DNA of 62,221 bases, taken from contig JAAMXY010000010.1 in the NCBI GenBank assembly GCA_019677205.1, forward strand, positions 1 to 62,221, in the 5' to 3' direction. The stretch's first letter is position 1; each line of letters begins with the position of its first letter. A model generated the notes under the pieces. It was not told where the DNA came from and searched no databases. It was given only the letters and a program-made list of their open reading frames with translations. Below, in pieces: positions 1 to 62,221 of the stretch. The stretch comes from Pinguiococcus pyrenoidosus (Eukaryota; Sar; Pinguiophyceae; Pinguiochrysidales; Pinguiochrysidaceae). The translations under genes and the position numbers were made by a program.

Positions 1-1
1 G

Positions 2-2171
2 ACGATGGTGAGCTTCGCGCTGAGCACGATCATCGTGGGCGTCGCCTTCCTGCTGCTAGGCTTCTTCAAGCTGGGCAATGCCACGTACTTCTTCCCCAAG
101 CACGTGATCGTGGGCTGCATCGGCGGCATCGGCCTCTTCGTCACCACCACGGGCTTCGAGGTGGCCACCGACCTCAACTGGGAGTGGGACCTGCAGGCCC
201 TGCAGACGTACCTGGAAGGCTCGGTGCGCCCCCTGTGGATCATTCCGGTGATCCTGGAGATCCTCTTGCGGGTCCTGCTCCGGGTCACGAATTGGAAGCT
301 GCTGCCGCCGTTCTACTTCATCTCCATCCCGCCGCTGTTCTACGTCGGGCTGCTGCTGGCGGGCATGCCGGTCCACGCTGCGCGCGACGCGGGCTTCTTC
401 TTCGAGAAGGCGGAGCACGCGGACGTCTTCCTCATGTGGAAGGTCATGGACTTCGGCCTCGTGGACTGGAGCGTCGTGTGCGCCAGCTGGCCCACCATCA
501 CCGCGCTGACCATCTTCAGCTTGATGCACGCGCCCATCAACATCCCGTCGCTGAGCATCTCCGTCGGCACGGAGGTCAACATGAACAAGGAGCTCGTCAC
601 GCATGGCATCAGCAATCTCCTGACGGGCTTCGCAGGCGGCTTGCAGAACTATCTCTGCTACTCGAACAGCCTGCTCCTCGCGAGATGCGGCGGCGGCGGC
701 CGGTTCCAGGGATTCACCCTGGCCGCGCTGCTGGTGCTCTTCTTCTTCATCGGCCCGGACGTGGTGGCGCTCGTGCCCAGGTGCATGGCGGGATGCCTGC
801 TCATCCACATCGGCCTGGATCTCACGGCGGAGGCGCTGGTGGACAGCCTCGGGCAGTTCGATGGCTTCGAGTACGGCTCCATCCTGCTCATCACGCTGGT
901 GATGACCGTGCGGGGGATGACGGCGGGCCTCGGCCTCGGCGTGCTCTGCAGCGCGTTTGCCTTCACGCTGCAGCAAGCGAAGCATGCCCAGGTCATCCGG
1001 GGCGTCATGACGGCCGCGACGCTGAAGTCCAGCAAGTGGCGAAGCCCGCGAGAGACCGAAGTGCTGAGGGAGACCTCGCGGCGCATCCTCGTCGTGCAGC
1101 TCCAAGGCAACATCTTCTTCGGGAACAGCACGCAGATCACCGACGAGCTGCAGAGGCAGCTGTCGAGGAAGAAGCGGCAGACCAAGTTTGTCATTCTCGA
1201 CTTCACGGTGGTCATGGCGATCGACTCGAGCGCGTCCGACACCGTCACGAAAGTCGCCCAGCTCTGCCAGAACTACGGGGACATCGCCGTGTGCTTCTGT
1301 CGCGGTGACTCGGGCGGATTTCCCTGCGCGGCGCCCTTGAGCCAGCGCCTCCAGGCGCTTGAAGACGCCGACAAGGGACCCCATGACGTGGAGGAAAAGT
1401 CCACCGAGCGGAAGTGGCTCAGCCTGCAAGATGACCTCGACTCGGCTCTCGCCTGGTGCGAGGACGGGTTGCTACTGTTGTATGCGGACAGGCAGGTGTC
1501 TTCGCCGACGTTCGGGAGAGCCTCGGAGCTTGTTGAGCAGCTGCGAGCGCTTCTTCCCGACGTCCCCAAGGAGGGGTTTCACCATCTTCTGGAGTTCTTC
1601 GAAGAGCGGGAAATGGGGGCGGGAGAAGTTTTGTGGGTGCAGGGCAGCCCGGCAGACAGCTGCGGTCTCCTCGTGGAGGGTCTGCTACTTTCGCACCTGG
1701 AGGAAGAGGCCGGCACGACGGAGGAAGTGAAGCCCGGCGCGATGGTCGGGGAGTTTGGCCTTGTGAATAACCGGAGGAGGGGGTAAGACCGCACGCGCGA
1801 GTTGCACGTCGCTCCTGCCAGAATCGTCCCCTTGCTTCCAAGGGCGGGCTGGCGCTCATCACCTGGCTTCCGTCCACAGGTCAACACTGCGTTGCGTCAC
1901 GAGCTGCAAGCTCCGGTGGCTCACGCGAGAGCGGTACGATCAGATGAAGGCGAAAAGAGGCGACCTGGTACGTGACCCAAGGCCTCTTAGGGGGTCTGCA
2001 AAAGCGGAGCAAAGGCAAAGACAGCCCTGCGGCAAAGAGCAGATGCTGATGCGGGTGCTCATGCTGATTGCGCAGGCTCTTCTCTTGGCGCGGATATGCA
2101 TCGGGTATCTGGAGCGGCGAGTGACGCACGTGTCCAACAGGATATGGGAGAGTCGATGTCTACCGATTTAA
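2..2171 (+). CDS. SulP-family anion transporter with STAS and cyclic-nucleotide-binding domains, 3' part
   Basis: The frame is open to the left edge, so the N-terminal transmembrane helices lie outside the window. What remains has about eight hydrophobic helices (e.g. around the FFPKHVIVGCIGGIG motif typical of SulP transporters), then a STAS domain (about nt 1060-1300, core VILDFTVVMAIDSSA) and a C-terminal cNMP-binding fold starting near nt 1530 (LLVEGLL, GAMVGEFGLV). The apparent stop at 1784 lies inside a splice donor: GG|GTAAGA. Removing introns 1783-1879 (97 bp) and 1968-2075 (108 bp) restores the last beta strands and helix of the cNMP domain (GSTLRCVTSC, then KRGDL joined to ALLLARICIGYLERR) in matching phase and ends at TGA/TAA at 2171. 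Architecture resembles the fungal vacuolar YGR125W-type SulP proteins rather than plain sulfate permeases; substrate unknown. Expected location is a membrane, with STAS and cNMP domains cytosolic. Convergent with the zinc-finger gene. Confidence 0.85.
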
Positions 2172-2775
2172 GAATGAGCCGTGATCCATTGCTTGATGAG
2201 CCGTAGCTCACTGCTGGCATCATTCGCTCGCTAGACAAAAGGGGTTCGTCCCATGCTTGGCAGTGTGGCGAATATCCCCGCACCTGATACTCTCCGCTGC
2301 CGGGCCATCTCGCGTGTGCCGAGGAGCTTGCCGTGGTGACCACTGGCCTTCCCGAGATGCTACAATCCCTTTCAAGCCGTTTTACCACCGAAGCCCGACG
2401 GACATCGCCGAGGAAAACATAAAAGAGCGCGGCGCGCTCGCCCTCCAAATCACACATGCACTCACACGGTATCGCACGGACTGCTGTCCTTGGCAAGGAA
2501 GCACGCTACAAACCTTCCTGAGATCCCTCACGAACCTCGTTCAATTTGTTGTAGCGCGTGCCTTGCCAGACGCGCAGCGCCATGTGATACTCAGGATCGC
2601 ACCAGTCGCCCTCGTTCTGTGTACAGTAGTTCATGCTATCTCGTCCCACCACGTCTCATCAACGTGGATCCACAGCATCGGTAGGATGCCAGGGATCTCT
2701 CCCATCGGATGAGGCGAGACTCTACCTGCTGAGACAGACTAGGACGCGACTGGCCATCCTGTCGGCGGCCATGGA
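2172..2775. other. intergenic spacer between convergent genes
   Basis: About 600 bp between the 3' ends of the SulP gene and the minus-strand zinc-finger gene; presumably both 3' UTRs. I see no further gene, RNA or repeat in it. Confidence 0.5.
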
Positions 2776-4309
2776 TCATGTGGTCGGTGGCTGCACCGGC
2801 TTGGGATGCCAGGGGCACCCGACGCACTGGCAGTCTGAACCACAGGTGCAGGGGTCGCCGTCGTGCATGGCGCAACCGTCCATGATGAGGTAGGGCTGGA
2901 ACTCGGCGAAGTCCTTGCCTGGAAAAAGCGTGTCGTCCGGCCCAAGAACCCTGAAGACCCCGACACGAAGTGCAATGCTTAGGCGACGGCTCCACGCGTC
3001 TGGCTTCTGAGGAGATTCCCACAGCCTCGAGTCGACGTACCCATCGAAAGGATGTGGCTCCTTTTGGCTCGCGGCGTCGGTGTCCCAGGCCGCCGGGAAG
3101 TCGGCCGGCCGGCGCGCAAGCGGAACATCCAGGGGCGGAGCGTCGCGCTTGGCCTTGCCGCCGCAGCAGCTGGACTTGGGCGGCGCAGCGGGCCGGGCTG
3201 GCGCAGTTCCCGCTGTGGGAACCTTCACGTCGACCCCGTCGACCCGCGGGCGCTTGACGTCGTCGTCCAAGCTGACCTGTGCCGCCGGCATGGGCCTCTT
3301 CATCGAGGTCAGAGGGGGCATCTGCAGCACCGCGGCAGCATTGTTGTTGCCGCCGCCGCCGCGTCCGCCGCTAACTCCTCCCTTGCGCGCTTTGGACGTC
3401 TACGGAGCAGTTTATGTTCCACAAACCATTAGGAGGACACATCCATCATCAGCCCAGGACAAAACCAAGAAGCCAAGGACGAAACCAAAAAGCCAATGAA
3501 AAAACACAAAAAAAACTCTTCCCACCCGCTCTCAACGCCCCTCTCGAAGAGGACGATACCCCGGGAAAAAATAAAACATAAAAAAACACAACACAACACA
3601 ACGTGCATCAAACCCAAGAAAAGAAACCTCCTTACCTCCTTCGGATTGGTGCGATTGCCAGTGATCTTCTTGAGCTCGTCGTGCAGAGCGCCAGCGAGTT
3701 GGGAGATCTTGGACAGGCTCTCCCACGCTCCTGTGGCCGGCGCCACCGCCCCGGCCACGAGGTCCACGGACCATGGGAAGGCCTCCAGGCCCTTGCCGAA
3801 GGCAAAGGCCCCCGGAGACGCCAGGCCCAGCAGTGCGGGAGACATCGCGAGGGTCTGGAAGGCGGCTTCGGCGGGCGGAGGCGCCGAGGTGATCTTGTTC
3901 AGGGTCTGCAACTCGTCCAGCACCCAGCCGTGCACACGGCAATACAGGTAGTCCGTGCGGCAGCCGGCGCCTTTGGTACAGCCGGGGAAGCGGCAGCGCG
4001 GCCCGCCGCCGTGCCGGACACAGTTGCCGCCGCCCGCGTCGCTCTTGGTGCAGTTGGGCACCGAGCAGCGCGGCACGCCTCCGTGCGGTCCGCACAGCCC
4101 CTACAAGCACGCGACCACCGAGGTTAGCGCCGGCGACGCCCAGTTGACCGCTCTGTGGCGTCGTCTCTGTCGCCCGCGACGGCCGCGCGGCCGCCGCCAC
4201 AGGGCTGCGCACGCCAAGTTGGCCGCTCGCGCACCTTGCGATAGATGCGCCGGGTGCAGCCGGGCACGCGGCACTGCTGCGACGGCAGCAGCGGTGCCGA
4301 GGGCGCCAT
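2776..4309 (-). CDS. HGGG-type (WRKY19-like) zinc-finger protein with C-terminal copper-type Cys motif
   Basis: Three exons on the minus strand: 4309-4235, 4100-3636 and 3399-2776, all phase 0, giving 387 aa. Introns (134 and 236 bp) have GT...AG ends (AAG|GTGCGC, GAG|GTAAGG). Splicing creates three consecutive C-x4-C-x(9-12)-C-x2-H fingers: C13/C18/C28/H31, C37/C42/C52/H55 and C61/C66/C79/H82, the first completed only across intron 1. This repeat, with its CxRHGGGxRC signature, is the one found in many stramenopile proteins annotated as WRKY19-like. After a helical middle (about 85-180) and a basic, proline-rich stretch, the C terminus holds C364-x-C366-x3-C370-x-C372-x2-C375-x2-H378, close to the copper-sensing Cys repeats of fungal Mac1/Cuf1. 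Role inferred: nucleic-acid binding, possibly metal-responsive. Start is the first ATG of exon 1; an additional 5' exon cannot be excluded. Confidence 0.75.
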
Positions 4310-5510
4310 ATGTGGCGGTTCCAAAAGCGCGGGAAAAAGGGGCGGACGTCAGATGCATATGACGGAAATATCCTGCAATATGAACGGCTCCTCCCCTTAT
4401 ATGCCTTAATGTATATACTCTTGAATGGAATATGAAACAGCTGCGTGATGAGGCGGCCCATGATGGCGGTTGATTGGGGATCCGCGAGAGCAGAATTTTT
4501 GAAGTGGGAATTCTTCCGCAAAGAAGGCAAAGGATGCAAGGCATTGGTTGATGGACTCGACGAGGCGGGTTCGGGCAGCTATACGAGACCCAGAGTGTAC
4601 CGGCGGGCGTGAGTTGGAGAACGTTGTCACGCGCCGAGTCGGAGAACCCCGCGGAAATTCGCGGAAGAGAAGTTACAAGTTGAACTCCAGCGTCAACGAC
4701 GGGCCCCTGGCTTGAGCCTTCGATGCACGTAGAAGTTTCGCGCTGGCCCATCAATGATTGACATAGAATTCTAGAACCGTCTCGATGTCTCGTTCAGCCA
4801 ATCAAGCCATTGCTTTCGTCGCAGTGCGTACTAGCTGTGGTAAGATGGCTCTACGGAACGAGAGGCGATTCACCGCGGTCACCAATGAGCTGGAACTTCA
4901 GCTTCGAACCGATTGCTTGGCCACCCAATGCCCTGGCAAGTTTCGCGCGTCGCCTTTCGAATCCATTCTCGCGCACGCCGCGCACCAATGCCGTCACCGC
5001 ACTCGTTGAACACGAACCCATTCTACGCGCATGCTAACCTCGGATCCCCAACGCACCTGTGCAGCGCAGCGATTAGCGTCCTTCTTGCGGAGTTGCTCCA
5101 ACCCGAAATTCAGCACAACAGCGGGGTTTCATGTTTTCTAGCTTTTCCCGCCCAACCGCGCTCATGGTCACCCCCGTCACCCGCGTAACCCTCGAGATCG
5201 GGCGGCAGATCGGGGCCACAGACCTCCGCGGAGCCGTCCCCCTCCGCGCCCAGCGGCAGACTTTGTACGCGCGCCCCGCTTCATGGGAAGGTGTGCGCGC
5301 CGGAGACGTCGTTGACCGACCGGGCTCCGTAGGCTCCCTTTCGCTTTGGCGCTCCGAAACCTGGGATCCTCCACGTAGCAAAAAGTGGCCGGTACGTTGG
5401 GATCCTAGCGCTTCTTCGCGCGTCAGCACACGCGCAGCCGCGCAGCGCGCAGTGTGTGCGAACTGTGGAGTGCACAGCACCTGTACGCGCGTTCTGTGTG
5501 TTCTCGTTTA

Positions 5511-5512
<2 letters not shown>

Positions 5513-5582
<70 letters not shown>
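5513..5582. repeat. (CT)n microsatellite
   Basis: About 35 uninterrupted CT units about 180 bp upstream of the Patched-like ATG. Confidence 0.97.
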
Positions 5583-5585
<3 letters not shown>

Positions 5586-5587
5586 TC

Positions 5588-5685
5588 TCGGTGGAAGTGC
5601 GGAACTGCGGAACTGCGGAACTGTGGAACTGTGAAAGTGTGGAAGTGTGAATGTGTGGAAGTGTGAAAGTGCGGAAGTGTGGCCA
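5588..5685. repeat. degenerate GCGGAACT / GTGTGGAA minisatellite
   Basis: Around a dozen 8-10 bp units (GCGGAACT grading into GTGTGAAA and GTGTGGAA) directly follow the CT tract; non-coding, in the likely 5' UTR of the Patched-like gene. Confidence 0.85.
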
Positions 5686-5759
5686 GTGCGCGGAGGTGTC
5701 CCAGATCTCATCACTCCTGGCGTCCGCGCGCAGCAGAGACTCTGGCACTCGAGAACAAG

Positions 5760-8645
5760 ATGGACGACAAGCAGAAAGCGGCGTCCAAGGGCGAAGATCG
5801 CTATCTAAAAAAACTCTCGGACAAGGTCAATGGCTGCCTGGAGAACTCGTACAGCCGCCTCGGCGAGACCATCGCGGACCGGCCCAAGCTCACGATCTTC
5901 CTCACGCTGCTGCTCACCGCGTGTCTGGGCCTCGGCTGGCTGCGTCTGGAGGTGGAGGAGCGCGCAGACAAGCTGTACACCTCTCAGAACTCCGAGGCGA
6001 CCGACGATCGCGACTTCGTCGACGACAACTTCGGGGAGTCCGTGCGCTTCGTGACCATGTACTACACCGCCGACGGCGGCCGCAACTTCCTCGAGAACCG
6101 AAACGCCATTCGCGACATGTTCCGCTTTTACGAAGACGTCGAGCTCAACGGCGTCGTCGACAACGGAGACCTCCAGGATCTGTGCATCCGCGCGGACGCC
6201 GGCTGCGCCAAGGAGAGCGTCCTTGGCTTCTGGCAGTACAACCAAACCACCTTTGAAGCTGACGAGGATTGGATCGTCACCCTCAGCCAGACCGACGTGG
6301 ACGACGATTTTGCCCTGTCCGGAGAGATTGAGGTGCGTCTTGCCATGCAGAGATGTAGAGAAACGCGGCGGAACAAGCGCGGAAGCATCGCCGACCAGTG
6401 ATCCGAGCCTCACGCCGAATGGGTACTTCGCTCTTCGCAGCCGGAGAACGTCATGGGTACTGTCACTCGCGACGAGAGCGGCAACCTCACGAGCGTGCGC
6501 GCGTTCCGCTTCCAGTGGATCATCGAGGAGAATCTGGAGCTCGATGGCCGGGTTGAGTCCGATCCGGAGGCCGAGGACTTCGAGGAGGACTTCACGGACT
6601 ACACGAAGAGCTTCGAGGAAACCTTCGATGGCGGAGAGATGCGGCCCCTGACCAGCTGGCGCTACGATGAAGTGATCAGCGAAGCATTCGACTACGACGC
6701 GCAGCTCACCGCCGTCGCCTACGTGATTCTCACGATCTACGCCTGCGTCGTGCTCAGCTCGCGGAGCAAGCTCTACAGCCGGTCCGTGCTTGGCCTCGCG
6801 GCCGTCTTCACCGTTGGCTGCTCGGTCGTGTCCGGCTTCGGCTTCTGCCTGGCGCTGGGCATTCCGTTCAGTCTGGTCGTGAACTCGGTGATCTTCGTGA
6901 TGCTGGGCCTCGGCGTGGACGACGCCTTCGTGATCCTCGATGCGCTCACCGGCATCAGCGATCCGAACATGACCATCAAGACCAAGCTGGGGAAGTCCCT
7001 GGCACGCGCGGGCGCTTCCATCACGCTCACGTCTGCCACCGACTTCGCGGCCTTCCTCGTGGGCTCCTCCACGATCATTCCAGCCCTCCGCGCGTTCTGC
7101 ATCTTCGCCTCGGTGACCATCCTCTTCGACTTCTTCTACCAGGTCACGCTCTTCGTGGCCTTCGTCAAGTTCGAGGAGGAACGCATCGCCCGCAAGCAAG
7201 CCGACTGCACGTGCTGCTTCGCGCCATGCTTCTCCAGCGGATGCCGGGTCGAGCAGGGAGAGGCCTGCTGCTCCTCCGAGCCCGTGACGCAGGCGCAAGC
7301 CCGCGACACCTGCTTCCGACGCGCCATCACCATCTATCTGCCCGACGCGATCTTGACCACGGTAAGTGATGAGCATGTTGCAAGGAAGAGGAGATCTCGG
7401 CGGTGGAAGTAGCGGACTCTGACGCGTCCGCTTCCCTCGTCACAGCCTGGCAAGCTCCTTGTCCTGCTGTCCGCGGCGGCGCTCATCGTGAGCGGTGCCA
7501 TCGGCATCACGCTCCTCGAGCTTGACTTCCAGTACGATTGGTTCGTGCCGGACGGCACCGACGTGCACGAAATTTTGGACATTGAGGACGACTACTTCTC
7601 GGGCGTCCAGTTCCCCATCTCGTTCTACACGGGGGAGGTCAACTACTTCGAGCACCAGGACAGCATGACCGCGTTCTGCGAAGCGATTCGAGAGAATGAA
7701 GAGGTCGACGCCAACAGTGTCACCTGCTGGTGGGACGAGTTCCTAGAAGACACCAACTGGCTGGACGCGAACGCCACCACACCGGAGGAGCTGTACACGG
7801 CGGTGTTCGACTACGTCCAAAGCAGCGAAGGAGAGCGCTTCGAGGACTACATTCACTTCAGCGACGACAACTCGACGATCCTGGCCACGCGCATCCCGGC
7901 GACCTTGGAAAGCACCGACTCCGCGGAGGAGGATCTCGACCAGATGGACAGCGTTCGCGACACCGCGGATGAATTCCCCGAGCTGGACGCCCGCGCATAC
8001 ACCGAGTCCTTCCTCTTCCTTGAAGGCCTGGCGATCGTCTACGAGGAGACCATCCGCAACGTGCTCCTGGCCTTGGCCGTCGTGTTCGTAGTCTCGCTCA
8101 TCTTTTTGGCAGACATCAGCGCGGCTGCGATCGTCCTCCTGAACATCGGCGCCGTCGACGTGGCTCTCCTGGGCTACATCCACTGGCTCGGGATGCACAT
8201 GAACATGGTGATCTCCATCAACGTGCTCCTGGCCATCGGGCTGACGGTGGACTACTCGGCGCACATTGCCCACGCGTACATGCACGCCGGCGGGACGCGT
8301 GACCAGCGCGCCAGAGGAGCCCTCGAGCACATTGGCCCGAGCGTCCTCAACGGCGGCATCACGACGTTCGTTGCGACGCTGCCTCTGGCCTTCGCACGTA
8401 CCTATGTGTTCCAAGTGTTCTTCCGCTGCTTTGTGCTGATTGTGCTGTTCGGCCTGTACTTTGGTGTGGTGGTCTTGCCGGTGGTGCTGAGCCTCGTCGG
8501 CCCGACAGTGTCGTACGCCAAGCATGACGAGAAGGACGGATCCGATGGCTATGAAGTGATATACACCGAGGCACACACGAAATCCACGAAGAGAGTATCC
8601 TCCGAGCTTGCCGAGGTGAAGCACCCCACGGCCGAGGAGATCTAA
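5760..8645 (+). CDS. Patched/NPC1-like sterol-sensing-domain transporter
   Basis: Three exons, 5760-6332, 6441-7361 and 7446-8645, phase consistent at both introns (GAG|GTGCGT...CGCAG, ACG G|GTAAGT...CACAG), give 897 aa. The start ATG has a good context (AACAAGATGG). Transmembrane helix 1 is at about 43-62, followed by a large extracytosolic loop to about residue 275, a five-helix block with the RND/sterol-sensing signature GLGVDDAF at 347-354, a second large loop (about 530-690), and a final helix block with GLTVDYSAHI at 763-772. This is the two-fold RND layout of Patched, NPC1 and dispatched proteins, with the family-typical acidic residues in each half (D351/D352, D767). The family moves sterols, lipids or other hydrophobic molecules using ion gradients; the substrate here is unknown. 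An insert with CTCC and SSGC cysteines follows the first helix block. An in-frame TGA in intron 1 explains the break in the raw frame. Confidence 0.9.
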
Positions 8646-8664
8646 GTTGCGTAGCAGAATGAAA

Positions 8665-8690
8665 GAACCAGAACCAGAACCAGAACCAGA
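8665..8690. repeat. (AGAACC)n microsatellite
   Basis: Four copies of the hexamer just downstream of the Patched-like stop codon, in the 3' UTR. Confidence 0.9.
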
Positions 8691-8914
8691 TGCAGCAAGA
8701 CGGAGCAACCGGAGCGTTCCTTTGCCTCATTAGGAGCACAGATCAAGACATTGCAAGGAGTGAAAGCCGCTTGAGACCGCTTGAGGAACCTTCAACATCC
8801 CAGACTAGACGAGAAGACTGAGATTTCCGTGTTTCGATGTCTTCTCCTTTCAGTGTTTCCTCCTGTTCTATCCTTGTTTTTGACAAGTGCTTCACACCAG
8901 TCTTCCCCGAAATT

Positions 8915-9003
8915 CTTCCATCCCTTCTCCTCCTCTTCCTCTTCTTCCTCCTCTTCCGTTTCCTCCTCCTCTTCCTCCTCTTCCTCCTCCTCCACCCTCT
9001 CCC
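8915..9003. repeat. TCC/TTCC polypyrimidine tract
   Basis: Almost pure pyrimidine on the plus strand, built from TCCTCT and TTCC units; non-coding. Confidence 0.85.
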
Positions 9004-9330
9004 CATTCTCACCACTCGCAACACCGAGGAGCCGCGAGGCGCACGCCGCTCTGTCGAGTGCTTTTCCGACCAACACCAAACGTCCCGTTCCTCGGTTGCC
9101 TTGCACCCATCGCACATCTTTCTCTTTACTTCCCTTCGTCTTCCGTCGTTCCAGAACCCAAAACCGATCCTCCAACACATCGTTTTCGAAACTGACCACC
9201 TCTCCAAAGTGAAGTGTCCAGTCTCCAGAACCGATACGACACCGCAAAACTCTCAACGGAAACGAACTCCGAAAAACCGCCAAATCCTCATGTCTGCGGC
9301 TCGCCAACGCCCCCCAAGTCGCGCGACATC

Positions 9331-10732
9331 ATGCTGCACCAGACCGCGCCTTTGTCTCTACAGAAGCTGCAGCTGCAGCAGCGTCGGGTACTGCGCGCGC
9401 GAGTCGCACGCGCGGGCCAAAGTGTGTGGCTCACAAGTCTCTTCGCCCGCTTCAGCTACAGAATTCCGCGCCCAAGTCCACGCTGCGCTTCGACATCTCG
9501 TGGAAAATTGGACAGGGAGGACCTCCGTCCTTCAGCGGACGCGCGGTGCAGGCGACGCGCGCAGTGGACTCGCGCTTGGCGCTCGGATTCGACGCGGGCG
9601 CAGAGCGCTTTCACCGCAAGGAGCAGTGTAGCTACGCAGACGTGGCTGAGGACTTGGCTGACCACCGCCGCATGCGCGCAGAACTCAAGCGCAAGCTGAC
9701 GCAGCGCTCAGAAGGTGCGCAGTCGCTCAGAGTGTTTGGGGAAAACAGCACTGGTGTATCGTGAATTCTGTCTGTGCCGTTCTTCTCTCCTCTTTCTTTT
9801 CCTTTTGGCGCCCAACGCCGCATTTCTGCACAGTGGGTGTCGAAACTGTGCGTATTGAGCGTTGGTCTGGGTATGCAGATGAGAGTTGCACGCCGATCCA
9901 ACCGAACTTTTCGTGTGGCGCATCAGGTGCATGCGCGGAGCCTTCGTGCAGCCTAACGCTCGAGCGTGTCTTGTGTTTTTGGCCGCAGGCTCCGTGCAGG
10001 TCCACACGGAAGGTGGGGTGGCCACCACTCGCAAAGTGACCGAGGAGACCTTCGGCGCGGAACAGCGTCGACAGGCGCGCGCGCAGAAAGCTCCCATTGC
10101 CAGCGGCTCTGTGGTGCCGAAGGTGCGGCTTTCGCGGCAGACCGGCGGGAAAGCGTGGACTGAAGAGTAAGCTGACTGCGCACTCTGCCTTCAGCTGGTG
10201 TTCAACGAGTACCGAGAGTATCCTGCCAAGAGCGTCTCCAACGCAGACTACGACAAGCCCGAGTTGGACACTGGCGCGCGCGAGATCGCGCGCGGCGCCT
10301 ACCAGCGGAACTACACCTTGGACAAGGAGACACATGTGCCCATCGGGACGAAGTACTGGGGAGAGGTGAGCAAGAAGAGCTGAGACTTCCGCGAAGGTCC
10401 CTCGCCTGTCTTGTGGCTGACGCGCCTTGGCTGTTTGTGTCCAGAGCAAGTGCGAGGGCAGGAGAGAGCAGGCTGCGCCGGAGGCGGTGCCGGGCACCGA
10501 CCGAGCGGCCATCGCGGCGCACATCCGGTCTCGCAAGGCCGACATGCAGAGGACGCACTTCCAGTACGGCGCGGAGGAGATGGACTACATCACAGACGCT
10601 CGCTATGCGAACCGGGTCGGCGAGGAGCAGATGCGCAACCCCACTCGGCCGGCGGAGCTGATTGCGACGGATCCCCGAAAAGCGCAACATACGGTCAACA
10701 TCGACCTCGTGTACGACACGGACTACTTGTAA
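9331..10732 (+). CDS. unknown 300-aa protein, five exons
   Basis: Exons 9331-9387, 9462-9714, 9989-10122, 10195-10365 and 10445-10732. All four introns have GT...AG ends (74, 274, 72 and 79 bp) and phases match throughout, giving 300 aa ending ...VYDTDYL. I do not recognise the family. The protein is hydrophilic, with no signal peptide or membrane helix; it is rich in charged residues and aromatic/Asn-Pro motifs (ISWKIGQGG near 28, YREYPAKS near 152, GAEEMDYITDARY near 240). The even composition and consistent exon phases support a real gene. The first exon is the least certain: it rests on an ATG at 9331 and a donor CGG|GTACTG; an alternative start further upstream is possible. Lies 0.7 kb behind the Patched-like gene in the same orientation. 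Confidence 0.6.
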
Positions 10733-11006
10733 TGTGGTAGTCATCTTGTCCCTAGAGACTGCAAGAGATTCGCTGCGGCCACATAGTTTCTATGATGCGC
10801 TCCCATTTCAACGACGGCTCCAGCGTGTTTCTTGTATTCATCATCATAGCAATCGAAAGAGCGTCGGCATATCCAATGAAGAATGGAAAGAAGAAGTTCC
10901 TCGCTGACGTTTTGACCCGTTATCCCGGCATATCACAGCGGAGATGCGCGTCTCGCCGCTGAGTCACTTCAGCGTCTGCGCTACGCACGCCCCACAGCTT
11001 TCCAAC
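10733..11006. other. short intergenic spacer
   Basis: About 270 bp between two plus-strand genes; no distinct feature seen. Confidence 0.5.
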
Positions 11007-11762
11007 ATGTTCTCCCGCGTTGTGTTGATGGCCCTCCTGCTCGTTGCTGCCGCAGCCTGGAGAGCTCCCATGAGGTGCGAAAAGTTTCTGGGGCCCGCGC
11101 CGCAGAGGCCCAGGTGGCGTGAACCCTCAACTTGGAACTTTTTGGCCTGCTGTGCTACAGGATGTCCAGCGGCAGCCTGTCTCGCGCGGGCGTTGTCAAG
11201 CTGCTGAACACGGCCACCAGCGCGGATGTGCTGCTGAGCGCGGAGGTGGAGGAGTTCGTGAAGAGCGCGGGAAGTAGCATGCACCCCAAGCTCAAGAAGC
11301 GGATCGCCCGCAAGGCCAAGGAGCTGGGCGGGGAGATGCCGGCCACCTGGGCGAAGAAGCCCAACCTCAAGCTGGAGTGCCGCGCGGCGCTGAAGGCGGC
11401 GACCGAGGCCAACGACCTAGAACAGCTCACGGCTGCCGTCGCCACTGCCGAAGAGCTCGGGTTGGACGCGGAGAAGGTATTGGGAGAATCACCGCTTCGA
11501 GCATTTGGCTGGGAGCTCGGAGCTTTCGGTCGACCCTCATCTTCGCTCCTCTCATCTCGAAGGTTGCTGAGTTGAGCGCAGCCATGGAGCTCAAGACCCA
11601 GCTGGAAGAGGCCGCTGCAGCTGCCGCTGCCGAAGCGGAAGCGGCTGCCGAAGCGGAAGCGCCCGCTGAAGGTTCGCTGCTCCCTTGACGTCATGTGCCA
11701 GACGTTCTGTACTGATTATCTTCCCTCCTTTTTTGGGTCTGTCAGAGGCGCCAGCTGAGTAG
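11007..11762 (+). CDS. probable plastid-targeted small helical protein
   Basis: Exons 11007-11074, 11161-11476, 11563-11671 and 11746-11762 join in phase to 169 aa. The first exon is a signal peptide: basic n-region, hydrophobic core LMALLLVAAAA, then AAAWRAPMR, where the aromatic residue at the predicted cleavage site and the basic, hydroxylated stretch after it resemble the bipartite plastid presequences of heterokont-type algae. The mature part is predicted to be nearly all alpha-helix (KLLNTATSADVLLSAEVEEF, WAKKPNLKLECRAALKAA) and ends in a low-complexity Ala/Glu tail split by the last intron. Family not recognised. The choice of ATG at 11007 over 10944 is based on the signal peptide. The tiny last exon (AG GCG CCA GCT GAG TAG) extends the Ala/Glu/Pro tail and is plausible but unproved. 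Confidence 0.6.
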
Positions 11763-11899
11763 ACTGCTTCGGCTGTGCAGTTGTCACTTGGATAGAAGTG
11801 AAATTCTGAGTTACCTGAAGGAGAGGAATTGCTTTGCGTCTGCAGGCATCCTACTTAAAGTTCCCTATTCCTTGCATCTCTCATTGCCGAGCTCAAGCT

Positions 11900-12025
11900 G
11901 ATGCTCAAATCCATGCTCATGCTCATGCTCATGCTCAAGCTTATGCTCAAAGCTCAAGCCCAAGCCCAAGCCCAAGCCCAAGCCCAAGCCCAAGCTCACA
12001 ATCAAGCTCAAGCCCAAGCTCAAGC
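11900..12025. repeat. CTCATG / AAGCCC hexamer minisatellite
   Basis: Runs of GCTCAT, then CAAGCC and CAAGCT hexamers, in the 3' UTR of the minus-strand coiled-coil gene that stops at 12026. Confidence 0.9.
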
Positions 12026-13950
12026 TCAAGTCTGCCACTCTGGCCTTCGCGCAAGAGACTTGTCCGGCGTCTGAGACTTCGACCTCCGCACCTTCGGGAG
12101 TGGCGTGATCGGCACTCTCTTGGGAAGGGCGGGAGACCGGGGACCTGGCTGTGCTCGTTTCAGCTGCTCCAGCTGCTCCTCTAGCTGCTGTATCCTTGCA
12201 TCCTGCTGCGCGTTCCGTCTCTCCAGCAGCCATCTCTCGTCTACAGCAAAGAGTCCCGCAATTGAGAACGAACGCTCGGTCCTGCTCATCCCAGACCCGG
12301 GAAGCGTCAGAACTTACTTTCCCAGCGATTCACGAGCGTCTTCAGCAGGGCATCGCTCTTCCGGCCCTTAACCCCGACATCTGCAAGCAGCTGCCGATAG
12401 CTGGAACGCTCCGCCCCGGGCCCTGCGTTGCAATTGAAGTGTCCCAAGAACCTCGATCAGGACCAGCAATCCATCGTGCTGCCTACAGTTGAAAGCTGCT
12501 TACCCACGGAGCCCTGGACATCTCCATCTTCCCCCAGATTGTACGCAACGCCGAGGACGGTCAACTGGCTCAAGGCGCCCATGCATGCCTCCAGCGCTCC
12601 TTTCCCGCGGCCCTGGAGCTCGGCGTCGATGTTGACGTTCTCAACGAAGCTCTCCAGCTTCGAGCAGCAGCTCAGCAGCTGCTCCTCGCATTCCGACACC
12701 GCGGCGGGATCCAAGCGAAGCCAGTAGGGGATAGCAGCCGTTCGAGGCATGTCTTCGCCACCCGACACGAAGGCCGACGAATCCCCGAACGTCGGCACCT
12801 TCGGCGTCCATGTCTCCACGTCGCCCTCCTCGTCAGTCCGAGTCATCGTTAAGGACGCCTCCGCGAACGACTCTAGCGACTCCGGCACCTCCGGAACGGG
12901 CACATCAAGGCCGCGAAATGCAGCTCCCCGACGCGCAGAGGGTAGGTCGCGCGGCCTGAGGAGCCTGCGTCGGAGATATGCGTTGGGCCTGGGACCAACG
13001 AGGTGACTATCCGCCAGGAGGTTGGCAGAAGAGCGCTGGGCGTCGCGGTTCTGCGCCTGGAGACTACGAAGCTCCTGCGCCAGAGACTTCCACGTTGGCG
13101 TTGCGTGGCCCGAAGAGGAGTTGGGAGACGCGTTCTCACAAGCGATCCTCGCCATGCTCTGCGCCAACTCTCCAAGTTGCTCCAGCAACATGCTCGTCCG
13201 GCTCCGCACGATGTTTCCAGTGGCAAGCGCCCTAGATAAAGAGATGTCCACACACATGAGAGAGACGCAGAGAGGTTCAACGTCGCAGCAGAAGTTGCTC
13301 GTGAAGAGCAGAAGAAGCGACTCCATTGACTCCATCTGGACGAGAGACGCTGCGCGGCTTCTCTGTTGCTCATGAGAAGATAAGAAAAAAGAGGAGACAG
13401 GACTGTGCACCTGTGAGCGCGTTCGAGGCCTCTGCGAAGCATCTCGTTCTCCGCCTTGCCCAAGCGATGCTTCCACTCGGCGATGTCTTCGACACTCGCT
13501 TGTCCTCGCGGCGACGTCAGCTCTTCCAACATGGCCTCCAGTGTCTCCACTCTCTCCGCCAAGCGCCGCTTCTCTTCGTCGTCTGCGCTCTTCGGCCGCC
13601 TCTGTTGGAAGTGACGTCAGTCAAGTGGAGCGCACCATTCGTTCCGCAGACCGGAAAAGACTACATCTGCGGAAATTTTGACAAAATTCTGAAGTGTTTT
13701 GCACGTTTTACGCGCAAACACACATCAAAGATCGCAAAACACACAAGAGGCGTACCGGTGGTTGTTGGTGCATATCGACGCGCCCTGCGCTTATGAATGG
13801 GCTCTTGATCGCAGATCTGCTCTTCTCATGACTGTCTCTAACTTTCGATCTGCGGCGCGCTGCGCTAAATTCTGTGTCGAACGCCTGAATTTCTGTCGTT
13901 GCGCTGCTCAGAGAGACATCTGGATGTTCGAGCTCTTTCTTTCGACTCAT
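12026..13950 (-). CDS. unknown 477-aa coiled-coil protein
   Basis: Five exons on the minus strand: 13950-13756, 13601-13411, 13231-12504, 12422-12318 and 12240-12026. Four GT...AG introns (154, 179, 81 and 77 bp) match phases 0, 2, 1 and 1. The product has a short basic N terminus (MSRKKELEHPD), a coiled coil in exon 2 (EEKRRLAERVETLEAMLEEL), a helical and then disordered acidic middle, a helical segment with paired cysteines (ECEEQLLSCCSKLESF), a conserved-looking block SYRQLLADVGVKGRKSDA in exon 4, and a C-terminal coiled coil (RIQQLEEQLEQLKRAQ) before a basic tail. No family recognised; a cytoskeletal or scaffold role would fit the coiled coils but is a guess. The first exon is the least certain. 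Divergent from the RuvC-like gene across 416 bp. Confidence 0.6.
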
Positions 13951-14366
13951 TGGGTTTCTCCCTGAGTATTAACGTGTGAAAGTCGAGACCAATTGCCCAC
14001 TCATACGCTTCACGACACTGCACAGGCCTCTTGACGCGAGTTTGGTGGAGAAACGCGGACAAAAAGCGCGCCAAAGCTCTTTCGTCGGATTCAAACAAGT
14101 TTGGCGGACCAACAATATTTTAAAATATATATGTTTCAACAATTTATTAAACATGACTGACTCTATATTGTGCATATAGGCATATACATAAACTTTTTTC
14201 AACGGTACCTGGGATATTTGGATGGTCAGCTGATCAGAGGATCGGCGTTTGCGCCGCTGCCGCATATGCACTGCGCACTGGACGTTATCCCCACATCAAA
14301 GAGCGCCTGCGCGTCACTCACTGCCGAAAGCGAAGCTCCGGTCTGAAATTCGCTGCGCAAGTCACC
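13951..14366. promoter_or_regulatory. divergent promoter region with AT-rich island
   Basis: 416 bp between two divergent start codons. A strikingly AT-rich patch at about 14105-14200 (TTTTAAAATATATATG) stands out from the GC-rich surroundings and is the best candidate core promoter/nucleosome-free region. Confidence 0.5.
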
Positions 14367-15989
14367 ATGGCGTCTGCGCAGATGCAGCTATTTCTCGTGG
14401 TGCTCCTGAGCTCAACGATAGCCGCGTCGCTTGTGAGCCGTCCGCGCGTGTTTACCATGGGCGCAGCGCGCCACACTCTCCAGCTCTGCAATGAGGATGC
14501 GACCTTAGCCCTGGAGAGGCAAGTGTTGGGATTTGTGTCGCTGTAGTTCAGCTGAGGGAGAGAAGACTTTTTGGCGCCGAAACGCCAAAGCTCAAGTTTG
14601 TGTTTTGCGCAGTGGACAGCAGCTTTAGCAGAGTACCACCGCGGCTCTTCTTTGAAGACGAGCTTCTTTGCAGAGCCGCAGAGCATCGAAGCTTTCCGCT
14701 CTTTCAACTTTTCTGACAAAGCGTCTGTCCGCCGTGGGTAGATCTGTCTCTGGCGTGCAGGACTCTCAGCAGATCTTCGTGGGCCTGGACATCTCCAAGT
14801 CAGCCACTGGCTTCGCGGCGGTGGATCGCTATGGCAAGCTGCTGGATTGGGGCGCTCTGGTGCCGCCGAAGGCCTGCAAGAGCATCATTCAAGTTGGGTT
14901 GCACTACGAAGCCGAGTTACTTCGCCTTCGGGAGCGGTGGGAAAGCGAGAACGCCTCCATGTTGCCAAACGGGTCAGGTGAAGCTTTGGTGATTTCGTGT
15001 TTCTCGTGGAAAGTAGAAAGAGCGGTGGAGGGCTCATACCGATCATAGGCAGCAGGTTCTGCGTGACTGTGGAGGACTTTTTGCGGTCTTTCAGTGGCAA
15101 GAGCAGCCAGAGCACCATCTTCACGATGGGGCAAATCAACGGCATCGTGCGCTACGCCTGCACCAAGATCTTTGACACGGAGCCGCTCAGCGTTCATCCG
15201 TCCTCTGTGCGCTCGTTCTTCAACGTCAAGCTTCGCGGGGAAGGTGACAGAGCGTTTGGTACTAATAGCTTCTAGCCAAACCAACCTCATGCGTATCGGG
15301 ATTCGCTGCATAGGCAAGGGAGCGAAGCAGCGTGCGCTTTGCGCTGTGCTGGATCGGCTGCGGCGTGATGCGTTGTTTCCTCTGGACCCTTCGATCTCCC
15401 ACGAGAATCCGCTTGCGGAGATGACGCCGGACGAACTCGACGACATCAAGCCGCAAGAGGCGGCGCGGATGGCCCGAGCCTTCGGCGTGCAGATTCCCGC
15501 GTCCGCGACGGTTTATGACGCTTCGGACGCTTACCTGGTCTGCGCTCTGGCGTACTACCGACAAGCGTTGCATGCGCTCGGGCAGGATAAAGCGCTGTGG
15601 CTAAAGTACCAGGAGAGATACGCAGCCGAGTACGCCGACAAGAAGGGTGTCGATGAGCTCATCTCGTCGGTCATCAATGATGTCCCCGCTGACAAGGACA
15701 CGCCAGAGGAAAAGCGTCAAGAGCGGCATCACATGCAGTACAATCAGGTGGTCGAGGAGTGGTTCCGCGCAGCCGTGAGTACAATTCCATTCCTGCAGAC
15801 CCCTCTCTTTGCTACAAGCAAAGCTGTAAATCTACGTCTGTGATGCTCAGCTCGGTCGCGGCGAGGCACCTTCCAAAAAAGATCTCTACGCAGGTCTCTG
15901 CACTAGCTACTGCTCTCGGTGGACCCTCTGCTTCCGCAGCTGCTTGTTCCTGCGATCTCGGAGAATACCGGCGGCGATCGCTAGGATGA
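14367..15989 (+). CDS. RuvC-like Holliday-junction resolvase (RNase H fold) with organelle-targeting leader
   Basis: Exons 14367-14518, 14742-14972, 15056-15243, 15314-15774 and 15894-15989, giving 375 aa. Intron 1 uses a GC donor (AG|GCAAGT) and intron 3 has a TACTAAT branch-like site. ATG context is ideal (CACCATGG). Residues 1-25 form a signal peptide ([15 protein letters not shown]) followed by an Arg-containing stretch with VFTMG, resembling a plastid bipartite leader. The mature part has the RuvC-type acidic set: D67 in [13 protein letters not shown]134 in [11 protein letters not shown], and D259/D262 in [10 protein letters not shown], plus [12 protein letters not shown] between them. 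By analogy with plant MOC1 and bacterial RuvC it would resolve DNA four-way junctions in plastid or mitochondrion. The last exon is uncertain; it overlaps the opposite-strand ERO1 coding end. Reading through the last donor gives a slightly different C terminus ending at 15843. Confidence 0.75.
14519..14741 (+). other. GC-AG intron
   Basis: The only non-GT donor needed in the window: AG|GCAAGT at 14519, acceptor GGTAG at 14741. It is the only pairing that joins leader and RuvC domain in phase 2 without a stop; AG|GCAAGT is the known optimal GC-donor context. Confidence 0.65.
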
Positions 15990-18313
15990 CAACCAGAACT
16001 GTGACCACGACAAGCAAGTTGCCCGAGTTTTCGCCGCGGACCATCTCGAGCTTTTCTTCGATCTCGATGTCACGAGCCGCCTGTACGAAGGCGACGCTTT
16101 TGGACACCTGCAGGCAACAAGAGCGCGAGTGAGCAGATGAGGCGGGGGGTCTACGAAGCCGGCTATCGGACTGTCGGCAACGCAACAAGGAAGAAACGAG
16201 CGAACCTGGTGCGCCACGTTGATCAGTGCTATCACTTCGTTGCGGTGGAGCTGGACATCCCCCTCGCTGAAGAGAATCTTCAGCGCGGTCCCGACGCCCA
16301 GCACCTGGAGCTTGCCCCAGAGGCGGCACTTCTCACAGCCGACGCAGTCCATAATGCGGCTGATGTTCTGGAACTTCTGCTGCAGCTGAACCTGGGGAAC
16401 AATGGTCAGGAGCAGTTGAAAGGAGCATGAGATGAAGCACCGATGAAGAGCCAGCTGCGACGGAAGCAACGCGCACCTTGAGCTTCATGTTCTCCGAACG
16501 CTCTTCCCACCAATCCTGATCTCGGTGCTTGTCGTCCGTGGCAAGGTCGCTACCCCATCCTGAGGAAGAGCTCCCCGGCTTAGACGAGATCCGACGGCCC
16601 CGGCCAGGCGCGACTGCAACCTTACGTACCCGCAAACATCGCAGTCTCGTCGAAGCCATGGCAGCATCTGGGCACATCCGCCGACGCAAGGCTGCTCGAG
16701 ATTTCGGAAGCCTCGTCTCCCGACGCCGCCACCAGGGTGGTCATCAACGACCTGGTGAACCGGTCGTCCTCGATGTTTCCGGTCGTGTAGTTGTGAGCGA
16801 GCAGATCCGGTCCGCCTTTGGTGATGGCCCGCAGGAGGAAAAGGTACAGGAAGTAGAGGTTCTCGGTTCGGTCCTTGTGGCGGAGAACCCTAGATACGGA
16901 GGGGCGAACCGTGTAAGACGCAAAGAAAGAGGGCAAGTTTCGGCGGCGATCACGCGAAACGAGTTGGACGCACCCGTTGGTGAGCAGGTCGACGTTGGTG
17001 CCCCACTTCCCCGTGTCCTCGTACAGGAACTCCTGCGCGATGTGAGCCGTGATCGAACTCTGCAGGCCACTGATGATCCGGAAGAACACCCGCTTCTCCA
17101 GGCAGCTGTCGGGGCTGCTCGCGCCCTCAAAGCAGTTCTCCGCATAGATGTGGTACCAAATCCGGCGCGCTGACTCGCCCTTGTAGCCGGTGAAGCGCTC
17201 GGGGTTCTGGAGGAGATTGATGTAGGTGGCCTTCGGATCGCGAATGTCGTCGTCGACCCAGTTGGACTCCAGCACGTACTGACTGGCCAGGATCTCCTCG
17301 ATCGCATGCCCATCCGCCACCTCCGAGCGGTCCACCTGTCCGAGCGCTTCTCCCAGGAGATCCATCTCCAGCTGATCTGATTCATCGTTCAACCAAGCTT
17401 CGACTCGTCTGCAACACCTTTAGGTCAGTGGCGTTGCCGTCAAAGCCGGTCGCGATACGCAGAGGCGCTTCTCCTCACCGTTGCTCCACACAGCTACTCT
17501 GCTGCGCCGAGCCCCAGATTCCTCCCGGTAGCGCCGACACCGCATTCGACTCTGAGGCAGCGTAGCGAGAAGCGTAAGGACCCAACGCTTGGCATTCCAT
17601 TCTTGCAGGAGAGCCAAAGAGAGGACAAGACGTGTGCTCTACCATCCTGTTGCTGCCAGACCGGTGGGACTTCTTCGGGATCGCATTCGCAGACCGAGCA
17701 GTCTCGGACGCTGCACATGCCATCTTCCTCCCAGAACTGGCAGCCCTTCTCGAGGTTCACCCGGAAGTACTTGAAGAAGGTCGTGTGCGTCAAGTTGCGG
17801 AAGAGCGGAAGGAAGAAATCGTCGTTCGCGCGGTTCACAGTGGGGAAATCGCACAAGGAGTCGCTCACAGCGCCAGACGGCGACGGAGGTGCGCGACAGA
17901 GGAGCTGCTGCAGCTTCTCTCGTAGGATCCTGCGTCCACCAGAAGAAGCGGAGAAGGGGCCTTTGTCAGTCTATCTTGTGATCTGGCACAACGCACAAGA
18001 TAGAGAGGGGAGAACAACATGAACAAACTGCGAAACGCGAAAAGTGAAAAGAGGCGGTGTCGATCCGTCTCTGCGGACGAATGGCTCCGAATTCTGCGTC
18101 CACCACGTACCCATGTCCTCTGTCTTGCGCCTGCTTCTCAAAATACGTCGCGAAGTCAAATCCTCGCGCCGCGTAGATCTGTTGTAGGATGCGTGCGATA
18201 AGCAGCGGAATTTCAAACGCGCAGTGCTGCACTTCACTTTGAGACGTCGCACTACGACTTCGTACCGAAAGACACAGAATCGCGAGCTTCGACCGCGCGC
18301 GCACTCTACTCAT
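15907..18313 (-). CDS. ERO1: ERO1, endoplasmic reticulum oxidoreductin with C-terminal membrane anchor
   Basis: Nine exons on the minus strand: 18313-18266, 18178-18111, 17929-17643, 17551-17479, 17408-16974, 16889-16630, 16559-16477, 16391-16206 and 16107-15907, with phases matching across all eight introns; 546 aa. ERO1 is the flavoenzyme that oxidises protein disulfide isomerase using O2. Visible hallmarks: shuttle cysteines C111/C116 in [70 protein letters not shown], and the active-site C434-V-G-C437-E-K-C440 followed by RLWGKLQ. Splicing out 16890-16973 gives a gapless alignment to the plant motif, although that intron also reads open. Unusually, residues 511-529 form a C-terminal transmembrane helix with a short basic tail. 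Exons 1, 2 (signal peptide KLAILCLS) and 4 are the less certain ones. Divergent from the 710-aa gene. Confidence 0.9.
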
Positions 18314-18876
18314 GCTTCTGCTGCTTCGGATGGAAGAAAAGCAAACGCGCGGAGAGCCACACAATCCTTAGGCCATGCAACGCAAACCGATGCGCACAGA
18401 CTCCAGAAAAGCGTCTGTGAATGTGGAGAAATTGCGCCCACTGTGTATCCCAGGGGTGTATCTGTAGGCATTTCAAATTTGTATGAGGGTGTAATATACA
18501 TCATCATCGTGGATTTTGGGAAGGTATTTCACCCATGGGAAAACATCTTTGGAACATGATGTTGTAGTACTTCAATATATTAACTAAATTATTTAGTTTT
18601 GAAAACATGTAGTTACCATATCCTGAAGAATATTTATCAACAGACCATCTCCCGATCATGGGGAGGCTGCCATGTGTCTCCCTCGCAGTGAACCTTCAGA
18701 GCTCAGAGCTGAAAGTTTGCTGAAAGTTTGCTGAAAGCTGAAAGCCGAAAGCCGAAAGCTCGAAAGCTAGATACTCCGTGGTACTTCCACAATCCACAAG
18801 GCCACGGGCCGCGACGAGCACATGCGGGCGCATCTTCAACCGCTCCGCCTTCCGCCACGTACGCCACATCGGCAAA
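18314..18876. promoter_or_regulatory. divergent promoter region with AT-rich island
   Basis: 563 bp between ERO1 and the next plus-strand gene. AT-rich at about 18470-18645 (CAATATATTAACTAAATTAT). A small GAAAGCTGAAAGCC repeat lies at about 18711-18767. Confidence 0.5.
18711..18767. repeat. GAAAGCT/GAAAGCC short tandem repeat
   Basis: About seven degenerate 7-12 bp units just upstream of the 710-aa gene. Confidence 0.8.
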
Positions 18877-21145
18877 ATGCTCCGAGTGCGGCCTCCCGGC
18901 TCGGGCTGGCGGACCCCATGGTCCCTAGCTTGCAGATACCTGGATGCTAGGCGACCGCTGTCCAGAGCACCTGGCCCGGTGGCGCTGGTGGAGATCGTTC
19001 AGGCGTGGAAGACCGCTGTAGCACAGCGGCTGGAAGGCAGCTTGGAGCCGGACCCGTGCCGGACCCAGCGGGGCCTGCCGCTGCTGCCGCGTAACCTGTC
19101 GCGGGGCCTGCACTTTCGTGACGTGGCGGGGTGGCTGGCGAAGCAGGAGGAGAGCCAGATGCGGCTGATGGAAGGGCTGTTCAAGGCGATGCTGGACGCG
19201 AAGTTCCGCTTCCAAGGCGGTGCGGACACCTGGGTAGTGGCCATGCAGCCGGTGGACGGCATGGTCTTGGTGCAGCAGTACCGGCTGAACTACCGGGGCG
19301 CCAAGGCCTTCGACCTCTACAAGTTCTTCGTGTACGACCTGCGCTTCGAGCCGGCCATGGCGGTCATGCAGCGGATGCTGCGCTCTGTCCTCCTGGCTCT
19401 CATCGCCGAGGATCGAAGGGTGCGTTCGTTGGGCAGGCCTGCATGCAATAAAGTAGTAGGACAAGACAAATTGGATTTGCGCTGACAAGCTGCTTTTGTT
19501 GGTGTTTGTTGGTGTTTGTTGTTTGAATGTTTTTGTCTCTCGTTCTGCGGTGCAGAAGCGGGCATTCGTGGGGAACAGGCAGAAGAATCCGCCGGTGCTG
19601 CCGGCGGTGGGACCCGGCTCGAAGGACCCGGGCGCAGCGATGGTGGTGAAGCTGTTCTTCTCCATGCGACCTTTCGTTTTGAAGAATTTGAAGGCTGAGC
19701 GGCAGAGAAAGAGTTCCGCCAACCCTCCGCGAAAGGCCGGTGCTTGGACACAGCGGCAGACGGAGAAGAGCAGCGAGGAACGGAGGCCGGGCCTTGCGAT
19801 ACGAAAGCTTTACGTGACAGCATTAGAGATCCTTGCGGTGTATGGAACGCCGCAGGGCAAGGTGGAGGAGTTACTCAGGGACGTTGAAGAGCTCATGCCA
19901 GATCTGTACGCGGAGAGATCCCTACAGGCGATCGTCATGACCAACGCGGCAGAGCTGCACCAGTCGTTTACATATGACTTCCGGGACGTCGTCCGTCGTC
20001 GGCTCACGGCGTCAATAGATTTCATGGAGGAAGCTCTGTTGGAGCCGCCAGAAACAGTGATGGGCGAAAACGTCCAATTCCCGCACAACCCTCTGTCCCC
20101 CGAGGGGCTTCGGAGGGAAGAGTCCGGGATGTCGAGCATGTCTGAAGAGGTCTTTCTCGGAGACTTTGTGGACTGCATCTGCGCTCTTATGACGGATGCT
20201 GGTCAGCGCGGCGAGACGGACGTGATACACAAGATGCTGCAAACCTTTGAGGAGGAGGAGCCGATCTTGCGAAGGTGCACCACCTTCGACGCCGAGGCGG
20301 CCCGCGTCATGGCCACCGGCTACAAAGCGCGCTTCCGCGCTTTTCTCAACAGAAGCAATCTGGATGAAGCGGCCGCAGTGCTGGAGGCCGTGAGGGACAT
20401 GGAGATGAGCATCGAAGATGTCAGCGGATGGTCCGTCCGGCTGCACGAGCTGTGCCTCGCCCTCGTCGACGTGGAGAAGTCGCAGCCAAAGAGGCCAGAG
20501 ACGGAGGCCACCAGACTCCGCACTCTTGAAAAAGCCGTAGAAAGCTTCAGAACGCTTCGAGCGCGACCGGATATCCTCGAAACCGTGCATAGGGAGACCA
20601 TCTCGGCGCTGCTCAAGAGACTGCTCTACATGAGAGAAGTGAATCCCCCGGCGAGTCCCCTACATAAACGTCGGGCTTCGCTGGCGGCGGAGCTCTTGGA
20701 GATCGTGAACACCGTGGCCGGACCCAGGAAAGGCATGTTTGGGTGGTACACTTGTGAAGTCCTCTTAAGCCTCTTGCAAGCACAGGAAGTGGAACGATAC
20801 CGCGTGCTCTTCGCCCGTGTCATTCAGAACCGCGAGCAGTGGAGCTTCGTGCCGGAGAGGGATTTTTACACCGACATCTCCCGGGAGCTTCTGGCGTCCA
20901 GAACGGATGATAGTGCCGCAATCTCTCTGACCATCAGCGCTCTCATTGCAGACGGCTTTGTGCGCAAGCAGGAAGTGTCGTTCCCCTCCGGCGTCGCGTC
21001 AGCTGATGAATGGTTGCAGATGGTGAAGGAAGTGCTGGACAAGCTGACGAACAGCGGCCCGACCACTGGAGAGTCCACGGACAAGAGAGGGGCGATGTCA
21101 GCGGAGAAGAAGGGCGACGCGAGCTATTCGGCCGAGCAGGAATGA
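18877..21145 (+). CDS. unknown 710-aa helical protein, possibly mitochondrial
   Basis: Two exons, 18877-19419 and 19556-21145, joined in phase 0 (AGG|GTGCGT...GTGCAG); 710 aa. The N terminus is Arg-rich with no acidic residue in the first 23 positions (MLRVRPPGSGWRTPW), compatible with a mitochondrial presequence. Exon 1 contains a compact region with aromatic motifs (DTWVVAMQPVDGMVLVQQYR, AKAFDLYKFFVYDLRF); exon 2 is long and almost entirely alpha-helical, with helical-hairpin-like segments (LYVTALEILAVYGTPQGKVE, MATGYKARFRAFLNRSNLDE) and a hydrophilic Lys/Glu/Ser tail. It may be a helical-repeat scaffold, but I recognise no family. First in-frame ATG chosen. The intron carries four GTTGGTGTTT-type units. 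Convergent with the 280-aa gene. Confidence 0.7.
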
Positions 21146-21584
21146 ACGCGGAAGTGATGGAGTCCTGGAAAGATGAAAGAAGGGACAAGAAGGTCAGAAC
21201 TGCCGACTTCCAAGAAGAGAGGAAATGCTGTTCAAGATTGCGTGCTCTTGATGATCCCGAGCTCATTTCATGGACGGGTCACTTTGCTTGCGACGTTCTT
21301 CTCTTCGTTCTTCTGCGACACAAGTCAAAGCTCGCAAGGACTGCCAGTCTTCCTTTCCGATTTCCGATTGCTGCTCCCGTCTTGAACCCTGATTATTCAC
21401 TTCTTTCCACCCCCTCCCGCCAGTCCCTTTCCAAAACCCGCCAGTCCCATTCCAAAAAAACCAAAGCCAAAGCGAAAGCCAGAGCCAAAGCCAAAGCCAA
21501 AGTCAAGCGGCGCGGATCCCCCGGCACTTCTCCACGAGCTCCCACAGCGGCTCCGCCCACCAAAGACCGCCGGTGCCCGAGGCG
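21146..21584. other. spacer between convergent genes
   Basis: About 440 bp, presumably overlapping 3' UTRs. Contains the AAAGCC minisatellite; no gene seen. Confidence 0.5.
21458..21506. repeat. (AAAGCC)n minisatellite
   Basis: Eight degenerate copies of the AAAGCC/AGAGCC hexamer. Confidence 0.9.
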
Positions 21585-22427
21585 TCAGCTGGCGGTGTCC
21601 GGCCCCACGTGGAGGGCCGTATCGCCCGGGTCGGGCTTGGTGGTCTTACTCAACCTGCTGAGGTCCCCGTGCATCCCCACCATGGCTGCGGAGTCTGCCA
21701 GCAGCAGCAGCTCCTTCACCCATTCCCTTGACGGCTCCGCGTCCGTAGCAGAGCCCTGCTCCGGGCTGGTGTCCGCGCTGTCACTTAGTGCCTGAAGAAC
21801 CCCGTGGCCCGCGAAGTCCTGTCGCGGCACCACGTCGAAGCCCGTCCCCGTGATGAGCATGGCAGCGTGTTCCCTGGAGCTGCGGATCCGTCTGGTCAGT
21901 TGCATGAGGCGCACCTCCAGCATGCGCACCGCCTCGTCGCGAATGGCGTCTCTCTCCGACTTGGTGGGTGCGGCGCGGCCCTCGTAGGCCAGATGTCGCA
22001 GCTGGTTGAGCCACTGCGCGCGGATCTCGTTGATGCCCGGCAGCTCCTCGATGGCCTGGTTCACCCGAAACAAAAAATCGCGCCGGTGGCCATGGTCGTC
22101 CATCCGCATGGGCCCGAACACCTCCTCCACGACCTTCCAGCTCCACTCGTCGTTGCGCAGGCGGGGCAGCACGAGGCGCCAGAGGCGCACCACGCCCGGG
22201 TGGCGGCCGTACGTGCTGATCTTGATCTTGTAGTTGCGCACCGAGCGCACTTGGATGGTCTGCGGCGCGTCATAGCGGATGAACGGCAGTCTTCGGAACA
22301 GGTCACTTTGGGGTAAAGGGAAGGAATTGCCGGCGGCGTCGTGGAAGTGCAGCTCTTCGTAGTGCAGCTGATTCACGCCGTCTCCCTCGACGTTCACGAC
22401 GCTAAACTGCTCGATTCCGTCCATCAT
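21585..22427 (-). CDS. unknown 280-aa protein, single exon
   Basis: Intact minus-strand frame starting with two ATG codons at 22427 and 22424. The N-terminal half looks like a beta-rich domain (VVNVEGDGVNQLHYEELHF, IQVRSVRNYKIKIS), followed by a basic Trp-rich stretch (VVRLWRLVLPRLRNDEWSWK) and a long amphipathic helical region (RDEAVRMLEVRLMQLTRRIR). No signal peptide or membrane helix. Composition and codon usage look like neighbouring genes. Family not recognised; an additional exon is not required. Divergent from the superoxide dismutase gene across about 1 kb. Confidence 0.65.
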   Translation of the reverse strand: MMDGIEQFSVVNVEGDGVNQLHYEELHFHDAAGNSFPLPQSDLFRRLPFIRYDAPQTIQVRSVRNYKIKISTYGRHPGVVRLWRLVLPRLRNDEWSWKVVEEVFGPMRMDDHGHRRDFLFRVNQAIEELPGINEIRAQWLNQLRHLAYEGRAAPTKSERDAIRDEAVRMLEVRLMQLTRRIRSSREHAAMLITGTGFDVVPRQDFAGHGVLQALSDSADTSPEQGSATDAEPSREWVKELLLLADSAAMVGMHGDLSRLSKTTKPDPGDTALHVGPDTAS

Positions 22428-23441
22428 AAGGCGCCAAACACCAGAGCGCCTCTCCCCATGGAACTTCGCCCCTCTTCAGCGGTGCCAGCTTCTCTCCGTT
22501 CTTATTTCAATGTTACTATCACATTGGATCGTAGTAAACTCTTAATATTTAGTTTTTGAAATGGGTTTTTGTCTTCTGTTGGTGCCAGTTTTGATATCTC
22601 GGGAAAAATTCCTGGTTCTGAAATATTTTGAATAAAACATTTTCAGAAATAGGAAACCGGCTGCACCCCACCTCGCTGAACTCGATGACTCTGGAATCCT
22701 TTCTTGGGCAGAGTCATTTAAGGGCTCTGTAGCGTCTCATCAAGCCCGGCCCTCCAGCGCCTCTTCGGTGTCCGGGCGACCACACGCGCGTTTCTTGCTG
22801 CGTTGCGCACATCATGACGTGCGTCTCCACGTCGTCACAAGCTCATTGCTGAGTTGCGCCGGACCCATCTCGCACCCCTCCAGCATCGCCAAAGAATGCG
22901 TTCTATGCATCGATGCGGCGCTGAGGTGTCTGCATCGACGCAAAGGCGACGCGCAGCACACCTTGCTTGAGACTTGAGGGGAGGTGGCTGCTAGTCATGA
23001 GGTTCCTGCAGAGTCCGGCGAGGCACCAAAATGCGGCCGTTTCTGCGGCGCAAAAACGCCACTGTTCGGAGAGAGGGACTGAAAACCGGCGCCCCACCAA
23101 TGACTGAAGCCCGCGGAGTTCCATAGAAAAGGCTGAATGCTTCAGTGGCGCTACAGAATCAGTTGAGATGGAGTCTTATGCGCAAACAAGCAAAGTGAAC
23201 GGTTGCACGAACTGCTGTTTCTGCCAATCGCATGTCGTAATTTCAGGACCTTCAACATCCTTCGGAATTCTACAGATGACATAGAGTCGTTGAATCGAAA
23301 CAGCATAAACATTTGTGAAGTGAACGGAAGATACAGGAGTTGGCCACCGCAACCGAAGCGCTCAAGTACGCACTTTGGATCCGGGCTTTTCGCGCCGCCT
23401 GCGCCGCCACACCGCCTCTCACGCGCCGCACGTACCCGACG
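22428..23441. promoter_or_regulatory. divergent spacer with AT-rich island
   Basis: About 1 kb between divergent starts. AT-rich patch at about 22500-22650; CCAAT pentamers near 23097 and 23224. No gene recognised. Confidence 0.45.
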
Positions 23442-24882
23442 ATGAAGTGCTGGACTCAGGTTGCCATCTGCGCGCTGTCCGCGGCCTCGGTCGCCTCGTT
23501 CCGTCTGTCGCCCAAAATGGCGCTCGGTACGTACGCTCTGCGGATCTTTACTACAGCTTCACACGCGCCCCACCGCGGCGCCTCTCCAGCACGTCGTTGA
23601 CGGTTTTCGACCGGGCAGACACCTCTCGTCGAGGAGCGGTCTCCGCCGGAGCAGCGGTGGCCGCGGTGGCGCCGCTCGTGGCGGCCTCTCAGCCAGTCAA
23701 GGTAACGGCGCAATGATACGCATCGGATACCAAAGCTTTGGCAGCGGTATCTTAGGCTAATTTGACTTCTCCACCCAGGCTGACGATGGTCCGTACAAGT
23801 TGCCGCCGCTGCCCTATGCCTACGAGGCGCTGGAGCCGCACATCGACACGGCGACCATGAAGGTACGTTGGGAGATGCCGGGCTCATGAGCCCGCGAGGC
23901 TGCTTGATGGACGTGTCGACGGACGGACTCCTGATTTCTGCGGGTCTCTGCAGTTCCACCATGACAAGCACCACCAGACGTATGTCACCAACGTGAACAA
24001 GGCCTTGGCTGGCAAGGACGCGCCCTCCATCTTGGATCTTCAGAAAGGTGTGGAGCTTGGATCCCAGGGCCCTCTGCCAAAGCCGTGTCGTCACCCTTAT
24101 GCGTCCTTGCACTCCAAACCAAAAAAAACAAAAACAAAAAAAAACGAAACAGGCGCCATTGCAGCTGGAGCTGGCGTTCGGAACTCGGGAGGCGGCCACT
24201 ACAACCACGCCCTCTTCTGGACCACGCTTTGCCCCGCCGCGGACTCAGGTGCTCCCTCGGCGGCGCTTCAGGAGGCGATCGACAAGGCCTTCGGCAGCAT
24301 GGATGGTACTGCCCACAAGCGACTCTTGCCTTTTTTAGCACCTTGCTTTTTTCGCCTTGCCCGTCGCTCTAACGTGCACGTGAACTTGCAGGCTTCAAGG
24401 AACAGTTCGCGGCGAAGGCGCTTGGACAGTTCGGCTCGGGCTGGGCATGGCTTGGCGTGACCCCAAGTGGAGAGCTCGCGGTGACCTCCACCCCGAACCA
24501 GGTATGCCACGACCAAGGTCTCCTCCTCCCTTCAGACTCGCTTTGTCAACCAGCGACTCCTTTTTGCTTTTTTGCTTTGGCAGGACAACCCGCTCATGGA
24601 CGGCGGTGCTCCGGTTGCGATGATCCCCTTCCTCGGCCTGGACATGTGGGAGCACGCCTTCTACCTGAAGCACCAAAACCGCAAGCCGGAGTACATTGCC
24701 GCCTTCTGGAATGTGGTCAACTGGCCCAAGGTAGGCTTCGGAGCGGCGGCGCGCCATTGGAATTCGATGAGGCGCACGGTGTCTCAATGGACTTGCTTGG
24801 GGCTCTCTTCCGCGCGTCCTAGGTGAGCGAGTACTACGAGGAGTACGCCTCCAAGCAGACCGGGGTGCCCGTGGAGGGATAA
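23442..24882 (+). CDS. SOD2: Mn-type superoxide dismutase with complex-plastid leader
   Basis: Eight exons: 23442-23526, 23619-23701, 23779-23862, 23954-24047, 24153-24305, 24392-24501, 24584-24730 and 24823-24882; all GT-AG and phase-consistent; 271 aa. Converts superoxide to O2 and H2O2. The metal ligands are all present: H77 (LEPHID), H134 ([10 protein letters not shown]), D223 and H227 (LDMWEHAF). GHYNH and the NQD around Q203 are Mn-type features rather than Fe-type. The leader is bipartite: signal peptide with VASFRLSP at its cleavage region (ASAFAP-like), then a basic, hydroxylated stretch and a second hydrophobic segment ([14 protein letters not shown]) that could be a thylakoid-transfer domain. 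Mature protein would start near residue 56. Targeting is inferred; the symbol is given by family only. Confidence 0.92.
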
Positions 24883-25208
24883 GGGCCCGTAGACGATCCA
24901 CATAGGGGTAGTAGGGGAAAACTAAGATGAGTGGCTGCTGCATCAGCGAGTAGATGGTCCTAGCGCAATACGTAAGGTATGCGTGTGGGCAGCTTCGCCA
25001 CATCGCACAAGACGATGCTCCCTCCGAAAGCTCGGAGGATGCACTGGGAACCACCATAGCCAGCGTGAGCGCCGAAAGAGCGGCATGGAACGCAAGAAGA
25101 AGACAAAAAAAGGCTTCCTCCATCGCGACTTCGCCTGCCACCGAGACGAGCTAAGGAAGACCCTTCGATGCCGACGGGTCCGCCAGCTGTTCGCGCCTCC
25201 GCCATAGC
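24883..25208. other. spacer between convergent SOD and RAD51 genes
   Basis: 326 bp of presumed 3' UTRs; no feature seen. Confidence 0.5.
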
Positions 25209-26716
25209 CTAGTCCTTGGGGTCCTCTACGCCGACGGGTCCAATGCTGAACTGGCAGTCTGCCTCTGGTAGCGTCGGCGAGTCGAACACCTGGCAGATCC
25301 GATTCTCGCCGCGGCCTTTGGAGGAAAGTCGCGATGACTTGGGAGTCAGGGATGCTCGCGTGGGAACGGCAGATTCGCTCGAGCTCACCCTTTCTGAGGC
25401 GGAGGCGCGTGGTCGAGGCGTGCGCCATGATGTTGCCTCCAATCGGCTTGGTCGCGTCCTTCGCAAAGCTCATGCCGTCGGGGTTGGCAACCACTTGGTT
25501 TGTATACACTACCGCTACTCCGAATTCCTCAGACATCCGCGTCAGCTGCCGCAGGAACTGCGCCATTGCCTGATGGTTTTGCGATGAAGATGAGAGGCAT
25601 TCCTTTTTCCTGTGCGTGTGTGTGTGCGTGTGTGTGGGGGGGGGAGGACATCAGTGCTAAGGGCGTACCATCTGACGCTCACTGAGCTCTCCTCGCCCTG
25701 TGTAGTCGGTACGGAAGAGCGCCGTGGCGCTGTCTACAACTAGAAGGGCGTAGCGGTCCTCCGCCATCATCGCGCTCGCCATGCGCAGGAGCTCCTGCTG
25801 CTGCTCGCTGTTCTGCGCTCGCGCATATGCTACGTTGTCTAGGACGTCATCCGCGTTGAGACCGAAGCGCTCCGCAATCGCAACGAGCTTCTGCGGGCGG
25901 AAAGTTCCTACGAGAAGTGCGTCCCGTCAGCACTCCACGAAGCATCTCTGCTCGCCACTCCGCGTTTCGGCAGAAACAGGAACCGCTTTATGCTTACCCT
26001 CCGTGTCAATGAAGAGGGCGCGCCCTTCTCCGCCGCCTTGGTCGATCGGAAGCTGGCAGGTGACACACAGGGTGTGGCAGAGCTGGGTCTTGCCCGTCCG
26101 GAACTCGCCGAAGATCTCCGTCAGACTGCCGGTCTCGATGCCGCCCTGAAGAAGCTGGTCGAGGTCCCGGGAGCCGGTGGACAGCGAGATGACATCCTGC
26201 CGTTGGTGCAGATGCTGCGTGGCCTGTTGGGTAGCGCGTTAGTTCCCATTCCAGAGCTGTAGTAAAGACGCCGGCGCTGCGGCGCTACCGATACGAAGCC
26301 CATCGGGCAGATCTTGTACACGATGTCCTTGAGCTTCACCGCCTTTTGGTCGCTGATGCCCTTGATCTCGGTGAGCTTCCGCATCGTCGCAGCGGCGACC
26401 TAGGATGGCCTCTCAAATCAGTCTGCGAACTTGCGCAGAAGTGGGCAGAGACGTGGGAGACGGACCGCTTCGATGGTGCACATGCCGCCGTCCATGAGTT
26501 TGGTGATGTCCGTGCGGTTCACTCCATGGTGTTCCAGTTCAGTCACGTGATGGAACGGGACGCCCTTCGGATAGAAAAGTCGGTGAAAACCGCGAGGGAA
26601 CCCCGAACTTCTCTTCGCAACCTCACCTCTTCTTCGTCCGCGACGGTCTCGTGCGCCTCTTCGTACACCTCATCCGCTGCGGCCACCACTTCGGTCGCCA
26701 CTGCTTCGCTCGCCAT
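25209..26716 (-). CDS. RAD51: RAD51 recombinase
   Basis: Seven exons on the minus strand: 26716-26627, 26564-26466, 26399-26289, 26223-25998, 25907-25669, 25569-25389 and 25315-25209; phases match; 350 aa, normal RAD51 size. Strand-exchange ATPase of homologous recombination in the nucleus. N-terminal acidic tail, then the helix-hairpin-helix domain ([25 protein letters not shown]), Walker A GEFRTGKT at 139-146, LFIDTEGTFRP, Walker B LLVVD at 230-234, and loop-2 region with [32 protein letters not shown] and [13 protein letters not shown] are closer to RAD51 than to DMC1 (which has a different DFSGRGELAERQQ motif). The C terminus [20 protein letters not shown] is intact. A GT/G-run lies in the intron between exons 5 and 6. 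Head-to-head with ANK1. Confidence 0.95.
25614..25646. repeat. GTGTG/G9 simple repeat
   Basis: GT-rich run followed by nine or more G within a RAD51 intron. Confidence 0.85.
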
Positions 26717-27527
26717 TCTGGGATGGAGTGCTGGACGTCTCAGGAGAGTTTGGCACCGCAGAGCGCAGAAACGGACGACAGGGCGCGAACAGCCCGTCTC
26801 GGATGTACCGCCGGGTTCGTAAAAAATGGCGGCAAAATCGGTTTCCGCTGTCGATTCGTTGAGGCGCGGGAGAGCGCAGATACTGGTATTTGTTGAGAAT
26901 GCAGGAACGAATTTCAGTAGTGAACAACAGAGAGCATCCGGTCTTCGTGACGTGCGTGGTGTGACAGACAGCGCCAATCTTGGCGGCAGAGCCCTGATTG
27001 GCTACATCTCTCCCAGAACGCCATGCATGGGCCAATGATTGGTGCTTTTCAAGATTCTCTCCAGTATTTATCAATCCATAAAGTGGATAACAGCGTTAGA
27101 AATCCCTATTTTGACAGGAAGAGATCCGTTTGGAACATTCTACGCCAGAGGCCTTTACGGGCCGCGATGGCCCCTGAGAGCGCCCCACCAGAGTCCGTTC
27201 TCCATGCCTCTCCCATACCCCGTAGAAGCCCTGTGCGCGCCGCGCAGACGAGTTGGCGATCTGCACGGAGCGCCCGCTGCAGGAGAGCCAGTGGCCCGCG
27301 CCATGCTTCGCTAACGCGCCAGTTCCTTCGACGCTGTGAGCAGATCGGAGGCTGTTCACCACGCCATCTGGCCCCCCGGCACCACTCTCACCTTGGCCTC
27401 TGGCTACCAACGCAGAGTGCGGGACGATACGGGGCCGCACGCGGACGGGGAGGCGCCCAGCAGCGAAGGACCGTCCGCCAGCAACGCCGAATCCTTGACC
27501 TCGACCGCCAGCGGGAAGGCCCAAGCC
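26717..27527. promoter_or_regulatory. divergent promoter region, RAD51 / ANK1
   Basis: About 0.8 kb. CCAAT-type pentamers at about 26997, 27032 and 27038, near an AT-rich stretch (27055-27110). The ANK1 reading frame stays open upstream of its first ATG back to about 27336, and another ATG-initiated frame starts at 27168, so an extra 5' exon of ANK1 may lie here. Confidence 0.45.
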
Positions 27528-30500
27528 ATGGGAAGTCGTGCGACAGGCCTTCCCGCTTTTCAGCAGCCTGGCGTTTGCCCAGGCGAAGCCCAAGGCGGAG
27601 CCCAAGGCGGAGCCCGAGGCGAAGCCCAAGGCGAAGCCCGAGGCGAAGCCCAGCACGAGATGCGCCGCGGCTACGCCTCCTCCGACGAGTCCTCTTCGAG
27701 GGATGGGCCGCTCTTCGACGGCAGCGCCGACTGCTGCTCCCTACAAGAAACAGAAGCTCCAAGCTCTGACGACAGCGCAGTGGAAGGGCTTGCAGTGAAG
27801 GAGGCAGGGCCAGAGGCCACAGCGCTGTTGTTGGACGTGTCAGGTGGCGCGCCGGAGGCAATGTCCCTCGAGCCCGCCCCAACAAAGACAGCCCCACCGC
27901 GGCCGTTGGCAGAAGAGGAGGAGGTGGCAGCAACGACGACGCGAACAGGGGCGTCGCCCGTGGCGGTGGACTTCAGCTCCCTCAAGCGCGACCCTGCCGA
28001 GGTGTCGTTTATGTCATCAACGACGGATCTCATCCCCAAGGAACCGCGGCAGCATGACGACCTCAGGAACGTCTTCCGCCTCCTCCACATCGACGCGATC
28101 CAGACCGACGACGCCAAGGAGGAAAGACTGCAGGAGCTTCTGCAGCAGATTCGAAGGCGTGTGCTGCCAAAGAAGGTCCAAGAGCTGATGTTGACCGTCG
28201 CCTACACTGTTCAGTCGGAGCTGGAAAGGACGCAGAGCGCTTCGGGCAGGACCCACGCCCATGAACGCTCCTTGACGAAAGCGAAAGCCATCTATGCTTT
28301 GCTTTTCAAGAAGATTGCGAACCAGACGGACTCTCCGCAGCAGAAGAAGTTTCAGAAGCTCTTCGACGAAGAGTGCGCGAAGCTCGTCTTTCTCAATACG
28401 CGAATTGGAATGATGAGGCCGCCGTCGCCTCAAGGGAACGCCGGAAGTCCGCGAGCCGGGTCAAGTCCTCGGCAGCACCAAGCCACGACGAAGTTGTCGG
28501 AGACGATTGATATGATCTTGTTCTGGTACGTTCTGTCAAGTCCTTGCCAGCCTCGGGGCCGTCCTACGTCTGGCTGTGTTGTCTTCTCCTTCTTCTTCTT
28601 CTTCTTCATCATCTTCTTCTTCTTCATCATCTTCTTCTTCTTCTTCTTCTTCTTCTTCTTCTTCTTCTTCTTCTTCTTCTTCTTCTTCTTCTTCTTCTTC
28701 ATCATCAACATCAACACCGATACCAGCATCAACACCAACACCTTCCTCATCCTCCTCTTCTTCTGCTTCTTGTAGGTTCCAGCGCAAGCTGGTCGACGAC
28801 TCAGACCTTGCCATTCCTGCTGGAAAGTGTCTGTCGTACATTCTGGGCGTCTCCAAGGTGCTCGCTGCCTGCGACCGGGCGTGGAAAGGGGAAGGCGAGC
28901 ATCGTGAGAATCGGTGCTACGCCCGCACTCTTTTTAACATCCTCGAGGACTCAAGGAGCCCTGAGCGCTGCGAAGTGTACGTAGCCATCGGTGAGAATAG
29001 AGCTGACCAGGACCTCTGCGATGCGCAAAGCTCAGACGTGGCGGCTGACTACGCGAGCAATCGAATTCAGAGAGTCGTGGACGCCCTTGTGCCTTTCACG
29101 AGGCAAAACCAAAGGGGGGTGGTACTTGTCTACGCCTTCTCGACGACTCATGGGAGGATTGAGGAGCCCCGCATGGACGTGCTGTGTGCCAACGGCTCTG
29201 TGACTCGGTTCTTCTTCCAAAACAATCGTGAAAGAGACCCGTTGACTGCGGAGATGGTGGAACAGCTGGACTCTGCGGTCTGGGTCGTACTGACGAGGGG
29301 ACCCGGCGATATTCTCCACGCGACGCCGGCCTTTCGCTGGCCGCGGGCCTTCTGGCTGAGCTTCGACCGGCATAGCGATGACCAGGCAGCATCTGCAGCG
29401 AATCGCGAGGCTGTGCAAGCGTCGCAAAGACTGCGAAATCATCTTCTGAGGACTCACGGCGTTTCCCTTCGCGAAAACACGCCAATTCGCCACCTCTGCT
29501 TCCTCTCCTTGATTCTTCCGGAGACGAGGAAAACGATGAACTTCAAGTGGATGCTAAAGCGCTGGAAGATCGACAAGATGCCCGATCACCTCAAGCCGCT
29601 TGTCAGGCTCGTGTGTCGACGCCATCAGCAATTTTTCGACGGCACTGACTATTCCGCGAGAGCAAGAGACATGTATGCACCACGACCCCATGCGCCGGAC
29701 CAAACGGACGTTCCCTCGCCGATCCCCTTCGGAAGCGATCCGACTGAAGGCTTTGAAGACCCTGATCTCGTGCAGGTGTTCAAGGAGCTGCGCGAAGAGG
29801 CTCTCAACAACGCTGAGACGACGTCCGAACCAGGAAACCCTTTAGACCTGAGCAGGGGCCTGTACTTCGCACCAGTCACCGACGAAAGCCTGCAAGGAAT
29901 CAAGCATACTGACGACAACCTAATTCTGGCAGCGATCAACACTGGGTCCTTCGAGACTCGCTTCTTGTCCATTCCGCTGCCTTCGAACGAGGAGGACGTT
30001 CTCGAAGCTGCCGGTCGAGACCTGTGGCCAGAGCTGATCGCTCGCAGGACCATACAGCCAGCCGCACGCAATGCCAATCATGCGCTGCGCCCTTCGCATA
30101 AGCGAGGCCGCCCCTTGGGGCAGGACGTCCTTCGATTTGGGTTGAGTGGGCCTGGCGTCGAGAGCGCGTCACCTAGATCTTCCAAGCAATCAAGGCTTGA
30201 CGCCGAGCCCATCGTCGAGCAGCGCAGCCAGACAAGCACGCTGGCGCGCCATTCCACCCCGATGCGTTTGGAGCCTAGCCCGATGGGTCAGGAGAACGCA
30301 AAGGTCGGAGTTGCTTCCGGCTTCGCGACCGCGCGCGGCACCGCCCTGCCTCTTCCGACTGGTCGAACGGCCGGTGAGTCCGACCCGGATGCTTTTACTT
30401 GGGGCCACGGCGCACAGCTTCATCGAGCAGGACAGCCTGCAGCTGCAGCTCCGCTTGCCGCTTTCGGCCAGGACACAGGCGAAAGCGCTCGGACTTCGGA

Positions 30501-33500
30501 CGGGTTCCAAGGAATTTTCATGGCGCCCGGGCATGTCCAGCTCCGTGAGACAAACGATGTACGAGCTCAGTCGCTCTTTGGGGACCGAGGAGAGAGTAGT
30601 GCCTTTCACGCCCTTCCCATCCAGGCAGAACCACCGACGCGCGGTGACGTTCCGCAGGCGGGCAAGCAGAGCAAAGAAGCCGCAGCTGAAGAAGAGAACG
30701 AAGCAGAAGAAGTGCAGGGACGGACTGAGCTGCACAATGCTGTCGCAATTGGGTCAGTTCTTCTCGCGCAATCGCTTCTGGGCGACGGCGCCGAGGTGGA
30801 CGCAGCGGACGCGAACATGCAGACGCCGCTTCATCTCGCTTCCCAAAAAGGTCATGAAGCGGTGGTAACACTATTGCTTTCTCATGGCGCAAATACTGCC
30901 GCAAAGGACAACAAGCCTGGTTGGAGGCTTCAAGGACGAGCGCCACTGCATCTTGCCGCACAGTTTGGCCGCAAGCAGGTCGTCGAGTTGCTTCTTGACC
31001 ACCACGCAGATATTGACATGGAGAAGGACGACGGATATAAGGCGATCCATCTAGCTTGCAAGTACGACCACCATGAAGTCGTCGAGCTCCTAGTCGCAAG
31101 AGGCGCAGACGCCAACACGCCAGATCCCTTCGGCTGGACGCCCTTGCACGTTGCTGCGCGCGAGGGCTACATGCCGATTGCGGTCTTCCTGCTCGACCAT
31201 GGAGCAAGGCTGTCGTCAACCGCAAAGGATGGGTGGACGCCGATGCATCTTGCCGCTTACAATGGGCACGAGCACCTCGTCCATCTGCTTCTAGACAACG
31301 GTGCCAACCCCAACTCCAAATGTCAAGAGGGATGCACCCCACTGCATCTCGCGTGCAGGAAGGGCCTGCGCTCAATGGTCGCTGCTCTTCTTGAACGCGG
31401 CGCAGATGCCTCCAAGCGAGACAAGGAGATGGGCACTCCACTGCACATCGCCTGCTCTGGTGAACATGAGGACATTGCCCTTCTTCTGCTGGAGCAGCTC
31501 CCGCTTGAGGGTGCCATGTCGCAGACTTCAAAGATCCTTGCCAGTCTTCACGCTGCGGGTAGCGTCGAAAGCATTTCGGACGCTCTCCGCAGCGATTACA
31601 GGAGCATAGACGCTGCCGACAAGGGAGGCCTCACGGCGCTGCACCTTGCTAGTTCTTGTGGTCAGCATCGCGTCGCTTCCGAGCTGCTCAAGCGGCGCGC
31701 ACAGGTGGACAGCACCGCGCAAGACGGCAGCACGGCCCTTCACTGGGCCTGCAAAAATGGGCATGTTCAGCTCGCATCTCTGCTACTGTCTTACAATGCG
31801 GACGTCAACGCTACAAGGCAGGACGGACAAACGCCGCTGCACGTTGCTTGCGAAGCTGATCACGCGCGTCTTGCATACCTGCTGCTTAACAAAGGCGCGC
31901 GTGTCGATGCGGAAGACGGAAAGCGCCGAACGCCTCTTTGGATTGCCTCTGAGGTTGGCAGCGTCTCTGCAGCAGAGACCCTGCTGCGTTTCGCTGGCAA
32001 ACCTTGTCGGGAACATGGATCCCACAACGTGCCTCTGAGAGGGAACGCAGGCGCCATCCTCTTCGCGGCCATCAAGAAAGGGAACGAGGACTTGGTGTCA
32101 CTGCTGGTCCAGCACGGCGCTTCCTGCACGGTTGTGAATGGCAGTGGAAAGACACCACCATACGTTGCGGCGTGGAAAGGCGAGAAGGAGATCGTCCGCT
32201 GTCTCTTGAAGGAAGGCGCCAGCTGGGACGCGCTGGAGGAAGGCGGCGAGACCGTCCTGCACGTTGCGGCCCTCGAGGGGAACCTGAAGAACGTCCGCGA
32301 GATTCTAGAGGCCGGCACCGCGATCGAAGCGGCCAACGAGCAAGGCGCTACCGCCCTCACAGCCGCCGTTTGCTCAGGCAGTGCAGACGTCGCCGCGTAC
32401 CTGCTGGATATGGGCGCGAATGTGCGCGTACAGAGCTTTGCTGGCCGCTGCAAAGGCTTCTCGCCGCTTCATCATGCGTCACGCAACGGAAACGAGCAGA
32501 TGGTGAAGCTCCTCCTTGACCACCGTGCCCCCGTGAACGTCTTCAGCCACTCCAGACAGTCGCCGCTCTACCTTGCCTGCGAGGAGGGTCACGAAGAGGT
32601 CGTCCGCCTTTTGCTGGATCATGACGAAACGATGCTCAACGCGACAGACAAGCATGGCCGCTCAGCCCTCTGGATCGCCGCGAAAAATGGGCATCAGCTT
32701 GTCGCGGCGCTGCTGCTTGAGCGGGGCGCTGCTCATGGAGCGGAATCTTCGACAGGAGCGTCAGCTCTATGCGCAGCTTGTGAGGATGGCTTCCATGAGG
32801 TTGTCAAGCTTCTCCTGGACAAAGGTGCATCCATGGATGCTCGCGATAGAGAAGGCAGGACCGCCCTCTACATCGCGTCAGCCGGCGGCCACTTCAAGGT
32901 CGTCGCCACGTTGATAGCTGCCGGCGCGGACAAGGATCTTCCTGACAAGGGCGGAAAAACGCCACTGCAGGCAGCGATCTACCTCGGCAGGACGAGCGTC
33001 GCCCAGATGCTGCACTCACAAGGCGCCGGACTTCTCAACGAGATGAGCGATCTTCACCTAGCGTCGGCCCTCGACGACCCGGTCATGTTTGCGAAGGCTC
33101 TTCTGACGACAGACGACGTCGACGCTCGCCACGAGAATCGCTGGAGCCCCCTTGACTTTGCCGCTGCCGACGACCGCGTTCTCTTCGCAAGTGCCCTCCT
33201 CGAAAAAGGCGCGAAGGTCGAAGGTGTTGACCCGGAAAGGGTGACCCCACTGCACACCGCTGCGCTGTGGGGCAAGAGCACGGCTGTGCGCCTCCTCCTG
33301 CGTCGCGGCGCCGATGTTCAGGCGAGAGACGTCAACGGAGACACGGCCTTGCACATTGCCGTCGAGACCGGTCGTCTGGACAGCGTGACGTGCATCTTGG
33401 ATCATTGCGCGGTCGTCAACGCGGCTGGCAAGTGCGGGGAGACGCCGCTCCACTGGGCCTGCCGTGCGGGCTGGTACGAAATCGCACAGCTGCTGATTAG

Positions 33501-36477
33501 CAGAGGAGCCGCCTTGGAAGTCGTCAGACAGGACAAGGCCACTCCGCTCGTCGTGTCGGCCCGCCACGGGCACATCAAAGTAGTCAACTTGCTCCTGAAC
33601 AACGGCGCCGACGTCAACGGCGCACCACAAAGCAAAGTGACGCCTCTCCATGCTGCTTCTGCGCAAGGCCACCTCGACGTTGCCGACGCGCTCCTATCGC
33701 GCGGGGCTAGGAAGGAAATCCTGGATTGCAACGGGAAGCGGGCCTACACTCTTGCGGCGGAGCACGGCCACCGCGCGATCGTGAGTCGCCTTGCTAGCGG
33801 GCTGCCTTGGACGAGCTCGAGCCCAGGACTCACAAAGCTGCATCTCGAGTGCATTCTCGGAGACGCTGAGAAGGTGAAGGCCTTGCTGGAGAGCAACCGG
33901 TATGACATCGAGACCGCCTATGAGCAGAAGTGGACGCCTCTGCATATGGCGTGTCGTTTCGATCACGCGGACGTCGCCCAAGTCCTCATCGCACAGGGAG
34001 GCGCGTGCATCGCGACGCGCTTCCCTTACACTCCGTTGCACGAGGCAGCTTGCCGAGGCTACGACGGCGTAGCGAAAGTGCTCTTGAAGCACTGCCAAGG
34101 CGAGGACGTGAACCTTCGGGACTTCCGCGGCGCGGCGCCCCTGCACGCTGCGGCTGAGAGGAACTGGGGACACGTCGTATCACAGTTGCTAGCACGCCCT
34201 GAGACGGATGTCGACGCTGTCGATTGCCATGGCCAGACAGCGCTTGCGCTTTCCGCAAAGGCCGGGCACCACCACATTGTGCAGCTTCTTCTGGATCGTT
34301 CTGCGAACCCTCTCCTGGCCGACCGAGACGGGAGGACTCCTCTGTGGTGGGCCTCGCTCTACGGTTGGGAGCGAGTTGTTGCCAAGCTGCTGCACAACGG
34401 CAACGTCGACATCCGGGCCACCCGCAAGCCCAACGGCTGCAGCAGTCTGTACGTCGCCTGCGAAGGCGGCTACTACGAAATCGTGCGCCAGCTGCTCGAG
34501 CATGGAGCCGATCCGGATCAGCCAAACAACTACAACTGCAGCTCGTTCTGCGCAGCCGCCCGAACGAACAACGTGAGGATTGCTCAGCTGCTCCTGCACT
34601 TCAAGGCAGACATCGACCGGAATCGCCAGGACAAAGAGGGCATGACGCCCCTGTACAAAGCCGCCTGGAAAGGCCACGCGAAGATGGTGGGCTATCTTCT
34701 CGGCATCGGCGCAGACCCACGTGTGGCAACTCATCGAGGCGAATCGCCGCTGCACATCGCTTTGAAGAAGGGCCACTCGCGAATTGTGTCCCTCTTGCGT
34801 CCTGCAGTCGCGGGCGCGGAGAATTACCCAAGCGAACTGCACATCGAGGCCTCGCTCGGGAACGCTGAAGCAGTTGACAGCCTCGTCAGCGGACGCGAAC
34901 TCCGACAGCCTCTTGCCTTCGACGGCAACTGGGATCCGCTGGCGGCGGCCTGCGTGGCAGGTCAGCTAGCCGTCGTCCAGCTCCTCCTAGACCGTGGCAC
35001 TCATCTCCGGGGATCTGGGAAGCAAACGCCGCTGCACCTTGCCTGCGCCCAAGGAAACGAGCGGCTGACTTGCTTCTTGCTAGAACGGGGCGCAGAAGTT
35101 GATGCCCTTGACGATATGGGCGCAACGCCGTTGATGATTGCCGCCGAGCATGGCTCTCCCCGGATCGTGAGCTGCCTTGCGCAGTATCGTGCCAATCTGG
35201 AAGCCAGGAATGGGAACGGTGAGACTCCCTTGTTCATCGCCGCGGCGTTCGGCAACGTCGGCGTGGTGATGGAGCTCCTTCGGCGAGGCGCCAACACGAA
35301 GAAGAAGAACTCGAACGATGCCACGGCGCTACACGCAGCGATCAGATTTGGTCACGAAGAGGTCGTCCGTCTCCTGCTCGACCGCTGCAACTGCCAATGC
35401 GTGAACACGTTGATGAACGGCGAAGTGACGCCGATCGCCAGCAGCAGCGGCCGCGGCGAGAGTGCCCGTCCGAAGGGAAACACGCTTGAAGAAGTCCGAG
35501 AACCGAAGCTGCAGTCCGCGAGGTGCTGCCCTATCCATTTGGCGGCTCGCTACGGACGCGTGAGCTTGGTCCGCCTCCTTCTCGATGAGGGAGCAACGAT
35601 CGACGGCGTTGCCAGCCACGGGGTCACGGCACTGCACATTGCGGTCGCAGGCGGCTACATTGACGTCGCCCAGCTTCTGCTGCAGCGTGGTGCTGATCCA
35701 AGAAAATCCTTTGGCGAGGAGAAGCGGCAACGCCCGACGCTCAACGGGCCTCCTGGCGCTGTCGGTACCCCCGAAGGTCGCGTGCTCTTCAAGACGGAGA
35801 AACGGGCCGCAACACGGCTGACCGCACTACATCTTGCCGCGCGAAGGGGCGATGTCAACATGCTCCGCCTGCTTCTGCACCACGGCGCGACGTTGGAGGC
35901 AGTCGATGGTCGGCACAGGACGCCTCTGCGGAACGCGGTGGAAGCGGGCCATCTGCCCGCAGTCAAGTATCTACTCGAGGCTGGTGCCCAGGGCAGTGAA
36001 GCCTGCCACTCGATTGCCCTTCGACGGAATTGCCCGGGCATCTGCGAGGTGCTTCGCAAGCACTGCGCGGTCGATACCGCGGCAATGTCTGCGACGGAGA
36101 CCGACTACGCATCGGAGTCCACGGACTGCAGCAGCGACGGAGACGAGTCCCTCGCGGAAGTCTTTCTTCGAGGAGATTATCGCGTCCGGTCGCCAAAAGC
36201 ATCGCGTCCGATTCCCCCAGACGCAGCGACTACGGATCGCTCGCTGCTGGTGGCGGAAGTCCCCGCGCTGGGGAGGTCCAGAGCTCGAAACTATTGGCAC
36301 GCTCCGGAGTCGCCCATGATGGAAGCGCCGCTTCCACCCCCTTTCGCCTCGCAAGCCATGTCCTCGTCCCGCAGCGGCCACCGACGACGCATGGGACACC
36401 TACGAGACATCGGTGGCCAGGAGAAGTCGAAGCCAGAGCACGGGAGCGCTTACGAGAAGCAGGTCGGGACCGCATGA
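27528..36477 (+). CDS. ANK1: giant ankyrin-repeat protein with novel N-terminal module
   Basis: Two exons, 27528-28525 and 28776-36477, phase 2 (TG|G of a Trp codon); 2899 aa from the first in-frame ATG (AGCCATGGG), though an upstream exon is possible. Order: disordered region with in-frame repeats (QGGARGEAQGEARGEAQ); helical module A at about 176-333 (EERLQELLQQIRRRVLPKK, ELMLTVAYTV, LVFLNTRIG, IDMILFW); module B at about 334-625 (GKCLSYILGV, VVLVYAF, WVVLTRGPGD, HATPAFRWP at 514, KWMLKRWKID, VRLVCRRHQQF); variable linker with basic SHKRGRP; about 50 ankyrin repeats at about 985-2760 (TPLHLAAxxGH type); acidic tail (SESTDCSSDGDESLAEVFLR). No signal peptide or membrane helix. Ankyrin arrays bind proteins; modules A and B match nothing I know, and the function is unknown. 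Exon 2 is 7.7 kb without an intron. First of four tandem paralogs. Confidence 0.85.
28586..28702. repeat. (TTC)n microsatellite in ANK1 intron
   Basis: About 110 bp of nearly pure TTC triplets with a few TCA interruptions, ending about 70 bp before the acceptor TTGTAG at 28775; acts as an oversized polypyrimidine tract. Intron is 28526-28775. Confidence 0.95.
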
Positions 36478-37998
36478 GCGTCTGTGGTGGGGCGATCCTG
36501 TGGGAGCCTCATCGTCGGTGGCATACCACACCCGGCTCTTCAGGGAAGAGCGCCGCAGCCCCGCAATGGGCGTCAAACGCGCGGCCGACTTCACAGTCAC
36601 GACAGCGTCGCCTAAATGGCGCGAAGACATGAAGATCCAAACCAAGCTTGGATGGACGGATGGACAGGAAAAATCAGCGAATTGAGATGTAAATAGGCGG
36701 TTTTCCGTTGCTGAGAATGGTTGCTAAGAATGCTGTAGCAATGCGCTGTAGGATGGCGGTTTTCGAGTTTCAGCATTTCGCTTGGCCAGAATTTTGAGAA
36801 TCGACGCCAATCTCCGACTGGATTCCTGTCAGGGTGCGGTGGCGAGAGAGTGTTGAGAGCGCGGGAGTAGATGAAGCAAAGTCCCCACGTGCGCTTGTGT
36901 TTATGCATCCACGAGGCAGCGTCAATGACGCGCTGCTGCAATGCGGAAAAAAAAACAGCCGTGAGCCGTGGCTGGGAGGAGGCAGTGACACGCACGTGGC
37001 GCCACTAGGAGCAGCCAATGATGGTACCAGCCGACGATAAGAGCCGCTCCGACTCGGTCGCCTCGCTCAACCCACAACACTTGTTCTTGTTCGAAATCCG
37101 CACCTGAAGCTCGCATGGTGGATCGTCGGGCTCGGGCGGGCCATCGAATTGCCAGCCGTTCAACACTGTCAGTCGCACAGTCACACAGTGCCGTCGATTC
37201 TTCAGTTTCGGCGAAAGATCGGTTTTCGTCACAGATTCTTCCGTCGATGTGTCCCCCGTCTATCGATCTCGATGTTGGTTGGAGGATGGTGGCCACATCA
37301 TACTACTGTATATTATAGCGAATTTCACCTAGTACATCATCGGCAAAGACATTCGGGATCTTTCATTGGCCCCATCGCGACGAGGCCAACGAACGTTGGG
37401 ACGATCGGCCATCCCAATGGACGCAATCCAATGGGGGCCAAGCCAAACCAAGGGAATCGCCTTACCCCGCCCAATGGCTGTCTCTCCGATGGATCGCCAT
37501 TGGTTCCAATGCCTCGCACGCAGAATTGATCGCAAGGCGTCTTGTGCGTGCTATGCATCAGGTTCATAGGAACCGTTTGAGCGAGGTAGAGGCCACACCA
37601 CGGGCGCCTCAGGCGGACGAAGACATGGCGCTCATTCGCACACTCTCCGGCCACCAGCCACCCCGCAGACCTTCGGAAAGGCTTCTGGGTCCAGCGCGCG
37701 TCACAAAGGACGCCGGGACCGGCTGCGCAGCGCGTCCGATCCTTGACACACTTTTCGAAAGCGTGCAAAAGCGCGGAATTCGGAGGCCGCTGCGAAAGTA
37801 GGGGCCTGCGAAGCCGCCGTCTAGGCTCGCGAAAGCGGCGCTTGCGCTTTCTCGGGCCCTCCGAAGCTTTTGCCTCGGTGCTTTGCTTCCAAAGGCATCA
37901 AGAGAGGGCTGCACCGCGGGTGCTCGGCACCGGAGTTTTGCGTTTTGGCCCCTTTTGCGGCTGGGGAGGCCTCTCCTCCGCTCTGTGCGGACTCCAAA
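36478..37998. promoter_or_regulatory. ANK1-ANK2 intergenic region
   Basis: 1.5 kb. CCAAT/ATTGG pentamers cluster at about 37365, 37414, 37428, 37471, 37499 and 37506, 490-640 bp upstream of the ANK2 start, next to a short AT-rich patch (about 37300-37325). No additional gene supported. Confidence 0.45.
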
Positions 37999-40900
37999 AT
38001 GATGACCAAAGAGGCCTCAGCGAGCAGAGCTCGACCCTCCGCTCGTCATGCTTCGGAAGAGCAGCCTCAGCGTGGAGAGGGGCGCCGCTCAGTCGAGGTA
38101 CGAAGTTGGTGGAGAGGCTGAAACCCGCGTTGTCTTGACCCTCCGCCCCTGTCTTGACCTCTGCGCCCCTTGTACCTCAGCGCGCAAGGCAGGGCGCGAT
38201 TGCTGAAACTGTGTCCGAATGTATGGAGCTCATGTCCATCGACTTCATGGAGACGAGTGACGAGAAGGAGGAGAAGCGCAGGAAGCTGCTGGAGGTGCTG
38301 CGTCGCCGAGAACTGCCGCGCGGGGTGATGCTTCTCTTGCTGCGTGTAGCGAGGGCACTTCAGAGGGAGGTGCGCGGCGCCGCCGCCGGAATGTCCTCGG
38401 ACCGAGTTGAGCAAGCCTACGAGTTCCTGAAGTCCCTACTGGAGCGTCACGAGAACAGCAAGGAGCAGTCTCGACTTGAGAAGCGCTTCTTCGCGGCATG
38501 CCATCACAGGCGCGAACTTCTGAGTTCGCGAATCGGAAGCCAACCTGGCCAAGACGGGGATCCTGCAAGGGACTCCATCATTGACGAGGCTCTTCGTGAC
38601 AAGGTCGACCTGGTCCTCTTCTGGTACGCCCGTCGCCCTCTCTCTTCTCAGATATGCCTCGCGTCTAATTCGCCGTCGCAGGCATCAGCTCATCCGTTGG
38701 CAAGATGGGGACCAGGTCGTCGAGCAAGAGAAGTGCGCCGCTTTCATCATCGGCGTCTTCGTGGCCATGCGCGATTTCGTCGCCCAGTCTGGTGTGCATC
38801 AAGACAGTCTCCCTTTCGCCCAGGCGCTTGCAGGGATCCTCAAGGAGGTGGAGGACCCAGAGAAATGTCGAGCGTACATTGCGAAAGGGGACGACGCAAT
38901 TGCTCAGGCTGAGCAAAGCTACGTCAGGAAAACCGGGTGGGCTGCACCCCCAACTAGTTCGCCCGTTGACGACCAGTCGATCCCGGTCCAGAAGCTGAGG
39001 TACTTCGCCATGGAGAGCGCGACGCCCATCGTGCTGGTGTTCGGCTTCCAAAAAGGAGCTCCAAGGGCAACGCTCCCCGTGATCACGGTGCTCCACCAAG
39101 ATGGCCGCATAACAGAAGCGGTGTTCGAGAATTCGACGACGCCTCCTGAACAGATTGCTGCGGACCTTCAACGGGGCATATGGATGGTCATCTCGAGGGG
39201 CTCCGGAAGGAAGTGGCATGCCACGCCCGCCTTCCGTTGGCCTCTTGACTACTTTCTCTTGCCCATGCAGTTGTCAGACTCGTCCTTGAGCATCCCTCAG
39301 AAAGATCTTGCCTCCTGGCCAAAGGTTCCCACAGCCAGAAGCTCTGAGCTGTCCGAAGCGCTGAGGAGCTTCATCAAGAAGCACCACAACGTCGAACTTC
39401 TTGCGGCTACTCCGATCCAGCACATGGACTTCTTGGGGCTTTGTTTACAAAGCGGGCTGAACTTCAAATGGATAACAAGGCGGTGGATGCACGTTACGAA
39501 AATTGGGAAGCTGAAGAAGATCCTCAAGCCGGCTTGCCTGAGAATCAAAGCGCTTCTCAAACAGAGAGGCTACGAGGAAATCGCCGTGGCCCTTTACCGA
39601 CTGGTAAGGGCTGTGGAAGCGCCGAGTCAGATGTTGGACGTCCCACGAGGTCAGGTGGAGGAGAAGGAACATGATCCTGCCGGCAACGGGCCGGCACGCG
39701 CGACCGACGGCGACATGGCGCAAGGTCTCGAAGTTGGCGCAGATGAGGCAGAGGAGGAGGAAGACAACGACGACGAGGAGGAGGGGGGGGAGGACTACGA
39801 CCCTGTTGAGACCGATGCGGCACGCGTGGGTTGCAACGACCCGGGTCCCTCCATCACTCTTGAGGGCTTGAATCCATTAAGTCCGCCCGATCGGTTCTCG
39901 TGGTCCCTGGAGCCTTGCTCGGAAATACCTTCTCCACCAAGCGCCACAGGAGACGACCCCTTGCATAGCTTCGCGGCAAAGGAGATCCTCAACGACACGC
40001 CGCCCTTCTCGGCAACCACCCGCGATCCAGATGACGAATTTGACCGTGTAATCGACATGCTTGCGGAGTGGGACAGGTACGACCCGCCTGCAGGCACGTC
40101 AGCAGGCGGGTCAGCAGTGCGACAGGAGCAAGAGCAGCCGGGACGCGACGATTCAGACGAAGGCCAGGGCAAGATCGGTCCGGCCGAAAGCCAGGGCAAG
40201 ATTGGTCCGGCCGAAAGCCGGGGCAAGATTGGTCCGGCCGAGGGCCGGGCCGAACCCTTTCGTGCTCCCAACGCGGCACCGCGCAGCGAAGAAGGTTCTG
40301 ACATTCAGGTTCCGCCGAGCGGGACAGGCAGCACCGTGCCACGAACTCCGCTACGAAAGAAGCGACTGCGATGGGACAAGGAAAAGGGAACTTCAGGTCT
40401 TCCCACAGAGCCTCCTACCAATCGGCAGCGAACTTCCAAGGAAGCTTCGGAGTCCGGCATTTCGCCGCTGGCTTCGGCCCGCTCTCCTCCGCTTCAAGCT
40501 GATTCGGCGGACGGCAGCATCGACCGTGAAAACCGAGCGGCGGAGACACCCGATCCGAGCACCAGAAAGCGTACGCAAGCTGCAGCGTCGAACTCGGCTT
40601 CTGAGTTCATTGACCAACCGTCCTTGGGCTCCGACAATGATCCCGACAAAGAACAAGGACCTCACGGCCCGCCGAAAACTGGTCAAATTGAAAGCTCCTC
40701 GTCCCGGTCACAGCACCCCTGGGGCACCGCTGCAGAGCGTGCCAGCCGCAAACGGCTGAAACAGGCTTCTCCAAGCGCCTCCGCAAGAAGCTCTCTGCAT
40801 CGAGCTGCCGCAGAGGGAGACAATGGCCGCATCCAGTCGTTGCTCGGAAACGCAGTCGCCTCCGTCGACGTTGTGGACTCGGACGGACGTACAGCGGTAT

Positions 40901-43900
40901 ATGATGCCGTTGTCGGAGGTCACACCAGCACAGTGCGCCTTCTTCTTTCCCAACATGCAAAGGCGGATCACCGAGACAGCGAGAAGGCGACGGCTCTGCA
41001 CGTATCCGCCGCGCGGGGGAGGGAAGAGATCGCCTACTTGCTTCTGGAGCGTGGCGCCCTTGTCGATGCAGCCGACAAAGACGGGCGAGTGGCGCTTCAC
41101 TGCGCGGCTCTCAATAACTGCACGGATGTCACGCGCCCTCTATTTTACTTCTCGGCGAACGTGGACGCAAAGGACTCCAACAACCAGACGCCCCTCCACG
41201 TGGCATGCGAGGAAGGCCACCTACCCCTTGTGCAGATCTTGGTGGACAAAGGGGCCGACATCCACGCGGTCGACAAGAAGAAGGCTGAACGGCACCAATG
41301 GCGGACGCCACTTCACCTAGCTGCGCGATACGGCCACGAGGAGATCGTGAAATTCCTGCTGGACAGGGGGGCCGAAATCGACAAGGAGAAGAAGGACGGG
41401 TGGAAACCAATCCACCAGGCGGCCAAGTACAACCACATCGAGGTCGTCGGCACGCTTGTTGAGCGCGGCGCGGCTGTTGATACGACGGATCGTTTCAATT
41501 GGACGTCGTTGCACATCGCGGCAAGAGAGGGCCACGAGGAGACGGCCGAGCTGCTGATCGGTCAAGGAGCTGATTTGATGAGCGTGGCATCTGATGGATG
41601 TACCCCGCTTCATCTAGCATCCTACAACGGCAACGAGAACGTGGTGTCGCTGCTACTTAGAAAAGGCGCCGACCCCAACAGTGTCAAAGCAGATGGCTGC
41701 ACGCCGCTTCATCTGGCAGCGTGGAGTGGCCATGCCGCCGTTGCTACCTTCTTAGCAGAAAATGGTGCTGAAGTAAACAGGCGAGACAGTCGCGGGGCTT
41801 CGCCGCTACATCTAGCTGCGTTCAAAGGCCACGGCAGCGTCGTCCTTGGGCTGCTAGATCAAGGCGCAGACGTACACGCGAGACGGGCGGGCCAGACCCC
41901 TCTCCACCTCGCTGCCGTGGAGGGCCACGTCGACGTCGCCGTCGCTCTCATGAAGAGAGACGCAGCCGTCAACTCCGTGACGCAGGATGGCTCGACGCCT
42001 CTTCAGCTGGCGTCGACGAAAGGACACGCACACGTCGTTTCCAGGCTTCTTGAGAATGCCGCCGATCCTCATTTGACGAGACACGACGGCTCTTCGGCAC
42101 TCCACCTGTCATGCGAAGGCGGCCGCTTAGAGGTGGCTTCCCTGCTTCTGCAGAAGCGGGTCGACATCGAGGCGAGGCGACACGATGGGAAAACCCCACT
42201 TCACATCGCCTCGAAGAACAACCGCGTAGGGGTTGTATCCTTGCTGCTCAGGAATGGTGTGAAGATCGACGCCGAGGATGCGGAAGGTCGTACTGCCTTG
42301 TGGCTAGCTTGTGAGGCGGGCAAGACCGACGTGGTGAAGTTGTTGCTTGGCAGCAAAGCCAACGTGGAGGGTTCGGCGCACGCGCCGGAAGGACAGTCAC
42401 CTCTCGCGATTGCTTGTCGAAACGGCCGGACCGGCGTCGTCGCTTTGCTGCTTAAAAGCAGCGCGGATGTGGAGGCCCGAGACGTCAGAGGCCAGACCCC
42501 AATATGCGCGGCGGCGTCGAGAGGATGGGACAAGATCGTCTGCCAGCTTCTAAAAAGCGGCGCTCGGGAGGAGGAGCTGCGCCAGAGCGGAGAGACCGAT
42601 CTGCACATCGCAGCCCTTCTCGGAAGAATCGAGGACGTCTGGAAGCTGATAAGGGAAGGCGCAGACATCAATGCCGTCAACAAGGCAGGGGCGACGCCAC
42701 TTGCGGTCGCGGTCGAGATGAATCGACGAGGAGTGGTGGCGCACCTAGCTGCCAATCGTGCAACCCTGGACACCCTGGACTTTGGCTTGGGGCTGAGTCC
42801 TTTGCATCGCGCCGCCATTGGCGGGAAGGCCACGATGGTCAGGCTTCTTCTGCAGCTTGGCGCAAGCGTGGAGGCCCGTACCTTTGGCGGCCAAACGGCT
42901 CTCTTCCTGGCCGCCGAGCAAGGCCATGCCGGTATTGTCAAGGTGCTTGTTGGCAGGGACCCGGCGCTCGTCAACGTCGCTGACGCCGAGGGGCGCACGT
43001 GCCTATGGGTCAGTGCCAAGAACGGCCATGAAAATGTCGTGTCGCTGCTCCTCGAGCACGGAGCCGATCCACGGGCCACTTCGATTGACGGCGCTTCGGT
43101 GTTGGCGGTGACCTGCGGCGCTGGCCACGTGACGATTGTGAAGATGTTGATTGGCAAGAACGCGGACCTCAGCGCTGCTGATCGCGAGGATAGGACCCCA
43201 CTGCATCTTGCTGCCGGTGCTGGACACATCGACGTCGTGAATGCTTTGCTCGACGAGGGAGCCGACTCGTCGCGCACCTCAAAGCGTGGAAGGACGGCGA
43301 TCGGCGAAGCCATCCATCTGGGCAAGGTTGACATGGTTCGCCTGCTGCATCGCCGGGGTGCCAAACTGTCGGCTCGGACTACCATGATGCATCTCGCATG
43401 CTGCCTCGGAGACGCCGGCATGCTTGAGCGCAGTTTTCGTGAAGCGGGTGAGACCGACCCAGCGCACGAGGGACGGTGGAGCCCTCTGGACTTCGCCGCC
43501 GCCTTCGACCGCGTCGATTTGGCTGAGAAGCTTCTCCAACAAGGCGCCGACATCCATGGGGTTGATCCGAAGAAATCGACGCCGCTTCACACTGCCATCC
43601 ACTGGCGACGGCTGGAGGCCGTGAAGTTGCTCCTGGATCGCGGGGCAGACGCGAACGCAAAGGATGTGAATGGAGCGGCTCCTATTCACGTCGCCGCCGA
43701 GTCCGGCCGCTGTGAGATCCTCAGCTACTTGACGGAGAAGCGCGCTCGTGTGGAGGAGCAAGATAACCATGGGGAGACTGCGCTACATTGGTCATGCCGC
43801 ACCGGAAGCTACGCCGCAGCCTCTCATCTGCTCGCGAAGCGGGCAGTCGTGGACGCCGCGAGCGCAGAAGGCTCTACACCGCTGGTCTTGGCCTGTCGCT

Positions 43901-46900
43901 TTGGCCACAAAGCGATAGCGAGGCTTCTTGTGGATGCTGGCGCAGCTATCGATGGTCTCCCTGGAGCTCCCATGACGCCGCTCCAAGCCGCCGCTTCCAC
44001 CGGGTGCCTCGATGTCGTGGCCTTCTTGATGGGCCGAGACGCCGACGCTGCTTCCGTCACTAGGGACGGCAAGACGGCGGGTCAGCTGGCCGCGGAGAGC
44101 GGACACCGAGCGGTGAGCGAGTTCCTGCTTGCCAGCGTCGACGAGCTGGAGTCCACCTTGCTTGCCAAACTCTTAGCATCTGGGGACGTCCAACGCCTGC
44201 GCGCCGTGCTACACAGCAATCCCTCTCTCCTTGACGAGGATCTGGGAGCAGGGGAAAGAGCTCTGCATGTGGCGTGTCGCCACGGCCTGGTCGGCATGGT
44301 TGAGGAGTTGGTGATGTGCGGCGCAAAGTGTGCGACGGCGTGCTTTTCCACCCCGCTTCATATAGCGGCATCAGAGGGCCATGCAGCCGTAGTCGCGACT
44401 CTGCTGAACCGATGCGAGGATCTCGACGTGAATGCGCGCGACATGCACGGACGCACGGCTCTCCACCATGCCGCCATGCACAACTGCGTTGATATCCTGC
44501 AGCAGCTGGTGAGTCAGGAGGCAACACGCGTCAATGACGTCGATTTCGAGGACCAAACGCCGCTTCTGTACGCGGCGAGGAGTGGGCACGGATCCGCTGT
44601 GGAAGTGCTTTTACGCCACGGCGCGGACGCCACCAAGCCTGACAAGTGCCAGCGGACGCCACTCTGGTGGGCGTCTGCCCACGGTTGGAGCAACGTGGTG
44701 AACAAGCTTCTGGGTGTGGATGAACCAGTGAAACGCGCCATCGTCGCTGCTGCGTCGTTTCACGGCTGCAGCCCTCTGCACGCCGCGAGCGCGAAGGGCT
44801 ATGGCAATGTCGTAGCTCAGCTTCTGGAGGCTGGTGCAGACACGAATGCGCGAAACAAGTGCGGGTGCTCGCCGCTTCACATGGCTGCCAGAGGCAACTT
44901 TGCGGATGTCGTCGAGATGCTCCTGAAGGCCAACGCCGACGTAAACTGTAGCGACGAGACGGGCCTTACACCACTGCACATGTGCGCTCGAAAGGGGCTC
45001 ACCGGCATGCTGAAGCGTTTGTTGTCGGATCGTCGCGCCATTGCCACCGCCCTTTCCACCCAATCCAAGACGCCCCTGGAAGTCGCGATAGAGCATGGGC
45101 AGCCGCAAGCTGTGGCGCTTTTGCACGAGGAAGACCGGGCCGGGCCCAGTCGCTCAGGCGAGCTTCGCATTCAGTGCAGCTTGGGCGACGTGGATATGGT
45201 GAAGGCGTTGCTGGGCGACGCAGACGCCTCACAGACAATCCTAGACCTGGACCTTCTGGGGCTGGCTGCGCGGGCGGGTCGTGTTGGAGTCGTCGAGTAT
45301 CTCCTGAAAAGGAGCGGCTCGTTGGCTGATGGGGCCGGTGGGAGAGGTAGGCACACGCCTCTCCATCGCGCCTGCACAGGTGGCCACGAGGACGTGGTGA
45401 AACTTCTGCTACGAGAGGGCGCCGACCTGGAGGCCCAGGGCCCCCTCGGTGTCACGCCGTTGATCACGGCGGCCAAGCATGGCCATGCGGCGATCATCGC
45501 GCTGCTCCTGAGCAGAGATGCAAACGTTAACGCGGAGACCCTCCGTGGCACGACGGCACTTTATGCCGCCGCGGCCTGTGGACAAACGAGCGCCGTGGCG
45601 GAGCTTGTGCGCCGCGGGGCGGACCCGTGCAAGGCGAAGGCAAATGGTGCAAGGCCTCTTCATGTGGCCATCCAGCATTCCCACGAGGACATCGTCGGCC
45701 TCTTGCTGGAGAACGCTGGGGACGTGGAGAGCGAGATGGAGCAGTGGTGGAGACTGACTTCGGGTCTAGCCCTTCGTCAGCGAGCAGTGTCCTTGCCCCC
45801 GGCGATGGCCTCGTGGAGAAGCTTCAAGTGCCGCCCCCTGCATCTTGCCGCGTGCAGCGGCCATGAGGGAGTCGTGGAATGCCTCCTGAACAAGGGAGCA
45901 AAGATCGAAGCTGTTGGGAGACAGGGAATGACTGCCATGCACTTTGCCGTGGAAGCTGGCCACACGAGCGTCGCTCGGCTCCTCCTCGCTCGCGGTGCAG
46001 ATGTCAATCGAGCCTATGGCGAAGAAGCTGCCGAAGAGGTGCAAGGTGGAGCCGGCCTTCTGAGAAGCGACAGGGCCACGGCCATGCACCTCGCCGTGCG
46101 CAATGAGGACACGCAAATGGCCGAGCTGCTCATCCGCTTCGGCGCCAATCTGGAAGCTCGGGACGGCTGCCGACGCACGCCACTGGGCTTCGCCGTCGAT
46201 CTTGGCAAAGTTACCATGGTCACCTGCCTGCTGCAGCACGGCGCTGCGTGCTACCGCTCGCACGTAAGGCTGGCGGAACAGAATCGCCGGGTGGACATCT
46301 GCGACTTGCTGAGAGAGCACGCCCAAGCAGAGGCATCGTCGTCGGGAGAGACGGCGTCCGAGTGCGAGACGGAGTCCACCTCGAGCAGAAGCGACACGGG
46401 ATCCTATGTCGCTGAGGTGATTTGGGAGGAGGAGGACGGGCTTCCGCGTCTCCAGGAGGACAGCGACATCGCCGCTCCCTCGGAGCCAATGGGCCTCTTC
46501 CCGGCCACGCGGGCGGAGCGAGCAGTTGGCCATGCACGACGGCAGGACATGCTAGCCCGCTTCCACGTGCTGCATCGATCCTTGAGTGAGAGTGATTTGC
46601 TCTCCGCCAGGCGCCTGGACGAGCTGGCGCCCAGTGTAGACGGAGGTAGCGTCTACGCCATGCAATCTGGAGGTGGAGAAAAAGGTCGCGGGCAGGCTTC
46701 GTCGAGGAAGAGGCGGTATGAGGAAATCGCTCCGCGGCCATCCAACTCCAGTCCAGAATTTAACGGCCAGGCCATGGCTCGCACGGAGCTACACCGTGAC
46801 CCATCCAGCCTGATGAGCGTGATTCAGAACCTCCAACAGCATCGTGGCCCGTCGTCGCAAGAGGTTCTGCCAGCTGAACTGCAGAGCATCTGCTCGGGCA

Positions 46901-47190
46901 TCCGGAGCAGCAGGTTTCCGCCAGCCCTCAAGCAGGATCTGGCGATCGCTCTGATTGCCATGGACGTCAACCCAGACTCGGTGTCGAGCGTTGATCCCGG
47001 GCTGCGTCAGTGCATCCTGCAGCAGCTCGAGTACTACTTGAAGAGGTGGGGCCCAGCGGCGGAGGAGAGCCAGCCTCCCGCTCCGGAGGATGACGGTACG
47101 GCTGCCGGACGGCCGGAGCGTCGCCAAGGTCCAGCACCCCGGACAGAAGAGACGCCAGGGCTTCACAGTCCCGGCTGCCGCGAGGAGTAG
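37999..47190 (+). CDS. ANK2: giant ankyrin-repeat protein with novel N-terminal module
   Basis: Exons 37999-38097, 38181-38623 and 38682-47190 (introns 83 and 58 bp; phases 0 and 2); 3016 aa. Starts with tandem ATGs. Module A at about 50-181 (KEEKRRKLLEVLRRRELPRG, SSRIG, VDLVLFW), module B at about 182-480 (EKCAAFIIGV, VLVFGF, WMVISRGSGR, HATPAFRWP at 360, KWITRRW). The linker is acidic (DEAEEEEDNDDEEEGGEDYD), holds three 27-bp in-frame repeats (GKIGPAES) and a basic patch (RKKRLRWDKEKG). About 54 ankyrin repeats span about 885-2725, followed by an acidic Ser/Thr tail (SECETESTSSRSDTGSYVAE), a basic cluster (SSRKRRYEEI) and a C-terminal helical extension absent from ANK1 and ANK3. The second intron is at the same codon and phase as the ANK1 intron. 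The final exon is 8.5 kb long. Function unknown. Confidence 0.87.
40161..40247 (+). repeat. 27-bp in-frame tandem repeat, three copies, in ANK2 linker
   Basis: Units encode SQGKIGPAE / SRGKIGPAE with very few base changes between copies, indicating recent expansion. Confidence 0.9.
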
Positions 47191-47968
47191 GGCCTTCCCG
47201 CGTGGGTTGTTGACAGAAGGGAGAAGGTGTAGGTAGCAAGCAGGTGATGATGTGCAGGGCAGCGGCGCTTCTGGACCTACCCCCGGCGGTGGCTTGGCAT
47301 TCCGTGAGAACTCGCGGAGTGGGTGAGCTCTTCCGTATTGGGCGGGAGGGGAGGGATAGATGATGGAAATCGACGGACGGTGGATGACGGCGTTTCCTGG
47401 TCTTGACCTACAGAGTCCAATAGTGTATGCATGCAGTAAAGATGAATGAGATGTATAGTTGGCAGCCATGTATAAGTATGTATCAAGAGAGCGAACTATG
47501 GGCCGACAGGGTGGGGTGAGAGTTTTCTGTGGAAACGAGCGCAAACGACCGGTGTGTTGAGGAAAGAGACGGGCAGCAGCTTTGTTGGTACCGTGTTCAG
47601 ACTAAGCGCAGCCTCTTCGCTGCAAGGTTTAGCCGATTTTTGTGCTTTGTTGCAGCGACGACAAAAAAACACTTCTGACTTCGACCAAAACCGCTTCGAC
47701 AACAACTCCTCGTCAAAACACATCTCGACAAGGTGCTTATCTTGGACGCTCGCGTAGACGTGACAGAATCGAATAATCATTTTCCATCCATCCAGGCGGC
47801 GGCTCCGTCCGTCACGGCTTCGCGTGCTTCGGCTTTTCCTTCGTTCGGATTCCGACGGAAACCATCAGCCGAGCCAATCATAGAAGCGAGGGTTCTTATT
47901 ACACCCAATGGGACTCACTCCATGAAAGTTCAGAATGAAAGTTCATACCAAATGGCGATTGTGCAGCT
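47191..47968. promoter_or_regulatory. ANK2-G4 intergenic region
   Basis: About 0.8 kb; AT-richer around 47405-47490, CCAAT pentamers at about 47874 and 47905 close to the G4 start. No gene seen. Confidence 0.45.
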
Positions 47969-50441
47969 ATGGCATACCGCCATAGACGGAAGGTGGACGC
48001 CGACACCGGATTGGTCAGTCGGAGAGACGCAGAAGTGACGAAATTGTCCTGTTCCGACCTCGGAGAACCTGCAGACGGCCACAGTGGGTCTCCTCCAGTG
48101 CGGTGTGGCCCACTTCCCGGGGCGCTTTTCAGCATGCGCGCTTCCTCGGCCAAGCTCAAGGTCCTAAGGGGCGGGAAAATTGCGAAGCTGCATGTTCAGA
48201 GGACCATGCGCCCCATGTTCCCGGCGAATTCCGAACCTCCCAACGAGTTTGCGAGCACTTCTTCCCCGCGCACCACGGGAACCAGCCCCAGCCGGGATGG
48301 CAGTCAGCTCAGCGACGCCGCCGGAAGGCCTGCCACCTCGGAAGTGAAGTGGGGAGCCCACGAGCCCATTGCCCGCGGCGGCGCGAGCGTGGCTGGCCGG
48401 AAGCGGGCCTTGCCTTCGGCCAAGGAGAATCCGTTCTTCAACTTCGTAGACCTGTTCCTCATGATGTGAGTCTTGTTTGGGTAGCGAGCGTGCGAGATGA
48501 GTCTTAAGCACGGTCCGGTCCGCCTTGCTGTGCCTTTAACGTCGTCTTTTCGATCCTTAGGTCGAAAAGGAAACGGGAAAACGACCTGATGATGATGCTT
48601 CCGAGCAGTAGCTGGCTACCTTTCACCCTCGGCGTTTACCTGACGATGCGCAAGTCCCCAAATGGATGCGACCACCCCGCCTACGGCATCCAGCTCTCTG
48701 ACATCCTGTCAAAGGCGAAGCGAGAAGACGAAATTGTACGTGAGATGATCGACACCGGGGTTCGGTCGCTCAACGACGCCGCCCAGAAGCCGGCCACCAC
48801 GATGATCGGCTCGGTTGTGCAGGAGATTCACCGACGCCGCCTTCGGCAGCTCCAAGGCACGCGTCTTCTATGCTCCCGAGACTTTCCTGTCACTCTGCTG
48901 TAAGTTGCTCTGCAAGAACGCGTCTCCATCCATGCCATCCCAGACGCAGCTGACCCTCTCGCCATTCCCTCTGCAGCGACCTCCAGGCGCTCGCCGTGCA
49001 GCACCAGTTTTCGATCGTCGTGCTTGAAACCGCACGACGGGCCATGGGATCCTTTGAGCCGCGCAGCATTCGCATCATCTATCCAGACGACCGCCTCGTG
49101 AGTGATCCGATTCCCCCTGGCCAACTGGCCGAGCAGCTCGACCAGAGGGTCGACGACGCGCTGTGGCTGGTATTGACCCGAGACGGGTCAAGTCCAGCCA
49201 CGTTCCGTGCTCACCCGGCCTTCAGATACCCCACGAGTGCCTGGCTTGATCTGCAGGGACCACCCTTGTTCGCAAAGACGCTCGATCCATTTGAAGAAGA
49301 CGCCCTCCGAACGCTCAAAAGGAGCTGCGCGAAGCAGACCGGCATCTCGTTGGCGGATTCCACCGACCTCCAGCGCAGCATCCTCTTCTACCTGTCCCTG
49401 TCCAAGCAGGCGAAGCAGTTCCGAGGCAAGAGCCAAGCAAAGAGAGGCCCAGCCACCGACGAGGACAGGAAGGTGAAGCAGGAGGAGAAGGAGGAGAAGG
49501 AGAAGAAGGAGGCGACGACGACGAAGAAGACAAAGTCAACAAGAAGGACCCAGGAAACCAAATGGCTGACGGAGGTCTTCAAGGTTGAGAAACGCCTCCA
49601 TGACATCTTCAAGAGCTACATCAAGGACAAATGTCTCGATGTCTGGCGGCCGCAACTGGAGCAGGCGGAGTACGCGGCCCAAATGGTCAGCAGAGAGTTC
49701 GCTGCGCCGGTCGACCGCCAGCTGCTGGAGCATCCTCCAGCCTTTTCGGCCTCGGCCTCGGCCTCGGCCTCGGCCTCGGCCTCGGCGTCTCATCAAGATC
49801 ACGAGGCGGACGACAAGAATCCTTTCTTTGAGCAGCTTAATGTGGCACACGACGTGTACGACTCGAAGCTCCGCAGCAGCTCTGGCACCGCCGTTGAGAC
49901 CACGAAGCACGATCGAAGTGTCTCGGCGCAGCATGGGTATCCTCTCCTGGAGATTCTGGAGGTTGTGAATGGCGTCCCACTCTTCGGAGAGGAAGGCCAA
50001 AGCTTCTCCGAGCTCGTCGAGGAGCTTGCGCGGTCAACCAGCCCTGGCAGCTCGGCCATGGACGCCGGAGGAGCCGCGCCGAGCCCGGCGGATGATGAAT
50101 TGATCATGGCGGAGGAGCTCGCAAAACTCAAGGAGACGTACAACCTGGAAGACGCAGCTGCTCCGGTTGAGAACGACCCCTTCCAGATACGCTCAGTGGG
50201 AGACTACCACGAGATGCTCCTGGCCGATACCCTTCTTGGAGCCGAAGCAGAACTCCCTCAGATCTCAGGATGGGATATGGGAACTGGTGAGGTGTACCTT
50301 CCTCGTGTTCCGTTGGACGGCAACCGCGCTGGCCACATCGGCCAGGCAAGGCCAGGAGGAACTAAGCGGAAGCAGGAGGCAATGGAGGACTCGCGGGCTG
50401 CGAAGCATGGAAGGAAGGATGGATGGATTTGGGAGAGATGA
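47969..50441 (+). CDS. G4: ankyrin-less member carrying the N-terminal module
   Basis: Exons 47969-48465, 48561-48899 and 48977-50441, introns 95 and 77 bp, both phase 2; 766 aa (ATG 48134 is an alternative start giving 711 aa). Similarity to the ANK1-3 module B is visible by eye: FTLGVYLTM matches FIIGVCALM, IVVLETA matches VVLVYGF, ALWLVLTRDGSS matches GLWMVLTRGPGE, and AHPAFRYP (358-365) matches HATPAFRWP. Intron positions also match. After this the protein differs: a Lys/Glu coiled region (VKQEEKEEKEKKEATTTKK), a second helical block (LTEVFKVEKRLHDIFKSYIK), a Ser-Ala repeat, acidic segments, and a basic C terminus (KRKQEAMEDSRAAKHGRKDG). No ankyrin repeats and no membrane segment. It sits between ANK2 and ANK3 in the same orientation. 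It may be a regulatory partner, a decoy, or a member that lost (or never gained) the repeat array. Confidence 0.8.
49741..49790 (+). repeat. (CCTCGG)n coding microsatellite in G4
   Basis: Eight or so GCCTCG units encoding alternating Ser-Ala within an otherwise charged protein. Confidence 0.93.
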
Positions 50442-51512
50442 CCATGCCAGAGAGGCTCTGTACGACACACAGAGTTCCCTCTCCTGCGCCGCAACAGCCT
50501 GGATCAAAGTGTCCGACATTGACGACGTACATCCGACCGAACTACCTGAAGAAGCGTACTGCTGCTCTCTCAAACGAGCAGAGATTACACTTCCTTCTAC
50601 ATAGCACTTCGCGCACGAGTATCCATTGTGGATACTCGGTCCTTGGTGGTTTTTGGTGCGATAAGCTTCGCTCGAAGATGAAGGAAGAGAAGTAGTAGGC
50701 GCACGATACATAGGCGTAGCTTTGTGGCCGATACCCTGGGCGAGAGACCTATTCCGTTGTCGTAGCTGTGTAGCGTAGTCTATAAGGAGTCGAGCGCTCG
50801 GAGCAGATGCATCTGTCTGACGAAGAGATGAAAGTCTGTCTCTCTTTGATGTAGCGAGGCAAGAACAGCACACTTTTGGAACTGGCTTTATGTGAGCCAG
50901 TGTGAGTGCCGTCTTGCTGAATCGAACGATTTGTATTCATGTTCTCGAGCCAAGCGCGGCTCGTCTGTGGCTTGGATGGTTGCGGAGCTGAGGAGGACAG
51001 CCTTGCGAGCACCATCACTATAAGAGAGCTTGAGTTTTCTTGGCGTCGTGCATGCTCGTCTCCTGGCATAGTGCGAAGCTTCTCTTCAAAGTTTGGTCTT
51101 CGCTTCTTCGCTTCTTCGCTTCCTCGCTCCAGTGATGATTTTAAGGCAGCACGGAATCTGGGAAACCTGAAACCGATCATGACAAAACGGTTCCAAGGCC
51201 TTAAAAGGACTCTTTCCGAAGTTCCGAAGTTCCGAAGTCGCCAAAAGGCACCAATCCAGACCCTTCACGTGAGAAAAGCACCAATCTGGATCCTTCAAGG
51301 GTAAAAAGGCACCAATCGAAAGGGAGTATCCAAAGGGTATCACCAATCGAACACCGCAAAGCTTCAACATCCCTTATACAAACCAATCACTGAGCAGCGT
51401 GATCGCCTCTGCTGCTGAGCGCCGCAGATCCCCTGAATAGGAGGAAGTGTCCCCCGCACGATGCTGACCCCCACCAGAAGGCTGCTTAGGGCCACGCGCG
51501 GCGATCCTCAGC
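50442..51512. promoter_or_regulatory. G4-ANK3 intergenic region with CACCAATC repeats
   Basis: About 1.07 kb; no gene. The ANK3-proximal part holds five CCAATC motifs (about 51251, 51281, 51312, 51343, 51383), four of them in the repeated context GCACCAATC or TCACCAATC, 130-260 bp upstream of the ANK3 ATG. Confidence 0.5.
51241..51350. repeat. approximately 30-bp direct repeats containing CACCAATC
   Basis: Four spaced copies of (AAAAGG/AAAAG/GGTAT)CACCAATC at roughly 30-bp intervals with related intervening sequence (CC-TTCA...); looks like an iterated promoter element. Confidence 0.7.
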
Positions 51513-53489
51513 ATGGCCTTCTCTGATGGAAGCACTGGCCGAGTATCTCGACAACCTGCCATGTCTCTAGAAGACCTGCAACGGGAGCTCAAGAAGAAAC
51601 GTTCGCAAGGCCAAGGCCGCTTTGCGGCCCCCTTGCCGTCGCTCGCGAGCGAAGCGCCTCGGTCGGAGGGCTCTGCGTCACTTGTGGATGGCGCGTCATC
51701 TGGTAAGCGCGGGGGATGCTGGAGACGTCGCCGCTCTACTGGGAGCTGAAGCTGCCATGAGGTCCCCCTTAGATTCCTCCGAAAACCCTGCCAAGCGACA
51801 CCGAAACTGCACGCACGAGGAAGGTCCTCGCCAGCCCGCTTCTTCCTCCTTGAAAGAAGCCTCTGAGACTTCATGGGAGGCGAAGGAGTGGGGCCACGAG
51901 GGACGACTTTTAGCGGCTGCGTCTTGGCGGAATGGCGCAGACGCACTTCGCCCTCCACTGCCCCACTCGACAAGGCAGCCGAGGAAGCAACCAGCCCAGA
52001 CCAGCACGAAAGCTGGGAAATGGACGGACCCAAAGCACTCGGGAGCCGGTGGGAACCGATCTGGAATTGAAAACTCCCCTGCAACCGACCCCGAGTCCAC
52101 CTCTCCTTCTCCCTTTCGCAGTGTGTTGCCAGCGAAAGCTGATCATCGCCAGAGGTCCTCGAATGCTGACGATGTCAAAGATTCAGCAGCTCTTCCCAAC
52201 GGAAAACAAGAGGCTGATCCGCTGTGGTCCTCCGTTGGTAATGGCCATGCTGAGCACTCGATGATGCCAGCGTCACCTCATGTTGGCGCGGCAGTAAAGC
52301 CTGTGAACGGAACTCAGGAAGCAGAACCTCTTTTCGACGCGAATCCCACACATCAAAAGAAGCAAGCCACTCAACATCACTCGACAGAAGTGGTGGCTCA
52401 GCCGCCGGCGGACTCCTTCGCGAAGAAGGCCGCACAAAAGGGTACTTTCATGCGTGAACGGGAAGGCTCTGCACGAACGGCTCCTTCAAAGCGGACCTCC
52501 CTTCGCGACGAAGCCGCGGAAGAAATGGCCTCTGCAACACCGAATGGAGACCAAGAAGCACAGAAAACGTCTGTGAATCCCTTCTCAGGGCAGCACCCGC
52601 AGAACGTTTCTCCTCATCCGACCTCCGACGAGCGTCAGATGCAGGAGAAGGTCCAGCGTTGGCTCGATCTCCTCTGCATCGATGGCCTTCGCAGGAGTGA
52701 GGATAAGGAGGAGAGGTTGCGGACGCTCCTGTATGAACTGCGCCACACAAAGCTGCCTCGAAGGGTGATGGAGCTGATGCTGACCGTCGCCTACACGTTG
52801 GATGGGGAACTTGCCCAGTCTTCGAGCGGCCCATCAGAAGCTAAGAAGTCAGCCTACGCGCTTCTTTTGCACAGAGTGAAACAGCAGGAGGACTCGGAGA
52901 AGCAAAGGACACTCCAGAAAGAGTTCGACAAGAGATGCTCAGAGCTGATATTCCTCAACACCCGAATCGGCGAATTGGACGACTCCGACGACGAGAGTAA
53001 CGACGCGGAGCTCCTGGACGCGATCGATATGATCCTCTTTTGGTTCCAGTGGCGCCGGATGGAGGAAGGTTGTCACTCCGTGCCGAATGGGAAATGCGCT
53101 AGTTTCATCATCGGTGTATGTGCGCTGATGACGGACTACGCAGTGGCATTCGAGAACGGTCGCGAGGATCTCCGCTACGCGGGTAAGCTTTCCCGCGTTT
53201 TGGAGCTTGCCCAAGCTTCGCAATCCCAGTGTGATTACTTGGTCCGCCGGGGAGCCGAGGAAATCGATTTGGCCACCTGCAGCCAGCGAAGGGAAGGTGG
53301 CGGCGGTACCGATCTTCCGGAAGTCGCCACCAGCGCGGACGGCGAAAATGGTGCGGAGCAAGCATGCGCTGGCACGACGATCAGGTCAGTGGCATCTTTT
53401 TGAACCTTCAAGATCGCGGTGTCTGGCTAGAATTTGGGGTCCTGCAGCAGCCAAGCACCTCGTGCTCTTTGGACAGTCATTTCACTCTT

Positions 53490-53569
<80 letters not shown>

Positions 53570-56500
53570 ACTCTCTCTCACTCACTCACTCTTTCTCGTT
53601 GGGGTTTAGGGAAATCGCCGCGTTTGCACGCTTTCGAGGGGTCAGCGTGGTACTCGTCTATGGCTTTGCCACGAGTTCACACCAGATCTCGCTTCCTCGC
53701 ATAGACCTATTGCACAGAGGCGGCGGCGTCAAGCATTCTCTGCTCGACTGCCCAAGCATTTCTGACGAGGTTGTGGAGGAACTGGATCAGGGACTGTGGA
53801 TGGTCCTGACCCGTGGACCTGGCGAGATGCTGCACGCAACTCCCGCCTTCCGTTGGCCGCTTGACCATTTTTTGCTACCGTTGCAGAGCATGGGCCAAGA
53901 CTCTTCGTCGGAGAGCACGAAGCAGAGCTGCATCAACGTTGGCGCACCTCAGGCTCAGGCCAGCGTAGTGCTCCCCGAAAGGACGGCAAGCTTGAGGAGG
54001 TTCGTCTCAGATCAGCATGACCTGGACGTGTGCGAAGACATCCCTGCTGAGCACCTCGACTACTTGTCCTTGAGTCTCGAGAAGCCTGAAATGAAGCTCG
54101 ACTGGATTGCAAAGCGCTGGCCAGCATTGGGAACGGTGCCACCAAGCGTCAGGCGATTGCTGAGGCCCGTGTGCCGCAAGCTGAGGGCGAAGCTCGACCG
54201 ACGCGGCTTCTTGTCAGACGCCAAGAAGGTGTTCCAGGTGGGTGACGATGCGGACGTGACGCTTCGCTTGGGATACGACGAAATTCTTCGGCAAGAGCGA
54301 CGGCAATATGCGGATCAAGATCACCATCCGGACGAAGATCGTCACCTTTTCGAAAATCGCCACCCATTCGAAGATCGTCACCCATACGAAGATCGTCATC
54401 AACACGATTACGAAGCCTCTGCCACAGCGACACAAGCAGTTCCCAATGCGCTGGAAGACTGCAAGATGCCCTTCGCGGATTTCTGCCAGCCTGCGAGCAC
54501 GAGCGGCATCCTAGCCGCCTTGAACCCTAGCTCGATGCAGGGTCGATTCCGGACGGTGGAGGTTGGCGACGTAGAAGCGCCGACTCGCCCAGTTGATCCT
54601 AGCTTCGAAGAGCCTCTGGACGAAATCGAGCAAGAGGAATGGCCCCCAGAAGGCGTCTCTCTTGGCATTGTAGCGGGCTGCCCTTTGGGCGTGTGCAGCG
54701 ACATCAATCTGAAGGCGGATGTGCAGTCCCGCTGCAGCATCGAAGTTGGGGACGTCATCAACGGACTTTCAGGGCCCGATGGTGGCCACTTGTCTCCATC
54801 TGAAGGCATCCAGGAGGACATCCTTGAGCAAGCTTGCCGTCGGCTAGCGCTGCACGTCGCTGCTGAATCTGGAGACGAGCATCGCGTTGTCGAGCTGCTG
54901 TCGAACGGAAGCGACGTGAACGTCCGTGACGGCGAGGGGCGGACGGCTCTTCATCACGCCGTGCGATCCAACCACTGCGGCATCATCACCAGGCTTCTTG
55001 ACGCCGGCGCGGATGTCAATGCGACGGATCGGAGGTCAAAGCTGCGACACCAAGGACGAACGCCACTGCACATCGCCGCCCGGTATGGCCATGCAGAGGC
55101 TGCAGCTCTTCTCCTCGACCGCCACGCTCAAATTGACAAGAGGAAGACGGACTCATGGATGCCCCTGCACCTGGCGGCCAAGTATGATCAAATCGGCGTC
55201 GTTGGGCTTCTTACACGCAGAGGCGCCTACGTCGACGTCAAGGAGCGGGAGGGGTGGACGCCGCTTCATATCGCGTCCAGGGAAGGCCAGCGAGCCATGG
55301 TGGCCTTCCTCCTCACGTGTGGAGCCCAGGTGGACGAGCGTGCCCTCGACGGATGTACGCCGTTGCACCTGGCCTGCTACAACGGACACAACGCCGTGGT
55401 CTCGTTGCTGATCGACAGAGCAGCTGGGGTGGACGTTGAAAAGGGAGACGCCTGTACGCCCCTTCATTTGGCGTCGTGGAATGGCCACTCTGTAGTCGTC
55501 TCTCTCCTGCTGAAGAAGGGTGCTCAGATCGACAAGCGAGACAAGTGGGAAGCAACACCGCTCCATCTTGCAGCCTTCCAAGGTCATCACACGGTGGCCT
55601 TGCTTCTCCTTTCGCACGGAGCTCCAGTGGACGCAGTCAAGCAGGGCGGGCAGACTGCGCTGCACCTCGCTGCAAGTAGGGGCCACAGGGAAATTGTCAA
55701 GCTCCTGCTCGAGAACGGCGCAGACGTGGATGCCGTTCGACAGAGCGGTTGCACCCCGATCCATCTGGCTTGTGAGCGTGGCCAACGGGATGTTGTGAGG
55801 CTGCTGCTCGAGAGAAACGCCGATGTGCAGAGCAGTGGCCGCTACTGGTCGACCCCGCTGCACTACGCCTGCCAGTGCGGCGACGTCGACGTGGCGGCTC
55901 TATTGATAGACCGCGGCGCGCCAGTGGATGCCAAGAAGCACGATGGCAAAACCCCGCTCCACTTGGCGGCTGCAGAGGGCCATGAAAGCGCCGCGCGTCT
56001 CCTCCTACGAAACAACGCTGAAGTTGATGCGGAAGATGCAGATGGCCAGACGCCGCTCTGGCTCGCGTGCCGTAATGGCCATTTCGAAGTCGCGAGGACC
56101 CTCATTCAGCATCACGCCGACGTGGAAGGGCCCAGAAGCACAGATAAGAGCTGGACCATTCTCTTCGTTGCTTGCCAGCAGGGCCATGCGGAGATCGTGT
56201 CACTGCTGCTTGACCATGGCGCGAACAAGGAAGCCAAGAGCATCAGCGGGGGGACGCCTCTGTATCTGGCAGCCTGGCGGGGGAAAGCTCACGTGGTGAG
56301 GTTGCTGCTTAGCAAGAGTGCAGACCGAGCCGCTCTCGAAAGGGGTGGCGAGACGAGCCTGCACGTCCAGGCCCTGATCGGGAACCTGAAGACGGTGCAA
56401 AGGCTGGTGGAACGAGGAGCCGTCATTGAAGCCGTCAACAGCAGAGGCTCGACCCCTTTGACCGCAGCAGTCTGCGCGGCCAAGCTGGACGTCGCCATGT

Positions 56501-59500
56501 ACCTGTTGGACAAAGGCGCGAACATCGATGCGCAGATCACCTCTAGCTGGTGCAAAGGCTACTCGCCCCTCCACCACGCTTGCAAGGGGGGCAACTGCGA
56601 CATGGTGAAGATGCTCCTTGATCGCGGGGCTTGTGCTGAGATTCGGGATCAGCATGGCCGAACGCCCCTACGCCTCGCCGCGCAGGAAGGGCATCTCAAC
56701 GCCGTTCAGTTCCTGCTCGACGCCGACGCAAATGTGCAGATCGACGCAAAGGACCGAGAGGGCCGGACCGCGCTCTGGATTGCCGCTCGGAACGGATACG
56801 AAGAGATCGCGTCCCTGCTCCTTGCTCGTGCGGCGGACGTGCATGCCACGACATGGACTTGCGGAGCCACCGTGCTCTTTGCGGCTTGCCAAGGTGGACA
56901 TCTTGATGTTGTGCACCTGCTGCTCGGCGCGAAGGCTACGGTAAACACGCGGGACAACCAAGACCGGACGCCTCTCTACGTCGCTGCCGTTGGTGGTCAC
57001 GACTCCGTCGTGGCCGCGCTTCTGAAGCATGGGGCGGATTCGACGCTACAGGCAAAGGACGGAAGGACGCCGCTGTGCGCAGCGCTCTATGCAGGCCAGC
57101 TCAACATCGTGCGCTTGCTGCGTGGGCACCATTGCCCGGAGCGGGACGGTCTCAGTGAGCTGCATATGGCTTGCGTCCTTGGTGACCTCCGACGAGTTCG
57201 ACAACTGCTCAGCATGGAAATCGACGTCGATACGCCGCATGAAGGGAGGTGGAGTGCGCTTGATCTGGCGGCTCTTCTTGGTCGCGTCGAGCTCGCTCGA
57301 CTGCTGCTGGATTCCGGTGCGGACGTCTCCGGCAAGGATCCGCGAGGCGTCACTCCGCTCCATTCTGCAGCATGGTGGGGAAAGGAAGAAGTTGCTCGCC
57401 TGCTGCTGGAGGCCGGTGCGGACATCAACGCCAAGGATCTGGATGGCTTGACACCTCTGCACTTTGCGTGCCAGAGCGGACAGGTCGCGGTCGTGTCTCT
57501 CTTGCTCGACGGCCGGTACGGAGCAGCTATCAACGCGAAGGGCAAGTGCGGAGATACTCCGCTCCACGCAGCTTCACGGACAGGAAAGCTTGTTGCCTTG
57601 AGGCTCCTTCTCGAGAAAGGGGCGGACCTTGAGGCCGTCACACACAGTGGGGCGACTCCCCTTCTAGCCGCGTCTAGGTGCGGACACGCGCCGTCGGTGA
57701 AGCTCTTGCTTGACCACGGAGCGCTGGTGGATGGGGCGCCTGGCTTGAGCGATACGACGCCGCTGCTCGCCGCTGCAGCGCAAGGGCGGCTTGACGTCGT
57801 CTCCCTTCTGCTGTGCCGAAACGCCAGAAAGGCAACAGACAACCAGAAACGGACTGCGCTGTGCGTCGCGGCGGAGGCTGGCCATAAAGCTGTGGTGCGG
57901 CTGCTCAAACGCCGCTGGAGTTGGTCGGAATCCGAGTGCAAGTACAGTGCGCTGGAACTCGCATGCATCTTTGGCGACATCGGGGAAGTCCGGGAGCATC
58001 TTCTCACCTGCAACAGGGGTCCCCTCAGAGCGGACAAGGGCAAGTCGAGTGTACTGGAACTAGCCAGTCGCTTTGGCAATGAAAGCATCGTGCGGCTGCT
58101 GCTAAACGAGTTTGGGAACTCTGCGGGAAATCTACCACCGACAGCTCTGCATACTGCGGCGGCCGCTGGTCACGGGAGCGTTGTGAACGCTCTCCTCGAG
58201 ACGAACGTGGACCTGAATGCTCGCGACTACGAGCGCCGGACAGCTCTTCATCTGGCAGCCTCTCAGAATCGGGTTGAGGTTGTCGAGCTTCTGCTGAAGG
58301 CCGGTGGCGTGGAAGTGAACGCCTGCGACCGCAAAGGCCAGACCGCGTTGGCCATAGCATCGAGAAGAGGCCACAGCTTTGTGGTTGACCAGTTGCTACG
58401 CCACGGAGCGAATCCACTGGCTTCCGACGAGGACGGGCGCAAGCCACTTTGGTGGGCCGCCGCAAACGGGAACACCAAGACTGTCACGCTCCTTCTGCAG
58501 CACGGGGACGCTGACGTGGAATGCCAACGGACGAGCGATGGCTGCACCGCTCTGCTCGTCGCCTGCCAAGGTCGGTTCCACAACGTCGTTCTCGAGCTCC
58601 TCCGGGCGGGCGCGAACGTTAACAGCCCTACCAAGGACGGTCGCACTCCTCTGATGGCCGCGGCACGAAGCAACTCCACGTCAGTTGCCACCCTTCTTCT
58701 CAGGAGCCAAGCAGACATCAATTGGCAGGACGGAAGCGGTCGCACTGCGCTCCACGAGAGCGCTCAGCACGGCCACGTAGCCATGGTCCGGTTGCTGGTG
58801 GACAACGACGCGGTTTCCAACGTCGTCTGCGACGGCAACGCCACGGCGCTGCATCTAGCGGCAAGAGCCGGTCATTCCGGCGTCGTGTCCATACTCTGGA
58901 CGGCCGGTACCAGATACCTTCGCACCCAGATCACTGAGCTGCACATCGCATGCTCTCTGGGTCGCCTGGACGACGTCAAGGCTTTGGCAGCTTCCGGCGC
59001 AGACGTCTGCTCTGAAACGGTTCGTGGTTGCACTCCACTGCGGTTGGCGTGCGCAGCTGGGCACGCCGGCGTGGTCGGGTACCTTTTGGACCATTTCGGA
59101 GCCGCTCTGGAAGGCGAGCGCGAGGCTGCTCTGCACGTGGCCTGCGCGATGGGAAGGACGGATGCGGTGGCGCAGCTGCTGCTCTTTGATGCTGACATCG
59201 ACGCGAAAGATGACAGCGGAGATACTCCGCTGAGCGTTGCTGCCGCGAATGGATGGGACGACGTTGTACGACTCCTTCTGGAGCGGGGCGCGGACACGGG
59301 GGCATTGAACCACTGCGAGCAGTCTCCGCTGCATGTCGCCGCCGCCCACGGCGGCGCGAGCGTGGTGTCGCTCTTGTTATACCATGAATCCAGGTCGGGC
59401 AGGCTGAGCACGGACGTTTTGATGCCGCTGCGCGTTGCCATTCGTTCGGGCAACGAGGAAGTGGTCCATTCGCTGCTGAGGCACTGCCAGGAGATCGACG

Positions 59501-60642
59501 CTTCCGGGAGGACTTCCCGGTCTGCGTCCATCGACGAGACCACCACTGGCGGAGACGAGTACGCCGCCGAGAACGCCGTGCCGAGACTGTCGGCGAAGGG
59601 GTACCGACTCATCCATTTGGCAACCAAGAGCGGGTGTTCCACCACGGTCCGGCTCCTGCTGGACAATGGGGCCGATGTCAACGGGACCGCAGAGAAGCAG
59701 GTGACCGCTCTCCACATCGCCGTTGCCGAAGGGAACACTCGGATCGCAAAGCTCCTTCTGGACGAACACGCGGACGTTAACGCGGCCTTCGGGGCTTTCA
59801 CCGGACACGACGCGGCGGTGCCGGAGTCGAGAAGTGGAAGACAAGGGCGGGCATCCCCTCGATCTCAAAACTCGAGATCCTACGCTCTGCATCTTGCTGC
59901 GCAGGGTGGGGACGAAGGAATGGTTCGTCTGCTCCTTGACTACGGAGCCGGTGTGAATTGCCAGGACAGCAGGGGCAGGTCGCCGTTGCACTTTGCAGTC
60001 GAAGGTGGCCACGAGGCCGTCGTCCGGCTGCTCCTTATGCGCGGTGCTATCAGCTTTAGCTATCTCTCGCGTGCTGCGCTGGCTAGGCAGCTCACGAACA
60101 TCGCTGAGCTGCTGCAGCGGGTGTCCCAGCAAGACTCGCAGCCCTCCAGCGAACCCGAGACCGAGACCGAGACCGAGACCGTTAGCTCGGACGAGGACGA
60201 CTACACCTCGCTCGTCTATCTTCGCAATTCGGTCCTTTCCCCTCCCCTTGAAGGGCGCCGAGGCCAGGAAGCCAGCTTGGCTTCTGCGGGCTTTGCGGAC
60301 GCCGTTGGCGGTTGCGAGCTAGCGCTTGGCTCACAGGATGCTCCATCGGCCCCCGTACCTACGACTCTCGATTCCACGATGATGGCCGTTCTTCGTGAAG
60401 CCGGCTACCTGTCGACGGGAGCTCAAAGGACTGAGCATCTCAGCCAGCGACAGCACGCTACACTAGGGCCTGATGCGCACTGGTTCTACAGCATGCAGTG
60501 CAAGAAGGAACGTGCGGATGCCCTGGGGATGCGTCAAATGGCAGGCAGGCAAACAAGCTCGTCGAAACGCTTTTCCTCTGAAATGCCAAGCTCCCAGGGC
60601 TCTCCCGGACGCAGCAAGAGGCGCAGGCGTTACATCCTTTGA
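51513..60642 (+). CDS. ANK3: giant ankyrin-repeat protein with novel N-terminal module
   Basis: Exons 51513-51702, about 51746-53384 and 53610-60642; about 2953 aa. Intron 1 (43 or 49 bp, acceptor 51745 or 51751) is very short and the least certain join; intron 2 (225 bp, phase 2) is firm. Long disordered N terminus, then module A at about 366-496 (KEERLRTLLYELRHTKLPRR, ELMLTVAYTLDGEL, LIFLNTRIGE, IDMILFW), module B to about 800 (GKCASFIIGV, SVVLVYGF, LWMVLTRGPGEM, HATPAFRWP at 685, WIAKRWPALG). The linker contains a His/Asp/Arg repeat (DEDRHLFENRHPFEDRH). About 52 ankyrin repeats lie at about 1023-2777, then an acidic tail (PETETETETVSSDEDDY) and a basic C terminus SKRRRRYIL. Unlike ANK1, ANK2 and G4 it lacks an intron at the ILFW position, but shares with G4 an intron before module B's VLVY core. 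Function unknown. Confidence 0.85.
53499..53600. repeat. (CT)n microsatellite in ANK3 intron 2
   Basis: About 33 CT units grading into CTCACT, ending a few bases before the acceptor GGTTTAG at 53609; like the ANK1 intron, a hugely extended polypyrimidine tract. Confidence 0.95.
54310..54405 (+). repeat. 15-24 bp in-frame repeat in ANK3 linker
   Basis: Five degenerate copies of GAAGATCGTCACC(C/A), encoding EDRHP/ENRHP/EDRHQ; His-Asp-Arg rich. Confidence 0.85.
60155..60181 (+). repeat. (GAGACC)n coding repeat in ANK3 acidic tail
   Basis: Encodes the ETETETET run of the acidic tail. Confidence 0.9.
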
Positions 60643-62130
60643 AGATAAGGAGCCCACAAGTGGGGTTTGGTAGTGTGTTGCTCAGGTGAGGCGGGCTGGC
60701 GCACAAGCTTTGGTGGCGCTCGTCATGGCAAAGAAGTCTTGTAGCACTTGTAGTGGGTGTGGGAGTGGGAGCGGCAGCGGCAGCGGTAGTAGTGGTAGGA
60801 GTGGTAGAAGTTTACACGGTTTGTGAAGGAAACTGGGCGTTGGCCCGTTCCCGAACAACAGAAAAAGAGAAAAAGAGAAAAAGAGAAAAACAGAAAAATA
60901 GAAAAACAGAAAAACAGAAAAACAGAAAAAGGAGAAAAAGGAGAAAAAGGGCAAAAGGGCAAAAGGGTAAAAGGGCAAGTACATGCATGTAGATTGGCGG
61001 TGATTTGCTCACTGCGGAGGCGTTTGCGCAAGCAAGGTGCGGACTGGAAGCCAGACAGAAGGGCAGACAGGCACCGAAGGCTCGGAAAAACGCGCGAACA
61101 GCTTCGAATCAAGCTTTTCGGTGATGAGCGCAGCGGAGAAGCAACCCGGTGCGCTCGGAAAGTGATAGCCTGGGGTCACGGTTCAGAGGCCATTTAAAGG
61201 CATGAAGAGCGGCAGCAGCAGTCTCTCCGTTACCAGGGCTACAAAAACAACCCTTGAACATGGCAAGCCGTGCGTCCTCGCAGGCCACGAGGACTCACAG
61301 GAGAACCGTCTGAAGCACGCGTTCACGATTGCAGCTGTTAGTTTACTGCCAGCTCGCAACAGATGCTGATAATCTTGGCGATTTCTCAGCGAGAAGCAAA
61401 GTAGTTGTTTACTCCTTGCTCGTCTCGTTGCCCAGCTCCGTCGTCCTTTCCCCCTTCTCTTGCCCTGCTGGGTAGGCAGCCAGAGATGCTGAGCCAAGTT
61501 CGTGCTTGGGCCCCGAGGGACAGAAGAAGGCCGGTGGACCAGTCCGCAGGAGAAACAAGCAAGGCAGCCGGCGGGAGAGACTAGCAAGGCAGCCGGCAGC
61601 CCTGCAAAAGGTTTGGCCCCCAAGCTAGTGCTCAAGCTGGTGCGCCTCTCGCCGCCGCTGGAAAGCTCACCCACGCAGAGGCTCCGGTCATCACAGGCGG
61701 CGCTACACGGAGCGTTTCTGCTGCGCCCGTGGTAGAGAGGGAGCACGTCGTCACGAACTTGTGTCATCGATGTCGTCGATCTAGGCGCCGAGTATACGGC
61801 ACTTGTTCTTGCGGCACAGTCGAGTTCATCAGCTATTTCTGCATCCTACGGGTGAGTAGGCTGCGAAGACAATACATTGTCGGGTCCGTCCCTACCATTG
61901 GGTCAACACGGGCTTGCGACGCTTCTGCGTCCAAGATTGGTCAAAATAGTCCGCAACACAAACCCCATCCTAGCGGCGATTGGTGCTTTCCAGGCCGCAG
62001 CGAAGCATCCCGATTCGCCGTGATAAGGCGCTCCCCCAATATCGGCCTTCCAAAGCAACAACACAGAAGGGCACGCTGCTATTTCGACCAATCCCTCCGC
62101 CCTCTCTTGCAGTTGCGTACATCAGCGGGA
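60643..62130. other. downstream intergenic region with purine repeats and CCAAT cluster
   Basis: 1.5 kb without a gene I can support. Contains a GTGGGA/GCGGCA repeat (about 60750-60810), a purine tract built of AGAAAA units (about 60863-60972), and CCAAT/ATTGG pentamers at about 61907, 61936, 61979, 62033 and 62088. Confidence 0.5.
60863..60972. repeat. (AGAAAA)n / AAAAGGGC purine minisatellite
   Basis: About 15 six-base AGAAAA/CAGAAA units, then AAAAGGGCA units; non-coding. Confidence 0.9.
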
Positions 62131-62221
62131 ATGCAATCGATCCCACGTCTTCTCCGCTCCCGCGTCAGAAGACAGAGGTCGCTCTCCCGATCCTTCGGCG
62201 TTGGGTGTCGCCACCGCCAAC
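62131..62221 (+). other. possible 5' end of a further gene
   Basis: ATG at 62131 opens a frame that stays open for 30 codons to the window edge (MQSIPRLLRSRVRRQRS). A CCAAT cluster precedes it, as for the other cluster members. Too short to classify; could be chance. Confidence 0.2.

Follow-up and report, generated by a model that had tools for sequence, protein, structure and literature searches.

An orphan two-part module joined to long ankyrin arrays in a tandem gene family of Pinguiococcus pyrenoidosus

Four neighbouring genes of the alga Pinguiococcus pyrenoidosus raise the question of what a protein family might do that couples very long ankyrin arrays to a module of unfamiliar sequence: does it recognize, hold or modify a partner? 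The window (the whole stretch of DNA analysed, 62,221 nucleotides, C6:1-62221) belongs to an assembly of 23.7 Mb in 768 contigs. The original prediction described a tandem set of four genes with an unrecognized, N-terminal module made of two blocks (A and B), and suggested local expansion in the manner of receptor-like families.

The tandem locus and its gene models

ANK1, ANK2, G4 and ANK3 follow one another head-to-tail along the plus strand at 27528-60642, and both the open frames on this strand and the module matches bear out four tandem genes with a common module. An ANK3 query comprising blocks A and B matches both blocks in ANK2 (block B, E 1e-41; block A, E 8e-17) and in ANK1 (block B, E 1e-30; block A, E 3e-22), as expected if the three ankyrin genes have the two blocks in common. 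The presence of block B in G4 is likewise upheld, by a match to the module of the family member C646 (E 1.2e-17); G4 consists of block B and the final stretch of block A, with most of A missing. Module identity among the four is 17-33%.

All four genes and their parts are read on the plus strand, and ANK1, ANK2 and ANK3 have the order A-B-ankyrin. ANK1 (27528-36477; 2899 aa) has a modelled intron at 28526-28775, block A at 28056-28439, block B with its GKC and LHATPAFRWP motifs at 28777-29670 (placed by the query match and alignment), and an ankyrin array at 30691-36169 (approximately residues 972-2798). ANK2 (38223-47190; 2969 aa) has a modelled intron at 38624-38681, block A at 38223-38623 (match 38199-38645), block B with EKC and WHATPAFRWP at 38689-39591, and an array at 41056-46420 (approximately residues 926-2714). 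The start codons of both genes represent a choice. G4 (48134-50441; 711 aa) has modelled introns at 48466-48560 and 48900-48976 and is without an ankyrin array. ANK3 (51688-60642; 2909 aa) has block A at 52624-53040 (the ILFW motif was taken by eye as its end), block B carrying GKC and LHATPAFRWP at 53041-54258, interrupted by an intron at 53385-53609, and an array at 54811-60223 (approximately residues 967-2771). Array coordinates were converted by hand from residue numbers.

Splice junctions are GT-AG models and, among several possible pairs, the one fitting the relatives was taken. For ANK3 there is a separately assembled protein, P0006 (2,718 aa, JGI source), that is 99.7% identical to it from residue 192; the modelled intron is absent from P0006, the junction is exact, and module and array stand within one protein. 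P0006 probably derives from a transcript. Long microsatellites lie within the modelled introns of ANK1 and ANK3 (TCT at 28582-28700 and CT at 53485-53597, respectively); they keep frames open over part of the introns and could thus mislead ORF callers. The linkers between module and array carry in-frame tandem repeats, with a 27-base unit in ANK2 (40158-40241) and an 18-base unit in ANK3 (54333-54398). We do not claim that the ANK2 tail (approximately residues 215-247) is a block A relic, which would make ANK2 and G4 a split gene: its match had an E-value of 0.26, compared to 0.31 for an unrelated frame, among 930 window frames plus five tails.

Elsewhere in the window, positions 5-1786 encode a sulfate permease that includes a STAS domain and gives a cyclic-nucleotide-binding match slightly below cut-off; sterol-sensing/Patched and MMPL frames lie at 6453-8645, and a minus-strand Rad51 frame at 24943-25566. 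A giant-virus origin was set aside, given these sulfate-transporter, sterol-sensing and Rad51 frames on the contig and 29 light-harvesting matches in the genome. The best PDB match of one such light-harvesting protein is VCPI-6, which we take to be a violaxanthin-type antenna subunit.

Family members, domain order and relatives

A genome search with the ANK3 query gave 17 matches on six contigs. Four further queries added ANK4, and gave nothing stronger off the family contigs than weak matches at E 0.02 and 0.39, for a family of 11 members on six contigs (ANK1, ANK2, G4, ANK3, ANK4, C253, C263, C404, C646, C558+ and C558-). ANK4 is a fifth tandem gene approximately 10 kb past the window (C6:72816-81684, reaching the contig end). 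The four predicted genes therefore stand but their total does not: with ANK4, a single contig carries five members or more, which agrees with the predicted local expansion. Between ANK3 and ANK4, 8,907 bases (C6:62222-71128) are read as N, so an extra family member could lie there.

Domain order varies among members. The N-terminal position of the module holds for ANK1, ANK2 and ANK3 but fails for four members in which the module, or part of it, lies behind the ankyrin array: ANK4 and C253 have the order ankyrin-A-B, C558+ has ankyrin followed by a degenerate block B, and C558- has ankyrin followed by block A. A frame adjoining C558- (C558 minus strand, reverse-complement 7524-8726) appears by eye to be Hint (hedgehog/intein)-like. 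C646, like G4, is without an ankyrin array. C263 and C404 have in common an N-terminal region of approximately 460 residues (approximately 45% identity) ahead of the A-B module, and this region gave no credible Pfam match in the C263 protein P0007.

Two introns occupy the same alignment places across members. Intron 1, just ahead of a QR+R motif, was modelled in nine of ten block-B members (the exception being ANK3), and intron 2, ahead of (D/E)LxAxA, in eight of ten (excluding ANK1 and ANK2). These recurring positions would support common descent of the members, a support that is not independent of the alignment, since joins were chosen to fit relatives. C263 and the EukProt protein P0007, from Pinguiococcus pyrenoidosus, are the same protein except for their splice sites (95.8% identity over 1,459 aligned positions); the P0007 sites keep two stretches missing from the paralogues, and the C263 joins that fit the family are more likely.

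The description of the module as unrecognized held in profile comparisons with Pfam, NCBIfam, PHROG and the PDB, none of which gave a credible family match; the best matches (E 0.01-0.05) link single members to unrelated models. No relative of the module was detected in viral contigs or prokaryote genomes, nor in phages using P0005 as a query. A word-based search of 5.8 billion proteins found three relatives: P0005 (one match among 7,488 candidates; 55% identical to G4), P0006 (one among 1,598) and P0007 (one among the at least 7,999 candidates listed), two of which come from this or a near-identical alga. To be matched in this search, proteins must have five-residue words in common and be of similar length, so that more remote relatives could have escaped it. 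We conclude that this is a real family with an orphan two-part module, seen so far only in the pinguiophyte lineage. No paper on Pinguiophyceae and ankyrin was found within the literature searched, and we make no claim of absence from print beyond it.

Collinear ankyrin arrays with a conserved groove

The large ankyrin arrays that had been predicted are recovered by curated profiles over cut-off, with Ank_2 present in many copies (26, 28 and 28 stretches in P0006, ANK2 and ANK1 exon 2, respectively), and they are free of introns in the frames read. Six of the seven arrays (ANK1, ANK2, ANK3, ANK4, C558+ and C558-) are collinear over approximately 1,800 residues, with best pairwise alignments of 1,780-2,218 residues. 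Across 1,755 gapless columns, identity is 36-53% in register and 22-25% one repeat out, in an array alignment that favours its own register; in a gapped comparison of ANK3 (as P0006) with ANK2, identity is 39.6% in register and 30.7% out of register. A script applied to seven other ankyrin loci yielded usable frames for three (C591, C699 and the family member C253), all of which align to the six arrays about equally well in differing registers. The C253 array is shorter and its register is not unique. Variation in repeat number or register between paralogues, as a diversifying family might show, is thus confined to C253.

Conservation beyond the ankyrin consensus, calculated from 33 of 48 repeats, is 0.29 at the inner-groove positions 8, 11 and 12 and 0.27 at the beta-finger, compared to 0.11 in loop 25-28 and 0.06 at the outer helix; the assignment of groove and outer-helix positions follows what we take to be the usual ankyrin numbering. 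The groove is not more variable than the rest of the repeat: it is conserved, and the outer helix is variable. A groove conserved among paralogues indicates a common, conserved partner and, together with the collinearity of the arrays, argues for a fixed scaffold and against diversifying receptors. Scaffolding or substrate binding is the better fit to the arrays.

Module and array give conflicting trees. The module tree groups ANK1, ANK2 and ANK3 (100/99) and places ANK4 with G4 and P0005, and the array tree joins ANK3 and ANK4 (100/100). Each data set rejects the grouping of the other (arrays, p-AU 1.6e-6; module, p-AU 5e-4), which means that the parts have been recombined or converted.

Block B as a candidate cysteine hydrolase

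An alignment of block B with 11 rows contains 19 columns that are invariant in eight members (ANK1, ANK2, ANK3, ANK4, C253, C263, C404 and C646), including one Cys (C29) and one His (H200; both in the ANK3 numbering of the aligned piece). A Cys followed by a downstream His is present in 8 of the 11 rows and absent from G4, P0005 and, as aligned, C558+. G4 departs at four of the 19 columns (Q13K, C29W, L140V and H200R). In P0005, which starts later, 16 of the 19 columns are covered and three of these differ (C29R, L140V and H200S); both sequences thus have neither Cys nor His and keep most other invariant positions. Among the 33 columns common to at least seven of the eight members, G4 departs at seven and P0005 at five, C29 and H200 included. 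C558+ departs at 10 of the 19, again including both, with a neighbouring His in VHAAIRWP that could align. By hand arithmetic, the chance of hitting both Cys and His is p ~0.035 (4 of 19) for G4 and ~0.025 (3 of 16) for P0005, values that are biased because the eight-versus-three split was made knowing the Cys/His state; G4 and P0005 group as sisters, so the absence of the pair from both is to be taken as a single event. The original prediction correctly assigned block B to G4, but left unremarked both the invariant pair and its absence there. This pattern leads us to predict that the eight Cys/His members are enzymes and that G4 is a dead copy.

By eye, the succession of GxC, hydrophobic helix, (D/E)LxAxA with a hydrophobic strand, strand and His in block B echoes the OTU pattern. 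In local hhalign comparisons, block B scored 25.2 against OTU; reversed profiles scored 13.7-15.1, and none of 200 column shuffles reached this score (mean 11.8, maximum 22.3). Six other profiles (two overlapping) gave 9.4-17.2 against block B, and papain 16.0. When the comparison was global, the score of block B was attained by 2 of the 200 shuffles. The hhalign probability was 8.4-9.9% (local) and 0.7-3.4% (global) for the whole set and 0.4-13.8% for three subsets. When ten true OTUs were withheld from the profile in turn, they reached probabilities of 91.7-99.6% and scores of 43.5-141, compared to 25.2 for block B, which by this measure is no OTU. Most of the local match comes from a single helix-strand segment (approximately 19 columns), and ANK1, ANK2 and ANK3 alone score 14.6, equal to background. 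PF02338 gave no OTU match at E≤10 in eight of eight module rows, G4 included, a null result of limited reach since HMMER filters drop most matches above E ~0.1; in a genome search at E≤0.1 it matched seven places, none at a family locus. Most OTUs compared have an Asp or Asn at the second position past the His (HYD/HYN); block B does not, the eight His rows reading HA[THR][PT]. Block B failed these tests of OTU membership and is possibly OTU-like at most, a resemblance weaker than the prediction of a cysteine hydrolase.

Proteins combining ankyrin repeats with an OTU domain occur in Spiroplasma and Wolbachia; these are bacterial symbiont proteins, likened to the present family by domain combination. 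TRABID/ZRANB1, as described in PMC3705208, is an OTU deubiquitinase with an N-terminal ankyrin ubiquitin-binding domain, and its linkage specificity needs these repeats. It likewise has ankyrin repeats and a Cys-His enzyme in one protein, the enzyme being known in TRABID and predicted here. The two differ in that block B is unmatched by OTU profiles, the repeat domain here extends over approximately 1,800 residues, and the module lies on either side of it. The same paper describes FAM105A, which has an OTULIN-like OTU domain without catalytic triad residues (PMC3705208) and is comparable to G4 as a proposed family member lacking catalytic residues; the fold of G4 is putative.

We tentatively favour the view that these are lineage-restricted large proteins in which a two-part module is coupled to a long ankyrin superhelix, with block B a predicted cysteine hydrolase. 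Block B would most likely act as a protease or in the manner of a deubiquitinase, with a distant resemblance to OTUs, and block A, predicted to be helical, would be its partner or regulator. The ankyrin groove would hold a common extended partner or substrate for the enzyme to act on, and G4, as a catalytically dead and array-free copy, could compete with or regulate the active members. It is also a real possibility that block B is a non-enzymatic binding domain in a scaffold protein, its Cys and His serving structural roles (disulfide, metal or packing) and lost once by drift in the G4/P0005 lineage: there is no credible family match, the OTU tests fail, the tree makes the loss a single event, and a scaffold needs no more than long arrays with a conserved groove. 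Against it, the changes in G4 and P0005 hit both Cys and His and spare Trp, Gly, Phe, Arg and Pro invariants, a pattern that structural roles alone would not predict.

A recognition or receptor-like family diversifying locally, as originally suggested, is unlikely. The tandem expansion to at least five genes on one contig is what such a family would display, and the placement of the module on either side of the array, the conflicting trees and the unlike C253 array are also in its favour; the case against it is that six arrays keep their length and register, with conservation in the groove and variability in the outer helices. In the brown-algal LRR-ROCO candidate immune receptors, another large repeat-protein family of an ochrophyte alga, the repeats are separate exons that undergo shuffling and are subject to diversifying selection (PMC11378527), unlike the six collinear arrays here, which are uninterrupted by introns and conserved in the groove. 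We regard as very unlikely that the proteins are nuclear regulators, in which the module would bind DNA or proteins of chromatin and the acidic tails would act as activation or interaction segments. Basic stretches near the ends of ANK3 (SKRRRRYIL) and ANK2 (SSRKRRYEEI) and acidic-aromatic segments in C253 would suit such a role, but these motifs were judged by eye with no control and no DNA-binding family was matched.

The hydrolase reading in its fullest form is doubtful: block B as a new cysteine-hydrolase family, so far of pinguiophytes only, that would act on a ubiquitin-like or other protein held by a groove of approximately 50 repeats, with dead regulators such as G4 and the module at either end of the scaffold. 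Such proteins may form a private protein-processing system, with enzyme activity as the predicted part. If the hydrolase reading fails, the family would still be an orphan two-part domain family with recurring introns, absent from the domain libraries searched. If it is true, an ochrophyte lineage would have a cysteine hydrolase of its own on a conserved ankyrin scaffold of great length, one or more paralogues would be without the catalytic pair, and the family would be a clear test case for recombination between a repeat scaffold and an enzyme module.
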